Below, piece by piece: positions 1-52,713 of a stretch of 52,713 nucleotides of DNA. The notes beneath the pieces were generated by a model. The model had not been told where the DNA came from. It saw nothing but the letters and a program-made list of their open reading frames with translations, and did not search any database. Origin of the DNA: Methanobacteriota archaeon (GTDB lineage: Archaea > Halobacteriota > Methanomicrobia > Methanomicrobiales > Methanoculleaceae). Within the stretch, counting starts at the first letter, position 1; each line of letters starts with the position of its first letter. The DNA lies in the NCBI GenBank assembly GCA_030446015.1, contig JASUSO010000005.1:1-52713 (forward strand), given 5' to 3'. The position numbers were made by a program, and so were the translations under genes.

Positions 1-147
1 CGCCTGAGGCTTAAAGAACCTGAGTTCGTATCTCTTCTTCGAAACAAATTCGTATCGTTGAGATGCTCTTTTGTGCCTTGATCGCCCGGACTTCCGCCTG
101 AGATCACGATCGTTAAAACCCTTCCCTGACAAACCGATCAGGCACCC

Positions 148-585
148 ATGCCACCCGTAACAGACGGCGACACCCTCCTCCTGCACTTCACCAGCACTCG
201 CCCCGACGGCGAGGTCTTCGAGGATACCCGCTCGGGCGAGCCGGTGCGGGTCACCCTCGGGGCGAACCAGATCAATCCCCTCTTTGAGAAGGCGCTGATT
301 GGAAGAGAGCCCGGCGAGACAGTGACCGTGGTGCTCCCCCCGGAGAAGGCCTACGGAAAGTTCCATAAAAAACTCGTGGTCACGGTAAAGCGCACCAAAT
401 TAAAACTCGACCACGAGCCGGTTGTCGGTGAGTTCGTCAGGGTCGAGGTGCTGGGGAAGCCCTGCCTGGTGACCGTCGTCGATGTGGACGAGAAATACAT
501 CACCGTCGACGCCAACCACCCGCTCGCGGGAGAGACGATCACCTACACGATCACCGTCGAGGCAATCCTCCCCCGGGAGGGCTAG
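148..585 (+). CDS. FKBP-type peptidyl-prolyl isomerase, SlyD-like
   Basis: Predicted cytoplasmic prolyl isomerase and folding chaperone of 145 residues. The N-terminal half has the FKBP strand pattern with PPEKAYGKF around residues 71-79. The C-terminal part carries DANHPLAGET, the signature that closes the FKBP domain after the inserted flap in SlyD-type archaeal FKBPs, so the insert-in-flap lies between. There is no signal peptide. A TTAAAA box at 113-118 would place transcription start just before the ATG at 148. The upstream 147 bases show no gene. Family assignment is firm; the substrates are unknown. Confidence 0.88.
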   Translation: MPPVTDGDTLLLHFTSTRPDGEVFEDTRSGEPVRVTLGANQINPLFEKALIGREPGETVTVVLPPEKAYGKFHKKLVVTVKRTKLKLDHEPVVGEFVRVEVLGKPCLVTVVDVDEKYITVDANHPLAGETITYTITVEAILPREG

Positions 586-607
586 ACCCGCGACCGCTCG
601 AATCGCC

Positions 608-1318
608 CTACTCCTCCGGGGTCTTCAGGGGCATCCCGACAACGCCGTTCACCGGGAGAGAGAACGTGACGGCCCGGGCATCGGTATGGGGCCCCGCCTC
701 GGCGACGATCGCCTCCATGATGCTGCATCTCGATTCGCTCTTCGTGACGATCAGGATCAGGTCCTTCTCGGGCAGGATGGCCACGCCAAAGAACTTCTCC
801 ATCTCTTTTGCGCCGGTACCGCGTGCGTGGACGATGGTCCCTCCCGTTGCCCCGGCCTTCTTGGCCGTCTCCATGACGACATCGGCAAACCCCCGGTTTG
901 CGATAACCACGATCAGATCGTGCTCTCCTCTCCCTTCCATAGGTTCTTCTCCCCTCTCTGTCTCCGATATGCCGAGCAGATCTTTCACCGCCCGAGCGCT
1001 GCAGGCGCTCTGGACGGGCAGCGTGAACGCGATGCCGCGATTGGGTTTGTCCGGGCCCACCACCTCGCCGACCCTCTTAAGCAGGACGTCTGACGTCTCC
1101 GACGCCATCGTGCTGAAGAGAAGCGTCTTTTCCGTCTCCCCGAGCCCCAGGAGACCCAGGATCTGAGAGTTTGCCGTACCTCTCCCGAGGGTCAGCAGGT
1201 TGAACGTCACGCCCTCGCGGATGAACAGGTCCACGACCTGCTCATCCTGCCCGCGGTCGAATATCGTGACCATCAGGACGAGCGGTGCGCCGGAGGATCT
1301 CTCGTGCAGCATTCTCAT
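608..1318 (-). CDS. PII-like duplicated-domain protein
   Basis: Protein of 236 residues built from two similar halves (about 1-115 and 125-236), each resembling a divergent PII/GlnB-like ferredoxin fold (LVLMVTIFDRGQ... and DLIVVIANRGF...). Each half ends in a strand containing a TLPV or SLPV segment. It begins 6 nt after the stop of the DUF1538 membrane protein, so the two are almost certainly co-transcribed. PII-like proteins commonly gate a neighbouring transporter in response to a small molecule, and that role is inferred here. ATG codons at 1318 and 1312 are both possible starts. The T-loop uridylylation tyrosine region of classical GlnB is not recognisable, so the ligand cannot be predicted. 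Confidence 0.7.
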   Translation of the reverse strand: MRMLHERSSGAPLVLMVTIFDRGQDEQVVDLFIREGVTFNLLTLGRGTANSQILGLLGLGETEKTLLFSTMASETSDVLLKRVGEVVGPDKPNRGIAFTLPVQSACSARAVKDLLGISETERGEEPMEGRGEHDLIVVIANRGFADVVMETAKKAGATGGTIVHARGTGAKEMEKFFGVAILPEKDLILIVTKSESRCSIMEAIVAEAGPHTDARAVTFSLPVNGVVGMPLKTPEE

Positions 1319-1324
1319 TCCTCG

Positions 1325-2851
1325 TTACAGATCTATAATCTCGGGATTCTCCTTCTCAAAGGTTTCTCTCCTGGCCTGCTTCCTCTCCGCGGCTTTTGCT
1401 CTCCGCAACTTGAGCCGGTAGACCAGCCCTATGACCTGCACGGTAATTAGCGGCATCATGGCCACAAGACCGATGATGCCGAACGCATCCAGCAGCAGGG
1501 GGCCGCCCACGGCATCGGTGGCGCCGAGGGCGAACGGGAGCAGGAATGCCGCCGCCATGGTACCCGCGGCCACACCGCCGGAGTCGAACGCGATCGCCGT
1601 GAAGATCTGCGGTACGCAGAACGTCAGCAGGAGGGCGATGGCGTAGCCCGGCAGGAGGATGTACCAGAGATCGATACCCGTCAGGATCCGGACCATGGCA
1701 AGGACAAGAGCAATCCCGACGCCGATCGAGAGGGCCAGCATCATGACCCGCCGTGAGATGGCGCCGTTCGTGAGGTCCTCGATCTGCTTGTTGAGGATAT
1801 GCACGGCAGGCTCTGCGGCGACGATGAAGCAGCCGATGACCAGGCCTAACGGGATCAGGATCCAGTTGCTCTGCAGCGACGCGATGGCATGGCCGAGGTA
1901 GATCCCGGCGGGCATGAACCCTATGTACACCCCGGTCAGGAAGATCGTGAGCCCGAGGAGGATATAGACGAGCCCCACGCCGATCCGGATCAACTGGCCC
2001 CGGGGCAGTTTTAGGTTCACGATCTGGAACGCTCCGAAGAAGACGACGATGGGCACCAGGATGAGGGAGACCTCCAGGAAGAACCCGACGAGCCCGCCGG
2101 CATACAGTGCCGCCAGTTCTCCGATGCTGTCTGCCGTGGCGGGGGTCTCAAAGGCGTAGCCGGTGCTGGCGGGGTCGTAGAAGACCCCCATGATCAGGAC
2201 CGCCAGGATCGGTCCTATCGAGCAGAGGGCGCACAACCCGAAACTGTCCTCCTCAGTACTCCTCCCTGCGCGGACTGCCGAGATACCGGCGCCCAGCGCG
2301 AGGATGAAGGGCACGGTGATGGGGCCCGTGGTGACACCGCCTGCATCGAACCCAACGCCCATGTACTCCGGCGCGGTGAACGCGGCGACGATGAAGACCA
2401 GGGCGTAGGTGAGGATGAAGATGTGGGAGATCCTGACCTGGAAGAGGATCCGCAGCATGGCGAGCACGAGGAAGATACCCACGCCGAAGGCGACCGTGCC
2501 TGCGAGGACATAGTCCGGCACCGCGGGGACCTGCCGGGTCAGCACCTGCAGGTCGGGCTCCGCCAGCGTCAACGCCAGGCCCAGCAGGAAACTGATCAGG
2601 ATCATCAGCCAGAGGTTTCGCGACTCGGTCAGCTTCGCGCCGACCAGTTCACCCATCGGCATCACGGCTATCTCGGCGCCGAGGGTGAAGGCGCTCATGC
2701 CCAGGATCAGCAGGATGATCGCCGGGAGGAAGAGCACCAGCGTACCGAACGGCAGAGGGGCAAGCGTGAAGTGTAGCAGAAGGATAATAACCGCAATCGG
2801 CAGAACGGATTGTGCCGGTTCTTTCAATCTCTCTACCAGCGCTCTTTGCAT
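1325..2851 (-). CDS. DUF1538 multi-pass membrane protein (putative cation antiporter)
   Basis: Integral membrane protein of 508 residues with about a dozen hydrophobic segments and an internal duplication. Each half contains a glycine-rich segment, GVGFDAGGVTTGPITVPF near 166-183 and AIAFDSGGVAAGTMAAAF near 421-438. This repeat is diagnostic of the DUF1538 family. A two-component member (UmpAB) has been reported, to my recollection, as a Na+(Li+,K+)/H+ antiporter in a halophilic bacterium; here both repeats sit in one chain. The gene is first in an operon with the PII-like gene. Transport function and ion are inferences. Confidence 0.8.
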   Translation of the reverse strand: MQRALVERLKEPAQSVLPIAVIILLLHFTLAPLPFGTLVLFLPAIILLILGMSAFTLGAEIAVMPMGELVGAKLTESRNLWLMILISFLLGLALTLAEPDLQVLTRQVPAVPDYVLAGTVAFGVGIFLVLAMLRILFQVRISHIFILTYALVFIVAAFTAPEYMGVGFDAGGVTTGPITVPFILALGAGISAVRAGRSTEEDSFGLCALCSIGPILAVLIMGVFYDPASTGYAFETPATADSIGELAALYAGGLVGFFLEVSLILVPIVVFFGAFQIVNLKLPRGQLIRIGVGLVYILLGLTIFLTGVYIGFMPAGIYLGHAIASLQSNWILIPLGLVIGCFIVAAEPAVHILNKQIEDLTNGAISRRVMMLALSIGVGIALVLAMVRILTGIDLWYILLPGYAIALLLTFCVPQIFTAIAFDSGGVAAGTMAAAFLLPFALGATDAVGGPLLLDAFGIIGLVAMMPLITVQVIGLVYRLKLRRAKAAERKQARRETFEKENPEIIDL

Positions 2852-2970
2852 GCTCTAGCGTCCCTCATATAGTTCAACATCGGGCGGATATATCTCTTCG
2901 CGATAGCGGTTGAACAGCCGCCATAATCGCCCGGTCTCCTCGTATCTGCCGGGATCTATTTCAGCGGATA

Positions 2971-2976
2971 TTTATA
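2971..2976 (+). promoter_or_regulatory. TATA box of the 5'-nucleotidase gene
   Basis: TTTATA centred 25 nt before the ATG at 2999. This spacing puts the transcription start at or next to the start codon, so the mRNA is probably leaderless. No Shine-Dalgarno motif precedes the ATG, which fits. Confidence 0.55.
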
Positions 2977-2998
2977 CCGTCCGAGAAGACCTCTTCTC

Positions 2999-4681
2999 AT
3001 GGAACCCGGTTCGTCAGGAGACGGCAGGTCATTCTGGCGGCAGGTGATCGCCGGCCTGCTCGTACTCCTGGTTGTCGCTCTCGCCCTCATCGCACTCTCT
3101 GGATACTTCTCGCCGGACCCCGAGCCGGTGCACGTTCGGATCCTCGCGGTCAACGACTTCCACGGGCAACTGCCCGACGGGCAGAAACTCAACGGTGAGC
3201 CGGCCGGGAGTGCCCCGGTGCTTGCGTCGTATCTCAGATCCGCGATGGCGGATGGGGGTGGGGCCGTCACGTTCATCGCGCTCCCGGGAGACGTCGTCGG
3301 GGCGTCGCCGCCCGAGTCCGGGCTGCTGCTGGACGAACCCGCCGTGCTCTTCTTCAACGGCCTTGCGGACGACTGTTCGGGGATGATCGCGACCTTCGGC
3401 AACCACGAGTTCGACCGGGGCCCGGACGAACTGATGCGGCTGGTCCACGGCGGGAACGGCGCGACGAAGATCACCCGCCCGGTAGATCCCTACCCGGGCG
3501 CGGTGGCGGAGTACGTCTCCTCGAACGTGGTCTGGAAGACGAACGGCACCCTTCTCGCCGCTCCCTACACCATCCGCGACGCCGGCGGTGCGAAGATCGC
3601 GTTTGTCGGCGCCACGACCATCGAGACGCCCTCGATCGTGACGGCGGCGAAGATCGAGGATATCCGCTTCGAGGACGAGGTTGCGTCGATCAACCGCTAC
3701 ATCCCGGAGATCCAGCAGCAGGGGGTGCACGCGATCGTCGTCGTCCTCCACGAGGGCGGGGAGCAGGACCCCTACGACGGCCCGACCCGGGAGGGGGAGA
3801 ACGTCACCGGCAGGGTCGCCGGGATTGTCTCCGGCCTTGATGCGGACGTGGACGTTGTCCTCTCGGGCCACACCCACGTGTTCACCAACGCCTACCTGGA
3901 GAACGCCGGCGGGAACCGCGTGCTGGTGACGCAGGCGTACAGTTACAGCAGGGCGTTTTCCGACGTCGAGATCGTCATCGATCCCATCACCGGCGATGTC
4001 ACCCGTGCGTCGGCGCGGATCGTCCCGGCATACAGGGACGGCGCCGTCCCCGACCCGGCGGCCCAATCGCTGCTTGAGGCCTGCAGAGAGGCGATCGGGC
4101 CGATGGTGTCCCGGGTCATAACGACCACTTCCGCGGACATCACGCGGGTGCAGACCGATGCCGGTGAGTCCGCGCTCGGCAACCTCGTCGCCGACAGCCT
4201 GCGGGCGGCGATGGGCGCCGATATCGCGTTCATCACCACCGGCTCGCTCCGGGCTGATCTCGCGGAGGGGGACGTCACCTGGGGCGATCTGTATGCGGTG
4301 CAGCCGTTCTCCTCGACTGTGCTCTCGATGACCCTGACGGGCGAACAGGTCAGGGCCGCGCTGGAACGGCAGTGGGAGGCCCCGCTGCCGCCCCACAACC
4401 TCGCCGTCTCCGGGCTGACGTATACGTTCGACGAGCGAAAGCCCGTGGGCGATCGGGTCGTCGAGGTCTGGGTGAACGGCACCCCGCTCGACCCGAACGG
4501 GAATTACACGGCCGCGATGGTCAACTTCCTCGCGGGCGGCGGCGATAAGTACACCGTCTTTCGGGAAGGGAAGAATATCGCCAACGGCCCGTACGATGTC
4601 GACGCTCTGGTCGCGTACATGGAGTCCCTCCCGGCGCCGGTGGAGATGAAGCCGGAAGGGCGGGTCGCGAAGGTCGCGTGA
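2999..4681 (+). CDS. Membrane-anchored 5'-nucleotidase / UshA-family phosphoesterase
   Basis: Predicted extracytoplasmic nucleotidase of 560 residues. Residues about 16-37 form one hydrophobic segment that is a signal anchor or uncleaved signal peptide. The metallophosphoesterase domain follows with its metal-binding motifs: NDFHGQL (51-57), GDVVGASP, GNHEFD and LSGHTH. The C-terminal 5_nucleotid_C domain (about 365-530) contains ESALGNLVADSLR and the substrate-binding end NFLAGGGDKYTVF. Order and length match UshA-type enzymes, which release phosphate from nucleotides or nucleotide sugars outside the cell. The gene stands alone and is convergent with the methyltransferase gene. The exact substrate is not predictable. 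Confidence 0.88.
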   Translation: MEPGSSGDGRSFWRQVIAGLLVLLVVALALIALSGYFSPDPEPVHVRILAVNDFHGQLPDGQKLNGEPAGSAPVLASYLRSAMADGGGAVTFIALPGDVVGASPPESGLLLDEPAVLFFNGLADDCSGMIATFGNHEFDRGPDELMRLVHGGNGATKITRPVDPYPGAVAEYVSSNVVWKTNGTLLAAPYTIRDAGGAKIAFVGATTIETPSIVTAAKIEDIRFEDEVASINRYIPEIQQQGVHAIVVVLHEGGEQDPYDGPTREGENVTGRVAGIVSGLDADVDVVLSGHTHVFTNAYLENAGGNRVLVTQAYSYSRAFSDVEIVIDPITGDVTRASARIVPAYRDGAVPDPAAQSLLEACREAIGPMVSRVITTTSADITRVQTDAGESALGNLVADSLRAAMGADIAFITTGSLRADLAEGDVTWGDLYAVQPFSSTVLSMTLTGEQVRAALERQWEAPLPPHNLAVSGLTYTFDERKPVGDRVVEVWVNGTPLDPNGNYTAAMVNFLAGGGDKYTVFREGKNIANGPYDVDALVAYMESLPAPVEMKPEGRVAKVA

Positions 4682-4697
4682 AAGCCGGGTCCGGCCG

Positions 4698-5729
4698 TCA
4701 CGCGACGGATACCGACCATGTCTCCCTTCGGGTGGGAACCTCCATGGTCACCTTGAGCGAGATCTCGTCGCCCCGCCTGTACGCTCTCCCCTCCGTCCTG
4801 AACAGCGGGTGATCCCAGTGCGTGCGCGGGGATAGGGGAGAGGTATCGAACCAGATCTCGTCGTCGAATATCACCTTAAAGTAAAGGCAGAGCCCGTCCA
4901 TCTCCCCGGATCGAACCACGCTCTTTGTTGTCTCGATGGTTCTTGGGATCTCGCCCGGATCGTGCATCGCGTTTAGGTCGAAGGACAGGATCGGTTCCGG
5001 GTCGCAGAGGAAGTAGTCCACCGAAGCATGCTCGATCTTGAGTTTGGGCGGCTTTGAGCGATCGTTGTACTCGCTGCAGCCCTTCAAACAGTTGAAGTCT
5101 ATCCCGTAGACGGTGTTCTCCCAGAGGTGGGGGACCCTGTACTCCTCTTTCAAGCAGATCGGTTCGAGGAACAGCTCGAATTTTCCGGGCAGGACTCTTC
5201 CCGTGCTCTTTAATACCCGTCTTTTGAGGTCCAGGATGTTCTCTATCATGTTTTCGTCGATGAGGTTGGAGCCCATCTGTTCGTGGAGGATGACGTCCAC
5301 CTTCTCGTCCGGCTCGAAGGAACGGCTGTTCTGCGGTACGAACAGCACATTTTCTATGCCGTTCGCGTCGGCGATCGTTCTGGCGATGGTTATCATGAGA
5401 TCGGAATGGTCGATGGCGTAAATCTTCTTCGGATCTCTCTCTGCCGCGAAAAACGAGAGAACTCCGGTTCCCGTCCCGAGATCGACAACGACATCGCCCG
5501 GGTTGATGTACCGCATGATGGCGTCGTGATAATTCTTCATCCGCACATTGTCTGCAATCATCGCCTCGTGGCACGAGAAGTCCTCAAACGTTCCCCGGTT
5601 CTCGATATCGTAGAGCAACGTCCGACCGAACTCCCGGGACTGCAGCAGATCCACGGCACGTCTGCGGAGGAGTGCCGTCGTCCGGAGCATAAAGCCCAGA
5701 GGCCTCAGGATCAGGGGCTGCGCCGCCAT
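4698..5729 (-). CDS. PRMT-like class I SAM methyltransferase
   Basis: 343 residues from the chosen ATG. An in-frame extension to 5945 exists, but a TATA box at 5754-5759 fits a leaderless start at 5729. It carries the protein arginine methyltransferase signatures in order. HEAMIADNVRMKNYHDAI (54-71) resembles the PRMT N-helix. SAM motif I is VVVDLGTGTGVLSFFAAE (80-97). The double-E loop HEQMGSNLIDE (149-159) has both glutamates, and the THW loop sits at about 303-305. These last two motifs separate PRMTs from ordinary small-molecule methyltransferases. The predicted activity is transfer of methyl from SAM to protein arginine. Whether it makes mono- or dimethylarginine, and on what protein, cannot be read. 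Confidence 0.75.
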   Translation of the reverse strand: MAAQPLILRPLGFMLRTTALLRRRAVDLLQSREFGRTLLYDIENRGTFEDFSCHEAMIADNVRMKNYHDAIMRYINPGDVVVDLGTGTGVLSFFAAERDPKKIYAIDHSDLMITIARTIADANGIENVLFVPQNSRSFEPDEKVDVILHEQMGSNLIDENMIENILDLKRRVLKSTGRVLPGKFELFLEPICLKEEYRVPHLWENTVYGIDFNCLKGCSEYNDRSKPPKLKIEHASVDYFLCDPEPILSFDLNAMHDPGEIPRTIETTKSVVRSGEMDGLCLYFKVIFDDEIWFDTSPLSPRTHWDHPLFRTEGRAYRRGDEISLKVTMEVPTRRETWSVSVA

Positions 5730-5753
5730 GCTGGCAGATACCGGGTCCTCAGT

Positions 5754-5759
5754 TATAAC
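5754..5759 (-). promoter_or_regulatory. TATA box of the PRMT-like gene
   Basis: Reads TTATAA on the minus strand, about 27 nt before the ATG at 5729. It supports a leaderless mRNA and argues against the longer in-frame start. Confidence 0.5.
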
Positions 5760-5834
5760 GTTTCGCACGGATTCACGGGTGCGGGTGCGACCGTCCTTGA
5801 ACCCACAGGCCACCGGGCGGCAGCCTGCCCAACC

Positions 5835-5840
5835 TATAAA
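5835..5840 (+). promoter_or_regulatory. TATA box and strong SD of the ferritin-like gene
   Basis: TATAAA at 5835-5840 predicts a short leader of about 15 nt. It is followed by the Shine-Dalgarno GGAGGT at 5864-5869, eight nt before the ATG at 5878. The SD decides the start among upstream in-frame options. Confidence 0.6.
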
Positions 5841-5877
5841 TAACGTCTCTTCCCATGACCCCCGGAGGTCATCCGAG

Positions 5878-6192
5878 ATGCCTGAATTTGCACAACCGTT
5901 CTCCGGGAACCATATGGAGCGCAAACTTGACCGGGGCGAGCTCATCAGGACGATCCGGTTCTCGATCGCCGCCGAGTACGAGGCGATCCAGCTCTACCAC
6001 CAGATCGCCGAGTCGACCGACGACCCGCTGGTCCAGAAGGTGATGCGCGATATCGCGGACGAGGAGAGGGAGCACGCAGGAGAGTTCCTGCGGCTTCTGC
6101 GGGAGCTTGAGCCCGCCGAAGAGGAGTTCTACCGGCACGGCTACGAAGAAGTCGAGGAGATGATCGAGGAGTTGAAGAAAGGCGGGACGTGA
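5878..6192 (+). CDS. Small ferritin-like di-iron protein
   Basis: 104-residue, mostly helical protein. Helix 1 carries AAEYEAIQLYHQIAE (31-45) and helix 2 carries IADEEREHAGEFLRLL (59-74). E33/E35 and E63-x-x-H66 are candidate iron ligands. Only one Glu/ExxH pair is present, so a di-iron site would need two chains. That half-ferritin design is the one seen in encapsulated ferritins and in short COG1633-type archaeal proteins. The C-terminus is a highly acidic helix. No encapsulin shell gene lies nearby. The likely role is iron oxidation/storage or oxidative protection. It is convergent with a zinc-ribbon gene 12 nt away. Confidence 0.75.
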   Translation: MPEFAQPFSGNHMERKLDRGELIRTIRFSIAAEYEAIQLYHQIAESTDDPLVQKVMRDIADEEREHAGEFLRLLRELEPAEEEFYRHGYEEVEEMIEELKKGGT

Positions 6193-6204
6193 TCGTCTCG
6201 CCCG

Positions 6205-6381
6205 TCACTTCAGCCTGCAGGACTCCTCGTAGGACTTCCTGCAGTCCGGACAGAGCGTCCGCGCCTTCTCGAGGTTGGGGTAGTTCTCTTCGGTGATCTC
6301 GTCGCAGGCCGCCCCGCAGATCTCGCACCAGTACTCCTTCGTCTCCGCTTTCTCTTCGCCTTTCAGCGCACGTTTTGCCAT
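6205..6381 (-). CDS. 58-residue rubredoxin-like / zinc-ribbon protein
   Basis: Short reading frame with two metal-binding knuckles, WCEICGAAC (18-26) and LCPDCRKS (43-50), plus a further cysteine near the end (C55). The four paired cysteines would bind zinc or iron; a charged Lys/Glu-rich tail precedes them. A strong Shine-Dalgarno (GGAGGGAG, about 6388-6395) precedes the ATG at 6381, and codon use is like the neighbours, so it is very likely real. Its convergent neighbour is the ferritin-like protein, a context shared with rubrerythrin/rubredoxin oxidative-stress genes. The exact role is unknown. Confidence 0.7.
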   Translation of the reverse strand: MAKRALKGEEKAETKEYWCEICGAACDEITEENYPNLEKARTLCPDCRKSYEESCRLK

Positions 6382-6413
6382 GCTGTTCTCCCTCCGGGCA
6401 GTGCCGTATCACC

Positions 6414-7253
6414 TCATCGGGGATATGCTTTCGGGTCGGCCCACTGCACAGCCCCGGTGAGGCTGCTCCCCAGCTCCCAGAACCGCTCCTGCGTCCGTGC
6501 ATCGAGGGCGAGGGACGACGGCCGGGTCCACCGGCCCTCCTCGAAGTAGCCGCCGTTCACCGTCCCGGTTTCGGGGGAGGTTGCGAGGTGCGTCACCACC
6601 GCCGCCCCCCGTTCCGGCGGTGCGCCGTCGCCGTTGTGGGTGTAGGCCCGGAGGAGTTTCGTGTCGATCACCCCCGGGTGGAGGGAGTTCGCCGTCACGC
6701 CCGTCCCTTCGAGCGCCCGGGCGAGCCGGATGGTGAAGGCGACGACTCCTACCTTTGAAGCGGCATAGGCATCATAGGGGTCGTACATCAGAAACCCCGG
6801 GAGGTTCCCCCAGTCGATCGATCCAACGCTCCGGTGGGCGATCGACGCGACGTTGACGATCCGTGTCGGTCTCTTCTGGAGCGGGAGGAGTTCGTGGGTG
6901 AGGAGGAACGGCGCGAGATAGTTCACGGCGAACGTCATCTCGATCCCGCCGGGAGCGACCTCCCGCCTTGGCATGAAGACCCCGGCGTTGTTGATGAGGA
7001 CGTCGAGCCGGTCGTACGCCCCGGTGATCTCCTTTGCGAGACCTCTGACCTGCTCCTGCACCGAGAGGTCGGCGATGAAGAGATCGAGCCGGTCGGAGCC
7101 GGTGGCCGCCTCCAGCTCCGCGAGGACGCTCCTGCCCTTCCCCGGGTCCCTGCCGTGGATCAGCACGCGGTGGCCCTGCCGGGCGAGCGCGTCTGCGGTC
7201 GCCTTTCCGATACCGTCCGTCGAGCCCGTGACGAGGATGGTCTGCTCAGCCAT
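6414..7253 (-). CDS. Short-chain dehydrogenase/reductase (SDR)
   Basis: Rossmann-fold NAD(P)-dependent oxidoreductase of 279 residues. The cofactor motif TGSTDGIG (10-17) is followed by NNAG (about 87-90), a serine in the ASIAHRS strand and the YAASK catalytic Tyr/Lys pair. The HGRDPGKG segment after the second strand, with Arg, suggests NADPH preference. The sequence most resembles the retinol-dehydrogenase-like/WW-oxidoreductase-like SDR group, annotated only as SDR in archaea. It is transcribed divergently from the RHH/acyl-CoA synthetase gene across about 165 nt. The substrate is unknown. Confidence 0.85.
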   Translation of the reverse strand: MAEQTILVTGSTDGIGKATADALARQGHRVLIHGRDPGKGRSVLAELEAATGSDRLDLFIADLSVQEQVRGLAKEITGAYDRLDVLINNAGVFMPRREVAPGGIEMTFAVNYLAPFLLTHELLPLQKRPTRIVNVASIAHRSVGSIDWGNLPGFLMYDPYDAYAASKVGVVAFTIRLARALEGTGVTANSLHPGVIDTKLLRAYTHNGDGAPPERGAAVVTHLATSPETGTVNGGYFEEGRWTRPSSLALDARTQERFWELGSSLTGAVQWADPKAYPR

Positions 7254-7304
7254 ATGCGGCCCCGGGTGTATGCCGCTCTATTTGAACGTGGCGGTGCTCA
7301 ATTC

Positions 7305-7428
7305 TGGTGCGCTCTCCGGCACGCAGCCTGCAGCAACGTATCGGATTGGGACTTGTTCCTCAGATGGTGGTGCGGCGTGAACCAAAAACATGATATATTG
7401 CACCACAAACCTGTACTGCATGGTGCGA
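7305..7428 (+). promoter_or_regulatory. Promoter and possible operator of the RHH-acyl-CoA synthetase gene
   Basis: A TATA-like GATATAT at 7392-7398 lies about 25 nt before the ATG at 7420, indicating a leaderless transcript. The hexamer TGGTGC occurs at 7305, 7368 and 7421, and its complement GCACCA lies at 7400-7405. The 7400-7405 and 7421-7426 sites form an inverted repeat that spans the predicted transcription start. Because the encoded protein begins with a ribbon-helix-helix domain, these could be autoregulatory operator half-sites. That is an inference; the motif is short and GC-rich. Confidence 0.4.
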
Positions 7429-9258
7429 TACTCGGTCACGATGGATGACGACCTCGTGAAAGCGATCGACAGAATGCGCGAATACCGGGGCATGTCCCGG
7501 TCGGAATGGATCAACGACCTCTGCATGAAGTACCTCAACGGTGCATCGGCGAAGGGCGTGCAGACCACGGTCCCCGCAGGGGTGCAGCCCGCAAACGGCC
7601 GGGAGCCGAACATGACCGACTACGAGGCCGCCTGCGCCAACTTCAGGATCGACGTCCCCGAGTTCTTCAACTTCGGCTACGACGTGGTCGACCGGTGGGC
7701 CGAGACCGACCGGAACAAACTGGCGATGATCTGGGTCGACCAGGAAGGGAACGAGAAGAAATACACCTTCCGGGATCTCCGGTACCTCTCGAACGGCGCC
7801 GCGAACATCCTCCTCAAGTACGGCATCAAGAAGGGCGACCGGGTGATGCTGATGCTCCCGCGGGTCCCCGAGTGGTGGATCTTCGTTATCGCGCTGATCA
7901 AACTCGGCGCGGTCTTCTGCCCCTGCCCGACGATGCTGACCCCGAAAGATATCAAATACCGCGTCCAGGCCGGGAAGTTCCGGATGATCATCACGAACCT
8001 GGAGAACGCCGAGAAGATCGACGAGGTCGCCGATGCCTGCCCGCTGCTCGATACCCTCTTCCTGGTGGACGGGGAGCGGGAGGGCTGGGCAAGCTACCTG
8101 CACGAACTCGAGTATCCCGCACCGGTATCGCACCACACGGTCAGCATGCCTGTCGCAAAGAGGACGAGAGCGACCGACCCGATGATGATCTACTTCACCT
8201 CGGGCACCACTGGCGAGGCCAAGATGGTGCTGCACGACCACTCCTACCCGCTCGGGCACATCATCACCGCCTCGCTCTGGCAGGACGTCACGGAGAACGA
8301 CCTGCACCTGACGTTCTCCGACACCGGGTGGGCAAAGTGCGCCTGGGGCAAGATCTTCGGCCAGTGGATCGCCGGTGCCTGCATCTTCGTCTACGATATC
8401 CGGGGGAAGTTCGGTGCGACCGAACTCCTCCCGCTGATCGAGAAGTACGAGGTGACCACGTTCTGTGCGCCGCCGACGGTCTACCGGATGCTGATCCTGG
8501 CGGACCTCGACAAGTTCGACTTCCGCGACCTGCGGCACTGCTGCAGCGCCGGGGAGCCGCTCAACCCCGAGGTGATCCGCGTCTGGGAGGACGGCACCGG
8601 GCAGCCTATCTACGAGGGTTACGGCCAGACGGAGACCGTCTGCTGTATCGCGACGTTCCCCTGCATGAAGCATAAGCCCGGCTCCATGGGGAAACCCGCG
8701 CCTGGCTGGCATATCGAACTCCACGACGACGATGGCAACCCGGTCCCCCCCGGTGAAGAAGGGCGGATCGCGATCAAGCTCGACCCCCGCCCGGTCGGGC
8801 TCTTCGTGGAGTACCTGGACAACCCCGAGGCGAACCGGGAGGCGTTCCAGAACGGCTACTACTACACCGGCGACAAGGCACGGATGGACGAGGACGGCTA
8901 CTACTGGTTCATCGGAAGGAGCGACGACGTCATCAAGTCGTCCGGCTACCGGATCGGGCCGTTCGAGGTGGAGAGCGCCCTCCTGGAGCACCCGGCGGTG
9001 CAGGAGTCGGCGGTCGTCGGGTCACCCGACCTGATCCGCGGGATGGTCGTCAAGGCCTTCATCGTCTTGAAACCCGGGTATCACCCCTCCGAATCGCTGG
9101 TCAAGGAACTCCAGGCCCACGTCCGGAACACCACCGCCCCGTACAAGTACCCGCGGCTGATCGAGTTCGTCCAGGAACTCCCGAAGACGATATCCGGCAA
9201 AATCCAGCGGAACGTCCTGCGGGACCAGGAAATGCGCAGACATATGAACGGGAACTAA
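7420..9258 (+). CDS. Ribbon-helix-helix domain fused to AMP-forming acyl-CoA synthetase
   Basis: 612-residue protein with two parts. Residues 1-42 read as a complete MetJ/Arc/CopG ribbon-helix-helix: strand RYSVTMDDD, helix VKAIDRMRE, turn and helix SRSEWINDLCMKYL. A linker to about 62 leads into a full adenylate-forming enzyme. That part has the P-loop YFTSGTTGEAKM, the aromatic/acid motif EGYGQTE, the hinge region YTGDKARMDEDGYYWFIGR and the C-terminal catalytic lysine in KTISGKIQRN. It resembles the medium-chain/2-methyl-branched acyl-CoA synthetases of methanogens. The reaction is carboxylate + ATP + CoA to acyl-CoA + AMP + PPi. A leaderless promoter supports the start that includes the RHH. 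The fusion suggests enzyme and DNA binding in one chain. Confidence 0.85.
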   Translation: MVRYSVTMDDDLVKAIDRMREYRGMSRSEWINDLCMKYLNGASAKGVQTTVPAGVQPANGREPNMTDYEAACANFRIDVPEFFNFGYDVVDRWAETDRNKLAMIWVDQEGNEKKYTFRDLRYLSNGAANILLKYGIKKGDRVMLMLPRVPEWWIFVIALIKLGAVFCPCPTMLTPKDIKYRVQAGKFRMIITNLENAEKIDEVADACPLLDTLFLVDGEREGWASYLHELEYPAPVSHHTVSMPVAKRTRATDPMMIYFTSGTTGEAKMVLHDHSYPLGHIITASLWQDVTENDLHLTFSDTGWAKCAWGKIFGQWIAGACIFVYDIRGKFGATELLPLIEKYEVTTFCAPPTVYRMLILADLDKFDFRDLRHCCSAGEPLNPEVIRVWEDGTGQPIYEGYGQTETVCCIATFPCMKHKPGSMGKPAPGWHIELHDDDGNPVPPGEEGRIAIKLDPRPVGLFVEYLDNPEANREAFQNGYYYTGDKARMDEDGYYWFIGRSDDVIKSSGYRIGPFEVESALLEHPAVQESAVVGSPDLIRGMVVKAFIVLKPGYHPSESLVKELQAHVRNTTAPYKYPRLIEFVQELPKTISGKIQRNVLRDQEMRRHMNGN

Positions 9259-9438
9259 AAGTGCGGTTCCCTCTCTTTTTTTAAGTTTGATGGTGCGCGG
9301 AGCGCATCGTATTGATTGTCCCACGCGAGTTCGGACACCATGGGCATGGTAAGCAGAGCGGCCGAATTGAGAACATATCACGCGCAGTGTGTCGTGGGGA
9401 TTGCGCATCTCCGGTGCTTGCGTTCGCTTTCACTCACG
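9259..9438. other. Non-coding stretch with T-rich terminator
   Basis: After the acyl-CoA synthetase stop, CTCTCTTTTTTTAAG at about 9272-9286 fits an archaeal oligo-T terminator. No coding region was recognised between here and the palindromic repeats that start at 9439. Confidence 0.5.
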
Positions 9439-9490
9439 CCTTGAACCCCCTGGGCTTCTCAAACTCCTGTTCAAGGGACAGTCGTTCTCC
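9439..9490 (-). repeat. Palindromic unit A (GAACGA...GAGTTTGAG family)
   Basis: Read on the minus strand it has the family frame GAACGA, stem 1 (CTGT/ACAG), GAGTTTGAG, then stem 2 (AAGCCC pairing imperfectly with GGGGTT). It occupies the same relative place beside the composite element as unit E at 37425-37503. Confidence 0.6.
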
Positions 9491-9540
9491 GGAACGTCGT
9501 CGGTCCAAGACTATCGTCTTCTCCTGCTCCGGTTCTAACG

Positions 9541-9880
9541 AACCATCGATATCGCCACGCACTGCCCCCGCCCCAAGGGGCGGGGAACGACGCTCCGCTA
9601 GGAGCGGAGTTAAAGCACCGTCAGGCGCGAGTTGCGACGGGTCGTAGAGCCGGAGCATGAGCACCACAGGTGTGGAGGAGGAGGCCGGAGGCCGGGCGGG
9701 GTGGGGGTTACAGGCATTAATTCCGATGTGGAGACAGGGGAGGGGGGATGCTCCCTCCTCGAAGCCTAACGGCTTCTCGTGCTCCGTTCCTGGCGGAATA
9801 TCGCACCTCGCACCTGACGGGGCTCAAGCTCGCTTCGCTCGCACTCCCCGTCAGCCCCACCCCCAATGGCGATATTCCCT
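9541..9880. repeat. Composite interspersed repeat, copy 1
   Basis: Non-coding element of about 340 bp sharing long blocks with 37512-37762. In order: a GATATCGCC-like edge, ACTGCCCCCGCCCC, a GGGGCGGGGAACGAC block, unit B, GAGCACC-loop-GGTG, AGGAGGAGGCCGGAGGCCGG, ATGTGGAGACAGGGGAGGG, CCCCGTCAGCCCC, and the edge AATGGCGATATTCC. The edges form an inverted repeat (ATCGCC/GGCGAT). No transposase or intact reading frame is present, which fits a non-autonomous element or a structured RNA. Confidence 0.7.
9581..9636 (+). repeat. Palindromic unit B
   Basis: Plus-strand copy inside composite copy 1. The frame GAACGA is followed by stem 1 CGCTCC (9591-9596) pairing with GGAGCG (9601-9606) across a GCTA loop, then GAGTTAAAG and a weaker second hairpin. 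Confidence 0.65.
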
Positions 9881-10013
9881 CGGAATCCGTGTCCAGTACG
9901 CAACCAATATGCTCCGCAGTACGTCTGATGACTATCAGCACCGCCGCTTGCACCACCCACACCCGGATGGCACCACTCTCAGCGGCAGCAAAAAAGATCG
10001 TCTGCAGGTCTGG
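9881..10013. other. Non-coding spacer between composite repeat and hisH
   Basis: 133 nt downstream of hisH with no recognised gene, promoter or repeat copy. A short A-rich run (CAGCAAAAAAGATCG), read as T-rich on the hisH strand, may terminate hisH transcription. Confidence 0.4.
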
Positions 10014-10622
10014 CTAGCAGATCCGCTCGATGAAGTTCTCAAGGATCTTCAGCCCCACCGTACCGCTCTTCTCGGGGTGGAACTGGACGCCGTAGGTGAG
10101 CCCGTTATTGACCGCCGAGGCGAAAGGGTGGATGTAGGTGGTGCTCGCGATGGTGTTCGCTGGTGCGGTCGCCGCGTAGTAGGAGTGGACGAAGTAGACG
10201 TACTCCTCTTCGTTGAGCCCGCAGAAGAGCGGGGTCTCGGGGTCGATCCGGATGGTGTTCCAGCCCATGTGGGGGACTTTCTCCCCGCCGGCCGGGACGA
10301 ACCGCTTCACGTCGCCCGGCACGAGGCCGAGCCCCCGGTGGATGCCGTGCTCTTCGCTTGAGTCCATGAGCATCTGCATCCCGAGGCAGATCCCGAGAAG
10401 CGGCGTCTTGTTCGCGGCGGCGACGACGGTTTCCGCAAGTCCGCCGAGCATCTCCATCCCGTCCCGGAACGCCCCGACGCCCGGGAGGACGATCCCGTCG
10501 GCGGACGCTATCGCCTCCGGGTCGGCCGTGATCGTCGACGCCGCTCCCGCCCGCTCAAGTCCGCGCAGGACGCTGCGCAGGTTGCCGAGGCCGTAATCAA
10601 TTATAACTATCCTCTTCTTCAT
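10014..10622 (-). CDS. hisH: Imidazole glycerol phosphate synthase, glutaminase subunit HisH
   Basis: 202-residue class I glutamine amidotransferase. The N-terminus IVIIDYGLGNLRS is typical of HisH. The nucleophile elbow LLGICLGMQML contains the catalytic cysteine, and VQFHPEKSG near the C-terminus supplies His and Glu. PHMGWN and FVHSYY are further HisH markers. It feeds ammonia to HisF for histidine and AICAR synthesis, but hisF is not in this window. The ATG at 10622 is chosen because GGGGAG lies 6 nt upstream; an ATG at 10628 directly abuts that SD. It overlaps the end of the upstream PAPS-reductase-like gene by 26 nt, so the two are translationally linked. Confidence 0.93.
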   Translation of the reverse strand: MKKRIVIIDYGLGNLRSVLRGLERAGAASTITADPEAIASADGIVLPGVGAFRDGMEMLGGLAETVVAAANKTPLLGICLGMQMLMDSSEEHGIHRGLGLVPGDVKRFVPAGGEKVPHMGWNTIRIDPETPLFCGLNEEEYVYFVHSYYAATAPANTIASTTYIHPFASAVNNGLTYGVQFHPEKSGTVGLKILENFIERIC

Positions 10623-12006
10623 CCGCATCTCCCCGTTTCCGCCAGAGTCCGCGCTCGATCCAGTCCTCGGGGAGCCCCCGCTCCTCCCCCCACCGGGCGA
10701 GCCTTTGATACCACATCCCCAGGAGTTCGGGGTGAGACTCCCCGATGATCGCAAACGTCGCAAGGTCGCTTGAAGGGCAGATGAAGCACCCGATGCGGTC
10801 GAGCCCCCGCTCGTAGAGGGTGTTGTAAGGCGCCTTCTCGCGGAAGATGTAGAGCCAGACGTGCATCGCCGTCCACTGCTGGATCGGGGCCGCCGAGAGT
10901 TGCTGCGGGACATGGGCGTTCGTCCAGACCCGTTTGCTCTGCATCCGTTTCACCGACTCGTACTTCCGCTGCCCGATGAACGAGAGGCATTCTCCCCAGT
11001 TCTCGTCGATGAGGCGGCCGACCGGGTGGAGTTTGCAGACCTTGCAGCACCAGCGGTTATCGACGGCCGGTGGCCCGTTCACCTCAAAAGTCTTCCAGAA
11101 GGTTTCGTCGTCGCAGATCCGCAGGACTTCGAGCCCGTAGCGGTTCGCCACCGCGTCCACGTTCTCGTAGGTCTCGGGGAACTCAAGCCCCGTGTCCGCA
11201 AAGAGGAGCGGCACCGGGCCGAGCGCTTTCTGGACGACGAGCAGGGTCGCGAGGCTGTCCTTGCCGCCGGAGTAGGAGACCGTGGGCCTCTGGGGGTTCT
11301 GCGCCGCGACATCGCGGACGAACCGGATGCTCTTTGCCTCGTAGTCCGCGAGGACCTGCTCGTTCGCCCTGACGGCATCGTCCCATGTCGCCGCACCGGG
11401 GACGCAGACCGACTGGACGTTCTTTCGCGTCCTGACGACGACCCCCCGCTCCATCGTCCCGGCGGTTGCGGCATCGGCCTTCGCTCTCCCGACGCCGATG
11501 CAGTCGCCGGCCTTCGTCAGGATGAAGACCTCGTCGCCGTCGGCGACGGCGGGGTCGATCGAGACGAGGCCCGGTGCGAGGACGCTTGCCCCCTCGTCGC
11601 GTATGGACGGGACTGCGCCGTCGTCGACGACGACGTAGCGTTTCGTCGGCCGCAGGTACTTCGCGGCGGCCGGGCGCGGGAGGGGCTCCCAGCGGTGCTC
11701 GTCCGGGATGTAGCGGACTGCGCCGACGACCGCCCCGCCGAGGACGATCTCGTCCATGCGGTCGTCGGCGGGGACTTTATTTAAGAGCGCGATATGGCCC
11801 TCTGGGATCAGTGCCGCTCCAAAGTGTTCGCGGAATATGGTATTGATCCGCTCGATGTCATCGGGGAACGCGGGCCGGGCGTCACCCGGCGGCGTGACGG
11901 CCACCGGGCGGGTGGGCGCGCCACAGGCGCAGACCTCAGAGAGCACGGGAGTGTGGCAGGCGTCGCACCAGCGAAGCAGGATTTTGCCGAGATAGATGCG
12001 GGGCAT
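10597..12006 (-). CDS. PAPS reductase-like protein with zinc ribbon and PUA-like domain
   Basis: 469 residues. An N-terminal zinc ribbon (WCDACHTPVLSEVCACG) is followed by a PUA-like module near 100-170 and then a PP-loop ATP pyrophosphatase domain with SYSGGKDSLATLL. Cysteines in WCCKVCK and CFICPSSD could hold an iron-sulfur cluster. This architecture matches the archaeal MJ0066-like family related to PAPS reductases. Members lack a proven single reaction; sulfur transfer or tRNA/cofactor thiolation are alternatives to sulfate reduction. ATG at 12006 matches usual family starts; ATG at 12012 is also possible. A TATA-like CTTTTATT at 12031-12038 (minus) predicts a leaderless transcript. It shares an operon with hisH. 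Confidence 0.8.
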   Translation of the reverse strand: MPRIYLGKILLRWCDACHTPVLSEVCACGAPTRPVAVTPPGDARPAFPDDIERINTIFREHFGAALIPEGHIALLNKVPADDRMDEIVLGGAVVGAVRYIPDEHRWEPLPRPAAAKYLRPTKRYVVVDDGAVPSIRDEGASVLAPGLVSIDPAVADGDEVFILTKAGDCIGVGRAKADAATAGTMERGVVVRTRKNVQSVCVPGAATWDDAVRANEQVLADYEAKSIRFVRDVAAQNPQRPTVSYSGGKDSLATLLVVQKALGPVPLLFADTGLEFPETYENVDAVANRYGLEVLRICDDETFWKTFEVNGPPAVDNRWCCKVCKLHPVGRLIDENWGECLSFIGQRKYESVKRMQSKRVWTNAHVPQQLSAAPIQQWTAMHVWLYIFREKAPYNTLYERGLDRIGCFICPSSDLATFAIIGESHPELLGMWYQRLARWGEERGLPEDWIERGLWRKRGDADEEEDSYN

Positions 12007-12030
12007 TTGCATATTCGTTGGGGTGAAACG

Positions 12031-12038
12031 AATAAAAG
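12031..12038 (-). promoter_or_regulatory. TATA box of the PAPS reductase-like/hisH operon
   Basis: CTTTTATT on the minus strand, 22-28 nt before the two candidate ATGs at 12012 and 12006. Confidence 0.45.
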
Positions 12039-12169
12039 TCTTGGGTGTATTCTACACCGTTCCCACAGTATGCTCTCAAGCGGTGGTTTTGCCCCCCCAA
12101 ACCCGGGTTGATCGTCCCGATTCCCAAGGATCGGGTCCTTCTGGTGCGGCAACGGGGTGGGGCAAACTA

Positions 12170-12398
12170 TTAAATATACGCACCGTCTCATAGTATTATC
12201 ATGTTCAATCATGTAGAATTCTGTTCGCCGGTCAGGTTCCGGCGTTTCAGCAATTCTACGCCGGCGAACGGCGAGATCCCTGATCGAGCGGGGTCTCCCG
12301 TCATGAGGATCGAGCGTGCGCCCCTGCCCGGGACCGCCGGGCCGGGGAGATGCGGGGTGAAGACGATGCATGAGAGCAGAGGCGCAAAGGTGGTATCT
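12170..12398 (+). promoter_or_regulatory. Promoter and structured leader of a small membrane protein gene
   Basis: A TATA-like TTAAATAT at about 12170-12177 predicts transcription from about 12200. The leader contains GTAGAATT (12213-12220) complementary to AATTCTAC (12252-12259), and inside that CGCCGG (12226-12231) complementary to CCGGCG (12239-12244). A competing 9-bp pairing links GTTCGCCGG (12223-12231) with CCGGCGAAC (12261-12269). The two folds cannot coexist completely. An in-frame ATG at 12201 could instead give a 66-residue extension, so leader versus coding is unresolved. Confidence 0.4.
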
Positions 12399-12686
12399 AT
12401 GCGAGTTGCAGGGAGAACGCTCCGAAAGACCGAGATACTCGGGTTGTTCATCTTCATACTCATGGCGGTCGCCATGCTTGCGGTCGGCACTGCGCTCTTC
12501 TACGACTGGCTTGCCGAACCCGGTTCGGCGCCTGTAGGGACGCCGGCCGACATCGGCCCGATACCCGGAGGGCTCGCGATTGCCGGCGCGATCCCCATCG
12601 TGCCCCTCGTGATCGGCGTCCAGGTGGCGGGGGCGATGACGCTCGTCGCGCTCTACCTGCTCTCCAGCGCCGGGCGCCGTGAATAG
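12399..12686 (+). CDS. Small two-helix membrane protein, unknown function
   Basis: 95 residues with a basic N-terminus and two hydrophobic segments, about 13-35 and 56-88, separated by a Gly/Pro-rich loop. No known family was recognised. The start at 12399 is preceded by the SD-like AAAGGTGG at 12387-12393. The same frame is open from an ATG at 12201 that would fit a leaderless start, but that extension looks low-complexity and overlaps the palindromic leader. It lies alone between the PAPS reductase-like gene and the PAS sensor. Confidence 0.55.
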   Translation: MRVAGRTLRKTEILGLFIFILMAVAMLAVGTALFYDWLAEPGSAPVGTPADIGPIPGGLAIAGAIPIVPLVIGVQVAGAMTLVALYLLSSAGRRE

Positions 12687-13006
12687 CGTGCTCCGGTGCC
12701 GGGAAACCTCCCTTCTTTTATCCTGATACCAAGGTCGAACCCCCCTACGGGGCGAGGTGATGCAGGAGGAGGAGGGCGGTTGCGCCCCACCCGCCCCGGT
12801 GAAGGGTTGTGATGCCAACCCATTTTATCTGATTAAAAATATACTAATGCCTGCGTTGTTCATCCCGGCGGGTGGCGGTTCGTACCCTTACTTGCCGAAC
12901 CCCCGGGAGACGCCGCCCGCCCGGCGAAGCTGAAGAGTCCTGCAGGTGTTCGGGACACGCCGGGCGAACACGTATCCAGGTGCCGGAACTGGTTGTGGAG
13001 TAAAAT
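12687..13006. other. Intergenic region with promoter of the PAS sensor
   Basis: A T-rich TTCTTTTATCC just after the membrane-protein gene may be its terminator. A GC-rich block around 12735-12815 vaguely recalls the GGAGGAGG segment of the composite repeat but is too degenerate to count. TTAAAAATATA at 12833-12843 is a good TATA candidate, giving a leader of about 140 nt. The SD-like GTGGAG lies at 12995-13000. Confidence 0.45.
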
Positions 13007-15268
13007 ATGGAGAATCTGCGAGACGAATTATCGATGAACCTTCAGGAGGTCCTGCTGGACGCCGCTCCCGCCCTCGACTGCCGGTCGCGGGAGCGGCTGG
13101 CGGCGGGGATCGAGGCCCTGATCGGCGAAAACCATGACCTTGCCGTCCGTGCCGCCCGCGCAGAGCTGGAGCGCGATGCCCTTCTTGCGGCCGTCGGCAG
13201 GCAGGGGTTCGTCTGCGACGCCGACGGCGAGGTGATCACGGCGGGTCCGGGCGAGGAGGACAGGATTGCCGGGGCGCTCCTCGGGAGGCGGGGCGCATCG
13301 CTCAGGTATCCTGGTGGCGAACCGGTCCCGCCCGGCGACCTCCCGGGGTGCCGGGCGCTCAGGGGCGAGAGGCTTGCTTCCTGTCGCTACACCGTCCACG
13401 ACCCCGGAGAGGAAGATCGTTACGTCGTCGTGTCCGCCTCGCCGATCGTCATGGGCGGGGCCGTCTCCGGTGCCGCCGTCACCTGGCAGGACGTCACGGG
13501 AGAGGAGCAGACCCGCCGCCGTCTTTCGGAGGCAAACACCCTGCTCGAGGGGCTCTTTGACAACCTCGGCGACATTGTTGGTATCCAGTACCCGGACCGC
13601 ACGATGCTGCGCTACAACCGCGCCGGCTACGAGATGCTCGGGATGACGCCGGAGGAGGTGAAGGGCCGGAAGTGCTACGAACTCATCGGGAGGACGGCGC
13701 CCTGCACGGTCTGTGCGACGGCCCATGCCGTCGTGAGCAGAAAGCGGGAGGTCGTGGAGAAGTTCGTGCCCGAATTCGGGCGGTACCTGGAGTGCCGCTC
13801 AAGCCCGATCCTGGATGAGAACGGCGAGGTGGCGTTCATCGTCGAGCAGCTCTACGACGTCACCGACCGGAAGCGTGCCGAGGACGAACTCCGGGAGAGC
13901 GAGGCGACGGCCCGGGCGCTCCTGAACGCCCCGAGCGAGATGATCATTCTCCTCGATAGGACTGGCCGGCTCATCGAGGTCAACGAGACGGCGACACGGC
14001 GGTTTGCACGGAGCCGGGAGGATCTCATCGGCCGGAGCCTATTCGAGTTCTTCCCGCCGGATGAGGCGGCAGTGTACGTGGCGCGTCTTGGGGAGGTCGT
14101 CGCGTCGGGCCGGCCCGCACGGTTCGAGGATGCGTGGGAAGGGCGGTTTTACGATGTCATCCTCTACCCGGCCGCCGACGAGCGGGGCAACGTCGTCCGG
14201 GTTGCGGCGGTTGCGCGGGACGTCACCGGGAAGAAGCGGGGGGAGGACGCCCTGCGGAAGCGGACACACGACTTAAACGAGCGGGTGAAGGAACTCTCGG
14301 TCCTGTACGAGGTATCCCGGATCATCGAGCGGCATTCGAAGTCTTCGCTCGATGAGATCTTCCGTGAGGTCGTCCGGGTCCTCCCCTCCGGCTGGGAGTT
14401 CCCGGAGAATGCCGTCGCGCGGATCACGGTGCAGGGGCGCCGGTTCGCGACGGAACACTTTGAGGAGACGCCCTGGCGGCAGGCATCCCCTATCGTCGTC
14501 CTCGGGGAGACGGTCGGGATGGTGGAGGTCTGCTACCTCCACGAGAGGCCGGAGAGGGACGAAGGGCCGTTCCTCGCCGAAGAGCGGGCGCTGCTCGATA
14601 TCGTCGCCGGGCGGCTCGGCGGCACGATTGAGCGGTTCCAGGCATGGGACTCTCTTGAGAAGAGCGAGTCGCAGTTCCGGGAGATCATGCAGCAGAGTTT
14701 CGATATGATCTACACCTGCTACAAAGAGGGCGGGATCGCCTACATCTCCCCGGCGGTGACCCGTATCCTTGGTTACACGCCCGATGAGGTCCTCGGCAGG
14801 AAGTGCCGGGACTTCATCGTCCCTGCGTCGCTCTCCGCCTGGGAGGAGGGGCGGAAGAAGATTGCCCGGGGCGAGCCTGTTGAGGGGCTCGAGGTCGAGT
14901 TCTACCGCAAAGACGGGTCGGTGGCCTTTCTCGAACTGAACGAGTCGCCGATCGTCCGCGACCGGTCGGTGATCGGGGTGCACGTCGTCGGCAGGGACGT
15001 CACCGAGCGGAAACAGAACGAGCAGCTCCGGCAGCATGCGTTCGAGCAGATCGAGCGGAACATCGAGCAGTTCGCGATCCTCGGCGACCACATCCGCCAG
15101 CCGCTCCAGGTGATCCTGGGGATGAGCGAACTCCTCGATGAAGAGATGGCCACGGGGAAGATCCGGGAGCAGGTAGCCCGGATCAACGGCTACATCGCGG
15201 AGCTCGACCGGGGCTGGATCGAGTCGCGGCAGGTCCGGGAGTTCCTGCGGCGGTACGACCTGGCGTGA
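13007..15268 (+). CDS. Multi-PAS/GAF sensor protein with truncated kinase end
   Basis: 753-residue soluble signalling protein. PAS-like domains lie at roughly 55-165, 175-290, 298-415 and 555-670, with a GAF-like segment at about 425-545. Each PAS ends in a DVT-x-(K/R)-(K/R) linker (DVTGEEQ, DVTDRKR, DVTGKKR, DVTERKQ). The second PAS has a Cys-rich stretch (RTAPCTVCATAH) that could bind a metal or haem. The C-terminus reads GDHIRQPLQVILGMSELLD, an H-box-like helix, and ends at RQVREFLRRYDLA with no HATPase domain. Such ATPase-less PAS proteins recur in Methanomicrobiales. It probably senses redox or ligands, but output cannot be autophosphorylation on its own. Confidence 0.8.
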   Translation: MENLRDELSMNLQEVLLDAAPALDCRSRERLAAGIEALIGENHDLAVRAARAELERDALLAAVGRQGFVCDADGEVITAGPGEEDRIAGALLGRRGASLRYPGGEPVPPGDLPGCRALRGERLASCRYTVHDPGEEDRYVVVSASPIVMGGAVSGAAVTWQDVTGEEQTRRRLSEANTLLEGLFDNLGDIVGIQYPDRTMLRYNRAGYEMLGMTPEEVKGRKCYELIGRTAPCTVCATAHAVVSRKREVVEKFVPEFGRYLECRSSPILDENGEVAFIVEQLYDVTDRKRAEDELRESEATARALLNAPSEMIILLDRTGRLIEVNETATRRFARSREDLIGRSLFEFFPPDEAAVYVARLGEVVASGRPARFEDAWEGRFYDVILYPAADERGNVVRVAAVARDVTGKKRGEDALRKRTHDLNERVKELSVLYEVSRIIERHSKSSLDEIFREVVRVLPSGWEFPENAVARITVQGRRFATEHFEETPWRQASPIVVLGETVGMVEVCYLHERPERDEGPFLAEERALLDIVAGRLGGTIERFQAWDSLEKSESQFREIMQQSFDMIYTCYKEGGIAYISPAVTRILGYTPDEVLGRKCRDFIVPASLSAWEEGRKKIARGEPVEGLEVEFYRKDGSVAFLELNESPIVRDRSVIGVHVVGRDVTERKQNEQLRQHAFEQIERNIEQFAILGDHIRQPLQVILGMSELLDEEMATGKIREQVARINGYIAELDRGWIESRQVREFLRRYDLA

Positions 15269-15296
15269 GTGGGATATCTTCCCCGGGGACTCCTAG

Positions 15297-15490
15297 GTCC
15301 GGTCGTTGTGCGTCGCCGGTGTCGCACAAGAGATTTTGTGCGACATGAAACCCCATTTTGTGTCGCACAAATAGTGTTGTGCGCCAGAAGTGGTGCACAA
15401 CCGCTATCTCGTATATAAATATGTCTGCCAGATCGGGGTTTTGGTATACGCAACCTGGTTTGCAGGTATCAGGGTATTCACAACCGGCCC
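15297..15490. repeat. TTGTG/CACAA hairpin array, copy 1 (3' of Fic gene)
   Basis: Inverted repeats with constant TTGTG/CACAA ends. GTCGCACAA (15321-15329), TTGTGCGACA (15336-15345) and TGTCGCACAA (15361-15370) can pair in alternative ways, and TTGTGCGCC (15377-15385) pairs with GGTGCACAA (15392-15400). The array runs into the Fic stop codon, whose last codons are TTG TGA. The first ~80 bp and the last ~60 bp are nearly identical to 18253-18326 and 18454-18516. Confidence 0.75.
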
Positions 15491-16587
15491 CCCTCGGTGA
15501 TGGCAAGCAGGCGCGGAAAGACATAGGTCGTGGCACGCCGCCCCCCACCCTCGGCGAGGACGGCGATGATCTCCTGTTCACGAAGTTGCTGGAGGATCCG
15601 CTCCCCCGCCCTCCTTGACATCCCCGCCTGCTCGAAAAACTCAGCCGAGCTGAAGACCGGCGCCTTAAAGAGCGCATCGATCGCGGCGGTCGCGTACTGC
15701 GACCGGGTCACCTCCGGCACCGTCTGCTTCATCTCAGCATAGAGGTCGAGGATCGCCTTTGCCTTCCGGCCGTTTGTCCCCGCCTGCTCCTCGATAGCGT
15801 GGAGGAAGAATGCGATCCAGCCGTTCCAGTCCCCGTCCCGCGAGACCGCGAGCAGCCGCTCGTAGTAGACCGGCCGGTTCCGCTCAAGGTAGGCACTGAT
15901 ATAGAACATCGGACTTGCGATCAGCCCCTTCTCGTAGAGGATGAGCGGCACGAGCATCCGCCCGATACGCCCGTTGCCGTCACAGAACGGGTGGATGAGT
16001 TCGAACTGCGCTTTCAGGACCGAGAGCTGGACGAGGACGTCCTTCTCCTCGCCCTGCAGGTATGCCTCCCAGTCAGCGAGCGCCGCGGGCACGTCCTCCG
16101 GTGCCGGCGGGACATAGATCGCGTGTTCGATATGGGCGTCCCGCCCGATGAAGTTCTGGATCGTGCGGACGCACCCTGGCTCCCGGTTCATGCCCCGGCT
16201 GTCGGTCAGGAGAATCCGGTGCAGGTCGCAGACGAGTGCCAGATCCAGCCGCCGGGTCTTGAGGGCTTCCACCGCAGTGTTCAGCGCCTCACGGTAGTTG
16301 ATGATCTCCCGGATGTCGGCGAGGGCCGCATCGCCTATCGGCTCCTTCGGGTTCGCCTCAAAGCGCAGGACGTCCTCAAGCGACGCCTGCGTCCCCTCGA
16401 TCCGTGAAGAGAGCACTGCCTCCTGCGTCAGGAGCGGAGAGAGGAGGAGCCGTGGGTTTGGGATCGCCTGGAGGATGCCGTCGTACCGGGCGAGGGCGCG
16501 GTTCGCCGACGCTATTTGCGAGATGTGGGCTTCCCAGTCGATGCCGGCCGGGGGCAGCGGCTCCGGGACGTAGGGTTTGATCGTCAT
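15478..16587 (-). CDS. Fic family protein with C-terminal winged helix
   Basis: 369 residues. An N-terminal Fic_N-like region contains the inhibitory-helix motif SSRIEGTQ (about 61-68), which marks a self-inhibited class II Fic. The catalytic motif HPFCDGNGRIGR (about 196-207) is complete. A C-terminal winged-helix region (about 280-365) follows. Predicted activity is AMP transfer to Ser/Thr/Tyr hydroxyls, held in check by the N-terminal Glu; targets are unknown. It starts 34 nt after the Mrr-like nuclease gene on the same strand. A remnant of a second Fic gene lies near 18517-18582. Confidence 0.9.
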   Translation of the reverse strand: MTIKPYVPEPLPPAGIDWEAHISQIASANRALARYDGILQAIPNPRLLLSPLLTQEAVLSSRIEGTQASLEDVLRFEANPKEPIGDAALADIREIINYREALNTAVEALKTRRLDLALVCDLHRILLTDSRGMNREPGCVRTIQNFIGRDAHIEHAIYVPPAPEDVPAALADWEAYLQGEEKDVLVQLSVLKAQFELIHPFCDGNGRIGRMLVPLILYEKGLIASPMFYISAYLERNRPVYYERLLAVSRDGDWNGWIAFFLHAIEEQAGTNGRKAKAILDLYAEMKQTVPEVTRSQYATAAIDALFKAPVFSSAEFFEQAGMSRRAGERILQQLREQEIIAVLAEGGGRRATTYVFPRLLAITEGGRL

Positions 16588-16621
16588 GACGCCTCACTCT
16601 CCCGGGATTGCATTCCGGCCG

Positions 16622-17614
16622 TCATTCTTCACCCTCCTCCAGGTCGATGAGGTCGTAACTCGTCCGCACCACCCCGATATCATACTCGATGAGCAGGTTC
16701 ACCATCTGCTCGCCGTTCATCAGCGCAATGGGGGTTTTATCCGGCTGCTCCGCCTCCTGCCGGGCGCCGGTCGAGAAGTCGCTCGTCGTGATGATCAGCC
16801 CCTGCTCGTGCGCCCCGAGAGAGCCCCGGACCTGCTGAACGATCGGTGCCTGGACGTTGTTCTTCCAGCGCTTCACCTGAACCGCCATCCGTATCCTGAC
16901 GACATCACCGGCAACAAGCGTCCCCCGCACGTCGATGCCGCCGTCGTTGCTCGCGCGGGTGACCGTGACATCCTCAAACCCGATCTTCGCGAGCAGTTCC
17001 CCGACGAGTTCCTCGAACGCGGTGGGGTCCATCGTCCTGATTCGGCGCAGGAGGCGCTCTCGCATCTCGCGGTTATGTACCTCGATCTGGTAGGGGAGTC
17101 CTTGTTCGTGCCACCGAGTCAGCCCGACGTAGCCTTTGCCGAGCTTCTCGAACCTCGGGAGTTCCCCCCGCCTGTTCTGCCGCTGGATCTCGGTGAGGAT
17201 CGCGGCATACATCGTTGCCTCGGGCGTCAGGCCGCCGGTCCTGATCAGGTTGAGGTCGAGAGCCGTTCGGGTGATATCCCGGTAGTGCATCGGTCTTCGG
17301 TCGGCATGCTCCTCAAGCACCATCTCGGCGGCGTCGAGAAAGGACATGCTCTCCGACTCCATATCCGGCTCCGGAGAGGGAGACGGATGGTTCCCATCCC
17401 GGCACCCGTAGATGCCGGGTGCTGCCCGGTAAAATCGCGAATTTTCACCGTTTTGCTTGATGTCCACCGCAATCCGGGCGTTGACGGTGTCCCACGGCGT
17501 CAACCCCGCCGTCGTCCAGAGCCCACGGTCGAGCGCCCGCTTCGTGATCTCGCGATAGTGGAGCGGTTTGCCTGTTGCACGGAGCACCTCGTACGCGGCA
17601 TCGAGGGCGTTCAT
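16622..17614 (-). CDS. Mrr-like restriction endonuclease with two HARE-HTH domains
   Basis: 330 residues. Two HARE-HTH (HB1/ASXL-type winged-helix) modules lie at the N-terminus. The first, about 1-70, begins MNALDAAYEVLRATGKPLHY; the second, about 92-170, has SFLDAAEMVLEEHADRRPMHY. An Mrr-type PD-(D/E)xK domain follows, with FEELVGELLAKIGF, NDGGIDVRG and MAVQVKRW supplying the catalytic D...QxK. Such enzymes cut DNA carrying modified or foreign bases, and HARE-HTH domains are often linked to recognising modified DNA. No methyltransferase is adjacent, so this fits a stand-alone type IV system. It is upstream of, and likely co-transcribed with, the Fic gene. Confidence 0.85.
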   Translation of the reverse strand: MNALDAAYEVLRATGKPLHYREITKRALDRGLWTTAGLTPWDTVNARIAVDIKQNGENSRFYRAAPGIYGCRDGNHPSPSPEPDMESESMSFLDAAEMVLEEHADRRPMHYRDITRTALDLNLIRTGGLTPEATMYAAILTEIQRQNRRGELPRFEKLGKGYVGLTRWHEQGLPYQIEVHNREMRERLLRRIRTMDPTAFEELVGELLAKIGFEDVTVTRASNDGGIDVRGTLVAGDVVRIRMAVQVKRWKNNVQAPIVQQVRGSLGAHEQGLIITTSDFSTGARQEAEQPDKTPIALMNGEQMVNLLIEYDIGVVRTSYDLIDLEEGEE

Positions 17615-17851
17615 CCCATCATCTCCTTCGCCATCACCAGGATCTCCGCTTCTAACTGCTTATGAAGTGCTGAAAATTCTCCATGTAATTATCCGGTGGC
17701 ATGAGAGCGTATTAAAGATAGATTGTTTGAGGTCGCAACGGTAATTCGAAGAAATCCAAATGATCAAGAGGAGTCCGTATCATTTTCCTCCTCATGGCCG
17801 GGAACCCGGGGGAAAAGCGTTATTCAGAGGGGCGGGTTACAGGAGTATGGT

Positions 17852-18202
17852 ATGCTTACGGCCGACGGTATCCTCGATGTGCTGGCAAAACACCGTGAAC
17901 GGATCAGGAGCCTGGGCATCCGGCGGATCGGGGTCTTCGGGTCGTTTGCCCGGGGCGAAACGACGCTCTGAAAGAGCGGAGTTCGAGAAACCCGAAGGTT
18001 TCGAGCGGGGCGTGAAGAGAGCGATATCGATATCCTCATCGAGTTCGAGGAAGGGGGGCGCTCCTTTGACACGTACATGGACCTCAAGTTCTTCCTTGAA
18101 GATATCTTTGGGAGGAGGGTCGACCTTGTCGACCGCGATACGATAAAGCCGGATCTCGCGCCGTATATCCTCCAGAGTGTCCGGTATGCCCCGGAAATAT
18201 AA
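17852..18202 (+). pseudogene. MNT-type nucleotidyltransferase gene interrupted by a 57-bp palindromic insert
   Basis: The first part (17852-17956) encodes MLTADGILDVLAKHRERIRS and on to GVFGSFARG. After a 57-bp insert (17957-18013) the same frame resumes with EESDIDILIEFEEGGRSF and continues to the stop at 18200-18202. Removing the insert restores a continuous 97-codon gene, the usual length for minimal nucleotidyltransferases (GSFARG...SDIDILIEF motif) that act as antitoxins of HEPN partners. The insert length is a multiple of three but contains an in-frame TGA at 17969. No HEPN partner follows. The SD AGGAG lies at 17841-17845. Confidence 0.85.
17957..18013 (+). repeat. Palindromic unit D inserted within a gene
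   Basis: Contains the family frame: GAAACGA, stem 1 CGCTCT-GAA-AGAGCG, then GAGTTCGAG, and stem 2 AAACC-CGAA-GGTTT. Its borders are set by the restored nucleotidyltransferase frame; GAA occurs at both ends, a possible 3-bp duplication. Confidence 0.8.
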
Positions 18203-18252
18203 TCTCTAGCGCCGCCCCCGCGCCGCAGATAGCAAGCCCGGCTGCCGGTCGG

Positions 18253-18516
18253 GTCCGGTCGTTATGCGTCGCCGGTGTCGCACAAGAGGTTTTGTGCGAC
18301 ATGAAACCCCATTTTGTGTCGCACAACGTTTTTTTGTGGGTCATATAGTGCGTTTTGTGACCCACAAATTCCGTTGTGGGTCATGGGTGACCCATAACCC
18401 CTGGGGTACGGTTTGTGTATACTCTGGTATACACAACGAACTTTGTGTATATCGGATCGGGGTTTTGATATACACAAAACCGTTTGCAGATACCCGGTAT
18501 TCACAACCGGCCCCCT
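18253..18516. repeat. TTGTG/CACAA hairpin array, copy 2
   Basis: An expanded version of 15297-15490. Inverted repeats: GTCGCACAA/TTGTGCGAC (18277-18285, 18292-18300) with a further TGTCGCACAA (18317-18326); TTGTGGGTCA/TGACCCACAA (18334-18343, 18358-18367); TTGTGGGTCA/TGACCCATAA (18374-18383, 18388-18397); TTGTGTATAC/GTATACACAA (18413-18422, 18427-18436); TTGTGTATATC/GATATACACAA (18443-18453, 18467-18477). The outer five bases are constant and the inner stems vary. Confidence 0.8.
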
Positions 18517-18582
18517 CAGCGATTGCGTACTGCGACCGATCGCCTCCGGCGCCGTCCGCTTCATCGCGTCATAGAGGCCGGG
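18517..18582 (-). pseudogene. Remnant of a second Fic gene
   Basis: About 65 bp (GCGTACTGCGACCG... TTCATCGCGTCATAGAGG on the plus strand) matches the intact Fic gene around 15685-15750 with about 80% identity by eye. It is joined directly to a copy of the Fic 3' end (18505-18516), so about 190 bp of coding sequence has been lost between. No open Fic frame continues to 18716. Confidence 0.65.
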
Positions 18583-18716
18583 GTCACCGTTGCTTTCCAG
18601 CCTTTGCCCCCATCTTCAGGAGAGTTCAGCCACCTCCTCTCCCCGGAGCCGCGTTGCCCCTCAAAAGACTGATACGGATGGGCGTCATACTACCCCGGTA
18701 GATACGGTCGGGCGCA
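18583..18716. other. Spacer upstream of second nucleotidyltransferase
   Basis: Possibly decayed sequence following the Fic remnant; no gene or clear promoter was recognised. Confidence 0.3.
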
Positions 18717-19085
18717 ATGACAGGACACACATTAACCAGGGCGGCACGCGAGACTATCATCTCAATACTCACCAGACACGATGCCGAGTGGATCGCGGTC
18801 TTCGGCTCCTATGCGCGGGGATCCGCCAATCCGGCGAGCGATATCGATATCCTGGTCAGATTCGCCCGCAAAAAAAGCCTCTTTTCGCTTGTCCGGATCG
18901 AGGACGAACTCGCCCGGGCTCTTGGCATGAAGGTGGATCTCGTCACCGAGAACGCCGTGAGCCCGTACCTTGCCGATGCAATCTACCGTGATGCTGTGGT
19001 GATCTATGACGCCTCGCGTGTCTCCACCACATCCTTGATGCCATCTTCGATGATGAGGACCGGTATGCCAGGGAGGACGCAGTGA
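18717..19085 (+). CDS. MNT-type nucleotidyltransferase (antitoxin-like)
   Basis: 122 residues with the minimal nucleotidyltransferase motif AVFGSYARGSANPASDIDIL (28-47), followed by VRF and KVDLVTENAVSPYLADAIY. Such proteins AMPylate and neutralise HEPN RNase toxins. The last ~22 residues (after VVIYDAS) do not look like the family and probably arise from a small deletion. In another frame, 19022-19117 could encode LHHILDAIFDDEDRYARE and on, recalling the start of a HEPN partner. The antitoxin domain seems intact while the partner is decayed. Confidence 0.75.
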   Translation: MTGHTLTRAARETIISILTRHDAEWIAVFGSYARGSANPASDIDILVRFARKKSLFSLVRIEDELARALGMKVDLVTENAVSPYLADAIYRDAVVIYDASRVSTTSLMPSSMMRTGMPGRTQ

Positions 19086-19117
19086 AGAGGATCCGGGAAC
19101 TGGACAGGAGAGATTGA
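19022..19117 (+). pseudogene. Possible decayed HEPN toxin remnant
   Basis: Frame beginning LHHILDAIFDD and ending ELDRRD then TGA. LHHILDAI resembles the opening YLRHILDAI of HEPN proteins paired with MNT antitoxins, but no start codon, no RxxxxH motif and no further homologous sequence are visible. Confidence 0.3.
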
Positions 19118-19328
19118 TCACTACTGCCGTGACGGCCCCTTGCATCGCCACAGTCACGTTGCCTGAAGCACTTCAACAGAGCCGGCAATAGCTGCATCCA
19201 CTACGCCACCATAGGATGGAGCGTATACGGCAGGAATCGATGGGAGAAGAGGTGTAATCAAAAGAGGTTAACACGGGATGTCTTCGATTGCCATTTATGA
19301 AGGGCTTCTGTATGCTATAGTGAACAAT

Positions 19329-21035
19329 ATGATACCAAAAGCAGGATACCGGCAGGAGAGGGCGCCCTTCACCTGCCTCATGGCGGCACTCGTTCTCCTC
19401 TCCGGTGCAACCGGGATTGTGACGGCGGAGAGCACCGCCGACAGCACGGCAGCGTCATGGACGCTTACCCTCAACGGTGTCGGGGAAGAGACGGTCTCCG
19501 CGGATGCGTTCCGGAAGATCAAGGCCGGAGACGGCATTACCTATACCGCGTCCGATGGCAGTAGCTATACCGGCGTCCCCCTCAAACTGCTCATCGGCAT
19601 GGTGGACGACGCGGACCCTGCGACCTTCAATGCCACTCGCGCCGCTGAAGGCTACAGTATCATCATCCGGGCGACCGACTGGCACGACCGCATATTTTCC
19701 CCGTCGGACCTGACCGACACCGGGTTCTGTGTCGCCGACTCGGTGAACGGCGGGCTCCTGCCGAAACAGGACGGGGATATCAAGATCGCACCCCTCATCC
19801 TTGTCGGTGAGGACGTACCCCCCGGCATGGGTATCGGGAACATCATGGACATCACCCTCACCGGTGCTGCGATTACGGGAGAGACGGAAGATGCGGTGAG
19901 TCTCATGGTCATCCGGTACGATGAAGAGGGCGGGAACGTGCTGAACGCCACTACCATTGACTGCAGATGGATGAGAGACCACCTGCCCGTCCAGGGCGAC
20001 GGCGCGACTACTTACTCATTCCAGGGCCCGACCTTCGACACCGCCGATCTCTGGAACCCCAAAGAAGACAAGAACCTCGAAAAGGTCCGGGAAGCTCCCC
20101 GGGGCACCGCCATCTCCGACCTCTGTGACCTTGTGGGCGGTATGCAGGAAGGAGACGAACTGCGGATGACCTCGACAGATGGGTATGTCGTCGAACTTAT
20201 GTACGAAAACATCTACACACCAAGAGAGAACCAGGGTACGGCAATTCTCGCATGGGAGACCAGAAAAGAGGGGTTTGTCCCTGAATACACCGGCGGCCCC
20301 GCGCTCTTTTTCCTTTCCCCGGACCAGGTCTTCGGCAACCAGGACATGAAGGAATGCACCGACCCGGGGTACTGGCGGTACTACTGGTGTGCAGGGACCT
20401 CATATCCGTCCGCAGCAGGACTCGCCGTCCGGAACGTTGAGAAACTGGAGATCTACCCCCGTAAACAGGCGGACTGGGCGCTGAACCTCTCCGGATACCT
20501 CACCGCGTCGATCTCAAAAAAGGAGTTTGAACAGGGCCTTGCCTGCGGCGAACGGGCACACGGCCATGCGATGACCTATACAGGCGACGACGGGCATGTC
20601 TGGAAAGGGATGCCCCTCTATATGCTGGTGGGCTGGGTGGACGACGCATGCCAGCATGACGAAAACCTCGTCGACAACAAGGCATACAATGTGACCCTTG
20701 CGAAGAATGACGCCTACACGGTCATTCTGGAGAATACAGACGGCGATACGGTATCCTTCACTTCCAGCGAGATCATGAGAAGCAGAGACCATCTCGTGGT
20801 AAACCAGGCGGACAACCACACCTTCGGCATCGACAGTGACATCTGGCCCCTCGCCCTGCGCGGAGAGGCAGTCCCCGCAGAGAAGGCGATCGATGGTATC
20901 ACGACGCTGACCCTTGTCTATGACGCTGCCCCCTCCGGCAGGGCGAAGCCTGATGCCATGGCTGCCCCGTTCCCATGGGCAGCAGCGCTTGCCGGAATAG
21001 CGCTCGCAGGGTATGTCCTGCGCAGACGCTCGTAA
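19329..21035 (+). CDS. Exported, C-terminally anchored surface protein with repeated molybdopterin-fold-like domains
   Basis: 568 residues from the ATG that gives a clean signal peptide (basic start, then LMAALVLLSGATGIVTA). Two similar domains resemble the oxidoreductase molybdopterin-binding fold. The first begins WTLTLNGVGEETVSADAFRK and has SYTGVPLKLLIGMVDD; the second begins WALNLSGYLTASISKKEF and has VWKGMPLYMLVGWVDD. A related middle segment lies between them. Several N-x-T/S sequons suit a glycosylated surface protein. The C-terminus FPWAAALAGIALAGYVLRRRS is a membrane anchor. An in-frame ATG at 19278 would add 17 residues without improving the signal peptide. Cofactor binding is doubtful because no conserved cysteine ligand is apparent. 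Confidence 0.7.
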   Translation: MIPKAGYRQERAPFTCLMAALVLLSGATGIVTAESTADSTAASWTLTLNGVGEETVSADAFRKIKAGDGITYTASDGSSYTGVPLKLLIGMVDDADPATFNATRAAEGYSIIIRATDWHDRIFSPSDLTDTGFCVADSVNGGLLPKQDGDIKIAPLILVGEDVPPGMGIGNIMDITLTGAAITGETEDAVSLMVIRYDEEGGNVLNATTIDCRWMRDHLPVQGDGATTYSFQGPTFDTADLWNPKEDKNLEKVREAPRGTAISDLCDLVGGMQEGDELRMTSTDGYVVELMYENIYTPRENQGTAILAWETRKEGFVPEYTGGPALFFLSPDQVFGNQDMKECTDPGYWRYYWCAGTSYPSAAGLAVRNVEKLEIYPRKQADWALNLSGYLTASISKKEFEQGLACGERAHGHAMTYTGDDGHVWKGMPLYMLVGWVDDACQHDENLVDNKAYNVTLAKNDAYTVILENTDGDTVSFTSSEIMRSRDHLVVNQADNHTFGIDSDIWPLALRGEAVPAEKAIDGITTLTLVYDAAPSGRAKPDAMAAPFPWAAALAGIALAGYVLRRRS

Positions 21036-21270
21036 CCGCCCTTTTTTGGGGAGCGCATCCCGGAGATATCCGGCGATCGAAGATCCGCGTGATTCTGAAA
21101 CCTTTTTTAAAGATCCGGCCGCTTTTCAATCCATTCCTTGCAGTTATGATCACGTCCGTCTCCAGGTTGCTCCTCACAATGGCAGAGGCATGGCTGCAGG
21201 CTAGGGGGTCTCCCGCGCATACATAGACACAGACAGTGTCTTTGCTCCCGCGGATTGTGCGAGCGAACTT
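21036..21270. other. Intergenic, terminator-like T tract
   Basis: GAAACCTTTTTTAAAG near 21098-21113 could terminate the surface-protein gene. A small GACAC/GTGTC hairpin lies near 21226-21241. No gene was recognised. Confidence 0.4.
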
Positions 21271-22279
21271 TCAGTGTTTTTCCAACCGCTGAATCCCTAT
21301 GGTATCGACATCCCCATCTTCGAAGGTGTTCAGACTTTTAATTTCCGGGGAGAAGAACTCACGAAACATATTAAGGTTGTTTTCTATCCATGCGAATTGT
21401 TCAGGCCATTCAGAAGTGCTTGCAGGATCCGTCATCGGTCGAACCAAGCGAATGAGATGATCGATGCGATCTGGCCGATAGATCCATTCAATCTGAGGAT
21501 TTAGTTTCTCTGCAACAGTCTGTTCAAAATTTTCCTTTAACTGCTGGAAGTATGTATCTCGATGCCGACCTCCTACCCAAATCTCGACATCAATCCATTT
21601 TTCACGCTGGTTTATTTTTGCGGCCAGCGTAAAGCCGCTTTTTCCGATCCCATATGCTATCCAATTCTGCGGATACGGTTTCCGGGGTTTCAATTTGGAG
21701 CAGGCACTCTCGAGAAACTCATTAAAACCACTCCAATACTCCAACTGGACTTTTTGTGATTCCGTTAAATTTGAAGGTTGTCCTGAGGCATGGATTGACT
21801 TCGTCCATGCAATTAGGTTTGGATACGACATTGAATCGAGGTGCGGGCGAAGAATCTCTAATTTTCCATAATTCGACCTCAATGCCAAAAAAATTGAGCA
21901 ACTCATCTGAGATTTGATTGAGCCAATCGAGTGCAGCACGATGCTCATCGGTGAATCTTCTGGCAATCCAGATGATGGTCTTAGCCTCAAGTCCAGCACT
22001 ATACGTGATTATCTGGCCAAGGTGCGAGTGATCTGTCTTCTCAAGCTGGTTTTCGATGAGCATATTTGTATTGGTAGCAAGATCTCTTGCAAGAATGTCA
22101 GCTTTGTAAGGACCCACCCCCTGCTCAGTATTGACGGGCTCCAGTTCCATGCCAAGAGCATCACCCAAGATCTCAAGGTTTTCGGTCTGGGCAAGCCAGG
22201 GTGTAAAATCCCGCGCTTCATCTGACCAACCTGCGCGGAGATCAACCTTTTCTAGTCTCCCAAAATGATTTTTAACCAT
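21271..22279 (-). pseudogene. Frameshifted DUF4268-type protein (PD-(D/E)xK-like)
   Basis: Two overlapping frames make one protein. The upstream part (22279 to about 21815) begins MVKNHFGRLEKVDLRAGW and includes IENQLEKTDHSHLGQIITY, a nuclease-like core with GLEAKTIIWIA. The downstream part (about 21815 to 21271) resumes in another frame at AWTKSIHASGQPSNLTESQK and ends in a DUF4268-like region (VEIWVGGRHRDTYFQQLKE). The shift lies near the minus-strand sequence CCTAATTGCATGG. The segment is clearly more AT-rich than its surroundings, suggesting transfer. Either the gene is broken or there is a sequencing indel. Confidence 0.7.
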
Positions 22280-22459
22280 TCATCTCGCTCCATTTAAAGG
22301 GGAAATTTGAATTAACTCGGGGAACATCAATAGTACGTCTAAACCTTTCCTAAAATTTATAATTGCCCGCCCAGGAGCTATTACTCAACCACCCCTACCT
22401 GGCCCCATCAACGGGCCACACGAGATACAAGCCGGAGCCGCCATCCATCTATTTCCAGT

Positions 22460-23335
22460 TTATTCAGCGCCACCCCCAAGCAGACCGCTCACACAGGCAA
22501 TATACCTCCCTGCATCGGTGATGTGAACAGAAAAATGCCTGCCGCTCCAGATGCGTGTGATGTAGCCTGCGGCTTCCAGTTTATGCAGGTATTTTCGATT
22601 CGTCCTGTTGAGGAGTTCCCGGTTCAGTGAACTTGAAACATACCCGCCACTTTTGTCTTCCTTTTCGGGCAGAAACTTGTAGCCCTCAACTCCTTTTTCG
22701 TGGAAGAAGGTAAAGAGGTCCTTGCTGGTCATCCCCTGCCCCCGCCGGTAGAGCTCGCACAGCAGCAACTGGCACTCGGCGTCCGGCATCATGATGGAGA
22801 AGTTGTACAGGGGTTCGACCCGCCCGGTCTCCACGATGCTCAGACCATGGTCTGCCTCAAGCGGGGCATCGTCACCCGTTGCATAGCGGTCCGCATGCAC
22901 ATAGTATGCCGTTACCCCATGCACCATCGCCGCCATGGTGACGGCCACCGACGTCATCCTGCCGCAGGCCGACATATTGATGAGGACGTCGTTCCCCTGC
23001 CGCTTCTCTCTCACGATCAGGGAGGAGACGACCCGGAGCACATCGAGGATATCGAACATATTGCAGTAGATGACCTCGGGGTGGACCCCCGCCGCCAGCA
23101 GTCCCTCACAGACCTTCTTCGTATAGTGACGCTGCTTCTCCAGCATCTGCTCATTCAGGTCGGCGTTGTCCGGAACCACGATGACGTACGCACGCTCGGC
23201 CCGGTATGTATTGAATGGCTTTACCGCCCGGTCGATCTCGTGGCCGAGCGGGATCAGGTGAACCCGCTCGTTCAGGCCATCGGCTCTGGCAGGCCGAATC
23301 GGATCAAAACTCTTCACAATATTCACAATAGTCAC
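22460..23335 (-). CDS. CARF-like/winged-helix regulator (DUF6293, HFX_2341-like)
   Basis: 291 residues. The N-terminal ~170 residues form a Rossmann-like CARF-type sensor: HLIPLGHEIDRAVKPFNTYRA, the strand AYVIVVPD, and NDVLINMSACGRMTSVA, which would line a nucleotide pocket. The C-terminal ~100 residues carry a winged helix (LLNRTNRKYLHKLEAAGYI). This matches the DUF6293/HFX_2341 regulators of archaea. It presumably senses a nucleotide signal and binds DNA. The start is GTG at 23335; GTG codons at 23326 and 23317 are alternatives. It is divergent from the HhH/TPR operon across 83 nt and is the natural candidate for its regulator. No CRISPR array or cas gene is present. Confidence 0.75.
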   Translation of the reverse strand: MTIVNIVKSFDPIRPARADGLNERVHLIPLGHEIDRAVKPFNTYRAERAYVIVVPDNADLNEQMLEKQRHYTKKVCEGLLAAGVHPEVIYCNMFDILDVLRVVSSLIVREKRQGNDVLINMSACGRMTSVAVTMAAMVHGVTAYYVHADRYATGDDAPLEADHGLSIVETGRVEPLYNFSIMMPDAECQLLLCELYRRGQGMTSKDLFTFFHEKGVEGYKFLPEKEDKSGGYVSSSLNRELLNRTNRKYLHKLEAAGYITRIWSGRHFSVHITDAGRYIACVSGLLGGGAE

Positions 23336-23418
23336 GTGAATTTTTTAATTGTTTCCCTGTGCGTATACAACAATGGGACAGGGCGACGGGGGAGCCCTGC
23401 TCGCACGAGGAACCAGAA
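23336..23418. promoter_or_regulatory. Divergent promoter region between CARF regulator and HhH/TPR operon
   Basis: GTATACAA at 23363-23370 is a TATA candidate for the plus-strand operon, with a leader of about 28 nt and an SD-like CACGAGG at 23404-23410. TTTTTTAATTG at 23341-23351 read on the minus strand may serve the regulator. Confidence 0.45.
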
Positions 23419-24147
23419 ATGAATGACCGGAATCTCAAACCATCGGTAAAAGACTGTATCGACGACCTGATCGAGATCTGCGACTTTGCAGAACTCTACC
23501 GCACGTATGCGTGGAAGCGGGATCGCTGGCAGAGCGGCTTCCCTGACATCTGCCGGCTTGAGCGTGAGATCGGTGACGCGGCAAGAACCGGAACGCTCTC
23601 CGAGGAACACCTGAAGGCGATCGCGCGGTGGGGCGGGTTGCCGAACATCGAGCGGATCCGGGCTCCTGCTCCGATCCGGATCGCCCTCTTTGAGGATGGA
23701 AAGGTTGCCCGATGGGCGCGGGAGAGCCCGGAGAACGCTATCCGTGTACTTGGCGGCCAGATCCGGGGGTTTGGCCCCACTTATACCAGCAAGCTCCTGC
23801 GGTTCGCAGCGCCGGAACTTTTTGGAGCGATCGACACCCGGATTGTCCGGGTCTTCGGTGCGGGGGACACCGCCCACCTGCACCTCCTCGACCTGACCGC
23901 AACACCCGTCGATGGGCGCTGGGCGATCCTCTCCGGCCAACAGGGCTGGCCGGAAGAATACGGCACATGGACCGCCATCCTGACCTACGCAGCAGCAGAG
24001 CTCAATGCAGCAGGCCAACCATGCCCGCATCCCGAAGCGATCATCAAAGCAGGACTTCGCGAGCGCGGGATCTGGCTGAACGCCGATGTGGAGATGGCAA
24101 TCTTTAATTATGCCTCGGGGAAAATCCAGAACATAAGGAGGGAGTGA
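23419..24147 (+). CDS. Helix-hairpin-helix protein, OGG-fold-like, unknown function
   Basis: 242 residues. The recognisable part is GGQIRGFGPTYTSKLLRFAA (about 116-135) followed by IDTRIVRVFG. This resembles the helix-hairpin-helix plus downstream acidic residue of OGG-fold DNA glycosylase-like proteins, where the segment is usually GxGPxxxSKLLxF ... xDSRV. The N-terminus has WKRDRWQSGFPDICRLEREI. No lyase-type catalytic lysine is evident. The start at 23419 is preceded by CACGAGG; an in-frame GTG at 23359 is less likely. It lies 1 nt before the TPR gene, so they are translationally coupled. DNA binding is inferred; the reaction is unknown. Confidence 0.6.
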   Translation: MNDRNLKPSVKDCIDDLIEICDFAELYRTYAWKRDRWQSGFPDICRLEREIGDAARTGTLSEEHLKAIARWGGLPNIERIRAPAPIRIALFEDGKVARWARESPENAIRVLGGQIRGFGPTYTSKLLRFAAPELFGAIDTRIVRVFGAGDTAHLHLLDLTATPVDGRWAILSGQQGWPEEYGTWTAILTYAAAELNAAGQPCPHPEAIIKAGLRERGIWLNADVEMAIFNYASGKIQNIRRE

Positions 24148-24148
24148 A

Positions 24149-25495
24149 ATGGATACCCCTGAAGACCGCTCACGGGAAGCAAACAAACTGAGAAAGAACG
24201 GAATGTATAAGGATGCCCTGAAGATCTATCGTGAACTCTGGGACGGCCAGCACTACAACGAATATACTGCTGCAGGCCTGCTGCACTGTCTCCGGAAACT
24301 GCACCGCCTCGACGAGGCGATGACCTTCGCCGACGATATCGCCGCGCGTTACCCCGATCACAACTGGGTAAACCTGGAGGTCGTATGGGCATACGTCGAC
24401 TACGTCAAGGGGATGGCAGAGAATGGGGCATCTGTCCCGGTGCTCCATGCCTGCGGAGAGAAGGCCCTCTCCAGAAACCCGCCCCAACAGGCGGTAAACC
24501 ATATTGCCTTCGCCATTATGGGGCCGGCAAAGAAGGCCAAAGACTGGAATATGCTGACAGCATGGATGTCCCGGGTCGATCCGTCGCTGCTCAGCCCGGC
24601 GGGGATGAAACTCCCCGATGGAAAAGAAGGCTGGAGTTACCTTGCCCGCTGGTATCACTACCGGAACCTGGGGCTCATCAGCACCGGGCGCGCGCAAGAA
24701 GCCCTTCCCCTCTGCCGTGAAGCGGTCGAGAAGTTCCCCAACCAGTACAAATTCTTTGCATACGACCTCGCCAAAGCGTATGCAGGCATCGGCGAGTACG
24801 AAAAGGCGGCAGAAACGTTTGACGAACTCTGCCGGAACGCCCGGCCGGACTCCTACCACCTCTTTGAGTATGGAAAAGTTGTCCACCAGCTCGGCCGTCC
24901 GGAAGAGGCGCTGGCACTGATGGCCCGGGCCGCGAAGGCGGGACAGCGCCCGGAGTACTTGGTCAGATATTTCATGGAGATGGGTGACATCTTCAAGCAG
25001 GTCGGTCGACTGGACGCGGCCCGCGACCACTATACGCTGGCAACGGCCATCCGGATGCGAAACTCATGGTCCGTCCCTCCTGAATTGCAGCAGCGCCTCG
25101 ACGAGAACGCCATCTCTTCGATCGAGGACTCTGTCGAGGAACTCACCTATCGGTGCAGCCGCCACTGGAGCAGTTGCGAAACCGAGCAGGGTTCCATGAC
25201 GGCGCAGTATGAGCGGGAAAAGCCGCTTGCAGAGGGGGTAGTTGGCAGGATCTATCTCGGGCATCCGGAGCGCGAGTACTTCTTCATCAACCCGCCGGAA
25301 GCTGACGGATACATCGGGTTCAAGAATGAACTCACCTGGGCACCGGAGGACCGGAGCCAGGTTATATTCGACGTTGTTCCATCGTTTAACCGGAAGAAGA
25401 ATGAGTGGGCTGCAAAGGCGGTGAACGTCCGGCCGATGGATGAGACTGCAGCAAGACAGAGCGAACTGAAAAGGTGCAGAAACGAGATCAGGTGA
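24149..25495 (+). CDS. TPR protein with C-terminal cold-shock-like domain
   Basis: 448 residues. Helical TPR-type repeats run from about 5 to 290, for example NGMYKDALKIYRELWD, FFAYDLAKAYAGIGEYEKAAETFDELC and YGKVVHQLGRPEEALALMARAA. After a short linker, residues about 370-430 resemble a cold-shock/OB nucleic-acid-binding barrel: GVVGRIYLGHPEREYFFI, then GYIGFKNEL and VIFDVVPS. The design suggests protein binding by the TPR arm and RNA or DNA binding by the tail. It follows the HhH gene with only 1 nt between stop and ATG. Both are divergent from the CARF-like regulator, suggesting one functional unit. Confidence 0.7.
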   Translation: MDTPEDRSREANKLRKNGMYKDALKIYRELWDGQHYNEYTAAGLLHCLRKLHRLDEAMTFADDIAARYPDHNWVNLEVVWAYVDYVKGMAENGASVPVLHACGEKALSRNPPQQAVNHIAFAIMGPAKKAKDWNMLTAWMSRVDPSLLSPAGMKLPDGKEGWSYLARWYHYRNLGLISTGRAQEALPLCREAVEKFPNQYKFFAYDLAKAYAGIGEYEKAAETFDELCRNARPDSYHLFEYGKVVHQLGRPEEALALMARAAKAGQRPEYLVRYFMEMGDIFKQVGRLDAARDHYTLATAIRMRNSWSVPPELQQRLDENAISSIEDSVEELTYRCSRHWSSCETEQGSMTAQYEREKPLAEGVVGRIYLGHPEREYFFINPPEADGYIGFKNELTWAPEDRSQVIFDVVPSFNRKKNEWAAKAVNVRPMDETAARQSELKRCRNEIR

Positions 25496-25536
25496 AGAGA
25501 GGCGCGGTCGGCATGAGGCCTGCACAGCACCAGGAA

Positions 25537-25621
25537 TGCGGGGGAAGGGATTCGAACCCTTGAACTCCTTCGAGACTGGACCCTAAATCCAGCGCCTTTG
25601 ACCTGGCTCGGCAACCCCCGC
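25537..25621 (-). tRNA. tRNA-Leu (anticodon UAG)
   Basis: Minus-strand cloverleaf of 85 nt without encoded CCA. The acceptor GCGGGGG pairs with CCCCCGC followed by discriminator A. The anticodon stem is CTGGA/TCCAG with loop TTTAGGG, giving anticodon TAG (UAG). A long variable arm and the GGTTCGAATCC T-arm follow, as expected for a class II leucine tRNA. A TATA-like GTATAAT on the minus strand at about 25645-25651 sits at the right distance upstream. The gene borders the accessory region and could be an integration target, although no attachment-site duplication was seen. Confidence 0.92.
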
Positions 25622-25948
25622 TCGCATATATGTCGCCGCCTGGAGCATTATACTTGTTCCCCGGCGGCCCGGGCGGTCGCCGGCTCCCCGCAACCCGGGC
25701 ATCCCGGCGCCCGCCGCTCATGAACCCCCGGCACCTGGATATCCGGCATCAACGGAGCGCAACGGCCAAGAATGCGCGCGTGGAAAATTATATTGTTTTT
25801 GGAATATCTTATATGATATACAAAAGTAACCCGGGGGTATCGCCCCTGGGGCGCTCCACCGGTGCATTCCGGCCAAACCATGCCCGAAATGGTAACAACA
25901 AAACCTTTATTGAATAGATTGACCGTATTTTCCAGTAGTTGAGTGATA
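25622..25948. promoter_or_regulatory. Intergenic region with the eha-fwd operon promoter
   Basis: CTTTATTG at about 25905-25912 is the nearest TATA candidate, giving a leader of about 15 nt before the ATG at 25949. An upstream AT-rich stretch contains the inverted repeat ATATC-TTAT-ATGATAT near 25804-25818, a possible operator or second promoter. CCGGGGGTATCGCCCCTGG near 25832-25850 is a GC hairpin. No gene was recognised. Confidence 0.45.
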
Positions 25949-26434
25949 ATGCTGGGTGAGTTCCTCCATATCCTGGCGGCGGCCGCTGTCAGCTGGATTC
26001 TCTTCGTAACCGTGGATATTCTCTTCAAATTGCCGGAAACGGGAGGTGTCAGCGGAGCGTCGGCCATCGCGCGCGATATCGAGGCCGGCGGCGGCGCTCT
26101 TGCCGGCGGCACCATGATGGGGAACATCGTCTGCTCCCCAGACGCCTCGGCCGGGACGCTCCTTGCCGCCTGCGGCGTCTACGTCGCCGGCATCCCCGGC
26201 GGGCTCGCCGCGGCCGTGCTGGTCTATATCGGCAACCGGATCTGCCACGACCCCGGCTACGCCGGGACCACCGGCGCCGTCCTCGCCACGTTCGTCATCT
26301 ACGGCTTCACCCAGATCGGGTTCGCCGCAACGGACTTCATCGCGGGCATGGTCATCGCCATCCTCACCATCCAGGGGCTCTCCCACACCCACGCGAGCCG
26401 ACTTCTTGCACGGCTCTGGAGGGTTCGAGAGTGA
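25949..26434 (+). CDS. ehaB: Eha hydrogenase membrane subunit, EhaB-like
   Basis: 161-residue hydrophobic protein with about four to five membrane segments and glycine-rich turns (GGGALAGGTMMGNIVCSPDAS). It is the first gene of the hydrogenase operon. Its size and place before the three ~80-residue subunits match EhaB of the methanogen Eha complex. No separate EhaA-like gene was seen upstream. The assignment rests on order and size more than on motifs. The ATG at 25949 is preferred over an in-frame GTG at 25943. Confidence 0.65.
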   Translation: MLGEFLHILAAAAVSWILFVTVDILFKLPETGGVSGASAIARDIEAGGGALAGGTMMGNIVCSPDASAGTLLAACGVYVAGIPGGLAAAVLVYIGNRICHDPGYAGTTGAVLATFVIYGFTQIGFAATDFIAGMVIAILTIQGLSHTHASRLLARLWRVRE

Positions 26435-26673
26435 TCGCGATCTACGTCGTCGCCGCGATTGCGGTCTTTGCCGTCATCAGGGCGACGATTGAGAGGAACA
26501 CGGGGAGAAAACTCCCCTACGTGAACGTCATGAACTTCGCCGTCGCGGGAGCGGTCGTCCTGCTGCTCGACCACCCCCTCGCCCTCGCCGCGGCCGCGGC
26601 CTACTTCGTCGGCTCGACGCTCGAAGCGAACGCCGTCGCGAGCACCTACGCCGGGGGTGAGCGGCGTGGATGA
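26431..26673 (+). CDS. ehaC: Eha small membrane subunit, EhaC-like
   Basis: 80 residues with two hydrophobic helices (IAIYVVAAIAVFAVI and VMNFAVAGAVVLLL) around GRKLPYVNV. It starts with GTG in a GTGA overlap with the previous stop. Size and position match EhaC, a membrane subunit of the energy-converting hydrogenase. Confidence 0.6.
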   Translation: MIAIYVVAAIAVFAVIRATIERNTGRKLPYVNVMNFAVAGAVVLLLDHPLALAAAAAYFVGSTLEANAVASTYAGGERRG

Positions 26674-26902
26674 GATCCTCGTCCTCCTCTTCGCGGCCGT
26701 GGCGCTCATCGGGGCTCTCGGCACCTACCTCCAGCGGGACCCCTTCAACAAGCTGATCGCGATCGGGATCACCTACGGCGGCGTCCTGCCGTTCATCATC
26801 GACCGCGGTTACCTGGACGTCGCGATCGTCGTCAGCCTGATCATCCCCATCTCGACCATCATCATCCTGCCGCTCATGAGGAGGGATCTCCGTGACACCT
26901 GA
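26657..26902 (+). CDS. ehaD: Eha small membrane subunit, EhaD-like (DUF2108-like)
   Basis: 81 residues, two to three membrane helices, with LGTYLQRDPFNKLIAIGITYGGVLPF resembling the MnhC/NuoK-like small subunits of antiporter-type complexes. GTG at 26657 or 26666 could start it; it overlaps the previous gene by 17 nt or less. The position matches EhaD. Confidence 0.6.
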   Translation: MSGVDEILVLLFAAVALIGALGTYLQRDPFNKLIAIGITYGGVLPFIIDRGYLDVAIVVSLIIPISTIIILPLMRRDLRDT

Positions 26903-27131
26903 GTTCATCCTCGGCTGCATCATCCTTATCATCGGGGTGATCGCCGCCGGGTTCCCGCGCGAGAAGACCTACCTCTCACGGCTGATCAACCTTGAGATCC
27001 CCGCGTTCGGGCTCCTCCTCATCATGCTCGCCTACGACGAGATGCTCGCTCTCATGACGTTCATCGCCGTGACGGCGATCTCGACCTTCGTCCTCATGCG
27101 GGTCATTGAACGCAAGGAGGCGGCACGGTGA
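26892..27131 (+). CDS. ehaE: Eha small membrane subunit, EhaE-like
   Basis: 79 residues with three hydrophobic segments and the conserved-looking REKTYLSRLINLEIPAFG loop, which recalls NuoK/MrpC-type subunits. GTG start overlapping the upstream gene by 11 nt. Assigned by order and length. Confidence 0.6.
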   Translation: MTPEFILGCIILIIGVIAAGFPREKTYLSRLINLEIPAFGLLLIMLAYDEMLALMTFIAVTAISTFVLMRVIERKEAAR

Positions 27132-27592
27132 CACCCCACCGCTCGATCATCACCCGGATATCCGCGACGATCTCACGGGTCGAGAACCTTACTGGGCTGT
27201 ATGCGCTCCTCTTCGTGATCGTGCTCGTCTTCGGCCTCATCACCCTGCCGTCCATCTCCTACCACGAGGACCCGCTCTACCCAAAGACCCTCGACCCGGC
27301 AAGCCCCCTTGACCCCTACGACCGGGGCGGCGTGCCGTTCGGGACCACCCCGGTGAAGTCGCAGTACCCGGAGAACTCCCCCTACGCCGGCTACGTGACC
27401 GCCTACCTATCACCGTTCAGCCAGTGGCTCGCCGACACCACCCTCCATATGGGGACGACGATCGTCGCCCACCCCGGCGGCATCATCGATGAGATCCTCT
27501 ACAACACCCGGGGGTTCGATACGGTCGTCGAGACGAGCATCCTCTTTGTAGCGTTTGCGATCGCGAGTTATCTCTTCCGGAGGGATGACTGA
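27128..27592 (+). CDS. ehaF: Eha membrane subunit, EhaF-like
   Basis: 154 residues with a helix near 19-40, a long polar loop (YHEDPLYPKTLDPASPLDPY) probably outside the membrane, and C-terminal helices ending ASYLFRRDD. The layout resembles the MrpB/MbhE-type spacer subunits. GTGA overlap with ehaE and a one-base overlap with ehaG show translational coupling. Assigned by order and size. Confidence 0.6.
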   Translation: MTPHRSIITRISATISRVENLTGLYALLFVIVLVFGLITLPSISYHEDPLYPKTLDPASPLDPYDRGGVPFGTTPVKSQYPENSPYAGYVTAYLSPFSQWLADTTLHMGTTIVAHPGGIIDEILYNTRGFDTVVETSILFVAFAIASYLFRRDD

Positions 27593-28197
27593 TGGACGCC
27601 GTCACCTACTCGATCGGGCTCGCCGTCGCGGTGATCGGGCTCATCATCGGTTTTGCAGCCATCGTCCGGGAGAAAGATGACCTGCACCGGGTCCTCCTCA
27701 CCGACCTTGCGGAGGTCCTCGGGCTCGTCGTGATCGCGCTCATCGCCACCGACCTCGCCGAGGCGCTCATCCTCCCGGGGCTCGTCGTCGGGATATCCGA
27801 ACTGATGGCCGTCTCCGAGGTCTACATCGCAAAGGAAGGGCTCAAGGCCCCGGAGGGGCCGGCGTTCCGGCTTGAGGTGATGGACAGCGCCCCGGGCATC
27901 CTTGCCCTGATCCTGGTCGCCTACGGCATCGTCCTCTCGGGGTTCACTGGCGGAGCGGTCGCCGCGGTCGGCGTGGTCTTCTACTTCATGTGCCGCGGGC
28001 ATGCCGAGCAGTTCGAGTTGATCGAGACCGCAAGCGGCTACGCGTGGGCGATCTGGATCGCGGCGTTCTTCGTCTTCATGTTCCTCCCGCAGTACTGGTT
28101 CTTCGGGGTGATGATGGCGGGCGGCGCGATCCTCCTCAAAGTGATGGCGAAGATGTCCCTCGTCGGGACGATGCGGCGAGGTGGTCCGGATGTTTAA
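27592..28197 (+). CDS. ehaG: Eha membrane subunit, EhaG-like
   Basis: 201 residues, five to six membrane helices, with an internal helix carrying acidic residues (LTDLAEVLGLVVIALIATDLAEALILPG) that could take part in ion movement. ATG overlaps the ehaF stop. Size and position fit EhaG. Confidence 0.6.
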   Translation: MDAVTYSIGLAVAVIGLIIGFAAIVREKDDLHRVLLTDLAEVLGLVVIALIATDLAEALILPGLVVGISELMAVSEVYIAKEGLKAPEGPAFRLEVMDSAPGILALILVAYGIVLSGFTGGAVAAVGVVFYFMCRGHAEQFELIETASGYAWAIWIAAFFVFMFLPQYWFFGVMMAGGAILLKVMAKMSLVGTMRRGGPDV

Positions 28198-28858
28198 CCT
28201 CCCCAACCCCCAGATCGGCGGGCCGGAACTCTTCGTGCTGGAGTTCGGCGACATCGTCGCCTACTTCAGCCCCTACACGACGGTGCTCTTCGCCTTCGCC
28301 CTCCTCTTCACGATCTTCGTCATCGTGAGCCGCCCGGAGCGGCAGGTGGACATCGCGTTCGGCGGCGACGCCTACTACACGAAAGAGGTCGAGCCCGGCC
28401 TCCTGCGGTTCCAGCGGTTCATGGCGATCGCCTGCGGGCTCGCCACGCTCGGGGCGATGGTGACCGGGGACGTCTTCAACTTCACCCTCTTCGCTTCGCT
28501 TGTCGGGATCACGAACATCGGCATCGTCGCGGCCTACCGGAACCGGCACGTCTTGAACGCCGCGTTCCAGTACGGCATCGTCGCGATGCTCGCCACCATC
28601 CCGCTCTTCGGCGGCGCGGCGATCGTCGTCGCGAGCACCGGCACGCTGAGCATGTGGGAGCTCTTCACCACCGCGGTGACGGTCCCCCTCATCGCGAAAG
28701 CGTTCCTGGTCCTCGGCGTCATGGGGGAGGGCATGGCGCCGTTCTACATCGCAAAGGCGGAGATCACGAGGGCGCAGGGGGCGCCGTTCATCCTGATGGT
28801 CCACGTCAGCTCGCTCCTCCTCTTCCTGCGCGTGATGGAGATCGTCATATCGATGTGA
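28190..28858 (+). CDS. ehaH: Eha membrane subunit, EhaH-like (antiporter-like fragment)
   Basis: 222 residues. Hydrophobic, with a conserved-looking proton-translocation segment: MGEGMAPFYIAKAEITRAQG resembles the GxxPFHxWxPxAxxxAP helix of NuoL/M/N subunits. It probably forms part of the ion-pumping arm. The ATG at 28190 overlaps the ehaG stop; an in-frame GTG at 28181 is an alternative. Confidence 0.65.
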   Translation: MFNLPNPQIGGPELFVLEFGDIVAYFSPYTTVLFAFALLFTIFVIVSRPERQVDIAFGGDAYYTKEVEPGLLRFQRFMAIACGLATLGAMVTGDVFNFTLFASLVGITNIGIVAAYRNRHVLNAAFQYGIVAMLATIPLFGGAAIVVASTGTLSMWELFTTAVTVPLIAKAFLVLGVMGEGMAPFYIAKAEITRAQGAPFILMVHVSSLLLFLRVMEIVISM

Positions 28859-28863
28859 TTGCC

Positions 28864-29067
28864 ATGAAGAAACGGACTGCACTGATTGTCGGGCTTGCCG
28901 CGGGCGTCATCGCGGCGGCGGCCGGGGTCCTTGCCGCCCTCGGCTTCCTTCCGGCCATTGCCGCGGAGCTCGTCGCGGTCGTCGCGTTCCCGGCTTTCGT
29001 CATCTTCATCGCACTGTGGTGGAACGCAAAATCCGGAGAAGAAGACATCCCGTTCATAGGATACTGA
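28864..29067 (+). CDS. ehaI: Eha small membrane subunit, EhaI-like
   Basis: 67 residues with two helices (ALIVGLAAGVIAAAAGVLAAL and ELVAVVAFPAFVIFIALWW) and a short polar tail. It begins 5 nt after ehaH and ends 1 nt before ehaJ. Size and order match EhaI. Confidence 0.6.
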   Translation: MKKRTALIVGLAAGVIAAAAGVLAALGFLPAIAAELVAVVAFPAFVIFIALWWNAKSGEEDIPFIGY

Positions 29068-29068
29068 C

Positions 29069-29914
29069 ATGATCGAATACCTGCTCTTTGCCACCTTCGT
29101 CGGCCTGCTCTTCCACGGCATCCACCGGAAAGTCATCGCGAGAGTCCAGGGACGGCCGGGACCGCCGATCTGGCAGGAGATCCTGCACACCCTGAAGTTC
29201 TCCTTCAAACAGACCTGGATCCCGAAGACGGCCAGCCAGGCGCTCTACGTCGGGATCGTCTTCGTCGCCATCGCCATCTGGAGCGGAGCCCTCGTCGTCC
29301 TCCTCACGGGAGGGAGCATCCTCCTCCTCTTCGGGGTCTACCTCCTCCACAAGATCGTGGAGCACGGGATGGGGCTCTCGACGGGTTCGCCCTACACGAA
29401 GTTCGGGGCGATCCGGTCGGTCATCTCGGCGGCGTCGGAGCTGCCGCTCCTCGTCACCGTCGTCGCGATCTACTTCTTCACCCGATCGCTCTCGATCGCG
29501 GATATCGCGGCCTACCAGGCGGCGAACGGCCCGCTCCTCATCATCGCGTTCCCGGCGGCCGCGGCGATGTACCTCGTGATCCTCTCCAAGATGCACTACG
29601 GCCCCTTCTCGATCATCGAGGCGAAGGAGATCGTGAGCGGGAACCTGACCGAGCACTTCGGGGTCTGGCGTGCCGGGATCGAGGTGGCGTACGCCCTCAA
29701 GACCTACGTCCTCCTCTACGCGTTCGTCCTCATCTTCATCGGGGCGCTGCCGTTCTGGCTGACGCTGCTTGCGATGCTCGTCGTCCTCGTCTCGCTCTCG
29801 TTCGTCTGCGCCGTCACCCCCATGCTCTCGCCCTACGACACCGTGACGATACAGAGCCTGGCGACGGGCGCACTCGTCGTCTACATCATCGTCCTCGGGG
29901 TGGTGATGGGATGA
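29069..29914 (+). CDS. ehaJ: Eha membrane anchor subunit, EhaJ-like (NuoH family)
   Basis: 281 residues, about seven to eight helices. The N-terminal HRKVIARVQGRPGPP (about 19-33) is the NuoH-type signature RKxxARxQxRxGP, and FSIIEAKEIVSGNLTEHFG is the matching conserved cytoplasmic loop with acidic residues. It anchors the NiFe module in the membrane and forms the quinone-site-like channel region used for energy coupling. Confidence 0.85.
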   Translation: MIEYLLFATFVGLLFHGIHRKVIARVQGRPGPPIWQEILHTLKFSFKQTWIPKTASQALYVGIVFVAIAIWSGALVVLLTGGSILLLFGVYLLHKIVEHGMGLSTGSPYTKFGAIRSVISAASELPLLVTVVAIYFFTRSLSIADIAAYQAANGPLLIIAFPAAAAMYLVILSKMHYGPFSIIEAKEIVSGNLTEHFGVWRAGIEVAYALKTYVLLYAFVLIFIGALPFWLTLLAMLVVLVSLSFVCAVTPMLSPYDTVTIQSLATGALVVYIIVLGVVMG

Positions 29915-30162
29915 GCATGCTCCGGCTCATGATCACCGCGGGGGCGGTCTTCTACGTCGGGGTCTTCCTCGTCCAGGCCGCCCGGAACGGGAGCGTAATC
30001 GAACAGACGGTCGCGGGCGTCATCCTCCTCGCCGTCGCCACGGCGCTGACCTGGATGCGGGACGAACACACCCTGAAACGCTCCGAGATGGTGCTGCTCT
30101 GGGTGATGGTGCTCGGGTTCCTCGCCTACGCGGCGGCGCACGCGCTGGGGGTGATCGCGTGA
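29911..30162 (+). CDS. Eha small membrane subunit (EhaK or EhaL)
   Basis: 83 residues with three hydrophobic segments and a central MRDEHTLKRSEM loop. It overlaps ehaJ (ATGA) and ehaM (GTGA). In the canonical order EhaK and EhaL lie here; only one such gene is present, and its place directly before ehaM suggests EhaL (DUF2104-like). Confidence 0.55.
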   Translation: MSMLRLMITAGAVFYVGVFLVQAARNGSVIEQTVAGVILLAVATALTWMRDEHTLKRSEMVLLWVMVLGFLAYAAAHALGVIA

Positions 30163-30542
30163 AGTTCCTCTACGAAAAAGACCTCCGGCAGATGAAGTAC
30201 ACCATCCTGACGAGCATGCGGCACGACGAGACCGTCCGTGCGATTGCAGCGCGCCTCGGGATGAGCGATGCAAAATTGCGGATGGTGCTGATCCGGCGGT
30301 TCGACATGTCCCTGCTCGAGAACATCGAGTCCCGGTGGCAGATGGGGCAGCAGCACGCGGACGACGGCGACCCGGTCGCGGCAGAACTCGGCTGCGACCT
30401 CTTCACCCGGTTCATCCCCCTCGTGGATAGAGAGACAATGCAGACGATCTACAGCGAAACAACAGCAATGACGCAAGAGATGCCCTTTGAAGAGGCGGTC
30501 GCGAGAGGAAAAGAGCGGGTCCGGGAGGCGGTCCTCTCATGA
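30159..30542 (+). CDS. ehaM: Eha soluble subunit EhaM (DUF1959)
   Basis: 127 residues, soluble and helical, with no membrane segment. It sits just before the small hydrogenase subunit, where DUF1959 (EhaM) is found in other methanogens. RHDETVRAIAARLGMSD reads like a small helical bundle. Its function in the complex is not established. GTG start overlaps the preceding stop. Confidence 0.7.
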   Translation: MKFLYEKDLRQMKYTILTSMRHDETVRAIAARLGMSDAKLRMVLIRRFDMSLLENIESRWQMGQQHADDGDPVAAELGCDLFTRFIPLVDRETMQTIYSETTAMTQEMPFEEAVARGKERVREAVLS

Positions 30543-30994
30543 GCATCCTCCAGAAGATCAAGAACACCGTCCGGTCCCGGTCGATCCACGTCAGTTACGT
30601 CGATGTCGGGTCGTGCAACGGCTGCGACATCGAGGTGCTCGCCTGCCTCGCGCCGCGCTACGACATCGAGCAGTACGGGATCTACGTCCACAACAACCCG
30701 CGGGAGGCCGACGTCCTCTTGGTGATCGGGTCCGTCACCCCCCAGTGGGTCGACAAACTCCGCGATATCTGGGAGAAGATCCCGGAACCGAAGGTTGCCG
30801 TCGCCATCGGCAACTGCCCCATATCGGGGTGTGTCTATGCCCGGAAGGGTACCTTGACGAGTCCGCCCGTCGAGAAGTACATACCGATAGCCGCACAGGT
30901 GCCGGGCTGCCCGCCCCGTCCTACTGAGATACTCTCTGCCATCCTCTCGGTCGCGCCGCTGATATTCAAGGACTACGAGGAGAAACAGCCATGA
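30539..30994 (+). CDS. ehaN: Eha [NiFe]-hydrogenase small subunit EhaN
   Basis: 151 residues, NuoB-like. Four ligands for one [4Fe-4S] cluster are visible: CNGC in VGSCNGCDIEVLACL (about residues 23-26), the cysteine in GNCPISGCVY, and VPGCPPRP. It passes electrons between the NiFe site in EhaO and the ferredoxin subunits. It overlaps ehaM and ehaO by 4 nt each. Confidence 0.9.
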   Translation: MSILQKIKNTVRSRSIHVSYVDVGSCNGCDIEVLACLAPRYDIEQYGIYVHNNPREADVLLVIGSVTPQWVDKLRDIWEKIPEPKVAVAIGNCPISGCVYARKGTLTSPPVEKYIPIAAQVPGCPPRPTEILSAILSVAPLIFKDYEEKQP

Positions 30995-32079
30995 AGAAGA
31001 CCGTCGACGTCTCCATCCCGCTCGGCCCGATGCATCCCTGCTGGAAGGAGCCCGTCCGCATCAAGTGCGAGACGGCGGGCGAGCGGGTGCTCCGCGCCGA
31101 GGTCGAGCTCGGCTACATGAAGAAGGGGATCGAGCGGATCATGCGGGGCCGTCCCTGGCAGGAGGTGATGTTCCTCGCCGAGCGGGTCTGCGGCATCTGC
31201 TCGGTCGTCCACAACATGGTCTTCATCGAGGCGATGGAGAAGATCAGCGATATCGCCGTCCCGCCGCGGGCGGCATACCTGCGGGTCGTCGCGAACGAAC
31301 TCGACCGGGTGGCAAGCCACATCCTCGCGAACTTCTCCTACTGCTACACGATCGAGCACGAGACGCTCGCGATGTACCTCCTCAATACCCGGGAGACGGT
31401 GCTCGACAACCTGGAGCGTCTCACGGGCTCCCGGATCAACACCGCCTACATGATCCCGGGCGGCGTCCGGTTCGACCTCCTCCCGGGCGACGCCGCGGCG
31501 ATGCTCGCCGACCTTGCAAAGGTTGAGGAGGAGATGAAGCGGCACGTCCGGATCTTCGAGACCGGCCCGCTGATTGCGCTCCGGAGCAAGGGGATCGGCT
31601 ACATGAGCCGGGAAGACGCGATCCGGGCCCACACCGTCGGCCCCACCGCCCGGGCGAGCGGGGTCGAGGACTGCGATCTCCGCCTCCGCCACCCGACCTA
31701 CCGGGCGCTCGGGTTTACCCAGATAACCCGGACGGAGGGCGACAACTTCGCCCGTGTCATGGTCAGGTTCCAGGAGGTCTTCCAGAGCATCGACCTGATA
31801 CGAAAGTGCATCGAGACGCTCCCCGACGGCCCCATCCGGGGCGGCGGGTTCTGCAAGGCGGGCGAGACGTCGTATGCCGGCGAAGCCCCCCGGGGCGAGC
31901 TGACCTACGCCATCAAGACCGACGACTACGGCAGGGTGATCGATATCGCGATCCGGACGCCCTCGGTCATGAACATCGAGGCCTGCGCCCACGAGATGAT
32001 CAAGGACGCCGCGTCGATCGCCGACGTGACGTCGACGTTCATCAGCAGCGACCCCTGCATCGCGTGCAACGAGAGGTGA
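30991..32079 (+). CDS. ehaO: Eha [NiFe]-hydrogenase large subunit EhaO
   Basis: 362 residues, NuoD-like catalytic subunit. Both NiFe-binding pairs are present: ERVCGICSVVHN (about 64-75) and DPCIACNER at the extreme C-terminus. The chain stops three residues after the last CxxC, so there is none of the C-terminal extension that maturation proteases remove in many hydrogenases. It oxidises H2 to reduce ferredoxin, driven by ion influx. It is translationally coupled to ehaN. Confidence 0.92.
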   Translation: MKKTVDVSIPLGPMHPCWKEPVRIKCETAGERVLRAEVELGYMKKGIERIMRGRPWQEVMFLAERVCGICSVVHNMVFIEAMEKISDIAVPPRAAYLRVVANELDRVASHILANFSYCYTIEHETLAMYLLNTRETVLDNLERLTGSRINTAYMIPGGVRFDLLPGDAAAMLADLAKVEEEMKRHVRIFETGPLIALRSKGIGYMSREDAIRAHTVGPTARASGVEDCDLRLRHPTYRALGFTQITRTEGDNFARVMVRFQEVFQSIDLIRKCIETLPDGPIRGGGFCKAGETSYAGEAPRGELTYAIKTDDYGRVIDIAIRTPSVMNIEACAHEMIKDAASIADVTSTFISSDPCIACNER

Positions 32080-32083
32080 AGAG

Positions 32084-32692
32084 ATGCGATCGATCGTCTA
32101 CTACCTGCGAGAGTTCCTCCGGCCGGAATGGATCCGGAAGTTCTTCTTCGCGAAGACCGCGCCGCTCGAAACCCCCTCCTACTTCAAGGACTATCCGTCC
32201 CTGACGGGGAACGAGTGCGTGGCATGCCTCTCCTGCATGATGATCTGCCCCGCGCCCGATGCGATCGCGGTTCTCCGCACGAGGGACGGGTGGGAGCCGG
32301 AGATCTACCCCGGCCACTGTGTCCGGTGCGGCCTCTGCGTCGAGGCATGCCCCGAGGCCGTCCTTGCGAGCGGCCGGATCCTCGACGTCACGTCCCGCGA
32401 CGGGACGGCGCTCTGGTCGTGGTACCGCCTGGAGGTCGATGACACCCTCTGCATGCGGTGCGGGAACTGTTGCGTCTCCTGCCCGGTCAACCGGAAGATC
32501 GACCAGCAGCTTGCGGGGTCGGGGACCTCCTCGAGCGACGAGGTGATCATGCGGGTCGAGGGCGGCCGGGTGCGGGTCATCCACGAGGAGAAGTGCACGG
32601 GGTGCAAGACCTGCGAACTCAACTGCCCGAACGGCGCGATCCGGGTCGCCCGGATGGTGGAAGGGGTGCAGATCGCGGAGGCGGAGGCATGA
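32084..32692 (+). CDS. Polyferredoxin with four [4Fe-4S] motifs (Eha/Fwd electron carrier)
   Basis: 202 residues with four CxxCxxCxxxCP motifs: CVACLSCMMICP (about 45-56), CVRCGLCVEACP, CMRCGNCCVSCP and CTGCKTCELNCP. The N-terminal RSIVYYLREFLRPEWIRKFF is basic and amphipathic, as in NuoI-type subunits that dock on membrane complexes. The gene lies 4 nt after ehaO and overlaps fwdD (ATGA), so it could carry electrons inside Eha (EhaP-like) or between Eha and Fwd. Confidence 0.85.
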   Translation: MRSIVYYLREFLRPEWIRKFFFAKTAPLETPSYFKDYPSLTGNECVACLSCMMICPAPDAIAVLRTRDGWEPEIYPGHCVRCGLCVEACPEAVLASGRILDVTSRDGTALWSWYRLEVDDTLCMRCGNCCVSCPVNRKIDQQLAGSGTSSSDEVIMRVEGGRVRVIHEEKCTGCKTCELNCPNGAIRVARMVEGVQIAEAEA

Positions 32693-33078
32693 AGTTCCTC
32701 ATGATCACCGGGAGGACGGTGAACCAGGGCGTGACCGTCGAGAACAAGACCTCGCCCGAATACGCGGCGGAGACCTCGACCTGCTTCATGCACGAGTTCG
32801 ACATGATGGAACTCGGCCTCGATGACGGAGATGCGATCCGGGTGACCGGGCCGTGCGGCGACGTCGTGATGCGGGTCTCTGCATCGGTCGAGGTGGAGAT
32901 GGGCACCGTCTTCGTCCCCTACGGGCCGTATGCAAACCACATCCTCTCCGCCGGCACCCGCTCCACCGGGATGCCGGACTTCAAGTCCCACATGGTGGAG
33001 ATCGAGCCGACCGACGAAGCACCGAAACTGGTTCACGAGCTGATGGAAGACCTGGGAGGGCTTGCGTATGATCGTTAA
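32689..33078 (+). CDS. fwdD: Formylmethanofuran dehydrogenase subunit D
   Basis: 129 residues, the molybdopterin-dinucleotide-binding domain that completes the FwdB active site. MKFLMITGRTVNQGVTVE at the start and GPYANHILSAGTRSTGMPDFKS near 85-106 are typical of FwdD/FmdD. Starts inside the polyferredoxin stop (ATGA) and overlaps fwdB by 11 nt. Confidence 0.92.
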   Translation: MKFLMITGRTVNQGVTVENKTSPEYAAETSTCFMHEFDMMELGLDDGDAIRVTGPCGDVVMRVSASVEVEMGTVFVPYGPYANHILSAGTRSTGMPDFKSHMVEIEPTDEAPKLVHELMEDLGGLAYDR

Positions 33079-34357
33079 GGACGCGGTCTGCCCGTTCTGC
33101 GGATGCCTCTGCGACGACATCGAGGTGGAGGTCGAGGGGGACAGGGTGGTCGCCGTGACGAACGCCTGCGAGCTCGGGACGACGAAGTTCATGGGCGAGA
33201 AGAGGCTGAAGAACCCGATCCAGCGCGTCGGAGATGAGTGGAAGGATATCACCTACGACGAGGCCATCCGCTACGCCGCCGATATGCTTCTATCTGCCGA
33301 GCGCCCGCTCCTGTATGGGTGGAGCGGAACCCACGGGGAGGCCCAGTGCGTGGGGGTGCACATGGCCGAACTCATCCACGGCGTCATCGACAACACCTCC
33401 TCGGTCTGCCACGGCCCCTCGATCCTCGCCATCCAGGAGGTCGGGCACCCGGGCTGCACCCTCGGGGTGGTGAAGAACCGGGCGGATCTCGTCATCTACT
33501 GGGGGTCGAACCCGATCGACGCCCATCCGCGGCACCTCTCCCGCTACACCCGTTATGCGGAGGGGTTCTTCCTCGATAACGCCTTCCGCGACCGGAAGGT
33601 GATCGTCGTCGACGTCAGGAAGACCGAGACCGCGAACATCGCCGACGAGTTCGTCCAGGTCAGGCCCGGCGGGGACTATGCAATCCTCTCGGCGCTCCGG
33701 GCGATCGTCCAGGGGAAGACGGAGACGATCCCGCGGACGGTCGCGGGCGTCACCCGCGAGCAGCTCATCCGGGTGGCGAACCTCTGCAAGTCCGCTAAGT
33801 TCGGGGCGGTCTACTTCGGGCTCGGGCTCACGATGACGCCGGGGAAGTACAAGAACATCCGCAACGCCATCGAACTCGTCTCGGAGTTGAACCGGCACAC
33901 GAAGTTCACCATCTCGGCGATGCGGGGCCACTACAACGTCTACGGGTCGAACGAAGTGAACACCTGGATGACCGGGTATCCCTTCGGGATCGACTTCTCC
34001 CGGGGGATCGCGTTCTATAACCCGGGAGAGACGACGGCGGTGGACATCCTGGCCCGGAAGGAGTGCGACGCGGCGCTGATCGTCGGGAGCGACCCGGCCG
34101 CCCACTTCCCGCGCAGGTGCCTGGAGCACCTCGCCGAGATCCCGATCGTCCAGCTCGACCCCTACCCGAACGCCACCACCGCGTTCTGCAACGTCCAGAT
34201 CCCGGTCGCGGTGACCGGGATCGACGCAGAAGGGACGGCCTACCGGATGGACGGGGTGCCGATCCGGACGCGGCGCGTCCTCTGGTCGGACTACCTCTCC
34301 GATGAGGAGGTCCTCTCCCGGATGTACGCCCTGATGCAGGAGGCGCAACAGCCATGA
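33068..34357 (+). CDS. fwdB: Formylmethanofuran dehydrogenase subunit B (W/Mo catalytic subunit)
   Basis: 429 residues. The N-terminal VCPFCGCLCDDIEVEV holds a [4Fe-4S] cluster together with the cysteine in NACELGT. The W/Mo ligand cysteine is in SSVCHGPS (about 115-122); a plain TGC codon, so this is not the selenocysteine isoform. It reduces CO2 to formate at the bis-pterin metal site; FwdA then joins the formate to methanofuran. ATG at 33068 is chosen; an upstream TTG is less likely. Overlaps fwdD and fwdA. Confidence 0.94.
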   Translation: MIVKDAVCPFCGCLCDDIEVEVEGDRVVAVTNACELGTTKFMGEKRLKNPIQRVGDEWKDITYDEAIRYAADMLLSAERPLLYGWSGTHGEAQCVGVHMAELIHGVIDNTSSVCHGPSILAIQEVGHPGCTLGVVKNRADLVIYWGSNPIDAHPRHLSRYTRYAEGFFLDNAFRDRKVIVVDVRKTETANIADEFVQVRPGGDYAILSALRAIVQGKTETIPRTVAGVTREQLIRVANLCKSAKFGAVYFGLGLTMTPGKYKNIRNAIELVSELNRHTKFTISAMRGHYNVYGSNEVNTWMTGYPFGIDFSRGIAFYNPGETTAVDILARKECDAALIVGSDPAAHFPRRCLEHLAEIPIVQLDPYPNATTAFCNVQIPVAVTGIDAEGTAYRMDGVPIRTRRVLWSDYLSDEEVLSRMYALMQEAQQP

Positions 34358-36054
34358 CGGAGCTCCTGGTGAAGAACGCCTGCGTCATCGATCCGCTCCG
34401 CGGGATCAACGGCGACGTGATGGATATCGCCATCCGCGATGGGAAGATCGTCGAGGAGGTGAGCGATGCCGCCGAGGTGGTCGACGCCCGCGGGATGCTC
34501 ACGATGCCGGGCGGGATCGACTCCCACACCCATATCTGCGGGACGAAGGTGAACTTCGGGCGCTACATGAGCCCGGAGGATATGCGGGCGGGAAGGACGC
34601 CCCGCCGGGGGCCGATGCACGCCACGTCCGGCTACAGCGTCCCGACGACCTACGGCAACAGTTACCGCTACAGCGTGATGGGCTACACCACCCTGCTCGA
34701 GGGCGCGATGGCGCCGCTCGAGGCCCGGCACACCCACGAGGAGTTCACCTACACGCCGCTGCAGGACACGATGGCGAACACCCTCTTCGATGGGAACTGG
34801 GCGATCATGGAGGCGATCCGGGACGGCGACATCAAACGGGTCGCCGCCATCATCGCCTGGACGCTCTCGGCCGTGAAGGGGTTCGGCGTCAAACTCACGA
34901 ACCCCGGCGGCACCGAAGCCTGGCAGTGGGGCAAGAACGTCTCCTGCATCCGCGATCCGGTGCCCTACTTCGAGGTGACGCCGGCCGAGATCATCCGGTC
35001 GGTCGTGGAGGCGAACGAGCTCCTCCACCTCCCGCACTCGGTGCACCTCCACTGCAACAACCTGGGCACCCCGGGGAACTACACCTGCACGCTCGGGTCC
35101 ATGGGCCTCATCCCCGACCTGAATCCGAAGCGGCAGACGCTGTATGCGACCCACGTCCAGTACCATGCCTACGGCGGGTCGGGGTGGAAGGACTTCTGCT
35201 CAAAGAGCGAGCCGATCGCAAACTTCGTCAGCATGCGGCCGCAGATCGTCATCGATATGGGGCAGGTGATGTTCGGCCGGACGACGACGATGACCGCCGA
35301 CGGGCCGATGGAGTTCAACCTCTACCGCCTCCACCACGACAAGTGGAGCAATCACGACGTGGAACTCGAGACTGGCTCAGGGATCATCCCGGTCGTCTAC
35401 CGGCGCAAGAACCTGGTCAACTCGATCATGTGGTCGATCGGCCTTGAGCTCGCGCTCCTCACGAAGAGCCCCTGGCAGTGCCTGCTCACGACGGACAACC
35501 CGAACGGTGCGCCGTTCGTCAAGTACCCGGAGATCATCGCCCTCCTGATGAGCAAGCGCTACCGCGATGCCGAGTTCGCGACGGTCCACCCCGATACCGG
35601 GTCACGGGTGCCACTCCCGGCGATCGAGCGCGAACTCGACTGGAACGAGATCGCGGTGATGACCCGGGCCGGCGCGGCGCGGGCGCTCGGGATCCAGGAT
35701 CTCGGGAAAGGGCACCTCGCGCCGGGCGCCGACGCGGACATCGCGATCTATCCGCTCAAGATCGACGAGGTCGATCCCTCGGCCGAGTACCAGAAGGTGA
35801 TCGACGGATTCAGCCAGACCGAGTACACGATCAAGCGGGGCAGGGTCGTCGCCCGGCGGGGCGAGTGCCTGGTGCACGGGAGCAACGCCACGTTCTGGGT
35901 CAGGCCGAAGGTTCCGGAGAACTACGATATGAGCAAGGATCCTGACTTCATCGAGAAGTTCGAACGCTACTACACCGTCCGGATGAGCAACTACCCGGTG
36001 CAGGAGGAGTACCTGAGCCGGAACCGGTGCATCGAGACGGAGGCGGACCTATGA
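34354..36054 (+). CDS. fwdA: Formylmethanofuran dehydrogenase subunit A (amidohydrolase)
   Basis: 566 residues, the usual length. Binuclear metal site: GIDSHTHI (about 55-62) supplies the HxH pair, and the lysine in GFGVKLTNPGG (residue 180) matches the carboxylated bridging lysine. Later residues include SVHLHCNN and LTTDNPNG. It condenses formate, made by FwdB and passed through an internal tunnel, with methanofuran. ATG start in a 4-nt overlap with fwdB. Confidence 0.95.
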   Translation: MTELLVKNACVIDPLRGINGDVMDIAIRDGKIVEEVSDAAEVVDARGMLTMPGGIDSHTHICGTKVNFGRYMSPEDMRAGRTPRRGPMHATSGYSVPTTYGNSYRYSVMGYTTLLEGAMAPLEARHTHEEFTYTPLQDTMANTLFDGNWAIMEAIRDGDIKRVAAIIAWTLSAVKGFGVKLTNPGGTEAWQWGKNVSCIRDPVPYFEVTPAEIIRSVVEANELLHLPHSVHLHCNNLGTPGNYTCTLGSMGLIPDLNPKRQTLYATHVQYHAYGGSGWKDFCSKSEPIANFVSMRPQIVIDMGQVMFGRTTTMTADGPMEFNLYRLHHDKWSNHDVELETGSGIIPVVYRRKNLVNSIMWSIGLELALLTKSPWQCLLTTDNPNGAPFVKYPEIIALLMSKRYRDAEFATVHPDTGSRVPLPAIERELDWNEIAVMTRAGAARALGIQDLGKGHLAPGADADIAIYPLKIDEVDPSAEYQKVIDGFSQTEYTIKRGRVVARRGECLVHGSNATFWVRPKVPENYDMSKDPDFIEKFERYYTVRMSNYPVQEEYLSRNRCIETEADL

Positions 36055-36818
36055 AGGTCACGCTCGCGATGAAGCCCGCGGCGAAGGGATTCATCCCGAT
36101 CGAGGCGGAGTCGATCGTCCCGAAGAACTTCCTTTCGGGCACCGATCTCCTGGTCTGGCGGGGGAACCGGGAGCTCCGGCTCGACGAGGTCTTCTCGGTC
36201 TCGGTGGAGGGCGAGGCCGATCGGGCGGAGGGCGTAGAGGTCGTCCTCTCGGGAGAGACGTTCCGGTTGAAGAGAGTCGGTGAGTACATGGACGGCGGGA
36301 AGATCACCGTCCTCGGCGACATCGGGATGCACTGCGGCAACTTCATGACCGCCGGGACGATCGAGATCCACGGGAACGCCGACGGCTGGCTCGGCCGGGA
36401 GATGGCGGGAGGAGCCATTGTCTGCCGGGGCGATGTCGCCGACTACTGCGCCTCGGGGTACCGCGGCGGCCGGAAGGGGATGAAGGGGGGCACCGTCGAG
36501 GTCTTCGGCCGCGCCGGGGATTTCCTCGCGGAGAACCTCGCGGACGGCACGGTGATCGTCCACGGCGATGCCGGGGATATGCCCGGGGCGGAGATGCGCG
36601 GCGGCACGCTCATCGTCCACGGGGACTGCAGCCGCCCGGCCGCGAACATGAAGGGGGGCTCCTGCTACGTCTACGGCACCGCACGGGAGATGATCCCGAC
36701 CTTCAAGAAGATCGGGCCGGTGCAGCACGACGGGCGCACGCTTATCCAGTTTGCCGGCGATCTCGCGAATCGCGGGAAAGGAAACCTTTTTGTGAAGAAC
36801 TACGAATATCTGGACTGA
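36051..36818 (+). CDS. fwdC: Formylmethanofuran dehydrogenase subunit C
   Basis: 255 residues. The C-terminal two-thirds is a right-handed beta-helix of glycine-rich repeats (GGKITVLGDIGMHCG, GGAIVCRGDVADYC, GGTLIVHGDCSRPA), the GXGXG domain also found in glutamate synthase. It scaffolds the FwdABD core. Starts in an ATGA overlap with fwdA. fwdE, F, G and H are not in this window. Confidence 0.93.
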   Translation: MKVTLAMKPAAKGFIPIEAESIVPKNFLSGTDLLVWRGNRELRLDEVFSVSVEGEADRAEGVEVVLSGETFRLKRVGEYMDGGKITVLGDIGMHCGNFMTAGTIEIHGNADGWLGREMAGGAIVCRGDVADYCASGYRGGRKGMKGGTVEVFGRAGDFLAENLADGTVIVHGDAGDMPGAEMRGGTLIVHGDCSRPAANMKGGSCYVYGTAREMIPTFKKIGPVQHDGRTLIQFAGDLANRGKGNLFVKNYEYLD

Positions 36819-36819
36819 T

Positions 36820-36969
36820 ATGGTCAGGCACGAGTGTGGGTTCGAGGCCCCGATCCACTGCAAGCGGTGTGGGCGGCCGCTGGAGAACAACGAGCGTACG
36901 GGCCTTTACTGCCCGCACTGCGGAAGAAGAGTGAGCATGCTCTGCCCGGGCTGCGGTCGTCTCTGGTGA
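36820..36969 (+). CDS. 49-residue double zinc-ribbon protein coupled to the fwd operon
   Basis: Small frame starting 1 nt after the fwdC stop. It holds a single cysteine near the start (HECG) and three CxxC pairs: CKRCG, CPHCG and CPGCG, the last close to the C-terminus GRLW. The arrangement suggests one or two bound zinc ions. The tight spacing implies co-translation with fwdC. The cysteine regularity makes chance unlikely. No named family was recognised; roles in assembly or regulation of Fwd/Eha are speculative. It is convergent with the DUF1922 gene, 4 nt apart. Confidence 0.65.
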   Translation: MVRHECGFEAPIHCKRCGRPLENNERTGLYCPHCGRRVSMLCPGCGRLW

Positions 36970-36973
36970 CCGG

Positions 36974-37240
36974 TCAGACCCGGCTCTTCACCCACCGGGC
37001 ATACTGCGCCCGGAGCTTGCGGATGTCCTGCTCCGTGAGATCTTTTTTCCCGGTCTGGTGCAGGTACGCCTCGAGCTGCTCCACGACCCGCTCTGCGTCC
37101 AGGAAGTTGTCGGCGTCCAGGTAGATCGGCACCCGCTGGACGTTGATCACCTCGCCGCACATCGGACAGAGCCGCCAGCGCTGATAACGGTCAACGTAGT
37201 TGAAGGTCTTGCAGCCCGGACAGCGGATGACGAGGTACAT
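36974..37240 (-). CDS. DUF1922 zinc-ribbon protein
   Basis: 88 residues. The N-terminal zinc ribbon MYLVIRCPGCKTFNYVDRYQ plus LCPMCGE gives two CxxC pairs, followed by a helical region (DAERVVEQLEAYLHQTG). This matches the archaeal DUF1922 family, which has a known fold but no established function. A TATA-like ACTATAAA on the minus strand lies near 37272-37279. Confidence 0.8.
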   Translation of the reverse strand: MYLVIRCPGCKTFNYVDRYQRWRLCPMCGEVINVQRVPIYLDADNFLDAERVVEQLEAYLHQTGKKDLTEQDIRKLRAQYARWVKSRV

Positions 37241-37424
37241 GATTACTGGGAGTTGTGCGGGCGGGCGGATTTATAGTTATCCATCTGGTGTTCTTCTGGT
37301 GTCGGGGTGTTTTAGTGGGCGGGGTTTGTGCACTCACAGGGTGGGAGGCAAGAAAATTAACCTGCCCAAACGATATTCAGTTTTTTCCCGATCGCGGTTT
37401 GTGAACGGCTTTTCCACCGGCATC
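37241..37424. other. Intergenic stretch upstream of the second composite repeat
   Basis: Contains the DUF1922 promoter (TTTATAGT near 37272-37279 on the plus strand) and otherwise no gene or repeat that I recognise. Confidence 0.4.
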
Positions 37425-37503
37425 GCGCCTTCGGTGTTCTTACTCCGGCTCTCGAAGACCTACGGCCTTCTCGAACTCCTGTCCTACGGACAGTCGTTCT
37501 CTG
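37425..37503 (-). repeat. Palindromic unit E
   Basis: On the minus strand: GAACGA, stem 1 CTGTCC-GTA-GGACAG, GAGTTCGAG, stem 2 AAGGCC-GTA-GGTCTT (one G-T pair), then a further GCGCC/GGTGT hairpin. It sits beside composite copy 2 as unit A sits beside copy 1. Confidence 0.7.
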
Positions 37504-37546
37504 AACCACCACCTATCGCCGTGACTGCCCCCGCCCCTTGGGGCGG

Positions 37547-37603
37547 GGAACGACTGCCGGGAGCGGAGCGGACGGCAGGAGTTTGAGCACCGAAGGTGCG
37601 GAG
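37547..37603 (+). repeat. Palindromic unit F
   Basis: GAACGA, stem 1 TGCCG ... CGGCA with a 13-nt loop, GAGTTTGAG, stem 2 CACC-GAA-GGTG, GGAGG. The stem sequences differ from those of units B, D and E while the frame is the same. Confidence 0.7.
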
Positions 37604-37700
37604 GAGGAGGCCGGAGGCCGGGCGGGGCGGGGTTACAGGAATTCTTTTGAATGTGGAGACAGGGGAGGGGGGCTCGCCCCCCTCCCCGTCAGCCCCTCTT

Positions 37701-37747
37701 CGCACCTTCGGTGCTCGAACTCCGCTCCTGCGGAGCGTCGTTCCCCC
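37701..37747 (-). repeat. Palindromic unit G
   Basis: Minus strand: GAACGA, stem 1 CGCTCC-GCA-GGAGCG, GAGTTCGAG, stem 2 GCACC-GAA-GGTGC. A degraded fragment of another unit (GCACC-TTT-GGTGC, then CTGCC) follows at about 37815-37845. Confidence 0.75.
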
Positions 37748-37872
37748 AATGGCGATATTCCCACAGTCCACTGCATGGGGAGATCCTAGGAAGAACATGC
37801 ACGGTTTCCCTCCAGCCTCGCACCTTTGGTGCTCCTGCCCTTCGGCCAGTCTCAACCCACACCCATCGCCGC

Positions 37873-39411
37873 TCATCCCCCTCGCGGCGCAAGATCCCTC
37901 ACCGCCGGCCCGTGGATCACCTTCCCGTCGGCATCGTAGCGCGAGCCGTGGCAGGGGCAGTCCCAGGTCTCTTCGGCGCTGTTCCAGGCGACGATGCACC
38001 CGAGGTGCATGCAGGTGGGGTTGACCGCGTGGACCAGCCCTTTCTCGTCCCGGAAGACGCCGGCCTTCTCGCCCTCGATCATCAGGATCCGCCCTTCGCC
38101 GGGTGCGACGTCCGCGAGGTCCCCGGCCGGCCGGGATATCGCGCCGCCGATGTACTTCTCGGCGACCCCGATGTTGTGCGCGAGGAACCGCCGGACCGAC
38201 GCCGCCGGTTTGAACCGGTTGGGGGCGTAGACCTCCGCGTAGGGGTTCTCGCGCCCCCGGATCATGTCGGCGATGATCGTCCCCGCCGCGGTGCCGTTGG
38301 TCATCCCCCACTTCCGAAACCCGGTCGCGACGTAGACGTTCTCGTGGCCGTCGGCGAGCCGGCCGATGTAGGGGGCGCCGTCGAGGGTGATGTAGTCCTG
38401 CGCCGACCACCGGTAGTCGACGGACCGGACCGGGTAGACCGACCGGGCGTAGGCCTCGAGGTCGCGGTAGCACCGCCGCGTGTCAATGTCCTCGCCGGTC
38501 CGGTGCCCCATGCCGCCGACGATGACGAGTTCGCCGCCGTCGGCGGGCTGCGACCGCCAGGAGTGGGCGGGGCCGTCGGCGTTGATGAACATCCCCGCGG
38601 GGAAGGGCTCGTCGATCCGGACGCCGAGCGCGTAGGAGCGTGACGGCTCCATCCGGGCGAAGTAGAACCCGGGGCTGTCGTAGAAGGGGTAATGGGTCGC
38701 GAGAACCACGGCATCCGCCGTGACGACGCCCGACGTCGTCCTGACCGTGCACCGGCCTTTGCCGTCCTGCACCTCGAGCGCCCGGGTCTTCTCGTAGACC
38801 GCGCTCCCGTCGCCGGGGATCAGCGACGCCAGGTGCAGGAGGTACTTCACCGGGTGGAACTGCGCCTGGTTCTCGAAGACCACCGCGCCGTAACTTCTGG
38901 CCGGGAGCGGGATCTCATTGACGAACGCTGCCGGAAGCCCGAGGCTCCGCGCCGCGTCCGCCTCGGCCGCGACCCGGTCGCGTTCCTCCTCCGTCTCCGC
39001 GTAGGTGTAGGCCGGTCTTCGGACGAAGTCGCAGGCGATGCCGTACTCCCGAACGAAGGACGCTACCGTCTCGATCGCCGCCTGGTTCGCTTCGGCGTAC
39101 TGCTGCGCCGGCCTGCTCCCGAACCGGTCGATGAGTTCCTTGTAGATCAGCCGGTGGAGGGAGGTGACCTTCGCCGTCGTGTGCCCGGTCACCCCTCCGG
39201 CGATCCGGTTCCCCTCGAGCAGGGTGACTGCATACCCGGCCCGCTTGAGCAGGACGGCGGTGGTGATCCCGACGATACCCCCGCCCACGACCGCCACATC
39301 GGTCTCCAGGTTCCCCGGCAGCGGGGGATACGGCGCCTCCGCCGCGGTAGTCTCCATCCAGAACGACCCGTGCCTGCCCGGCAGGCCATATGCACCCGAT
39401 CCATACTCCAT
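37873..39411 (-). CDS. FAD-dependent oxidoreductase with C-terminal Rieske domain
   Basis: 512 residues. A DAO-type FAD domain begins with VAVVGGGIVGITTAVLLKRAG (about 39-59). The C-terminal Rieske-type [2Fe-2S] domain (about 415-510) has CMHLGC and CPCHGSRYD, the C-x-H and C-x2-H ligand pairs. This architecture is widespread in bacteria and some archaea (often annotated as glycine/D-amino-acid oxidase-like with Rieske), with unknown substrate. It is divergent from the TreT-like gene. A short spacer separates it from the repeat cluster at its 3' end. Confidence 0.88.
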   Translation of the reverse strand: MEYGSGAYGLPGRHGSFWMETTAAEAPYPPLPGNLETDVAVVGGGIVGITTAVLLKRAGYAVTLLEGNRIAGGVTGHTTAKVTSLHRLIYKELIDRFGSRPAQQYAEANQAAIETVASFVREYGIACDFVRRPAYTYAETEEERDRVAAEADAARSLGLPAAFVNEIPLPARSYGAVVFENQAQFHPVKYLLHLASLIPGDGSAVYEKTRALEVQDGKGRCTVRTTSGVVTADAVVLATHYPFYDSPGFYFARMEPSRSYALGVRIDEPFPAGMFINADGPAHSWRSQPADGGELVIVGGMGHRTGEDIDTRRCYRDLEAYARSVYPVRSVDYRWSAQDYITLDGAPYIGRLADGHENVYVATGFRKWGMTNGTAAGTIIADMIRGRENPYAEVYAPNRFKPAASVRRFLAHNIGVAEKYIGGAISRPAGDLADVAPGEGRILMIEGEKAGVFRDEKGLVHAVNPTCMHLGCIVAWNSAEETWDCPCHGSRYDADGKVIHGPAVRDLAPRGG

Positions 39412-39579
39412 ACGTCCAGGCCTCCGTCTGCCCGCCCGGCCTTCTGTTCAGGCGGCGGGCGGTCAGCATTATGCCGGGTACATATATAGGTATGGAGCCC
39501 GTCCCGCGGTCCTGCAGGGCGCGGCCGGGCCCCCGTCGTTACGCATAAGAACGATCGCGAGAATGGGGGGGCGATCGGG

Positions 39580-40812
39580 ATGAACGCGATCCACACGATC
39601 GACGACTATGAGCGGCATATCGGGAAAGAGGCCGTAAACCGCATTAAGGCGAAGGCGCGGCCGCTCCGTGACATGCACGTCATGCACATGAACTCCACCT
39701 ACTACGGCGGCGGGGTCTCGCAGATCCTCTCCTCCCTGACCCTCCTGATGAACAGCCTCGGGATACAGACCGGGTGGCGCGTCGTGCACGGCCCGCCGGA
39801 CTTCTTCAGCGTGACGAAGAAGTTCCACAACGCCCTCCAGGGTGCGGAGATCAACCTGACCGACCGAAAGAAGGAGATCTACGAGCACGTCATTCACGAG
39901 AACGCCATACGAAACCACCTCGACCACGACGTCGTCGTCATCCACGACCCGCAGCCGCTCCCGCTGATCACCCATTACCGGAAGAAGAGCCCCTGGATAT
40001 GGCGCTGCCACCTCGACCTCACCGCCCCGAACCGGGAAGTCTGGAACTACCTCCTCCCGTTCATCGAGCGCTACGATGCCGTCATCCTCTCCTGCGGGGA
40101 CTACAGGCTGGATCTCAGAAGACCGCAGGTCTTCTTCACGCCCGGGATCGACCCCTTCTCCATCGTGAACAAGGACCTCCCCGAGAGCGCCATCGACGAG
40201 CGGCTTGAGCATTACGGCATCCCGACCGACCTCCCGCTCGTCGTGCAGATCTCCCGGTTCGACCACTGGAAGGACCCCGAAGGGGTCATCCGGGCGTTTG
40301 AGAAGGCGAGGAAGAAGGAGGAGTGCACCCTGGTCCTCGTCGGGAACGTCGCGACCGACGACCCGGAGGGGGCGGCGGTCTACCGGTCGCTCCTCGCCCA
40401 TCGTAACGAGCGGATCATCGTCCTCAGTGTCCAGGACGGAGCGCTCGTGAACGCGCTCCAGCGGCGGGCGGCGGTCGTCCTGCAGAAGTCCATCCGCGAA
40501 GGGTTCGGGCTGACGGTCTCGGAGGCGATGTGGAAGGGCGCGGCGGTGATCGGCGGGAACGTCGGCGGTATCCGCCATCAGATCGAGGACGGAAAGAGCG
40601 GGTTTCTGGTCTCGTCCATTGACGAGGCGGCGGAGAGGATCGTCCGGCTCCTCCGGGACCCCGATCTCCGCGAGCGGATGGGGAACGCGGCGCGCGAACG
40701 GGTGCGGGAGAACTTCCTCTTCACCCGCACCGTCGAGCAGTACCTCGACCTGATCGGCTCGTTCGAGCCGGAGTTTCGGCTGAAGGGGGATCTGGGGGCA
40801 TCCTGTCGGTGA
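39580..40812 (+). CDS. treT: Trehalose glycosyltransferring synthase-like glycosyltransferase (GT4)
   Basis: 410 residues, GT-B fold. N-terminal MHMNSTYYGGGVSQILSSL is typical of TreT, as is IHDPQPLPLI. The donor-site motif EGFGLTVSEAMWKGAAVIG (about 308-326) has the GT4 E-x7-E arrangement. TreT makes trehalose from NDP-glucose and glucose; methanogens use compatible solutes for osmoprotection. The start ATG at 39580 is preceded by a G-rich SD. Substrate is inferred from family. Confidence 0.85.
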   Translation: MNAIHTIDDYERHIGKEAVNRIKAKARPLRDMHVMHMNSTYYGGGVSQILSSLTLLMNSLGIQTGWRVVHGPPDFFSVTKKFHNALQGAEINLTDRKKEIYEHVIHENAIRNHLDHDVVVIHDPQPLPLITHYRKKSPWIWRCHLDLTAPNREVWNYLLPFIERYDAVILSCGDYRLDLRRPQVFFTPGIDPFSIVNKDLPESAIDERLEHYGIPTDLPLVVQISRFDHWKDPEGVIRAFEKARKKEECTLVLVGNVATDDPEGAAVYRSLLAHRNERIIVLSVQDGALVNALQRRAAVVLQKSIREGFGLTVSEAMWKGAAVIGGNVGGIRHQIEDGKSGFLVSSIDEAAERIVRLLRDPDLRERMGNAARERVRENFLFTRTVEQYLDLIGSFEPEFRLKGDLGASCR

Positions 40813-40843
40813 TCCGCCGGCAGGATGGGGTCGGCCATCCCCC

Positions 40844-41293
40844 TCACTCTTTCAGCCTCCCGTTGTTGTAGTCGTCAAGATATTCGGCGAGTTCGACGAA
40901 CCGCTTCCGGAGCGGGTCGTTGCCCTTTAACTTCCCGATGTCTGCCGGTGTGTATTCTGCGAAGAGTGCTCCGGCCTCATCGATCTGCTCATATGACGCC
41001 CAGTTGCCGTTGTACATGTTCAGCACGGCCGCGATATACTGGTGGGCCAGGATGTAGTAGGCGTTGCCGCCTTTCGGCGATGTCTGCAGGACCGTCATCC
41101 AGTCCTGGCCGGAGTAGAAGAAGTTATCTTCGTATTTCACGAGGTCCCGCAGGTTCTCGAACGGAGCGGGCCAGTCCTCCGGGTGGTTCTTCCAGTAACC
41201 CTGCGTGTGCGGGTCATACGTCTCCCACGCGGCCGCGGGTGCGGTGCACACACAGAGCGCGATGATCAATCCAACTATCAGATACGTTCGCAC
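40844..41293 (-). CDS. Small exported protein of unknown function
   Basis: 149 residues from a GTG that follows the SD-like GAGGTGA. A signal peptide (TYLIVGLIIALCVCTAPAAA) is followed by WETYDPHTQGYWKNHPEDWP; the GYWKNHP motif recurs in secreted proteins of several phyla, function unknown. The rest is helical with many aromatic residues. There is no anchor, so it is probably released or cell-wall associated. A longer in-frame start at 41374 is unlikely because it would bury the signal peptide. Confidence 0.65.
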   Translation of the reverse strand: MRTYLIVGLIIALCVCTAPAAAWETYDPHTQGYWKNHPEDWPAPFENLRDLVKYEDNFFYSGQDWMTVLQTSPKGGNAYYILAHQYIAAVLNMYNGNWASYEQIDEAGALFAEYTPADIGKLKGNDPLRKRFVELAEYLDDYNNGRLKE

Positions 41294-41753
41294 GTACGTC
41301 ACCTCGTTCTGGGTATCGGCGACATCCGGCCCGGAGCCCCGGCTCGTCCGGGTCCGGGCTACGCGAAGGCTCAAAACGAGTACGACCGTTCATGCAAGCC
41401 GGCACTTCCGTGTACAGAGCGTCTGCCCCTTCCCCCCAACCCGGGCGCGGACTCCTCGCGGGATGCCGGCCGAGTCTTGGGTAGTCTCGTATATATAACT
41501 TTCTAATGCCCCGGGCTCCTCTGGTGATTGTATATGTAATATATAATCCACACAATAATTTTCCGGGCCGGCCGCGGTATGAGAGGATGGAACACTCCGG
41601 TCGCGAGACGGACATCGCGCACGGCTGCAGGAGAGTCAAGCCACGCGCCGCAGGTTCTGCCGGGACTACAATCGCCGAAACCCGGCAGTCTCCCGCCGCC
41701 GGAAATCCGAGCCTTTTTCTGCATGCGGAGACGACCACTTATCCGTGACTCCA
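41294..41753. other. Long intergenic region with several AT-rich boxes
   Basis: GTATATATAAC near 41490 and TGTATATGTAATATATAATCC near 41529-41549 are promoter-like boxes without a convincing gene start behind them. An 8-bp hairpin CTGCCGGG/CCCGGCAG spans about 41657-41688 with a 16-nt loop. CTTTTT near 41713 could direct a near-leaderless cofE mRNA. Open frames here (for example 41506-41748) look like chance. Confidence 0.4.
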
Positions 41754-42503
41754 ATGGATATCCAGGTAATCGGTGTCCGGAACCTTCCCCTGATCCAGCG
41801 AGGAGACGATCTTCCCGCCCTGATCTGCGAACAGATCGCGTTCGAGGACGGAGACATCCTAACCGTCGCCTCGTCCGTCTACTCGAAGGCAAAGGGCTTC
41901 ACCCGCGAGCTCGCCTCCATCGTCCCCGGTGCGGACGCCGTGCGGATCGCGGCAAAGACGAAGGAAGACCCCCGGTTCGTCCAGGCGGTCCTGGACTCGT
42001 CCGCCGAGATCCTGCTCGAATACCCGTTCATCCTCTCTGAGGTGCCGTCCGGCCATGTCGGCGTCCGGGCGGGCGTCGACCACAGCAACGTCGAGGACGG
42101 CCGGATCATCATCCTCCCGCCCGACCCCATGAGGGCCGCCGCCGAGGTCCGGGACGCCATCCGCCGCATCACCGGCAAAGACGTCCGGGTGATCATCACC
42201 GACACCTGCGGGCGGGCGTTCCGGCGCGGCCAGACCGGCATCGCCATCGGGTGGGCGGGAATGACGGCCATCGACGACTACCGGGGCGACACCGACCTCT
42301 TCGGCCACGTCCTCGAGATCACCGAAGAAGCGGTCGTCGACGAGATCGCGGCCTTCGCGAACTTCGTCATGGGCGAGAGCCACCAGGGTGTGCCCGCGGT
42401 GGTCTTCAGGAACTGCCGGGCGTGGAAGGGACACGACCAGGTCTACTTCACGCCGAAAGAAGACATCATCAGGGCCGCATTGAAGGAGAACAAAAAGGAT
42501 TAG
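41754..42503 (+). CDS. cofE: Coenzyme F420-0:L-glutamate ligase
   Basis: 249 residues. The N-terminal IQVIGVRNLPLIQRGDDL and the segments ASSVYSKAKGFTRELASI, TDTCGRAFRRGQTGIAIGWAG and DDYRGDTDLFGHVLEITEEA are the CofE/FbiB signature. It adds L-glutamates to F420-0 using GTP, giving the gamma-linked tail of the hydride carrier used in methanogenesis. ATG at 41754 is chosen; an in-frame GTG at 41745 is possible. Its stop overlaps the end of the convergent Sec61-beta gene. Confidence 0.94.
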   Translation: MDIQVIGVRNLPLIQRGDDLPALICEQIAFEDGDILTVASSVYSKAKGFTRELASIVPGADAVRIAAKTKEDPRFVQAVLDSSAEILLEYPFILSEVPSGHVGVRAGVDHSNVEDGRIIILPPDPMRAAAEVRDAIRRITGKDVRVIITDTCGRAFRRGQTGIAIGWAGMTAIDDYRGDTDLFGHVLEITEEAVVDEIAAFANFVMGESHQGVPAVVFRNCRAWKGHDQVYFTPKEDIIRAALKENKKD

Positions 42504-42658
42504 AAGAGGGCATTGAGAATGAAGACTGCCACTCCGATCACGGCGGTAAACACGACAACGGTCTTCGGGTCGATGTGGATGGCCCGGTGATCGTCACTGT
42601 CGTAGTAGTTGACCAGGCCGGCAGAGGAGACCAGTCTTCCGCCAGATTTCTTCGCCAT
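42500..42658 (-). CDS. Preprotein translocase subunit Sec61-beta (SecG/SecBeta)
   Basis: 52 residues: a basic, Gly/Ser-rich N-terminus (MAKKSGGRLVSSAGLVNYYD) followed by IHIDPKTVVVFTAVIGVAVF, one C-terminal membrane helix. This is the archaeal Sec61-beta pattern. It is the small tail-anchored subunit of the SecYEbeta channel. The start is leaderless if the TATA at 42679-42689 is used. Convergent with cofE, stops overlapping by 2 nt. Confidence 0.9.
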   Translation of the reverse strand: MAKKSGGRLVSSAGLVNYYDSDDHRAIHIDPKTVVVFTAVIGVAVFILNALF

Positions 42659-42678
42659 ACCAAAATATTCTCCCTTGC

Positions 42679-42689
42679 AATATATAAAA
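42679..42689. promoter_or_regulatory. Shared TATA box between Sec61-beta and amidohydrolase genes
   Basis: AATATATAAAA, nearly symmetric, lies about 25 nt from the Sec61-beta ATG (42658, minus) and about 20 nt from the amidohydrolase ATG (42703, plus). It could direct both; AGAGGATCT at 42691-42699 gives the plus gene an SD. Confidence 0.5.
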
Positions 42690-42702
42690 CAGAGGATCTA
42701 CC

Positions 42703-43749
42703 ATGCGGGATGCCAACCCCTACGTCGTCACTGGCCGTGCGCTCCTCGGCGAGGACCTTCAGGAAGAAGACGTCACCGTCACCGTCACGGGGGGGGTCGT
42801 CACCTCGATCGAGCCCGCCTCCCGGAGACCTGAGAGGTGGATCGTGCCCGCCTTCTTCAACGCCCACACGCACCTCGGCGACACCGTCGCGATGGACGTC
42901 CCCGCCCGGGGCAGCCTTGCCGACCTCGTCAAACCCCCGAACGGCTTAAAGCACAGGATCCTCGCGGCGACCCCGCGAGACGAACTCGTCCGGGGGATGC
43001 GCGCGAGCATCGCGACGATGCTTGCCACCGGGACGACCGGGTTTGCCGACTTCCGCGAGGGAGGAGCCCCGGGCGTTGCGGCGCTCCGTGAAGCGGCGGC
43101 CGGGCTCGATTGCCGCCCGGTCATCCTCGGCCGCGAAGGCGGGGAGGCGGTGAGCGACGGCGCGGGCATCAGCAGCGCTCGCGACGTGTCAAACGCCGAA
43201 GAGATCGTCAGGAACGCCCGGGCCGCGGGGAAACTCGTCGCGTTCCATGCCGGGGAGAGAACCCCGAACGACGTCGACGACGCGCTCGCGTTTGAGCCCG
43301 ACCTGCTCGTCCACTGCACCCACGCGACGGACGCACAACTCCGTCGGATCGTCGATATGGGTATCCCGGTCGTCGTCTGCCCGCGATCGAACTGGCTGCT
43401 CGGGGTCGCGTCATCGGCGGCCCACCCGCCCATTGAGCGCATCCTCGAACTCGGGGGTACGTTCTACCTCGGGACGGACAACGTGATGTTCGTCCAACCC
43501 GACATGCTCCGGGAGATGTCCTTTACCGCGACCGTGTACCGCGCGCGCCCTGACGAGATCCTACGCGCCGCCGTCGCGGGAGCCCGGCTGGCAGGGGTGT
43601 CGGGGTACCTTGAGGAAGGGCAGAAAGCAAATTTCCTGGTCGTAGATCCGTCAGAAAACAACATTTCTTTCAGCAGAGATGTCACGACAACCATCGTGAA
43701 ACGGCTGGATTCTTCATCTATTTGCCAAACAGTTTTAACCCTGCAATAG
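42703..43749 (+). CDS. Amidohydrolase, cytosine deaminase/chlorohydrolase family
   Basis: 348 residues, TIM-barrel metal hydrolase. Metal and catalytic residues are visible: AFFNAHTHLGD (about 49-59), AFHAGERTPND, LVHCTHATD and YLGTDNVMF. The small C-terminal beta sandwich ends EEGQKANFLVVDPSEN. It may deaminate a nucleobase or related cyclic amine; the substrate cannot be named. Shorter than typical S-adenosylhomocysteine deaminases of methanogens. Confidence 0.82.
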   Translation: MRDANPYVVTGRALLGEDLQEEDVTVTVTGGVVTSIEPASRRPERWIVPAFFNAHTHLGDTVAMDVPARGSLADLVKPPNGLKHRILAATPRDELVRGMRASIATMLATGTTGFADFREGGAPGVAALREAAAGLDCRPVILGREGGEAVSDGAGISSARDVSNAEEIVRNARAAGKLVAFHAGERTPNDVDDALAFEPDLLVHCTHATDAQLRRIVDMGIPVVVCPRSNWLLGVASSAAHPPIERILELGGTFYLGTDNVMFVQPDMLREMSFTATVYRARPDEILRAAVAGARLAGVSGYLEEGQKANFLVVDPSENNISFSRDVTTTIVKRLDSSSICQTVLTLQ

Positions 43750-43756
43750 AAACCAG

Positions 43757-43763
43757 ATAAAAA
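43757..43763 (+). promoter_or_regulatory. TATA box of the USP gene
   Basis: ATAAAAA about 26 nt before the ATG at 43786, predicting a leaderless transcript and choosing this ATG over the in-frame GTG at 43777. Confidence 0.5.
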
Positions 43764-43785
43764 GTATCTGTTCTGCGTGGTGTGT

Positions 43786-44214
43786 ATGTTCCGTAAGATA
43801 CTCGTTGCTATAGACGGCTCCGAACCGGCCAACCGGGCAATGGACGTCGCCCTCGATGAGGCAGGTCTCTGGAAAGCCGAAGTTCACGTTGTATATGTGG
43901 TCGAATCCGGGCTATTTTCTTCCCTTCCCATGGACAGCACACTCGAGATCATCTACAGTGTTTTGCAGAAAGAGGGAGAGGAGATTCTTGAAGCAGCTCG
44001 TAAGAAAGCGAATGCGGCGGGCATTTCGCTCTTCACGCACCTCCGGCAGGGGCACGCGGGCTCCCAGATCATCGCCCTTGCCGAAGAGCTGGGCGCCGAT
44101 CTCATCCTTCTCGGCTCCTACGGCAAGAGCGGTGTCGACCGCCTCCTGCTCGGGAGCGTGACCGACTACGTGGTGCAAAACAGTCCCATTACAACAACGG
44201 TGGTGAGATCATAA
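43786..44214 (+). CDS. Universal stress protein (UspA family)
   Basis: 142 residues. N-terminal FRKILVAIDGSEPANRAMDVAL and C-terminal GADLILLGSYGKSGVDRLLLGSV contain the ATP-binding G-x2-G-x9-G(S/T) motif of ATP-binding Usp proteins. Cytoplasmic dimer expected. It lies 14 nt upstream of the CBS gene and is probably co-transcribed; both bind adenine nucleotides. Confidence 0.9.
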   Translation: MFRKILVAIDGSEPANRAMDVALDEAGLWKAEVHVVYVVESGLFSSLPMDSTLEIIYSVLQKEGEEILEAARKKANAAGISLFTHLRQGHAGSQIIALAEELGADLILLGSYGKSGVDRLLLGSVTDYVVQNSPITTTVVRS

Positions 44215-44228
44215 CCTCTCCGCAGCAG

Positions 44229-45092
44229 ATGCTCGTCCGCGACTTCATGGTGACCGACGTCGTCTGCGTCGAGATCCCCGGAAACCGTGACGATGTCCTG
44301 CGTATCCTGAAGCGCACGGGCATCAGCGGCGTCCCCGTCCTCAAAGACGGCGAGCTCGTCGGCATCATCACCAGAAAGGACCTCCTCAGAAAAGCTGAAG
44401 AGACCCAGCTCGGGCTCCTGATGACGCCCGACCCGGTCGTCATCCGGCCGGACGCCCCCATCTCGGAGGCGGCCCAGCTGATGGTGCGCCACAACATCCG
44501 CAGGCTCCCTGTCATGGAGGACGGGACGATGGTCGGGCTGATCAGCGTCGCCGATCTGATTGGCGCCATCGCCCAGCTGCGCATCACCCTCCCGATCAGA
44601 GACAACTACATCAGCAAGACCTACGCCCTCTGGGAGGAGACGCCGCTCTCGCTCGTCGGGAGGATCCTCGAGATCTCCGGCTACGACGCCATCCCCGTCC
44701 TGATGGAGGACGGCACGCTCACCGGGATCATATCGGAGCGGGACCTCATCCGGCACTCCCGCATCGAGGACGGTGTCGAGGTCAGCGACTTCTCGAACGG
44801 CACGGACGACGACGAGTGGACGTGGGAGAGCATCCGGGACATGCACACCATCAGTTACGGCATCTCCCGGATCCAGCTCCTCCCGATCCCCGTGAAGAAC
44901 GCGATGGTCAAGAACGTCCTCTCCGTCCCCCTGAACGCCGAAGTCAGCGAATGCGCACTCAAGATGCGGCGGGCCCGGGTCGACCAGCTCCCGGTGGTCA
45001 ACGGGAACAAGCGGCTTGTCGCCATGCTCTTTGACCGCGAGTTGATCAAGGTACTGCTGCCCGACCAGCAGCAGGCCCTGCGAAAGAATTAA
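44229..45092 (+). CDS. Four-CBS-domain protein
   Basis: 287 residues made of two CBS pairs. Typical endings occur at GVPVLKDGELVGIITRKDLL, LPVMEDGTMVGLISVADLI, IPVLMEDGTLTGIISERDLI and LPVVNGNKRLVAMLFDRELI. CBS pairs bind adenosine nucleotides; no effector domain is attached, so it likely regulates a partner. An acidic linker (DFSNGTDDDEWTW) separates the third and fourth domains. It follows the USP gene. Confidence 0.9.
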   Translation: MLVRDFMVTDVVCVEIPGNRDDVLRILKRTGISGVPVLKDGELVGIITRKDLLRKAEETQLGLLMTPDPVVIRPDAPISEAAQLMVRHNIRRLPVMEDGTMVGLISVADLIGAIAQLRITLPIRDNYISKTYALWEETPLSLVGRILEISGYDAIPVLMEDGTLTGIISERDLIRHSRIEDGVEVSDFSNGTDDDEWTWESIRDMHTISYGISRIQLLPIPVKNAMVKNVLSVPLNAEVSECALKMRRARVDQLPVVNGNKRLVAMLFDRELIKVLLPDQQQALRKN

Positions 45093-45237
45093 GGGGCAAC
45101 ATTCATATAATATACTGGTGCCTATCCCTGCCGTGCCGTGACCAGGTACGGCGATAAATTTATGTTTTATGATATCGCTATACGCTTAACCGCTTTTGAG
45201 CGAGATAAAGCGTTTTAATGGTTTTAGGGGTGCTTCA
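45093..45237. promoter_or_regulatory. Promoter region and hairpin upstream of psmB
   Basis: CATATAATATAC near 45105-45116 is AT-rich and could mark a promoter. GCCGTGCC (about 45133-45140) pairs with GGTACGGC (about 45146-45153; one G-T) around a short loop. A TTTATGTTTTATGAT box lies near 45158-45172, giving a leader of about 45 nt. Confidence 0.4.
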
Positions 45238-45882
45238 ATGCTTGATACTTCCCAACAGATTATGAAAGGTACAACTACCGTAGGACTGGTCTTCGACGGC
45301 GGCGTGGTGCTCGCAACGGAGATGCGGGCGACGATGGGGAATATGATCGCAAGCAAGCGTGCGAAGAAGATCTACCGGATCACGCCGAGAATCGGCCTCA
45401 CGACCGCCGGCGGCGTCGGCGACGCACAGCAGCTCGTCCGGATCATGCAGGTCGAGTGCAACCTCTTTGAGATGCGCCGCGGCAAGACGATGTCTGTCGG
45501 TGCCGCGTCGACCCTGCTCTCGAACTACTTAAACCAGAACCGCTACTATCCTTACTACGTCCAGCTCCTGATGGGCGGGTTCGACGACGAGGGGCCGAGC
45601 GTCTACTCCGTCGACGCCATGGGCGGGGCGACCAAGGAAGAGGATATCGTCGCCACCGGCTCGGGGTCACCGTTCGCCTACGGTGTGCTCGAGGACCAGT
45701 ATCGCCCCGACATGAAGGAGGACGAGGCGAAGGATCTCGCCGTCCGTGCCGTCAGATCGGCGATGCGCCGTGATTCCGCATCCGGCGAGGATATCATGGT
45801 GGTCGTGATCACGAAGGACAAATACGAAGAACACATCGAGAGCGGGTTGCAGAGACCGTCGGCAGCCCGTTCAACCCCCTGA
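45238..45882 (+). CDS. psmB: Proteasome beta subunit
   Basis: 214 residues. The short propeptide [11 protein letters not shown] is cleaved before T12 in KG-TTTVGL, giving the N-terminal catalytic threonine. D28-like and K44-like residues lie in [30 protein letters not shown] and the SGED end are typical. It forms the proteolytic inner rings of the 20S proteasome. The upstream in-frame TTG at 45196 is unlikely. It is followed by fttA after 20 nt, an arrangement common in archaea. Confidence 0.95.
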
Positions 45883-45902
45883 TATTTTTTAGGACGATTT
45901 TA

Positions 45903-47795
45903 ATGGTTATTGAAGAGAAACTTCAGGAGCTCAAGGAGCAGATCAACAAGATTGTTCCAAGCGGGATTACCGTCTCAGACGTCGAGTTCGAGGGACCTGA
46001 ACTGGTAATCTACACCGACGATCCGAAACAGTTCGCCGACCAGGCGGATTTGATAAAGATACTGGCACGCGATCTCAGAAAGCGGATCGTCGTGCGCCCG
46101 AACATCCTTGAAGACCCTGAGCGGGCCGCCCAGGAGATCCGTGCGGTCGTGCCGGAGAGCGCGGGGATCACCGATCTCTTCTTCGACCCCGAGACCGGGG
46201 AAGTCCTGATCGAGGCGGAGAAGCCCGGCGTCGTCATCGGCAAGAACGGGATAACCCTCCGCGAGATCACGAAGCTGATCGGCTGGACACCGAAGGTTGT
46301 CCGGACGCCGCCGATCGAGAGCACGACGGTGAAGCAGATCCGCACCTACCTGCGGTCGGTCAAAGACGAACGCAAGGCGTTCCTGCGCAAGATCGGCCGC
46401 CGGATCCACCGCGAGGTCACGAGCAAGGACCAGTGGCTGCGGGTCACCACGCTCGGGTGCTGCCGCGAGGTCGGCCGCGCCGCGTTCCTGATATCGACGC
46501 CGGAGAGCAAGATCCTGGTCGACTGCGGTGAGAAGCCGGGCAACATCGCGAACGGGACGCCGTACCTCTACGTCCCCGAGATCTATCCGCTCGACTCGCT
46601 CGATGCGGTGGTGCTCACCCACGCGCACCTCGACCACTGCGCCCTCGTCCCGCTCCTCTACAAATACGGCTACGAGGGCCCGGTCTACTCGACTCCGCCG
46701 ACGAGAGACCTCTCGACGATGCTCCAGCTCGACTACCTGGACGTCGTCCGGAAGGAGACGGACAAGATCCCCTACACCTCAAACGAGGTGCGGACCTACA
46801 TGAAGCACTCGATCACCCTCAACTACGGCAGCGTGACCGATATCGCCCCCGACGTCAAACTCACCTTCCACAACGCAGGGCATATCCTCGGTTCGGCCAT
46901 CGCGCACTTCCATATCGGTGAGGGGCTCTACAACATCGCGTTCACCGGCGACTTCAACTACCAGAAGACCAGGCTCTTCTCGCCCGCGGTCTCGTCCTTC
47001 CCCCGGCTTGAGGCGCTCTTCATGGAGAGCACCTACGGCGGAGCGAACGATATCCAGCCCCAGAGGAAAGACGCGGAGGAGAAACTCTACGAGACGGTCT
47101 CGACGACGATCAAGCGCGGCGGCAAGGTGATCATCCCCGCGTTCGCCGTGGGCCGGTCGCAGGAGGTCATGCTCGCCCTCGAGGAGGGTATCCGCAAGCA
47201 GAAGATTCCGCCGGTGAAGATCTACCTCGACGGCATGATCAAAGAGGCGACGGCGATCCACACGACCTACCCGGAGTACCTCAACAGCGATCTCCGCAAC
47301 CAGATCTTCCGCGAGGGCTTAAACCCCTTCCTCTCCGAGGCGTTCGTCCAGGTGGACTCGCCGGACCTCCGGGAGAAGGTGATCTCGGGCGACCCCTGCG
47401 TCATCATCACCACGAGCGGTATGTTGAACGGCGGGCCGGTGATGGAGTACCTCAAGGCCCTCGGCCCCGACGAGCGCAACACGCTCGTCTTCGTCGGCTA
47501 CCAGGCGGAAGGGACGCTCGGGCGGCGTATCCAGAAAGGGTGGCGCGAGATCCCGCTCGGCTGGCGCGAGACGATCGTGATCAACCTCGAGATCGCGACG
47601 AGCGACGGGTTCTCCGGTCACTCCGACCGTAAACAGCTGATGAACTACGTCGCTCACCTCCAGCCCCGCCCGGAGAAGATCTTCACCGTCCACGGCGACG
47701 AGAACAAGACCATCGACCTTGCCAGTTCCATCTACAAGCGGCACCGTATCGAGACGCACTCGCCCATGAACCTCGAGACCTACCGCATGATCTAG
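45903..47795 (+). CDS. fttA: KH/metallo-beta-lactamase/beta-CASP nuclease, transcription termination factor FttA (aCPSF1)
   Basis: 630 residues, the usual length. Two N-terminal KH modules (about 1-150, with [16 protein letters not shown]) are followed by the metallo-beta-lactamase core with [29 protein letters not shown] and FTGDFNY. The beta-CASP domain has [22 protein letters not shown] and the final [16 protein letters not shown]. aCPSF1/FttA cleaves nascent RNA and terminates transcription in archaea. It overlaps no gene but abuts psmB upstream and the MFS gene 2 nt downstream. Confidence 0.95.
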
Positions 47796-47797
47796 GG

Positions 47798-48865
47798 ATG
47801 CTGCAAAAACTCCCCATCCTCCTCGGGATATTCGTGGTGATGGCGCTCTCGAACGCCGTCGTCCCGGTGCTTCCCGATTTTGCCGAGGGGGCGGCACTGC
47901 AGGGCGTGGTCTACTCTGCATACTTTTTGGGCGCGTTTCTGACGGTGCTGCCGGCGGGGATGGCAAGCGACCGGATCGGGAGCGTGCCCCTCATCCGCGC
48001 CGGGCTCCTCCTGACTCTTGCAAGCGGCGTCCTCATCCTGCTCTTTCCATCAGGGCTCCCGCTCCTCGCCTTCCGGGTCGTCGAGGGGATCGGGGCGGGT
48101 CTCTTCCTCTCTGCGGCGCTCGCGTGGGCGAACTCCCAGGCCCCGGCCGGGCGGCTCAGCGGCTACGTCATGGCGGCCTTAAACCTCGGTCTGGTCGTGG
48201 GGCTCCTCGCGACGGGCTGGCTCGATGCACTCTTCGACAGCCATCTTGCGGGGATCGCGCTCTTCACGGTGCTCGCCGTCCCGGCGGCCGCGATGAGTTT
48301 CATCGTCCGGGAGAGCGAGCGCGTCGGCTTCGCGAAGGCTGACTTTGCCGGGATCGTGCGGAACTACTTCTGGCTCTTTGTTGCGGCGGTCGTCCTCGTG
48401 GGGATGACCGGGGCGGTGGCGGCTGTCTACCCCGAATACACCGGGAACGACTCGTCGGTGATCGCCCTGCAGCTTTCGACGGTCAACATCGCGACCATCG
48501 TTGCCGTTCTCGTCGCCCCCCGGTTCACCTTCCGTCCCGTCCCGGCCATCCGGGCCGCCTCGCTCCTGATGGCAGCGGCGGTCCTGGCGGGCTATGTCAC
48601 GCCCTACGCGCTCCCCGTCATCGGGGCGCTCTCGGGCGTGATCATCGTCGCGACGCTCGCGTTCCTCGCGGAGACGAAGATCGAGCAGGGCGTGATGACC
48701 GGGCTCTTCAACACCGCGTCCTACGCCGGGTTCACGTTCCTCTCCGCGCTTGCCGGGCTGGTTGCCGGGGGGGCCGGGTTCCTGGCTGCATTCGTCCTGC
48801 TGGCCGGGATGGCCGTGGCGGTGGCCGTCCCCATCGGCAGGTGCCGGTGCGAGTACCGCGGGTGA
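47798..48865 (+). CDS. Major facilitator superfamily transporter
   Basis: 355 residues, about ten to twelve helices. The loop 2-3 MFS motif appears as GMASDRIGSVPLIRAGLLL (about 54-72), with a gating repeat GRLSGYVMAALNLGLVVG. It is slightly short for a 12-helix MFS (usual ~400). Substrate unknown. It begins 2 nt after the fttA stop, so it is likely co-transcribed. Confidence 0.8.
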   Translation: MLQKLPILLGIFVVMALSNAVVPVLPDFAEGAALQGVVYSAYFLGAFLTVLPAGMASDRIGSVPLIRAGLLLTLASGVLILLFPSGLPLLAFRVVEGIGAGLFLSAALAWANSQAPAGRLSGYVMAALNLGLVVGLLATGWLDALFDSHLAGIALFTVLAVPAAAMSFIVRESERVGFAKADFAGIVRNYFWLFVAAVVLVGMTGAVAAVYPEYTGNDSSVIALQLSTVNIATIVAVLVAPRFTFRPVPAIRAASLLMAAAVLAGYVTPYALPVIGALSGVIIVATLAFLAETKIEQGVMTGLFNTASYAGFTFLSALAGLVAGGAGFLAAFVLLAGMAVAVAVPIGRCRCEYRG

Positions 48866-48903
48866 CGGAGCGCATATTACCCCGACCATCCATAGGATCA
48901 CCT

Positions 48904-50334
48904 ATGAAGATGCTGATCGACGGCGAGTGGCGCGATTCGGTCTCCGGAAAGGTCTTCCCGGTGCACAACCCCGCGACGGGCGACGTTGTCGACGAAGCGC
49001 CGCTCGGGGACGAGGACGATGTTCTGGCCGCAGTAGAGGCGGCCGGGGAGGCTTTCTCCGACTGGGCCGCGAAGAGCCCGCGGGAGAGATCAAAGATCCT
49101 CTTTTTTGCCGCAACGGAAGTCCGGCGCAGGAACACCGACCTTGCGGCGCTCCTGACCGCCGAACAGGGCAAACCCATCCGGGAGGCGGTCGACGAGATC
49201 AACGGGTTTGCGAACATCCTCGAGTACTACCACGGCATCGCGGCGAGGCTCGCGGGCGAGTTCGCGCACCTCAAGGGCTACGGCCTCACCACCGTAGAGA
49301 GACGGCCGCTCGGCATCTGCGGCGCGATCATCCCCTGGAACATGCCGGCGATCATCATGGGCTGGAAGATCGGTGCGGCCCTTGCGGCGGGGAACACGAT
49401 GGTCCTGAAACCTGCCCGGACGGCGCCGCTGACCTGCATGAAGCTCGCGGAGATCCTCATGGAGGCGGGTCTTCCGCCGGGTGTCTTGAACGTCGTCACC
49501 GGGCCGGGGGAGACGGTCGGCCGGGAGATCGCGAGAAACCCGGCTATCCGGAAGGTCTCGTTCACCGGGGAGGTCGAGACCGGGCGGCAGGTCGCTCTCG
49601 ACGCCGCTCCTGCGATGAAGCGGCTGACGCTGGAACTCGGGGGGAGCGACCCGATGATCGTCTGCGACGACGCCGATATTGGGGCGGCCGTCGAGGGGGC
49701 CATCCGGGGGCGGTTCTACAACTGCGGCCAGGTCTGCACGGCGGTCAAACGGCTCTACGTCTTTGACTCGGTTGCGGACGAGTTCGTCCGGCGGCTGGCG
49801 GCGAGGGTCGGTGAGATCGTGGTCGGGAACGGGATGGACCGCGGTGTCGGGATGGGCCCGCTGAACAACCGGGCGGGCTTGCGCCGGGTCGCCGATCTCG
49901 TCGATGCCGCCCGGGAGCGGGACGAGGGGGAGATCGTCGCCGGGGGGCGGGTGCCCGAAGGGGAGCAGTACAAGCGCGGCCTCTTCTTCCTGCCGACGCT
50001 CGTTGCCGGTGTTCCGCACGACTCCGTCCTCTTCTCCGAGGAGGTCTTCGGGCCGGTGCTGCCGGTCGCCGCCGTTTCAGGTCTCGATGAGGCGCTCGAA
50101 CTCGCGAACAACTCCCGGTACGGCCTCGGGGCGTCGGTATGGACGCATAACGCGGCGACGATCGCCCGGGCGACGGAGGAACTCGAGGCGGGGATCGTCT
50201 GGGTCAACCAGCACCTGAAGATCCCGCCGGAGGTGCCGTTCGGGGGGACGAAGGCGAGCGGGATCGGCAGGGAGAACGGCAGCCGGGCGCTCGAGGAGTA
50301 TACGGAGGAGAAGGCCGTGCTGGTGCGGTTGTAG
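48904..50334 (+). CDS. NAD(P)-dependent aldehyde dehydrogenase
   Basis: 476 residues. Catalytic motifs: LELGGSDPMIV with the general-base Glu (about 244) and GQVCTAVKRL with the nucleophile Cys (about 278); PWNMPAIIMGWKIGAAL and SFTGEVETGRQV form the NAD site. Most like succinate-semialdehyde/lactaldehyde dehydrogenases. CATATTAC at 48873-48880 gives a leaderless start at ATG 48904, which removes a spurious 21-codon extension. The exact aldehyde is unknown. Confidence 0.9.
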   Translation: MKMLIDGEWRDSVSGKVFPVHNPATGDVVDEAPLGDEDDVLAAVEAAGEAFSDWAAKSPRERSKILFFAATEVRRRNTDLAALLTAEQGKPIREAVDEINGFANILEYYHGIAARLAGEFAHLKGYGLTTVERRPLGICGAIIPWNMPAIIMGWKIGAALAAGNTMVLKPARTAPLTCMKLAEILMEAGLPPGVLNVVTGPGETVGREIARNPAIRKVSFTGEVETGRQVALDAAPAMKRLTLELGGSDPMIVCDDADIGAAVEGAIRGRFYNCGQVCTAVKRLYVFDSVADEFVRRLAARVGEIVVGNGMDRGVGMGPLNNRAGLRRVADLVDAARERDEGEIVAGGRVPEGEQYKRGLFFLPTLVAGVPHDSVLFSEEVFGPVLPVAAVSGLDEALELANNSRYGLGASVWTHNAATIARATEELEAGIVWVNQHLKIPPEVPFGGTKASGIGRENGSRALEEYTEEKAVLVRL

Positions 50335-50467
50335 CACCCCCATCGCAGCCGGGGCCGGGAGAAAACCGTCTGGGATGTTCGTTTGGCCATCGGGGTTGTT
50401 ATCGGTAATATGATAAATTTTATATAATACAGTCCCGATCCTCCCCCTCTCCCAAGGGGATGGTAGT
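50335..50467 (+). promoter_or_regulatory. Promoter and SD-sequestering hairpin of the fasciclin gene
   Basis: AT-rich TTTATATAAT at 50418-50427 and GATAAATTT at 50412-50420 are TATA candidates. CCCCT (50444-50448) pairs with AGGGG (50455-50459), which is also the SD, 8 nt before the ATG at 50468. If the downstream TATA is used, transcription would begin inside the hairpin. Confidence 0.4.
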
Positions 50468-51187
50468 ATGAGACGATGGCTAATGCTATGCGCATGCATT
50501 CTTGCTCTTCTTGCGATGCCGTTTGCCGCAACGGCGGCGGTGATCGGGGACGAGAATGCGACGCCAACGCCCACGGGCGTGGCCGGGCAGATGGATAACC
50601 AGACCGCGAACATCTCGATTGCCGCCTACATCGACCAGGACGAGAACCTGACGCGGCTGGCCGAGGCGATCGCCGTGGCGGGGCTCTACGATACCTTAAA
50701 CGGTCCGGGCCCGTACACGGTATTCGCCCCGAGTAACGAGGCGTTCGACGCTCTCGGGAACGAGACCGTGAACCAGCTCATGAACGAGACCGACAACCTG
50801 ACGGTGGTCCTCCAGTACCACGTCGTCGACGGTGAGTACACCGTGGCGAGCATCACCGAGATGGGTGGCAACCAGACCGCCGGAAACGAGTCGGAAGGCG
50901 GGGTGCTCGAGATCTTCAGCGGGCTCCTCGGCATGGATAACGCGAGCGAGAACATGAGCACGCTCACGACCCTCTCCGGCGAGGACCTGAACGTCACCGT
51001 CACCGACGGCGAGGTCATGGTCGAGGAGGCCGTCGTCACGATGGCGGACATCAACACGACGAACGGTGTGATCCACATCATCGACCGGGTGCTGGTGCCG
51101 CCGGGCGTGAACCTGACGGTGACCGAGAACGAGACGACCCCGGCGATGACCGGGAACCAGAGCGGTTTGGTCGGCGCCGCGCAGTGA
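50468..51187 (+). CDS. Secreted fasciclin (FAS1) domain protein
   Basis: 239 residues. Signal peptide LMLCACILALLAMPFAATAA; one FAS1 domain (about 60-215) with FAPSNEAFDAL and TNGVIHIIDRVLVPPGVNL, the H1 and H2 conserved boxes. The H2 region is intact, although an insert with many N-x-T/S sequons (NQTAGNESEGG, NASENMS) lengthens the middle. No C-terminal anchor is seen. A role in cell adhesion or surface layers is inferred. The C-terminal tail is Asn/Thr-rich. Confidence 0.88.
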   Translation: MRRWLMLCACILALLAMPFAATAAVIGDENATPTPTGVAGQMDNQTANISIAAYIDQDENLTRLAEAIAVAGLYDTLNGPGPYTVFAPSNEAFDALGNETVNQLMNETDNLTVVLQYHVVDGEYTVASITEMGGNQTAGNESEGGVLEIFSGLLGMDNASENMSTLTTLSGEDLNVTVTDGEVMVEEAVVTMADINTTNGVIHIIDRVLVPPGVNLTVTENETTPAMTGNQSGLVGAAQ

Positions 51188-51495
51188 TGCAGGGGACGGC
51201 AGGCGCCGCCGGCCTGCACCACCTCTTCACCTTTTTACCGGCAACGATTGCCGGGTTGTTTCTCCCATCCCGGCGGTATGCCGGGCCCAGGCGGGGGCCG
51301 AACGCGAATCAAAAACCTTCCGGATGATCGTCTTCTTCTCCTCCCGGTGATCGGGTGATGCCGCCAGATGATAGATCCGTAACGAGAATCACCCCAATAC
51401 TGGGGGTTGTTTTTCGAGACTGGGGATTGAGAATTATTATAGCAATATTTTTATATTACTCTGCTCATTCCCCCTGCTCGTAAGGGGGGATATGT
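51188..51495. promoter_or_regulatory. Terminator and promoter region between two secreted-protein genes
   Basis: A perfect 7-bp hairpin CCGGCAA-CGA-TTGCCGG (51237-51253) followed by GTTGTTT may end the fasciclin transcript. AATTATTATAGC near 51432 and TTTATATT at 51450-51457 are TATA candidates. CCCCCT (51470-51475) pairs with AGGGGG (51483-51488), burying the SD of the next gene. Confidence 0.45.
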
Positions 51496-52713
51496 ATGAG
51501 ACGACCTGTATTGTTCAGTTTGTGCATCGTCCTTCTCCTGTCGCTCTCCGCTGCAAGTGTGGCGGTCACGATTGGAATGGGACCTGTCGAACTGGACCCT
51601 GAAGTGACTGTGAACATTACACCGGTAAACAGTACCGAAACGTACGAAGTGCCGCACGCGACAGTGCTTGGAGCACTTGACGCCGCCTCGATCCTTGGAG
51701 CATTCGAGTACCAGGTTATAGAAGACCTGCCTCCAGAAGAGGGGAATCTCAGTATTCTATCGATTGCGGGTATCGAGAATGAGATCCTGAATGAGACGCC
51801 GAACAACTGGACCTACTGGGTGAACGGCGAGCAGGGCACGACCGGGCCTGCGGTGACGAACGTCTCCGACGGGGACAACCTGACCTTCTCCTATGGGCCT
51901 CCGGGACACACCATCGAGGATGCCGAGTATACGTTGATCCTCGACGTGACCGTTCTTGAGGCGGTTGTGACGCCCGAGCCGACTTCGACGGAGAATGTGA
52001 CGCCGACTCCGACGGAGAACGTGACCCCGATGCCGACAGAAAACGTCACTCCGACCCCGACGGTGAATGTGACACCGACGCCGACAGTGAACGTGACTCC
52101 TGAGCCCACTCCGGCCGTCGAGGCGAACGTCACCATCGAGGAGCCCATGGAGGGTGCCAGCATCGCCGCCGGGAACGTCACGGTGAGCGTGAACGTCACG
52201 AACTTCACGCTGGTCGAACCGACCGGGCAGGAGAACGTGCCGGGCGAGGGGCACCTGCACTACTACCTGGACGCCCCGATACCGACGAATGAGAGCGAGC
52301 CCGCCATCCCGCCGACCGGCGGTTACATCGTCTCCACGAACCTCTCCCACACCTGGGAGAACGTGACGCCGGGCGAGCACAACCTCTCGGTCCAGCTGGT
52401 CAACAATGACCACACGCCGCTCATTCCGCTTCTCTTCGAGACGGTGAACGTGACGGTCACCGAAGAAGCCAATGTAACCCCGACACCAACGGTGAACGTT
52501 ACTCAGACTCCGACGGTGAACGTCACCCCGACACCAACGGTGAACGTTACTCCGACGCCGACGGTGAACGTTACTCCGACGCCGACGGTGAACGTTACTC
52601 CGACGCCGACGGTGAACGTTACTCCGACGCCGACGGTGAACGTTACTCCGACTCCGACAGTGAACGTTACCCCGACGCCGACGGTGAACGTTACCCCGAC
52701 GCCGACGGTGAAC
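51496..52713 (+). CDS. Secreted DUF4430-type protein with VTPTP repeats (partial, 3' end outside window)
   Basis: 406 codons read to the window edge without a stop. A signal peptide (RRPVLFSLCIVLLLSLSAAS) is followed by a DUF4430-like domain (about 45-150), including NNWTYWVNGEQGTTGPAV and DGDNLTFSYGPPGHT. A first Thr/Pro stretch (NVTPTPTENVT) and an Ig-like domain follow (about 215-320, containing GEGHLHYYLDAPIP). Then comes a 24-bp tandem repeat (TPTPTVNV). Each repeat carries an N-V-T sequon, so the tail is probably densely glycosylated. Likely a cell-surface or wall-spanning protein. Confidence 0.8.
   Translation, partial: MRRPVLFSLCIVLLLSLSAASVAVTIGMGPVELDPEVTVNITPVNSTETYEVPHATVLGALDAASILGAFEYQVIEDLPPEEGNLSILSIAGIENEILNETPNNWTYWVNGEQGTTGPAVTNVSDGDNLTFSYGPPGHTIEDAEYTLILDVTVLEAVVTPEPTSTENVTPTPTENVTPMPTENVTPTPTVNVTPTPTVNVTPEPTPAVEANVTIEEPMEGASIAAGNVTVSVNVTNFTLVEPTGQENVPGEGHLHYYLDAPIPTNESEPAIPPTGGYIVSTNLSHTWENVTPGEHNLSVQLVNNDHTPLIPLLFETVNVTVTEEANVTPTPTVNVTQTPTVNVTPTPTVNVTPTPTVNVTPTPTVNVTPTPTVNVTPTPTVNVTPTPTVNVTPTPTVNVTPTPTVN
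52477..52713 (+). repeat. 24-bp coding tandem repeat (TPTPTVNV), about ten copies
   Basis: Ten nearly identical 24-bp units, consensus ACTCCGACGCCGACGGTGAA plus CGTT, the last cut by the window edge. Differences are mostly third-position (ACC/ACT, CCG/CCA), with one Pro-to-Gln change, showing selection at the protein level. Confidence 0.85.

Follow-up and report, generated by a model that had tools for sequence, protein, structure and literature searches.

A double-hairpin palindromic repeat of Methanomicrobiales is probably a short mobile DNA element

A repeat unit of ∼45 bp, consisting of two adjacent hairpins, was found in many copies in the genome of a Methanoculleaceae archaeon and its relatives. 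We consider it probable that these units are short, non-autonomous mobile palindromic DNA elements, which have expanded in one genus of the Methanomicrobiales and would work in the manner of REP sequences or Rickettsia palindromic elements (RPEs). Such an element would enter intergenic spacers, longer inverted-repeat containers and other units, giving rise to tandem and nested arrays; in an NcsA-like tRNA-thiolase gene, the sole conserved gene where units are common, its entry would leave the reading frame intact.

Structure of the Unit and Its Copies in the Window

The window is the whole stretch of 52,713 nucleotides analysed here (contig JASUSO010000005.1). The initial annotation had listed six units and two fragments in it, sharing one modular double-hairpin frame. 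The consensus unit was GAAC-GA-stem1-GA-GTTY-GA-stem2-GA, and a covariance model, R1, was built from 21 units (18 distinct), among them the six from the window. All six were matched by R1 with E values from 3e-11 to 4.6e-16; as they had been used to build the model, independent support comes from other results. R1 gave nine matches at E ≤ 1e-4 in the window and 159 at E ≤ 1 in the whole source assembly, and two extra window matches (E 0.42 and 0.73) were ascribed to chance. The pattern GAACGACN{5,30}GAGTTYGAGC matched the assembly 16 times against 0 for the reversed control, and a scan independent of the model found 31 hairpins with G..A loops and GA on both flanks, compared with at most one in any of ten Markov controls. 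The units were found singly, as tandem arrays with a period of 44–68 bp, nested within one another and within longer containers.

The first group in the window opens with a unit on the minus strand (9443–9487, E 3e-11), followed by a type-1 container of 325 bp (9550–9874, locus L038) with ends TATCGCCA...TGGCGATA, flanked by hisH and a gene for an acyl-CoA synthetase and carrying units in both orientations. Within it lie a plus-strand unit with stem 1 CGCTCC/GGAGCG (9585–9630, E 8e-13), a second unit in tandem with it (9634–9675, plus strand, E 8.9e-8) and a short or partial unit on the minus strand (9808–9840, E 9.5e-5); the latter two were absent from the initial list. A single plus-strand unit, also matched by R1, is found at 17958–18002, inside a nucleotidyltransferase (MNT) gene. 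The last group comprises a minus-strand unit with stem 1 CTGTCC/GGACAG and stem 2 AAGGCC/GGTCTT (37455–37499, E 3.9e-13), a plus-strand unit whose alignment shows about ten extra bases in the stem 1 loop (37548–37601, E 3.1e-14), a minus-strand unit with stem 1 CGCTCC/GGAGCG (37700–37743, E 4.6e-16) and a partial unit on the same strand (37818–37849, E 1.9e-5). A type-1 container of 244 bp, TATCGCC...GGCGATA, spans 37514–37757 with units of both strands inside; its ends were read from the sequence, the container pattern search having missed it. The modular frame described initially thus holds, although two units depart from it: stem 1 at 9443 is imperfect, with CTGT/ACAG enclosing a loop of 7 bases, and the unit at 9585 has GTTA in place of GTTY. 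The fragment reported near 37815 corresponds to the partial unit at 37818, whereas that near 9760 can be made out by eye and had no R1 match at E ≤ 1.

Covariation of the Stems

The changes in the stems had been described as matched on both arms, and the unit alignments bear this out. Paired cells made up 91.9% of the alignment of 21 units (18 distinct) against 79.4% when shuffled, and across 121 distinct units the covariation score was 0.430, compared with 0.171 for shuffled alignments and at most 0.071 when the structure was slid. Under a tree-based null, 5 of the 15 structural pairs covaried at E < 0.05, all of them in hairpin 1, and no other column pair did so; covariation therefore extends beyond the window copies, while that of hairpin 2 fell short of significance under the same null. 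RNAalifold, run unconstrained, predicted five pairs, all in hairpin 1, on alignment A2, which had been fitted to R1 and so leans towards the structure of that model.

The initial annotation had read the matched arms as a sign of selection on pairing. This is not proven, since template switching could likewise give matched arms and hairpin 1 alone reaches significance. As described in the accessible part of one study, template switching between hairpin arms can yield matched changes, and can create and mend hairpins (PMC8794818). We suggest that it helps to keep the arms of the units matched, and the strong covariation of the stems may here stem from the mechanics of DNA and not from an RNA function.

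Distribution and Genomic Placement

Further copies in related genomes, which the initial annotation had proposed to look for, proved to be abundant. Matches were present in 32 of the 35 genomes of the host genus, 16 of which had more than 100. An R1 search of the order gave matches in 41 of 232 genomes, namely the 32 of the host genus and nine of other genera; copies elsewhere in the Methanomicrobiales are few. In a phylum-wide search, 17 of 392 genomes matched, all within the order, and no units were found beyond it. A pattern scan of genome contigs returned at least 118 stretches, 80 of which were tested with R1; only two loci, L120 and L153, both from Methanoculleus, scored below 1e-4. None of the remaining 78 was stronger than 5e-4, and these were ascribed to chance.

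In genome G007, 127 of 134 unit matches fell outside called open reading frames, though 80% of the sampled DNA was called coding; the sample, 395 kb of this genome, was composed of stretches picked for holding matches, with reading frames from a home-made caller. Within it, 16 of the 35 clusters with context lay between convergent genes, compared with 40 of 244 spacers. This position in spacers and the convergent bias could reflect a role in transcripts. The units might then be structured RNAs, kept because their transcripts fold, for instance protecting or ending mRNAs in the way of 3'-end or terminator-like elements. The stem covariation, the stable RNA folds and the frequent G-U at the outermost pair (57 GU, 36 GC) speak for this. 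In three units, the difference between the unit strand and its complement was larger when they were folded as RNA than as DNA, a result that counts against mobile DNA. We nevertheless hold the RNA explanation to be unlikely. The clusters mix units of both orientations, relatives lack units at the same spacer, and units also occur inside genes. An Rfam search of the window at the gathering threshold returned only a tRNA and no match to the unit. The loops of hairpin 1, seen in 91 of 121 units, were 46 GNA, 10 GNYA, 1 GNRA and 34 other, and those of hairpin 2, seen in 104, were 43 GNA, 38 GNYA, 5 GNRA and 18 other; GNRA, the loop kind that stabilises RNA, thus accounts for only 6 of 54 GNNA loops, and this predominance of GNA and GNYA is easier to reconcile with folded single-stranded DNA than with RNA.

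Units Inside Protein-Coding Genes

Filled and empty homologous sites, nesting, containers and in-frame copies in one conserved gene all go beyond the initial account. In the NcsA-like gene, units were located between two CxxC pairs in 8 of 30 genomes, and all eight filled genes were in frame and without a stop. The site had four states, requiring 6 changes on the gene tree, in which filled G007 and empty G008 were sisters with 100/100 support. A structure model of the G007 protein had a mean pLDDT of 52, with ∼28 for the insert, values too low for the model to be of use. A peptide search for other in-frame hosts, made in one reading frame, led to the reading of seven of the long open frames that it listed. 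Six were spurious-looking or intergenic; in the remaining case, L376, the units immediately precede a gene that by eye resembles the cation-efflux family, with perhaps an over-long start. Within the one frame searched, NcsA is therefore the only clear in-frame case. The units showed no bias towards open frames, with 4.46 of 6 frames open in 112 units and 4.44 when shuffled.

The MNT gene at 17852–18202 (plus strand), identified from its translation and homologues, presents the opposite outcome. Its unit follows GSFARGE and introduces an in-frame TGA, and the part 3' of the insertion matches PF01909. Among the best homologues in 20 genomes, 16 were empty at this site, while the source genome and G016 carried 48 additional bases, G006 carried 142, and G012 held an array with the same right flank; the unit-bearing copies are broken genes. 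The source genome and G016 share the insert but differ upstream, which indicates that the MNT gene itself has moved. We read the filled sites as gains, though some empty sites could be losses, the direction of change being unpolarised, and genes may have passed between species.

Containers, Junctions and Target Sites

Containers of types 1 and 2 (TATCGCCA or CTCACGCGAAG) enclose many of the units, so the units could be passengers, that is, internal parts of these longer inverted-repeat elements moving with them. This is improbable, as container copies exist both with and without units, and the NcsA and MNT inserts have no container ends by eye. In copies of the type-1 container, the same point, CATTGGGG^GAGGGGCT, was occupied by three single units that differ from one another, and a fourth single unit followed GTCTGGGG.

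Among 67 merged indel sites, which are not all independent because they include a related series from one 15-bp repeat locus (L299), lengths of 45 and 46 bp were the commonest (19 of 67). No target-site duplication of fixed length was seen across 38 sites, a set containing near-duplicates, where junction ambiguity ranged from 0 to 11 bases. A target rule of insertion after GA was also considered and rejected: GA was possible at 24 of these 38 junctions, but over the 67 merged sites it was seen at 29 against 31.8 expected from slid windows.

Mode of Movement

A search for a mover found PF01797 (Y1 transposase) above the cut-off in 6 of the 35 genomes, five of which had 0–3 units. Among the 19 genomes that carry 80 units or more, G018 alone had it above the cut-off, and in the source genome the match spans 28 positions and lies below it. 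If the units were REP-like and depended on a RAYT or IS200-type Y1 transposase resident in the genome, they would be expected to have the anatomy seen here, with short hairpins, inverted pairs, spacer location and no fixed target duplication. However, the domain passes the cut-off chiefly where units are few, and a resident mover of this type is rejected for 18 of the 19 high-copy genomes, which have no recognisable Y1 transposase. As a general account it is highly improbable.

Spread might also require no transposase at all, the palindromes being multiplied and maintained by slippage during replication, by template switching and by ectopic recombination between units. We give this lesser but real weight: the tandem arrays, the capacity of template switching to create and mend hairpins, the failure to find a mover and the lack of a fixed target duplication are all compatible with it. 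Against it, the NcsA and MNT inserts are no copies of the gene sequence beside them, and the different units that occupy one container point are not local duplications.

If the units are mobile DNA elements, the GNA and GNYA loops and the feet of the stems, where GA faces GA, point to single-stranded DNA as the folded form, and an enzyme acting in trans would presumably move the unit. We put forward only tentatively, as a doubtful extension, that this is a new kind of mobile element, whose 45-nt unit moves as folded single-stranded DNA with GNA/GNNA-loop hairpins, without a Y1 transposase, and lands in other hairpins, producing hairpins in hairpins, and that in several species it has added extra peptide to a zinc finger in an enzyme that modifies tRNA, making it an archaeal counterpart of the RPEs with a mechanism of its own.

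Comparison with Known Systems

The containers resemble MITEs, having short inverted ends and no gene seen inside; the 45-bp unit differs from these in having no fixed target duplication and, its hairpins apart, no terminal inverted repeat. BOX elements of pneumococcus are modular repeats with a variable number of internal boxes.

REP and BIME sequences, including the GTAG and CGTC REPs, are likewise high-copy short spacer hairpins with opposite-orientation pairs, a convergent bias, stem variation and occasional intragenic copies, and CGTC REPs are also without a known transposase, according to the accessible part of the source, in which the word 'archaea' appears in the reference list only (PMC3733652). 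Compared by eye, the unit has GA/GA feet within GAAC..GTTY and no GTAG or CGTC tag, and its stem 1 has about six pairs starting with C-G instead of the 8–9 pairs starting with A-T given there for CGTC REPs (PMC3733652). Unlike REPs, it consists of two hairpins with GA opposite GA and forms long tandem and nested arrays.

By description, the units also resemble RPEs, palindromic repeats that occupy intergenic positions and also lie within protein-coding genes with the frame kept, which are ∼150 bp long with many copies within genes, as far as the accessible text covers them (PMC10969869). The present unit is shorter (∼45 bp), modular and archaeal, with one clear host gene and no open-frame excess over shuffled sequence.

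The initial annotation knew of no described Methanomicrobiales repeat of this form. A published table already has an entry, satellite family Fam_48_45_4, for tandem repeats of 45 nt in Methanoculleus marisnigri (PMC6749651); this family probably represents arrays of the unit, likened by the table entry and not by sequence. The structure and the dispersed, nested and intragenic copies are untreated in the part of that work available (PMC6749651).

With these units, the archaea provide a further example of a conserved gene that carries short palindromic repeats in frame, for which 35 genomes allow empty and filled sites to be compared directly. As 18 of the 19 heavy carriers have no recognisable Y1 transposase, the spread of palindromes that lack one, such as CGTC REPs, becomes testable.

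Unit structure and covariation

Alignment of 21 units revealed a constant order of parts: GAAC and GA, stem 1 (roughly six pairs), GA, GTTY, GA, stem 2 and a final GA. Since GAAC pairs with GTTY, the unit ends of hairpin 1, this hairpin consists of an inner and an outer stem with GA opposite GA between them. Standard pairs occupied 91.9% of the pair cells, against 79.4% after shuffling. The covariance model built from these units (R1) was searched in 53 loci (34 from the source genome, some overlapping, and 19 from relatives) and returned 165 matches, the best 150 of which, 121 being distinct, were aligned for covariation. The score over the 121 distinct units was 0.430, compared with 0.171 when shuffled and at most 0.071 when slid. 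Under a home-built tree-based null, in which substitutions were replayed along a FastTree tree, five column pairs covaried at E<0.05, all in hairpin 1. The matched stem changes described in the initial annotation were thus borne out for hairpin 1, while hairpin 2 was not significant under this null; as the alignment was also fitted to R1, the covariation claim rests on hairpin 1.

All six units of that annotation were recovered by R1 on the same strands, with positions that agreed exactly or to a few bases, the one placed at 37425-37503 being called at 37455-37499. One of its two fragments was called at 37818-37849; the other, near 9760, received no call at E≤1. Two units absent from its list were called at 9634-9675 and 9808-9840. 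Its shared frame, written as a bare pattern, matched 16 times in the 2.1-Mb source assembly and never in the reversed control. An Rfam scan of the window gave a tRNA as its sole match and none on the units.

Distribution across genomes

The model search proposed for this and related genomes gave 159 matches in the source assembly at E≤1 (138 at E≤0.001), a lower bound because 150 candidates were scored and many were sited at contig ends. Units adjoin contig starts, and therefore probably break this assembly and are undercounted; those within about 120 bases of a start lie on contigs C3, C13, C26, C33, C35, C38, C67, C72, C84, C88, C93, C101 and C105, among others. Within the genus, 32 of 35 genomes matched at E≤0.001, 16 with more than 100 matches and 19 with at least 80. 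Across the order, searched with stricter filters and 27 candidates scored per genome, 41/232 genomes matched at E≤0.0001, comprising the 32 of the genus and nine of other genera, of which eight held one or two copies and one held 14. At phylum level (16 candidates scored per genome), 17 of 392 matched at E≤1e-6; the genus accounts for 14 of these and the order for the other three. Two fetched loci, L120 and L153, belong to Methanoculleus and both hold units.

Arrangement and genomic context

Units occurred singly, in tandem arrays with a 44-68 bp period, as inverted pairs and nested. In genome G006, 95 bp of sequence with additional hairpins occupies the loop of a hairpin-1 stem that is intact in the source genome and G016. 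Many units lie inside two kinds of container, both with short inverted ends. Type 1 (TATCGCCA..TGGCGATA) spans 194-502 bp, with 10 of the 14 left ends listed having a right end. Type 2 (CTCACGCGAAG..CTTCGCGTGAG), whose listing includes some pairs that match fortuitously within genes, carries CGCGAAG repeats and occurs both with and without units (L042-L061, e.g. L047:2220-2331). At L072/L299 (genome G007, near C1:547,000), a 15-bp tandem repeat, AACGCGATGGTTCGT, continues into unit arrays.

A 395-kb sample of G007, in stretches picked for holding matches, contained 134 matches in 36 clusters. With a home-made gene caller that called 80% of this DNA coding, four of the 134 lay at least 80% within ORFs and three partly so. 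Of 35 clusters with context, 16 were convergent, 13 tandem and six divergent, compared with 40, 149 and 55 among all 244 spacers and 15, 64 and 31 among the 110 element-free spacers of at least 100 bp. In 206 kb of the source genome, one of 70 matches to the larger alignment A2 fell in a called ORF, apparently at an over-long start. At L376 (G015 C62), units lie directly upstream of, and in frame with, a cation-efflux-like gene (family assigned by eye).

Filled and empty sites

Within the window, the unit at 17958-18002 splits an MNT nucleotidyltransferase gene straight after GSFARGE. MNT genes, matched in 30/35 genomes, are multi-copy and stand in differing surroundings, and the compared genes are therefore termed homologues. 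Among the 20 best copies, one per genome, two conserved blocks were exactly 14 bases apart in 16; the gap was 62 bases (+48), including a TGA, in the source genome and G016, and 156 bases (+142), with the frame lost, in G006. G012 shared the right flank, there next to an array, but differed on the left side, and a further source copy on contig C41 has an open frame. A short way downstream of the split MNT gene, at 18717-19085 (+), is a gene for an MntA-type antitoxin, which scored above the NF047752 cut-off.

At least one unit was present within the fetched stretch in 13/27 hisH loci and 13 of the 23 closest Rieske-protein loci, some stretches stopping at contig ends. The type-1 container point CATTGGGG^GAGGGGCT held three different single units at three loci, and a fourth locus held a fourth unit after GTCTGGGG. 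The most frequent indel lengths were 45 and 46 bp (19/67), and no fixed target duplication was seen at the unit junctions. Units at otherwise empty gene sites argue for ectopic insertion, beyond local slippage.

An NcsA-like tRNA-thiolase gene (TIGR00269 and PF22082 above cut-offs; NF047749 below cut-off, E 1.3e-58) was matched in 34/35 genomes and compared in 30, with length counted from first to last cysteine block. In 20 genomes the stretch between its two CxxC pairs is 15 residues long, and in two genomes it is 20. It is filled in eight (G000, G006, G007, G012, G015, G018, G029 and G032), measuring 45, 46, 60 or 111 residues through inserts of +30, +31 (four genomes), +45 (two) or +96 codons. 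All eight inserts consist of units, in frame and stop-free. Units showed no open-frame excess over shuffled sequence, so selection on the gene is the simplest explanation for the intact frame. On the gene tree, where many forks are weak, the empty state plus the three kinds of insert call for six changes, and G007 (filled) and G008 (empty) are fully supported sisters. The source protein (L331, contig C68) has the PP-loop SGSKGSS, against SGGKDSS in most relatives, and a long branch; this copy may therefore be decaying.

DNA or RNA fold

Among 121 units read on the unit strand, hairpin 1 was detected in 91 (46 GNA, 10 GNYA, 1 GNRA and 34 other loops) and hairpin 2 in 104 (43 GNA, 38 GNYA, 5 GNRA and 18 other), closed by C-G in 103/104. 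C-G-closed GNA and GNNA loops are exceptionally stable as DNA; GNRA, the stable tetraloop of RNA, is scarce among these loops. A model-free scan of 206 kb found 31 G..A-loop hairpins with GA on both sides, against 0-1 in ten Markov controls. From the loop types and GA-flanked hairpins, we infer that folded single-stranded DNA is favoured. The rival reading as a structured RNA draws support from the folding energies of three units, in which RNA favoured the unit strand by a wider margin than DNA.

Probable mobility and relation to known systems

The units are probably a mobile palindromic DNA element, which would be moved by a putative factor. Replication-linked template switching, which can both make and mend stems (PMC8794818), also fits the nesting of units and their matched stems; it is a likely partner to mobility, the respective shares being inseparable here. 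Profile searches of the 35 genomes placed PF01797 (Y1 transposases) above cut-off in six: five of them have 0-3 units (G011, G020, G023, G031 and G033), and the sixth, G018, has 83. The same search recovered the family in 5/14 control genomes. As G018 is the only one of the 19 high-copy genomes with such a gene, the mover in most unit-bearing genomes is unlikely to be a RAYT or IS200 transposase resident there.

A satellite table (PMC6749651) lists 45-nt tandem repeats of M. marisnigri under Fam_48_45_4; these are probably the unit described here. No Methanomicrobiales appeared among the archaeal entries of the RepRanger table in the portion accessible (PMC12306157), and open-access literature searches aimed at the family gave no description of it. 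The closest systems are REP/BIME, CGTC REPs and Rickettsia palindromic elements, with BOX elements also among them. The units work like these systems without being filed as members; for REPs, both the RAYT and the tag tests were negative.
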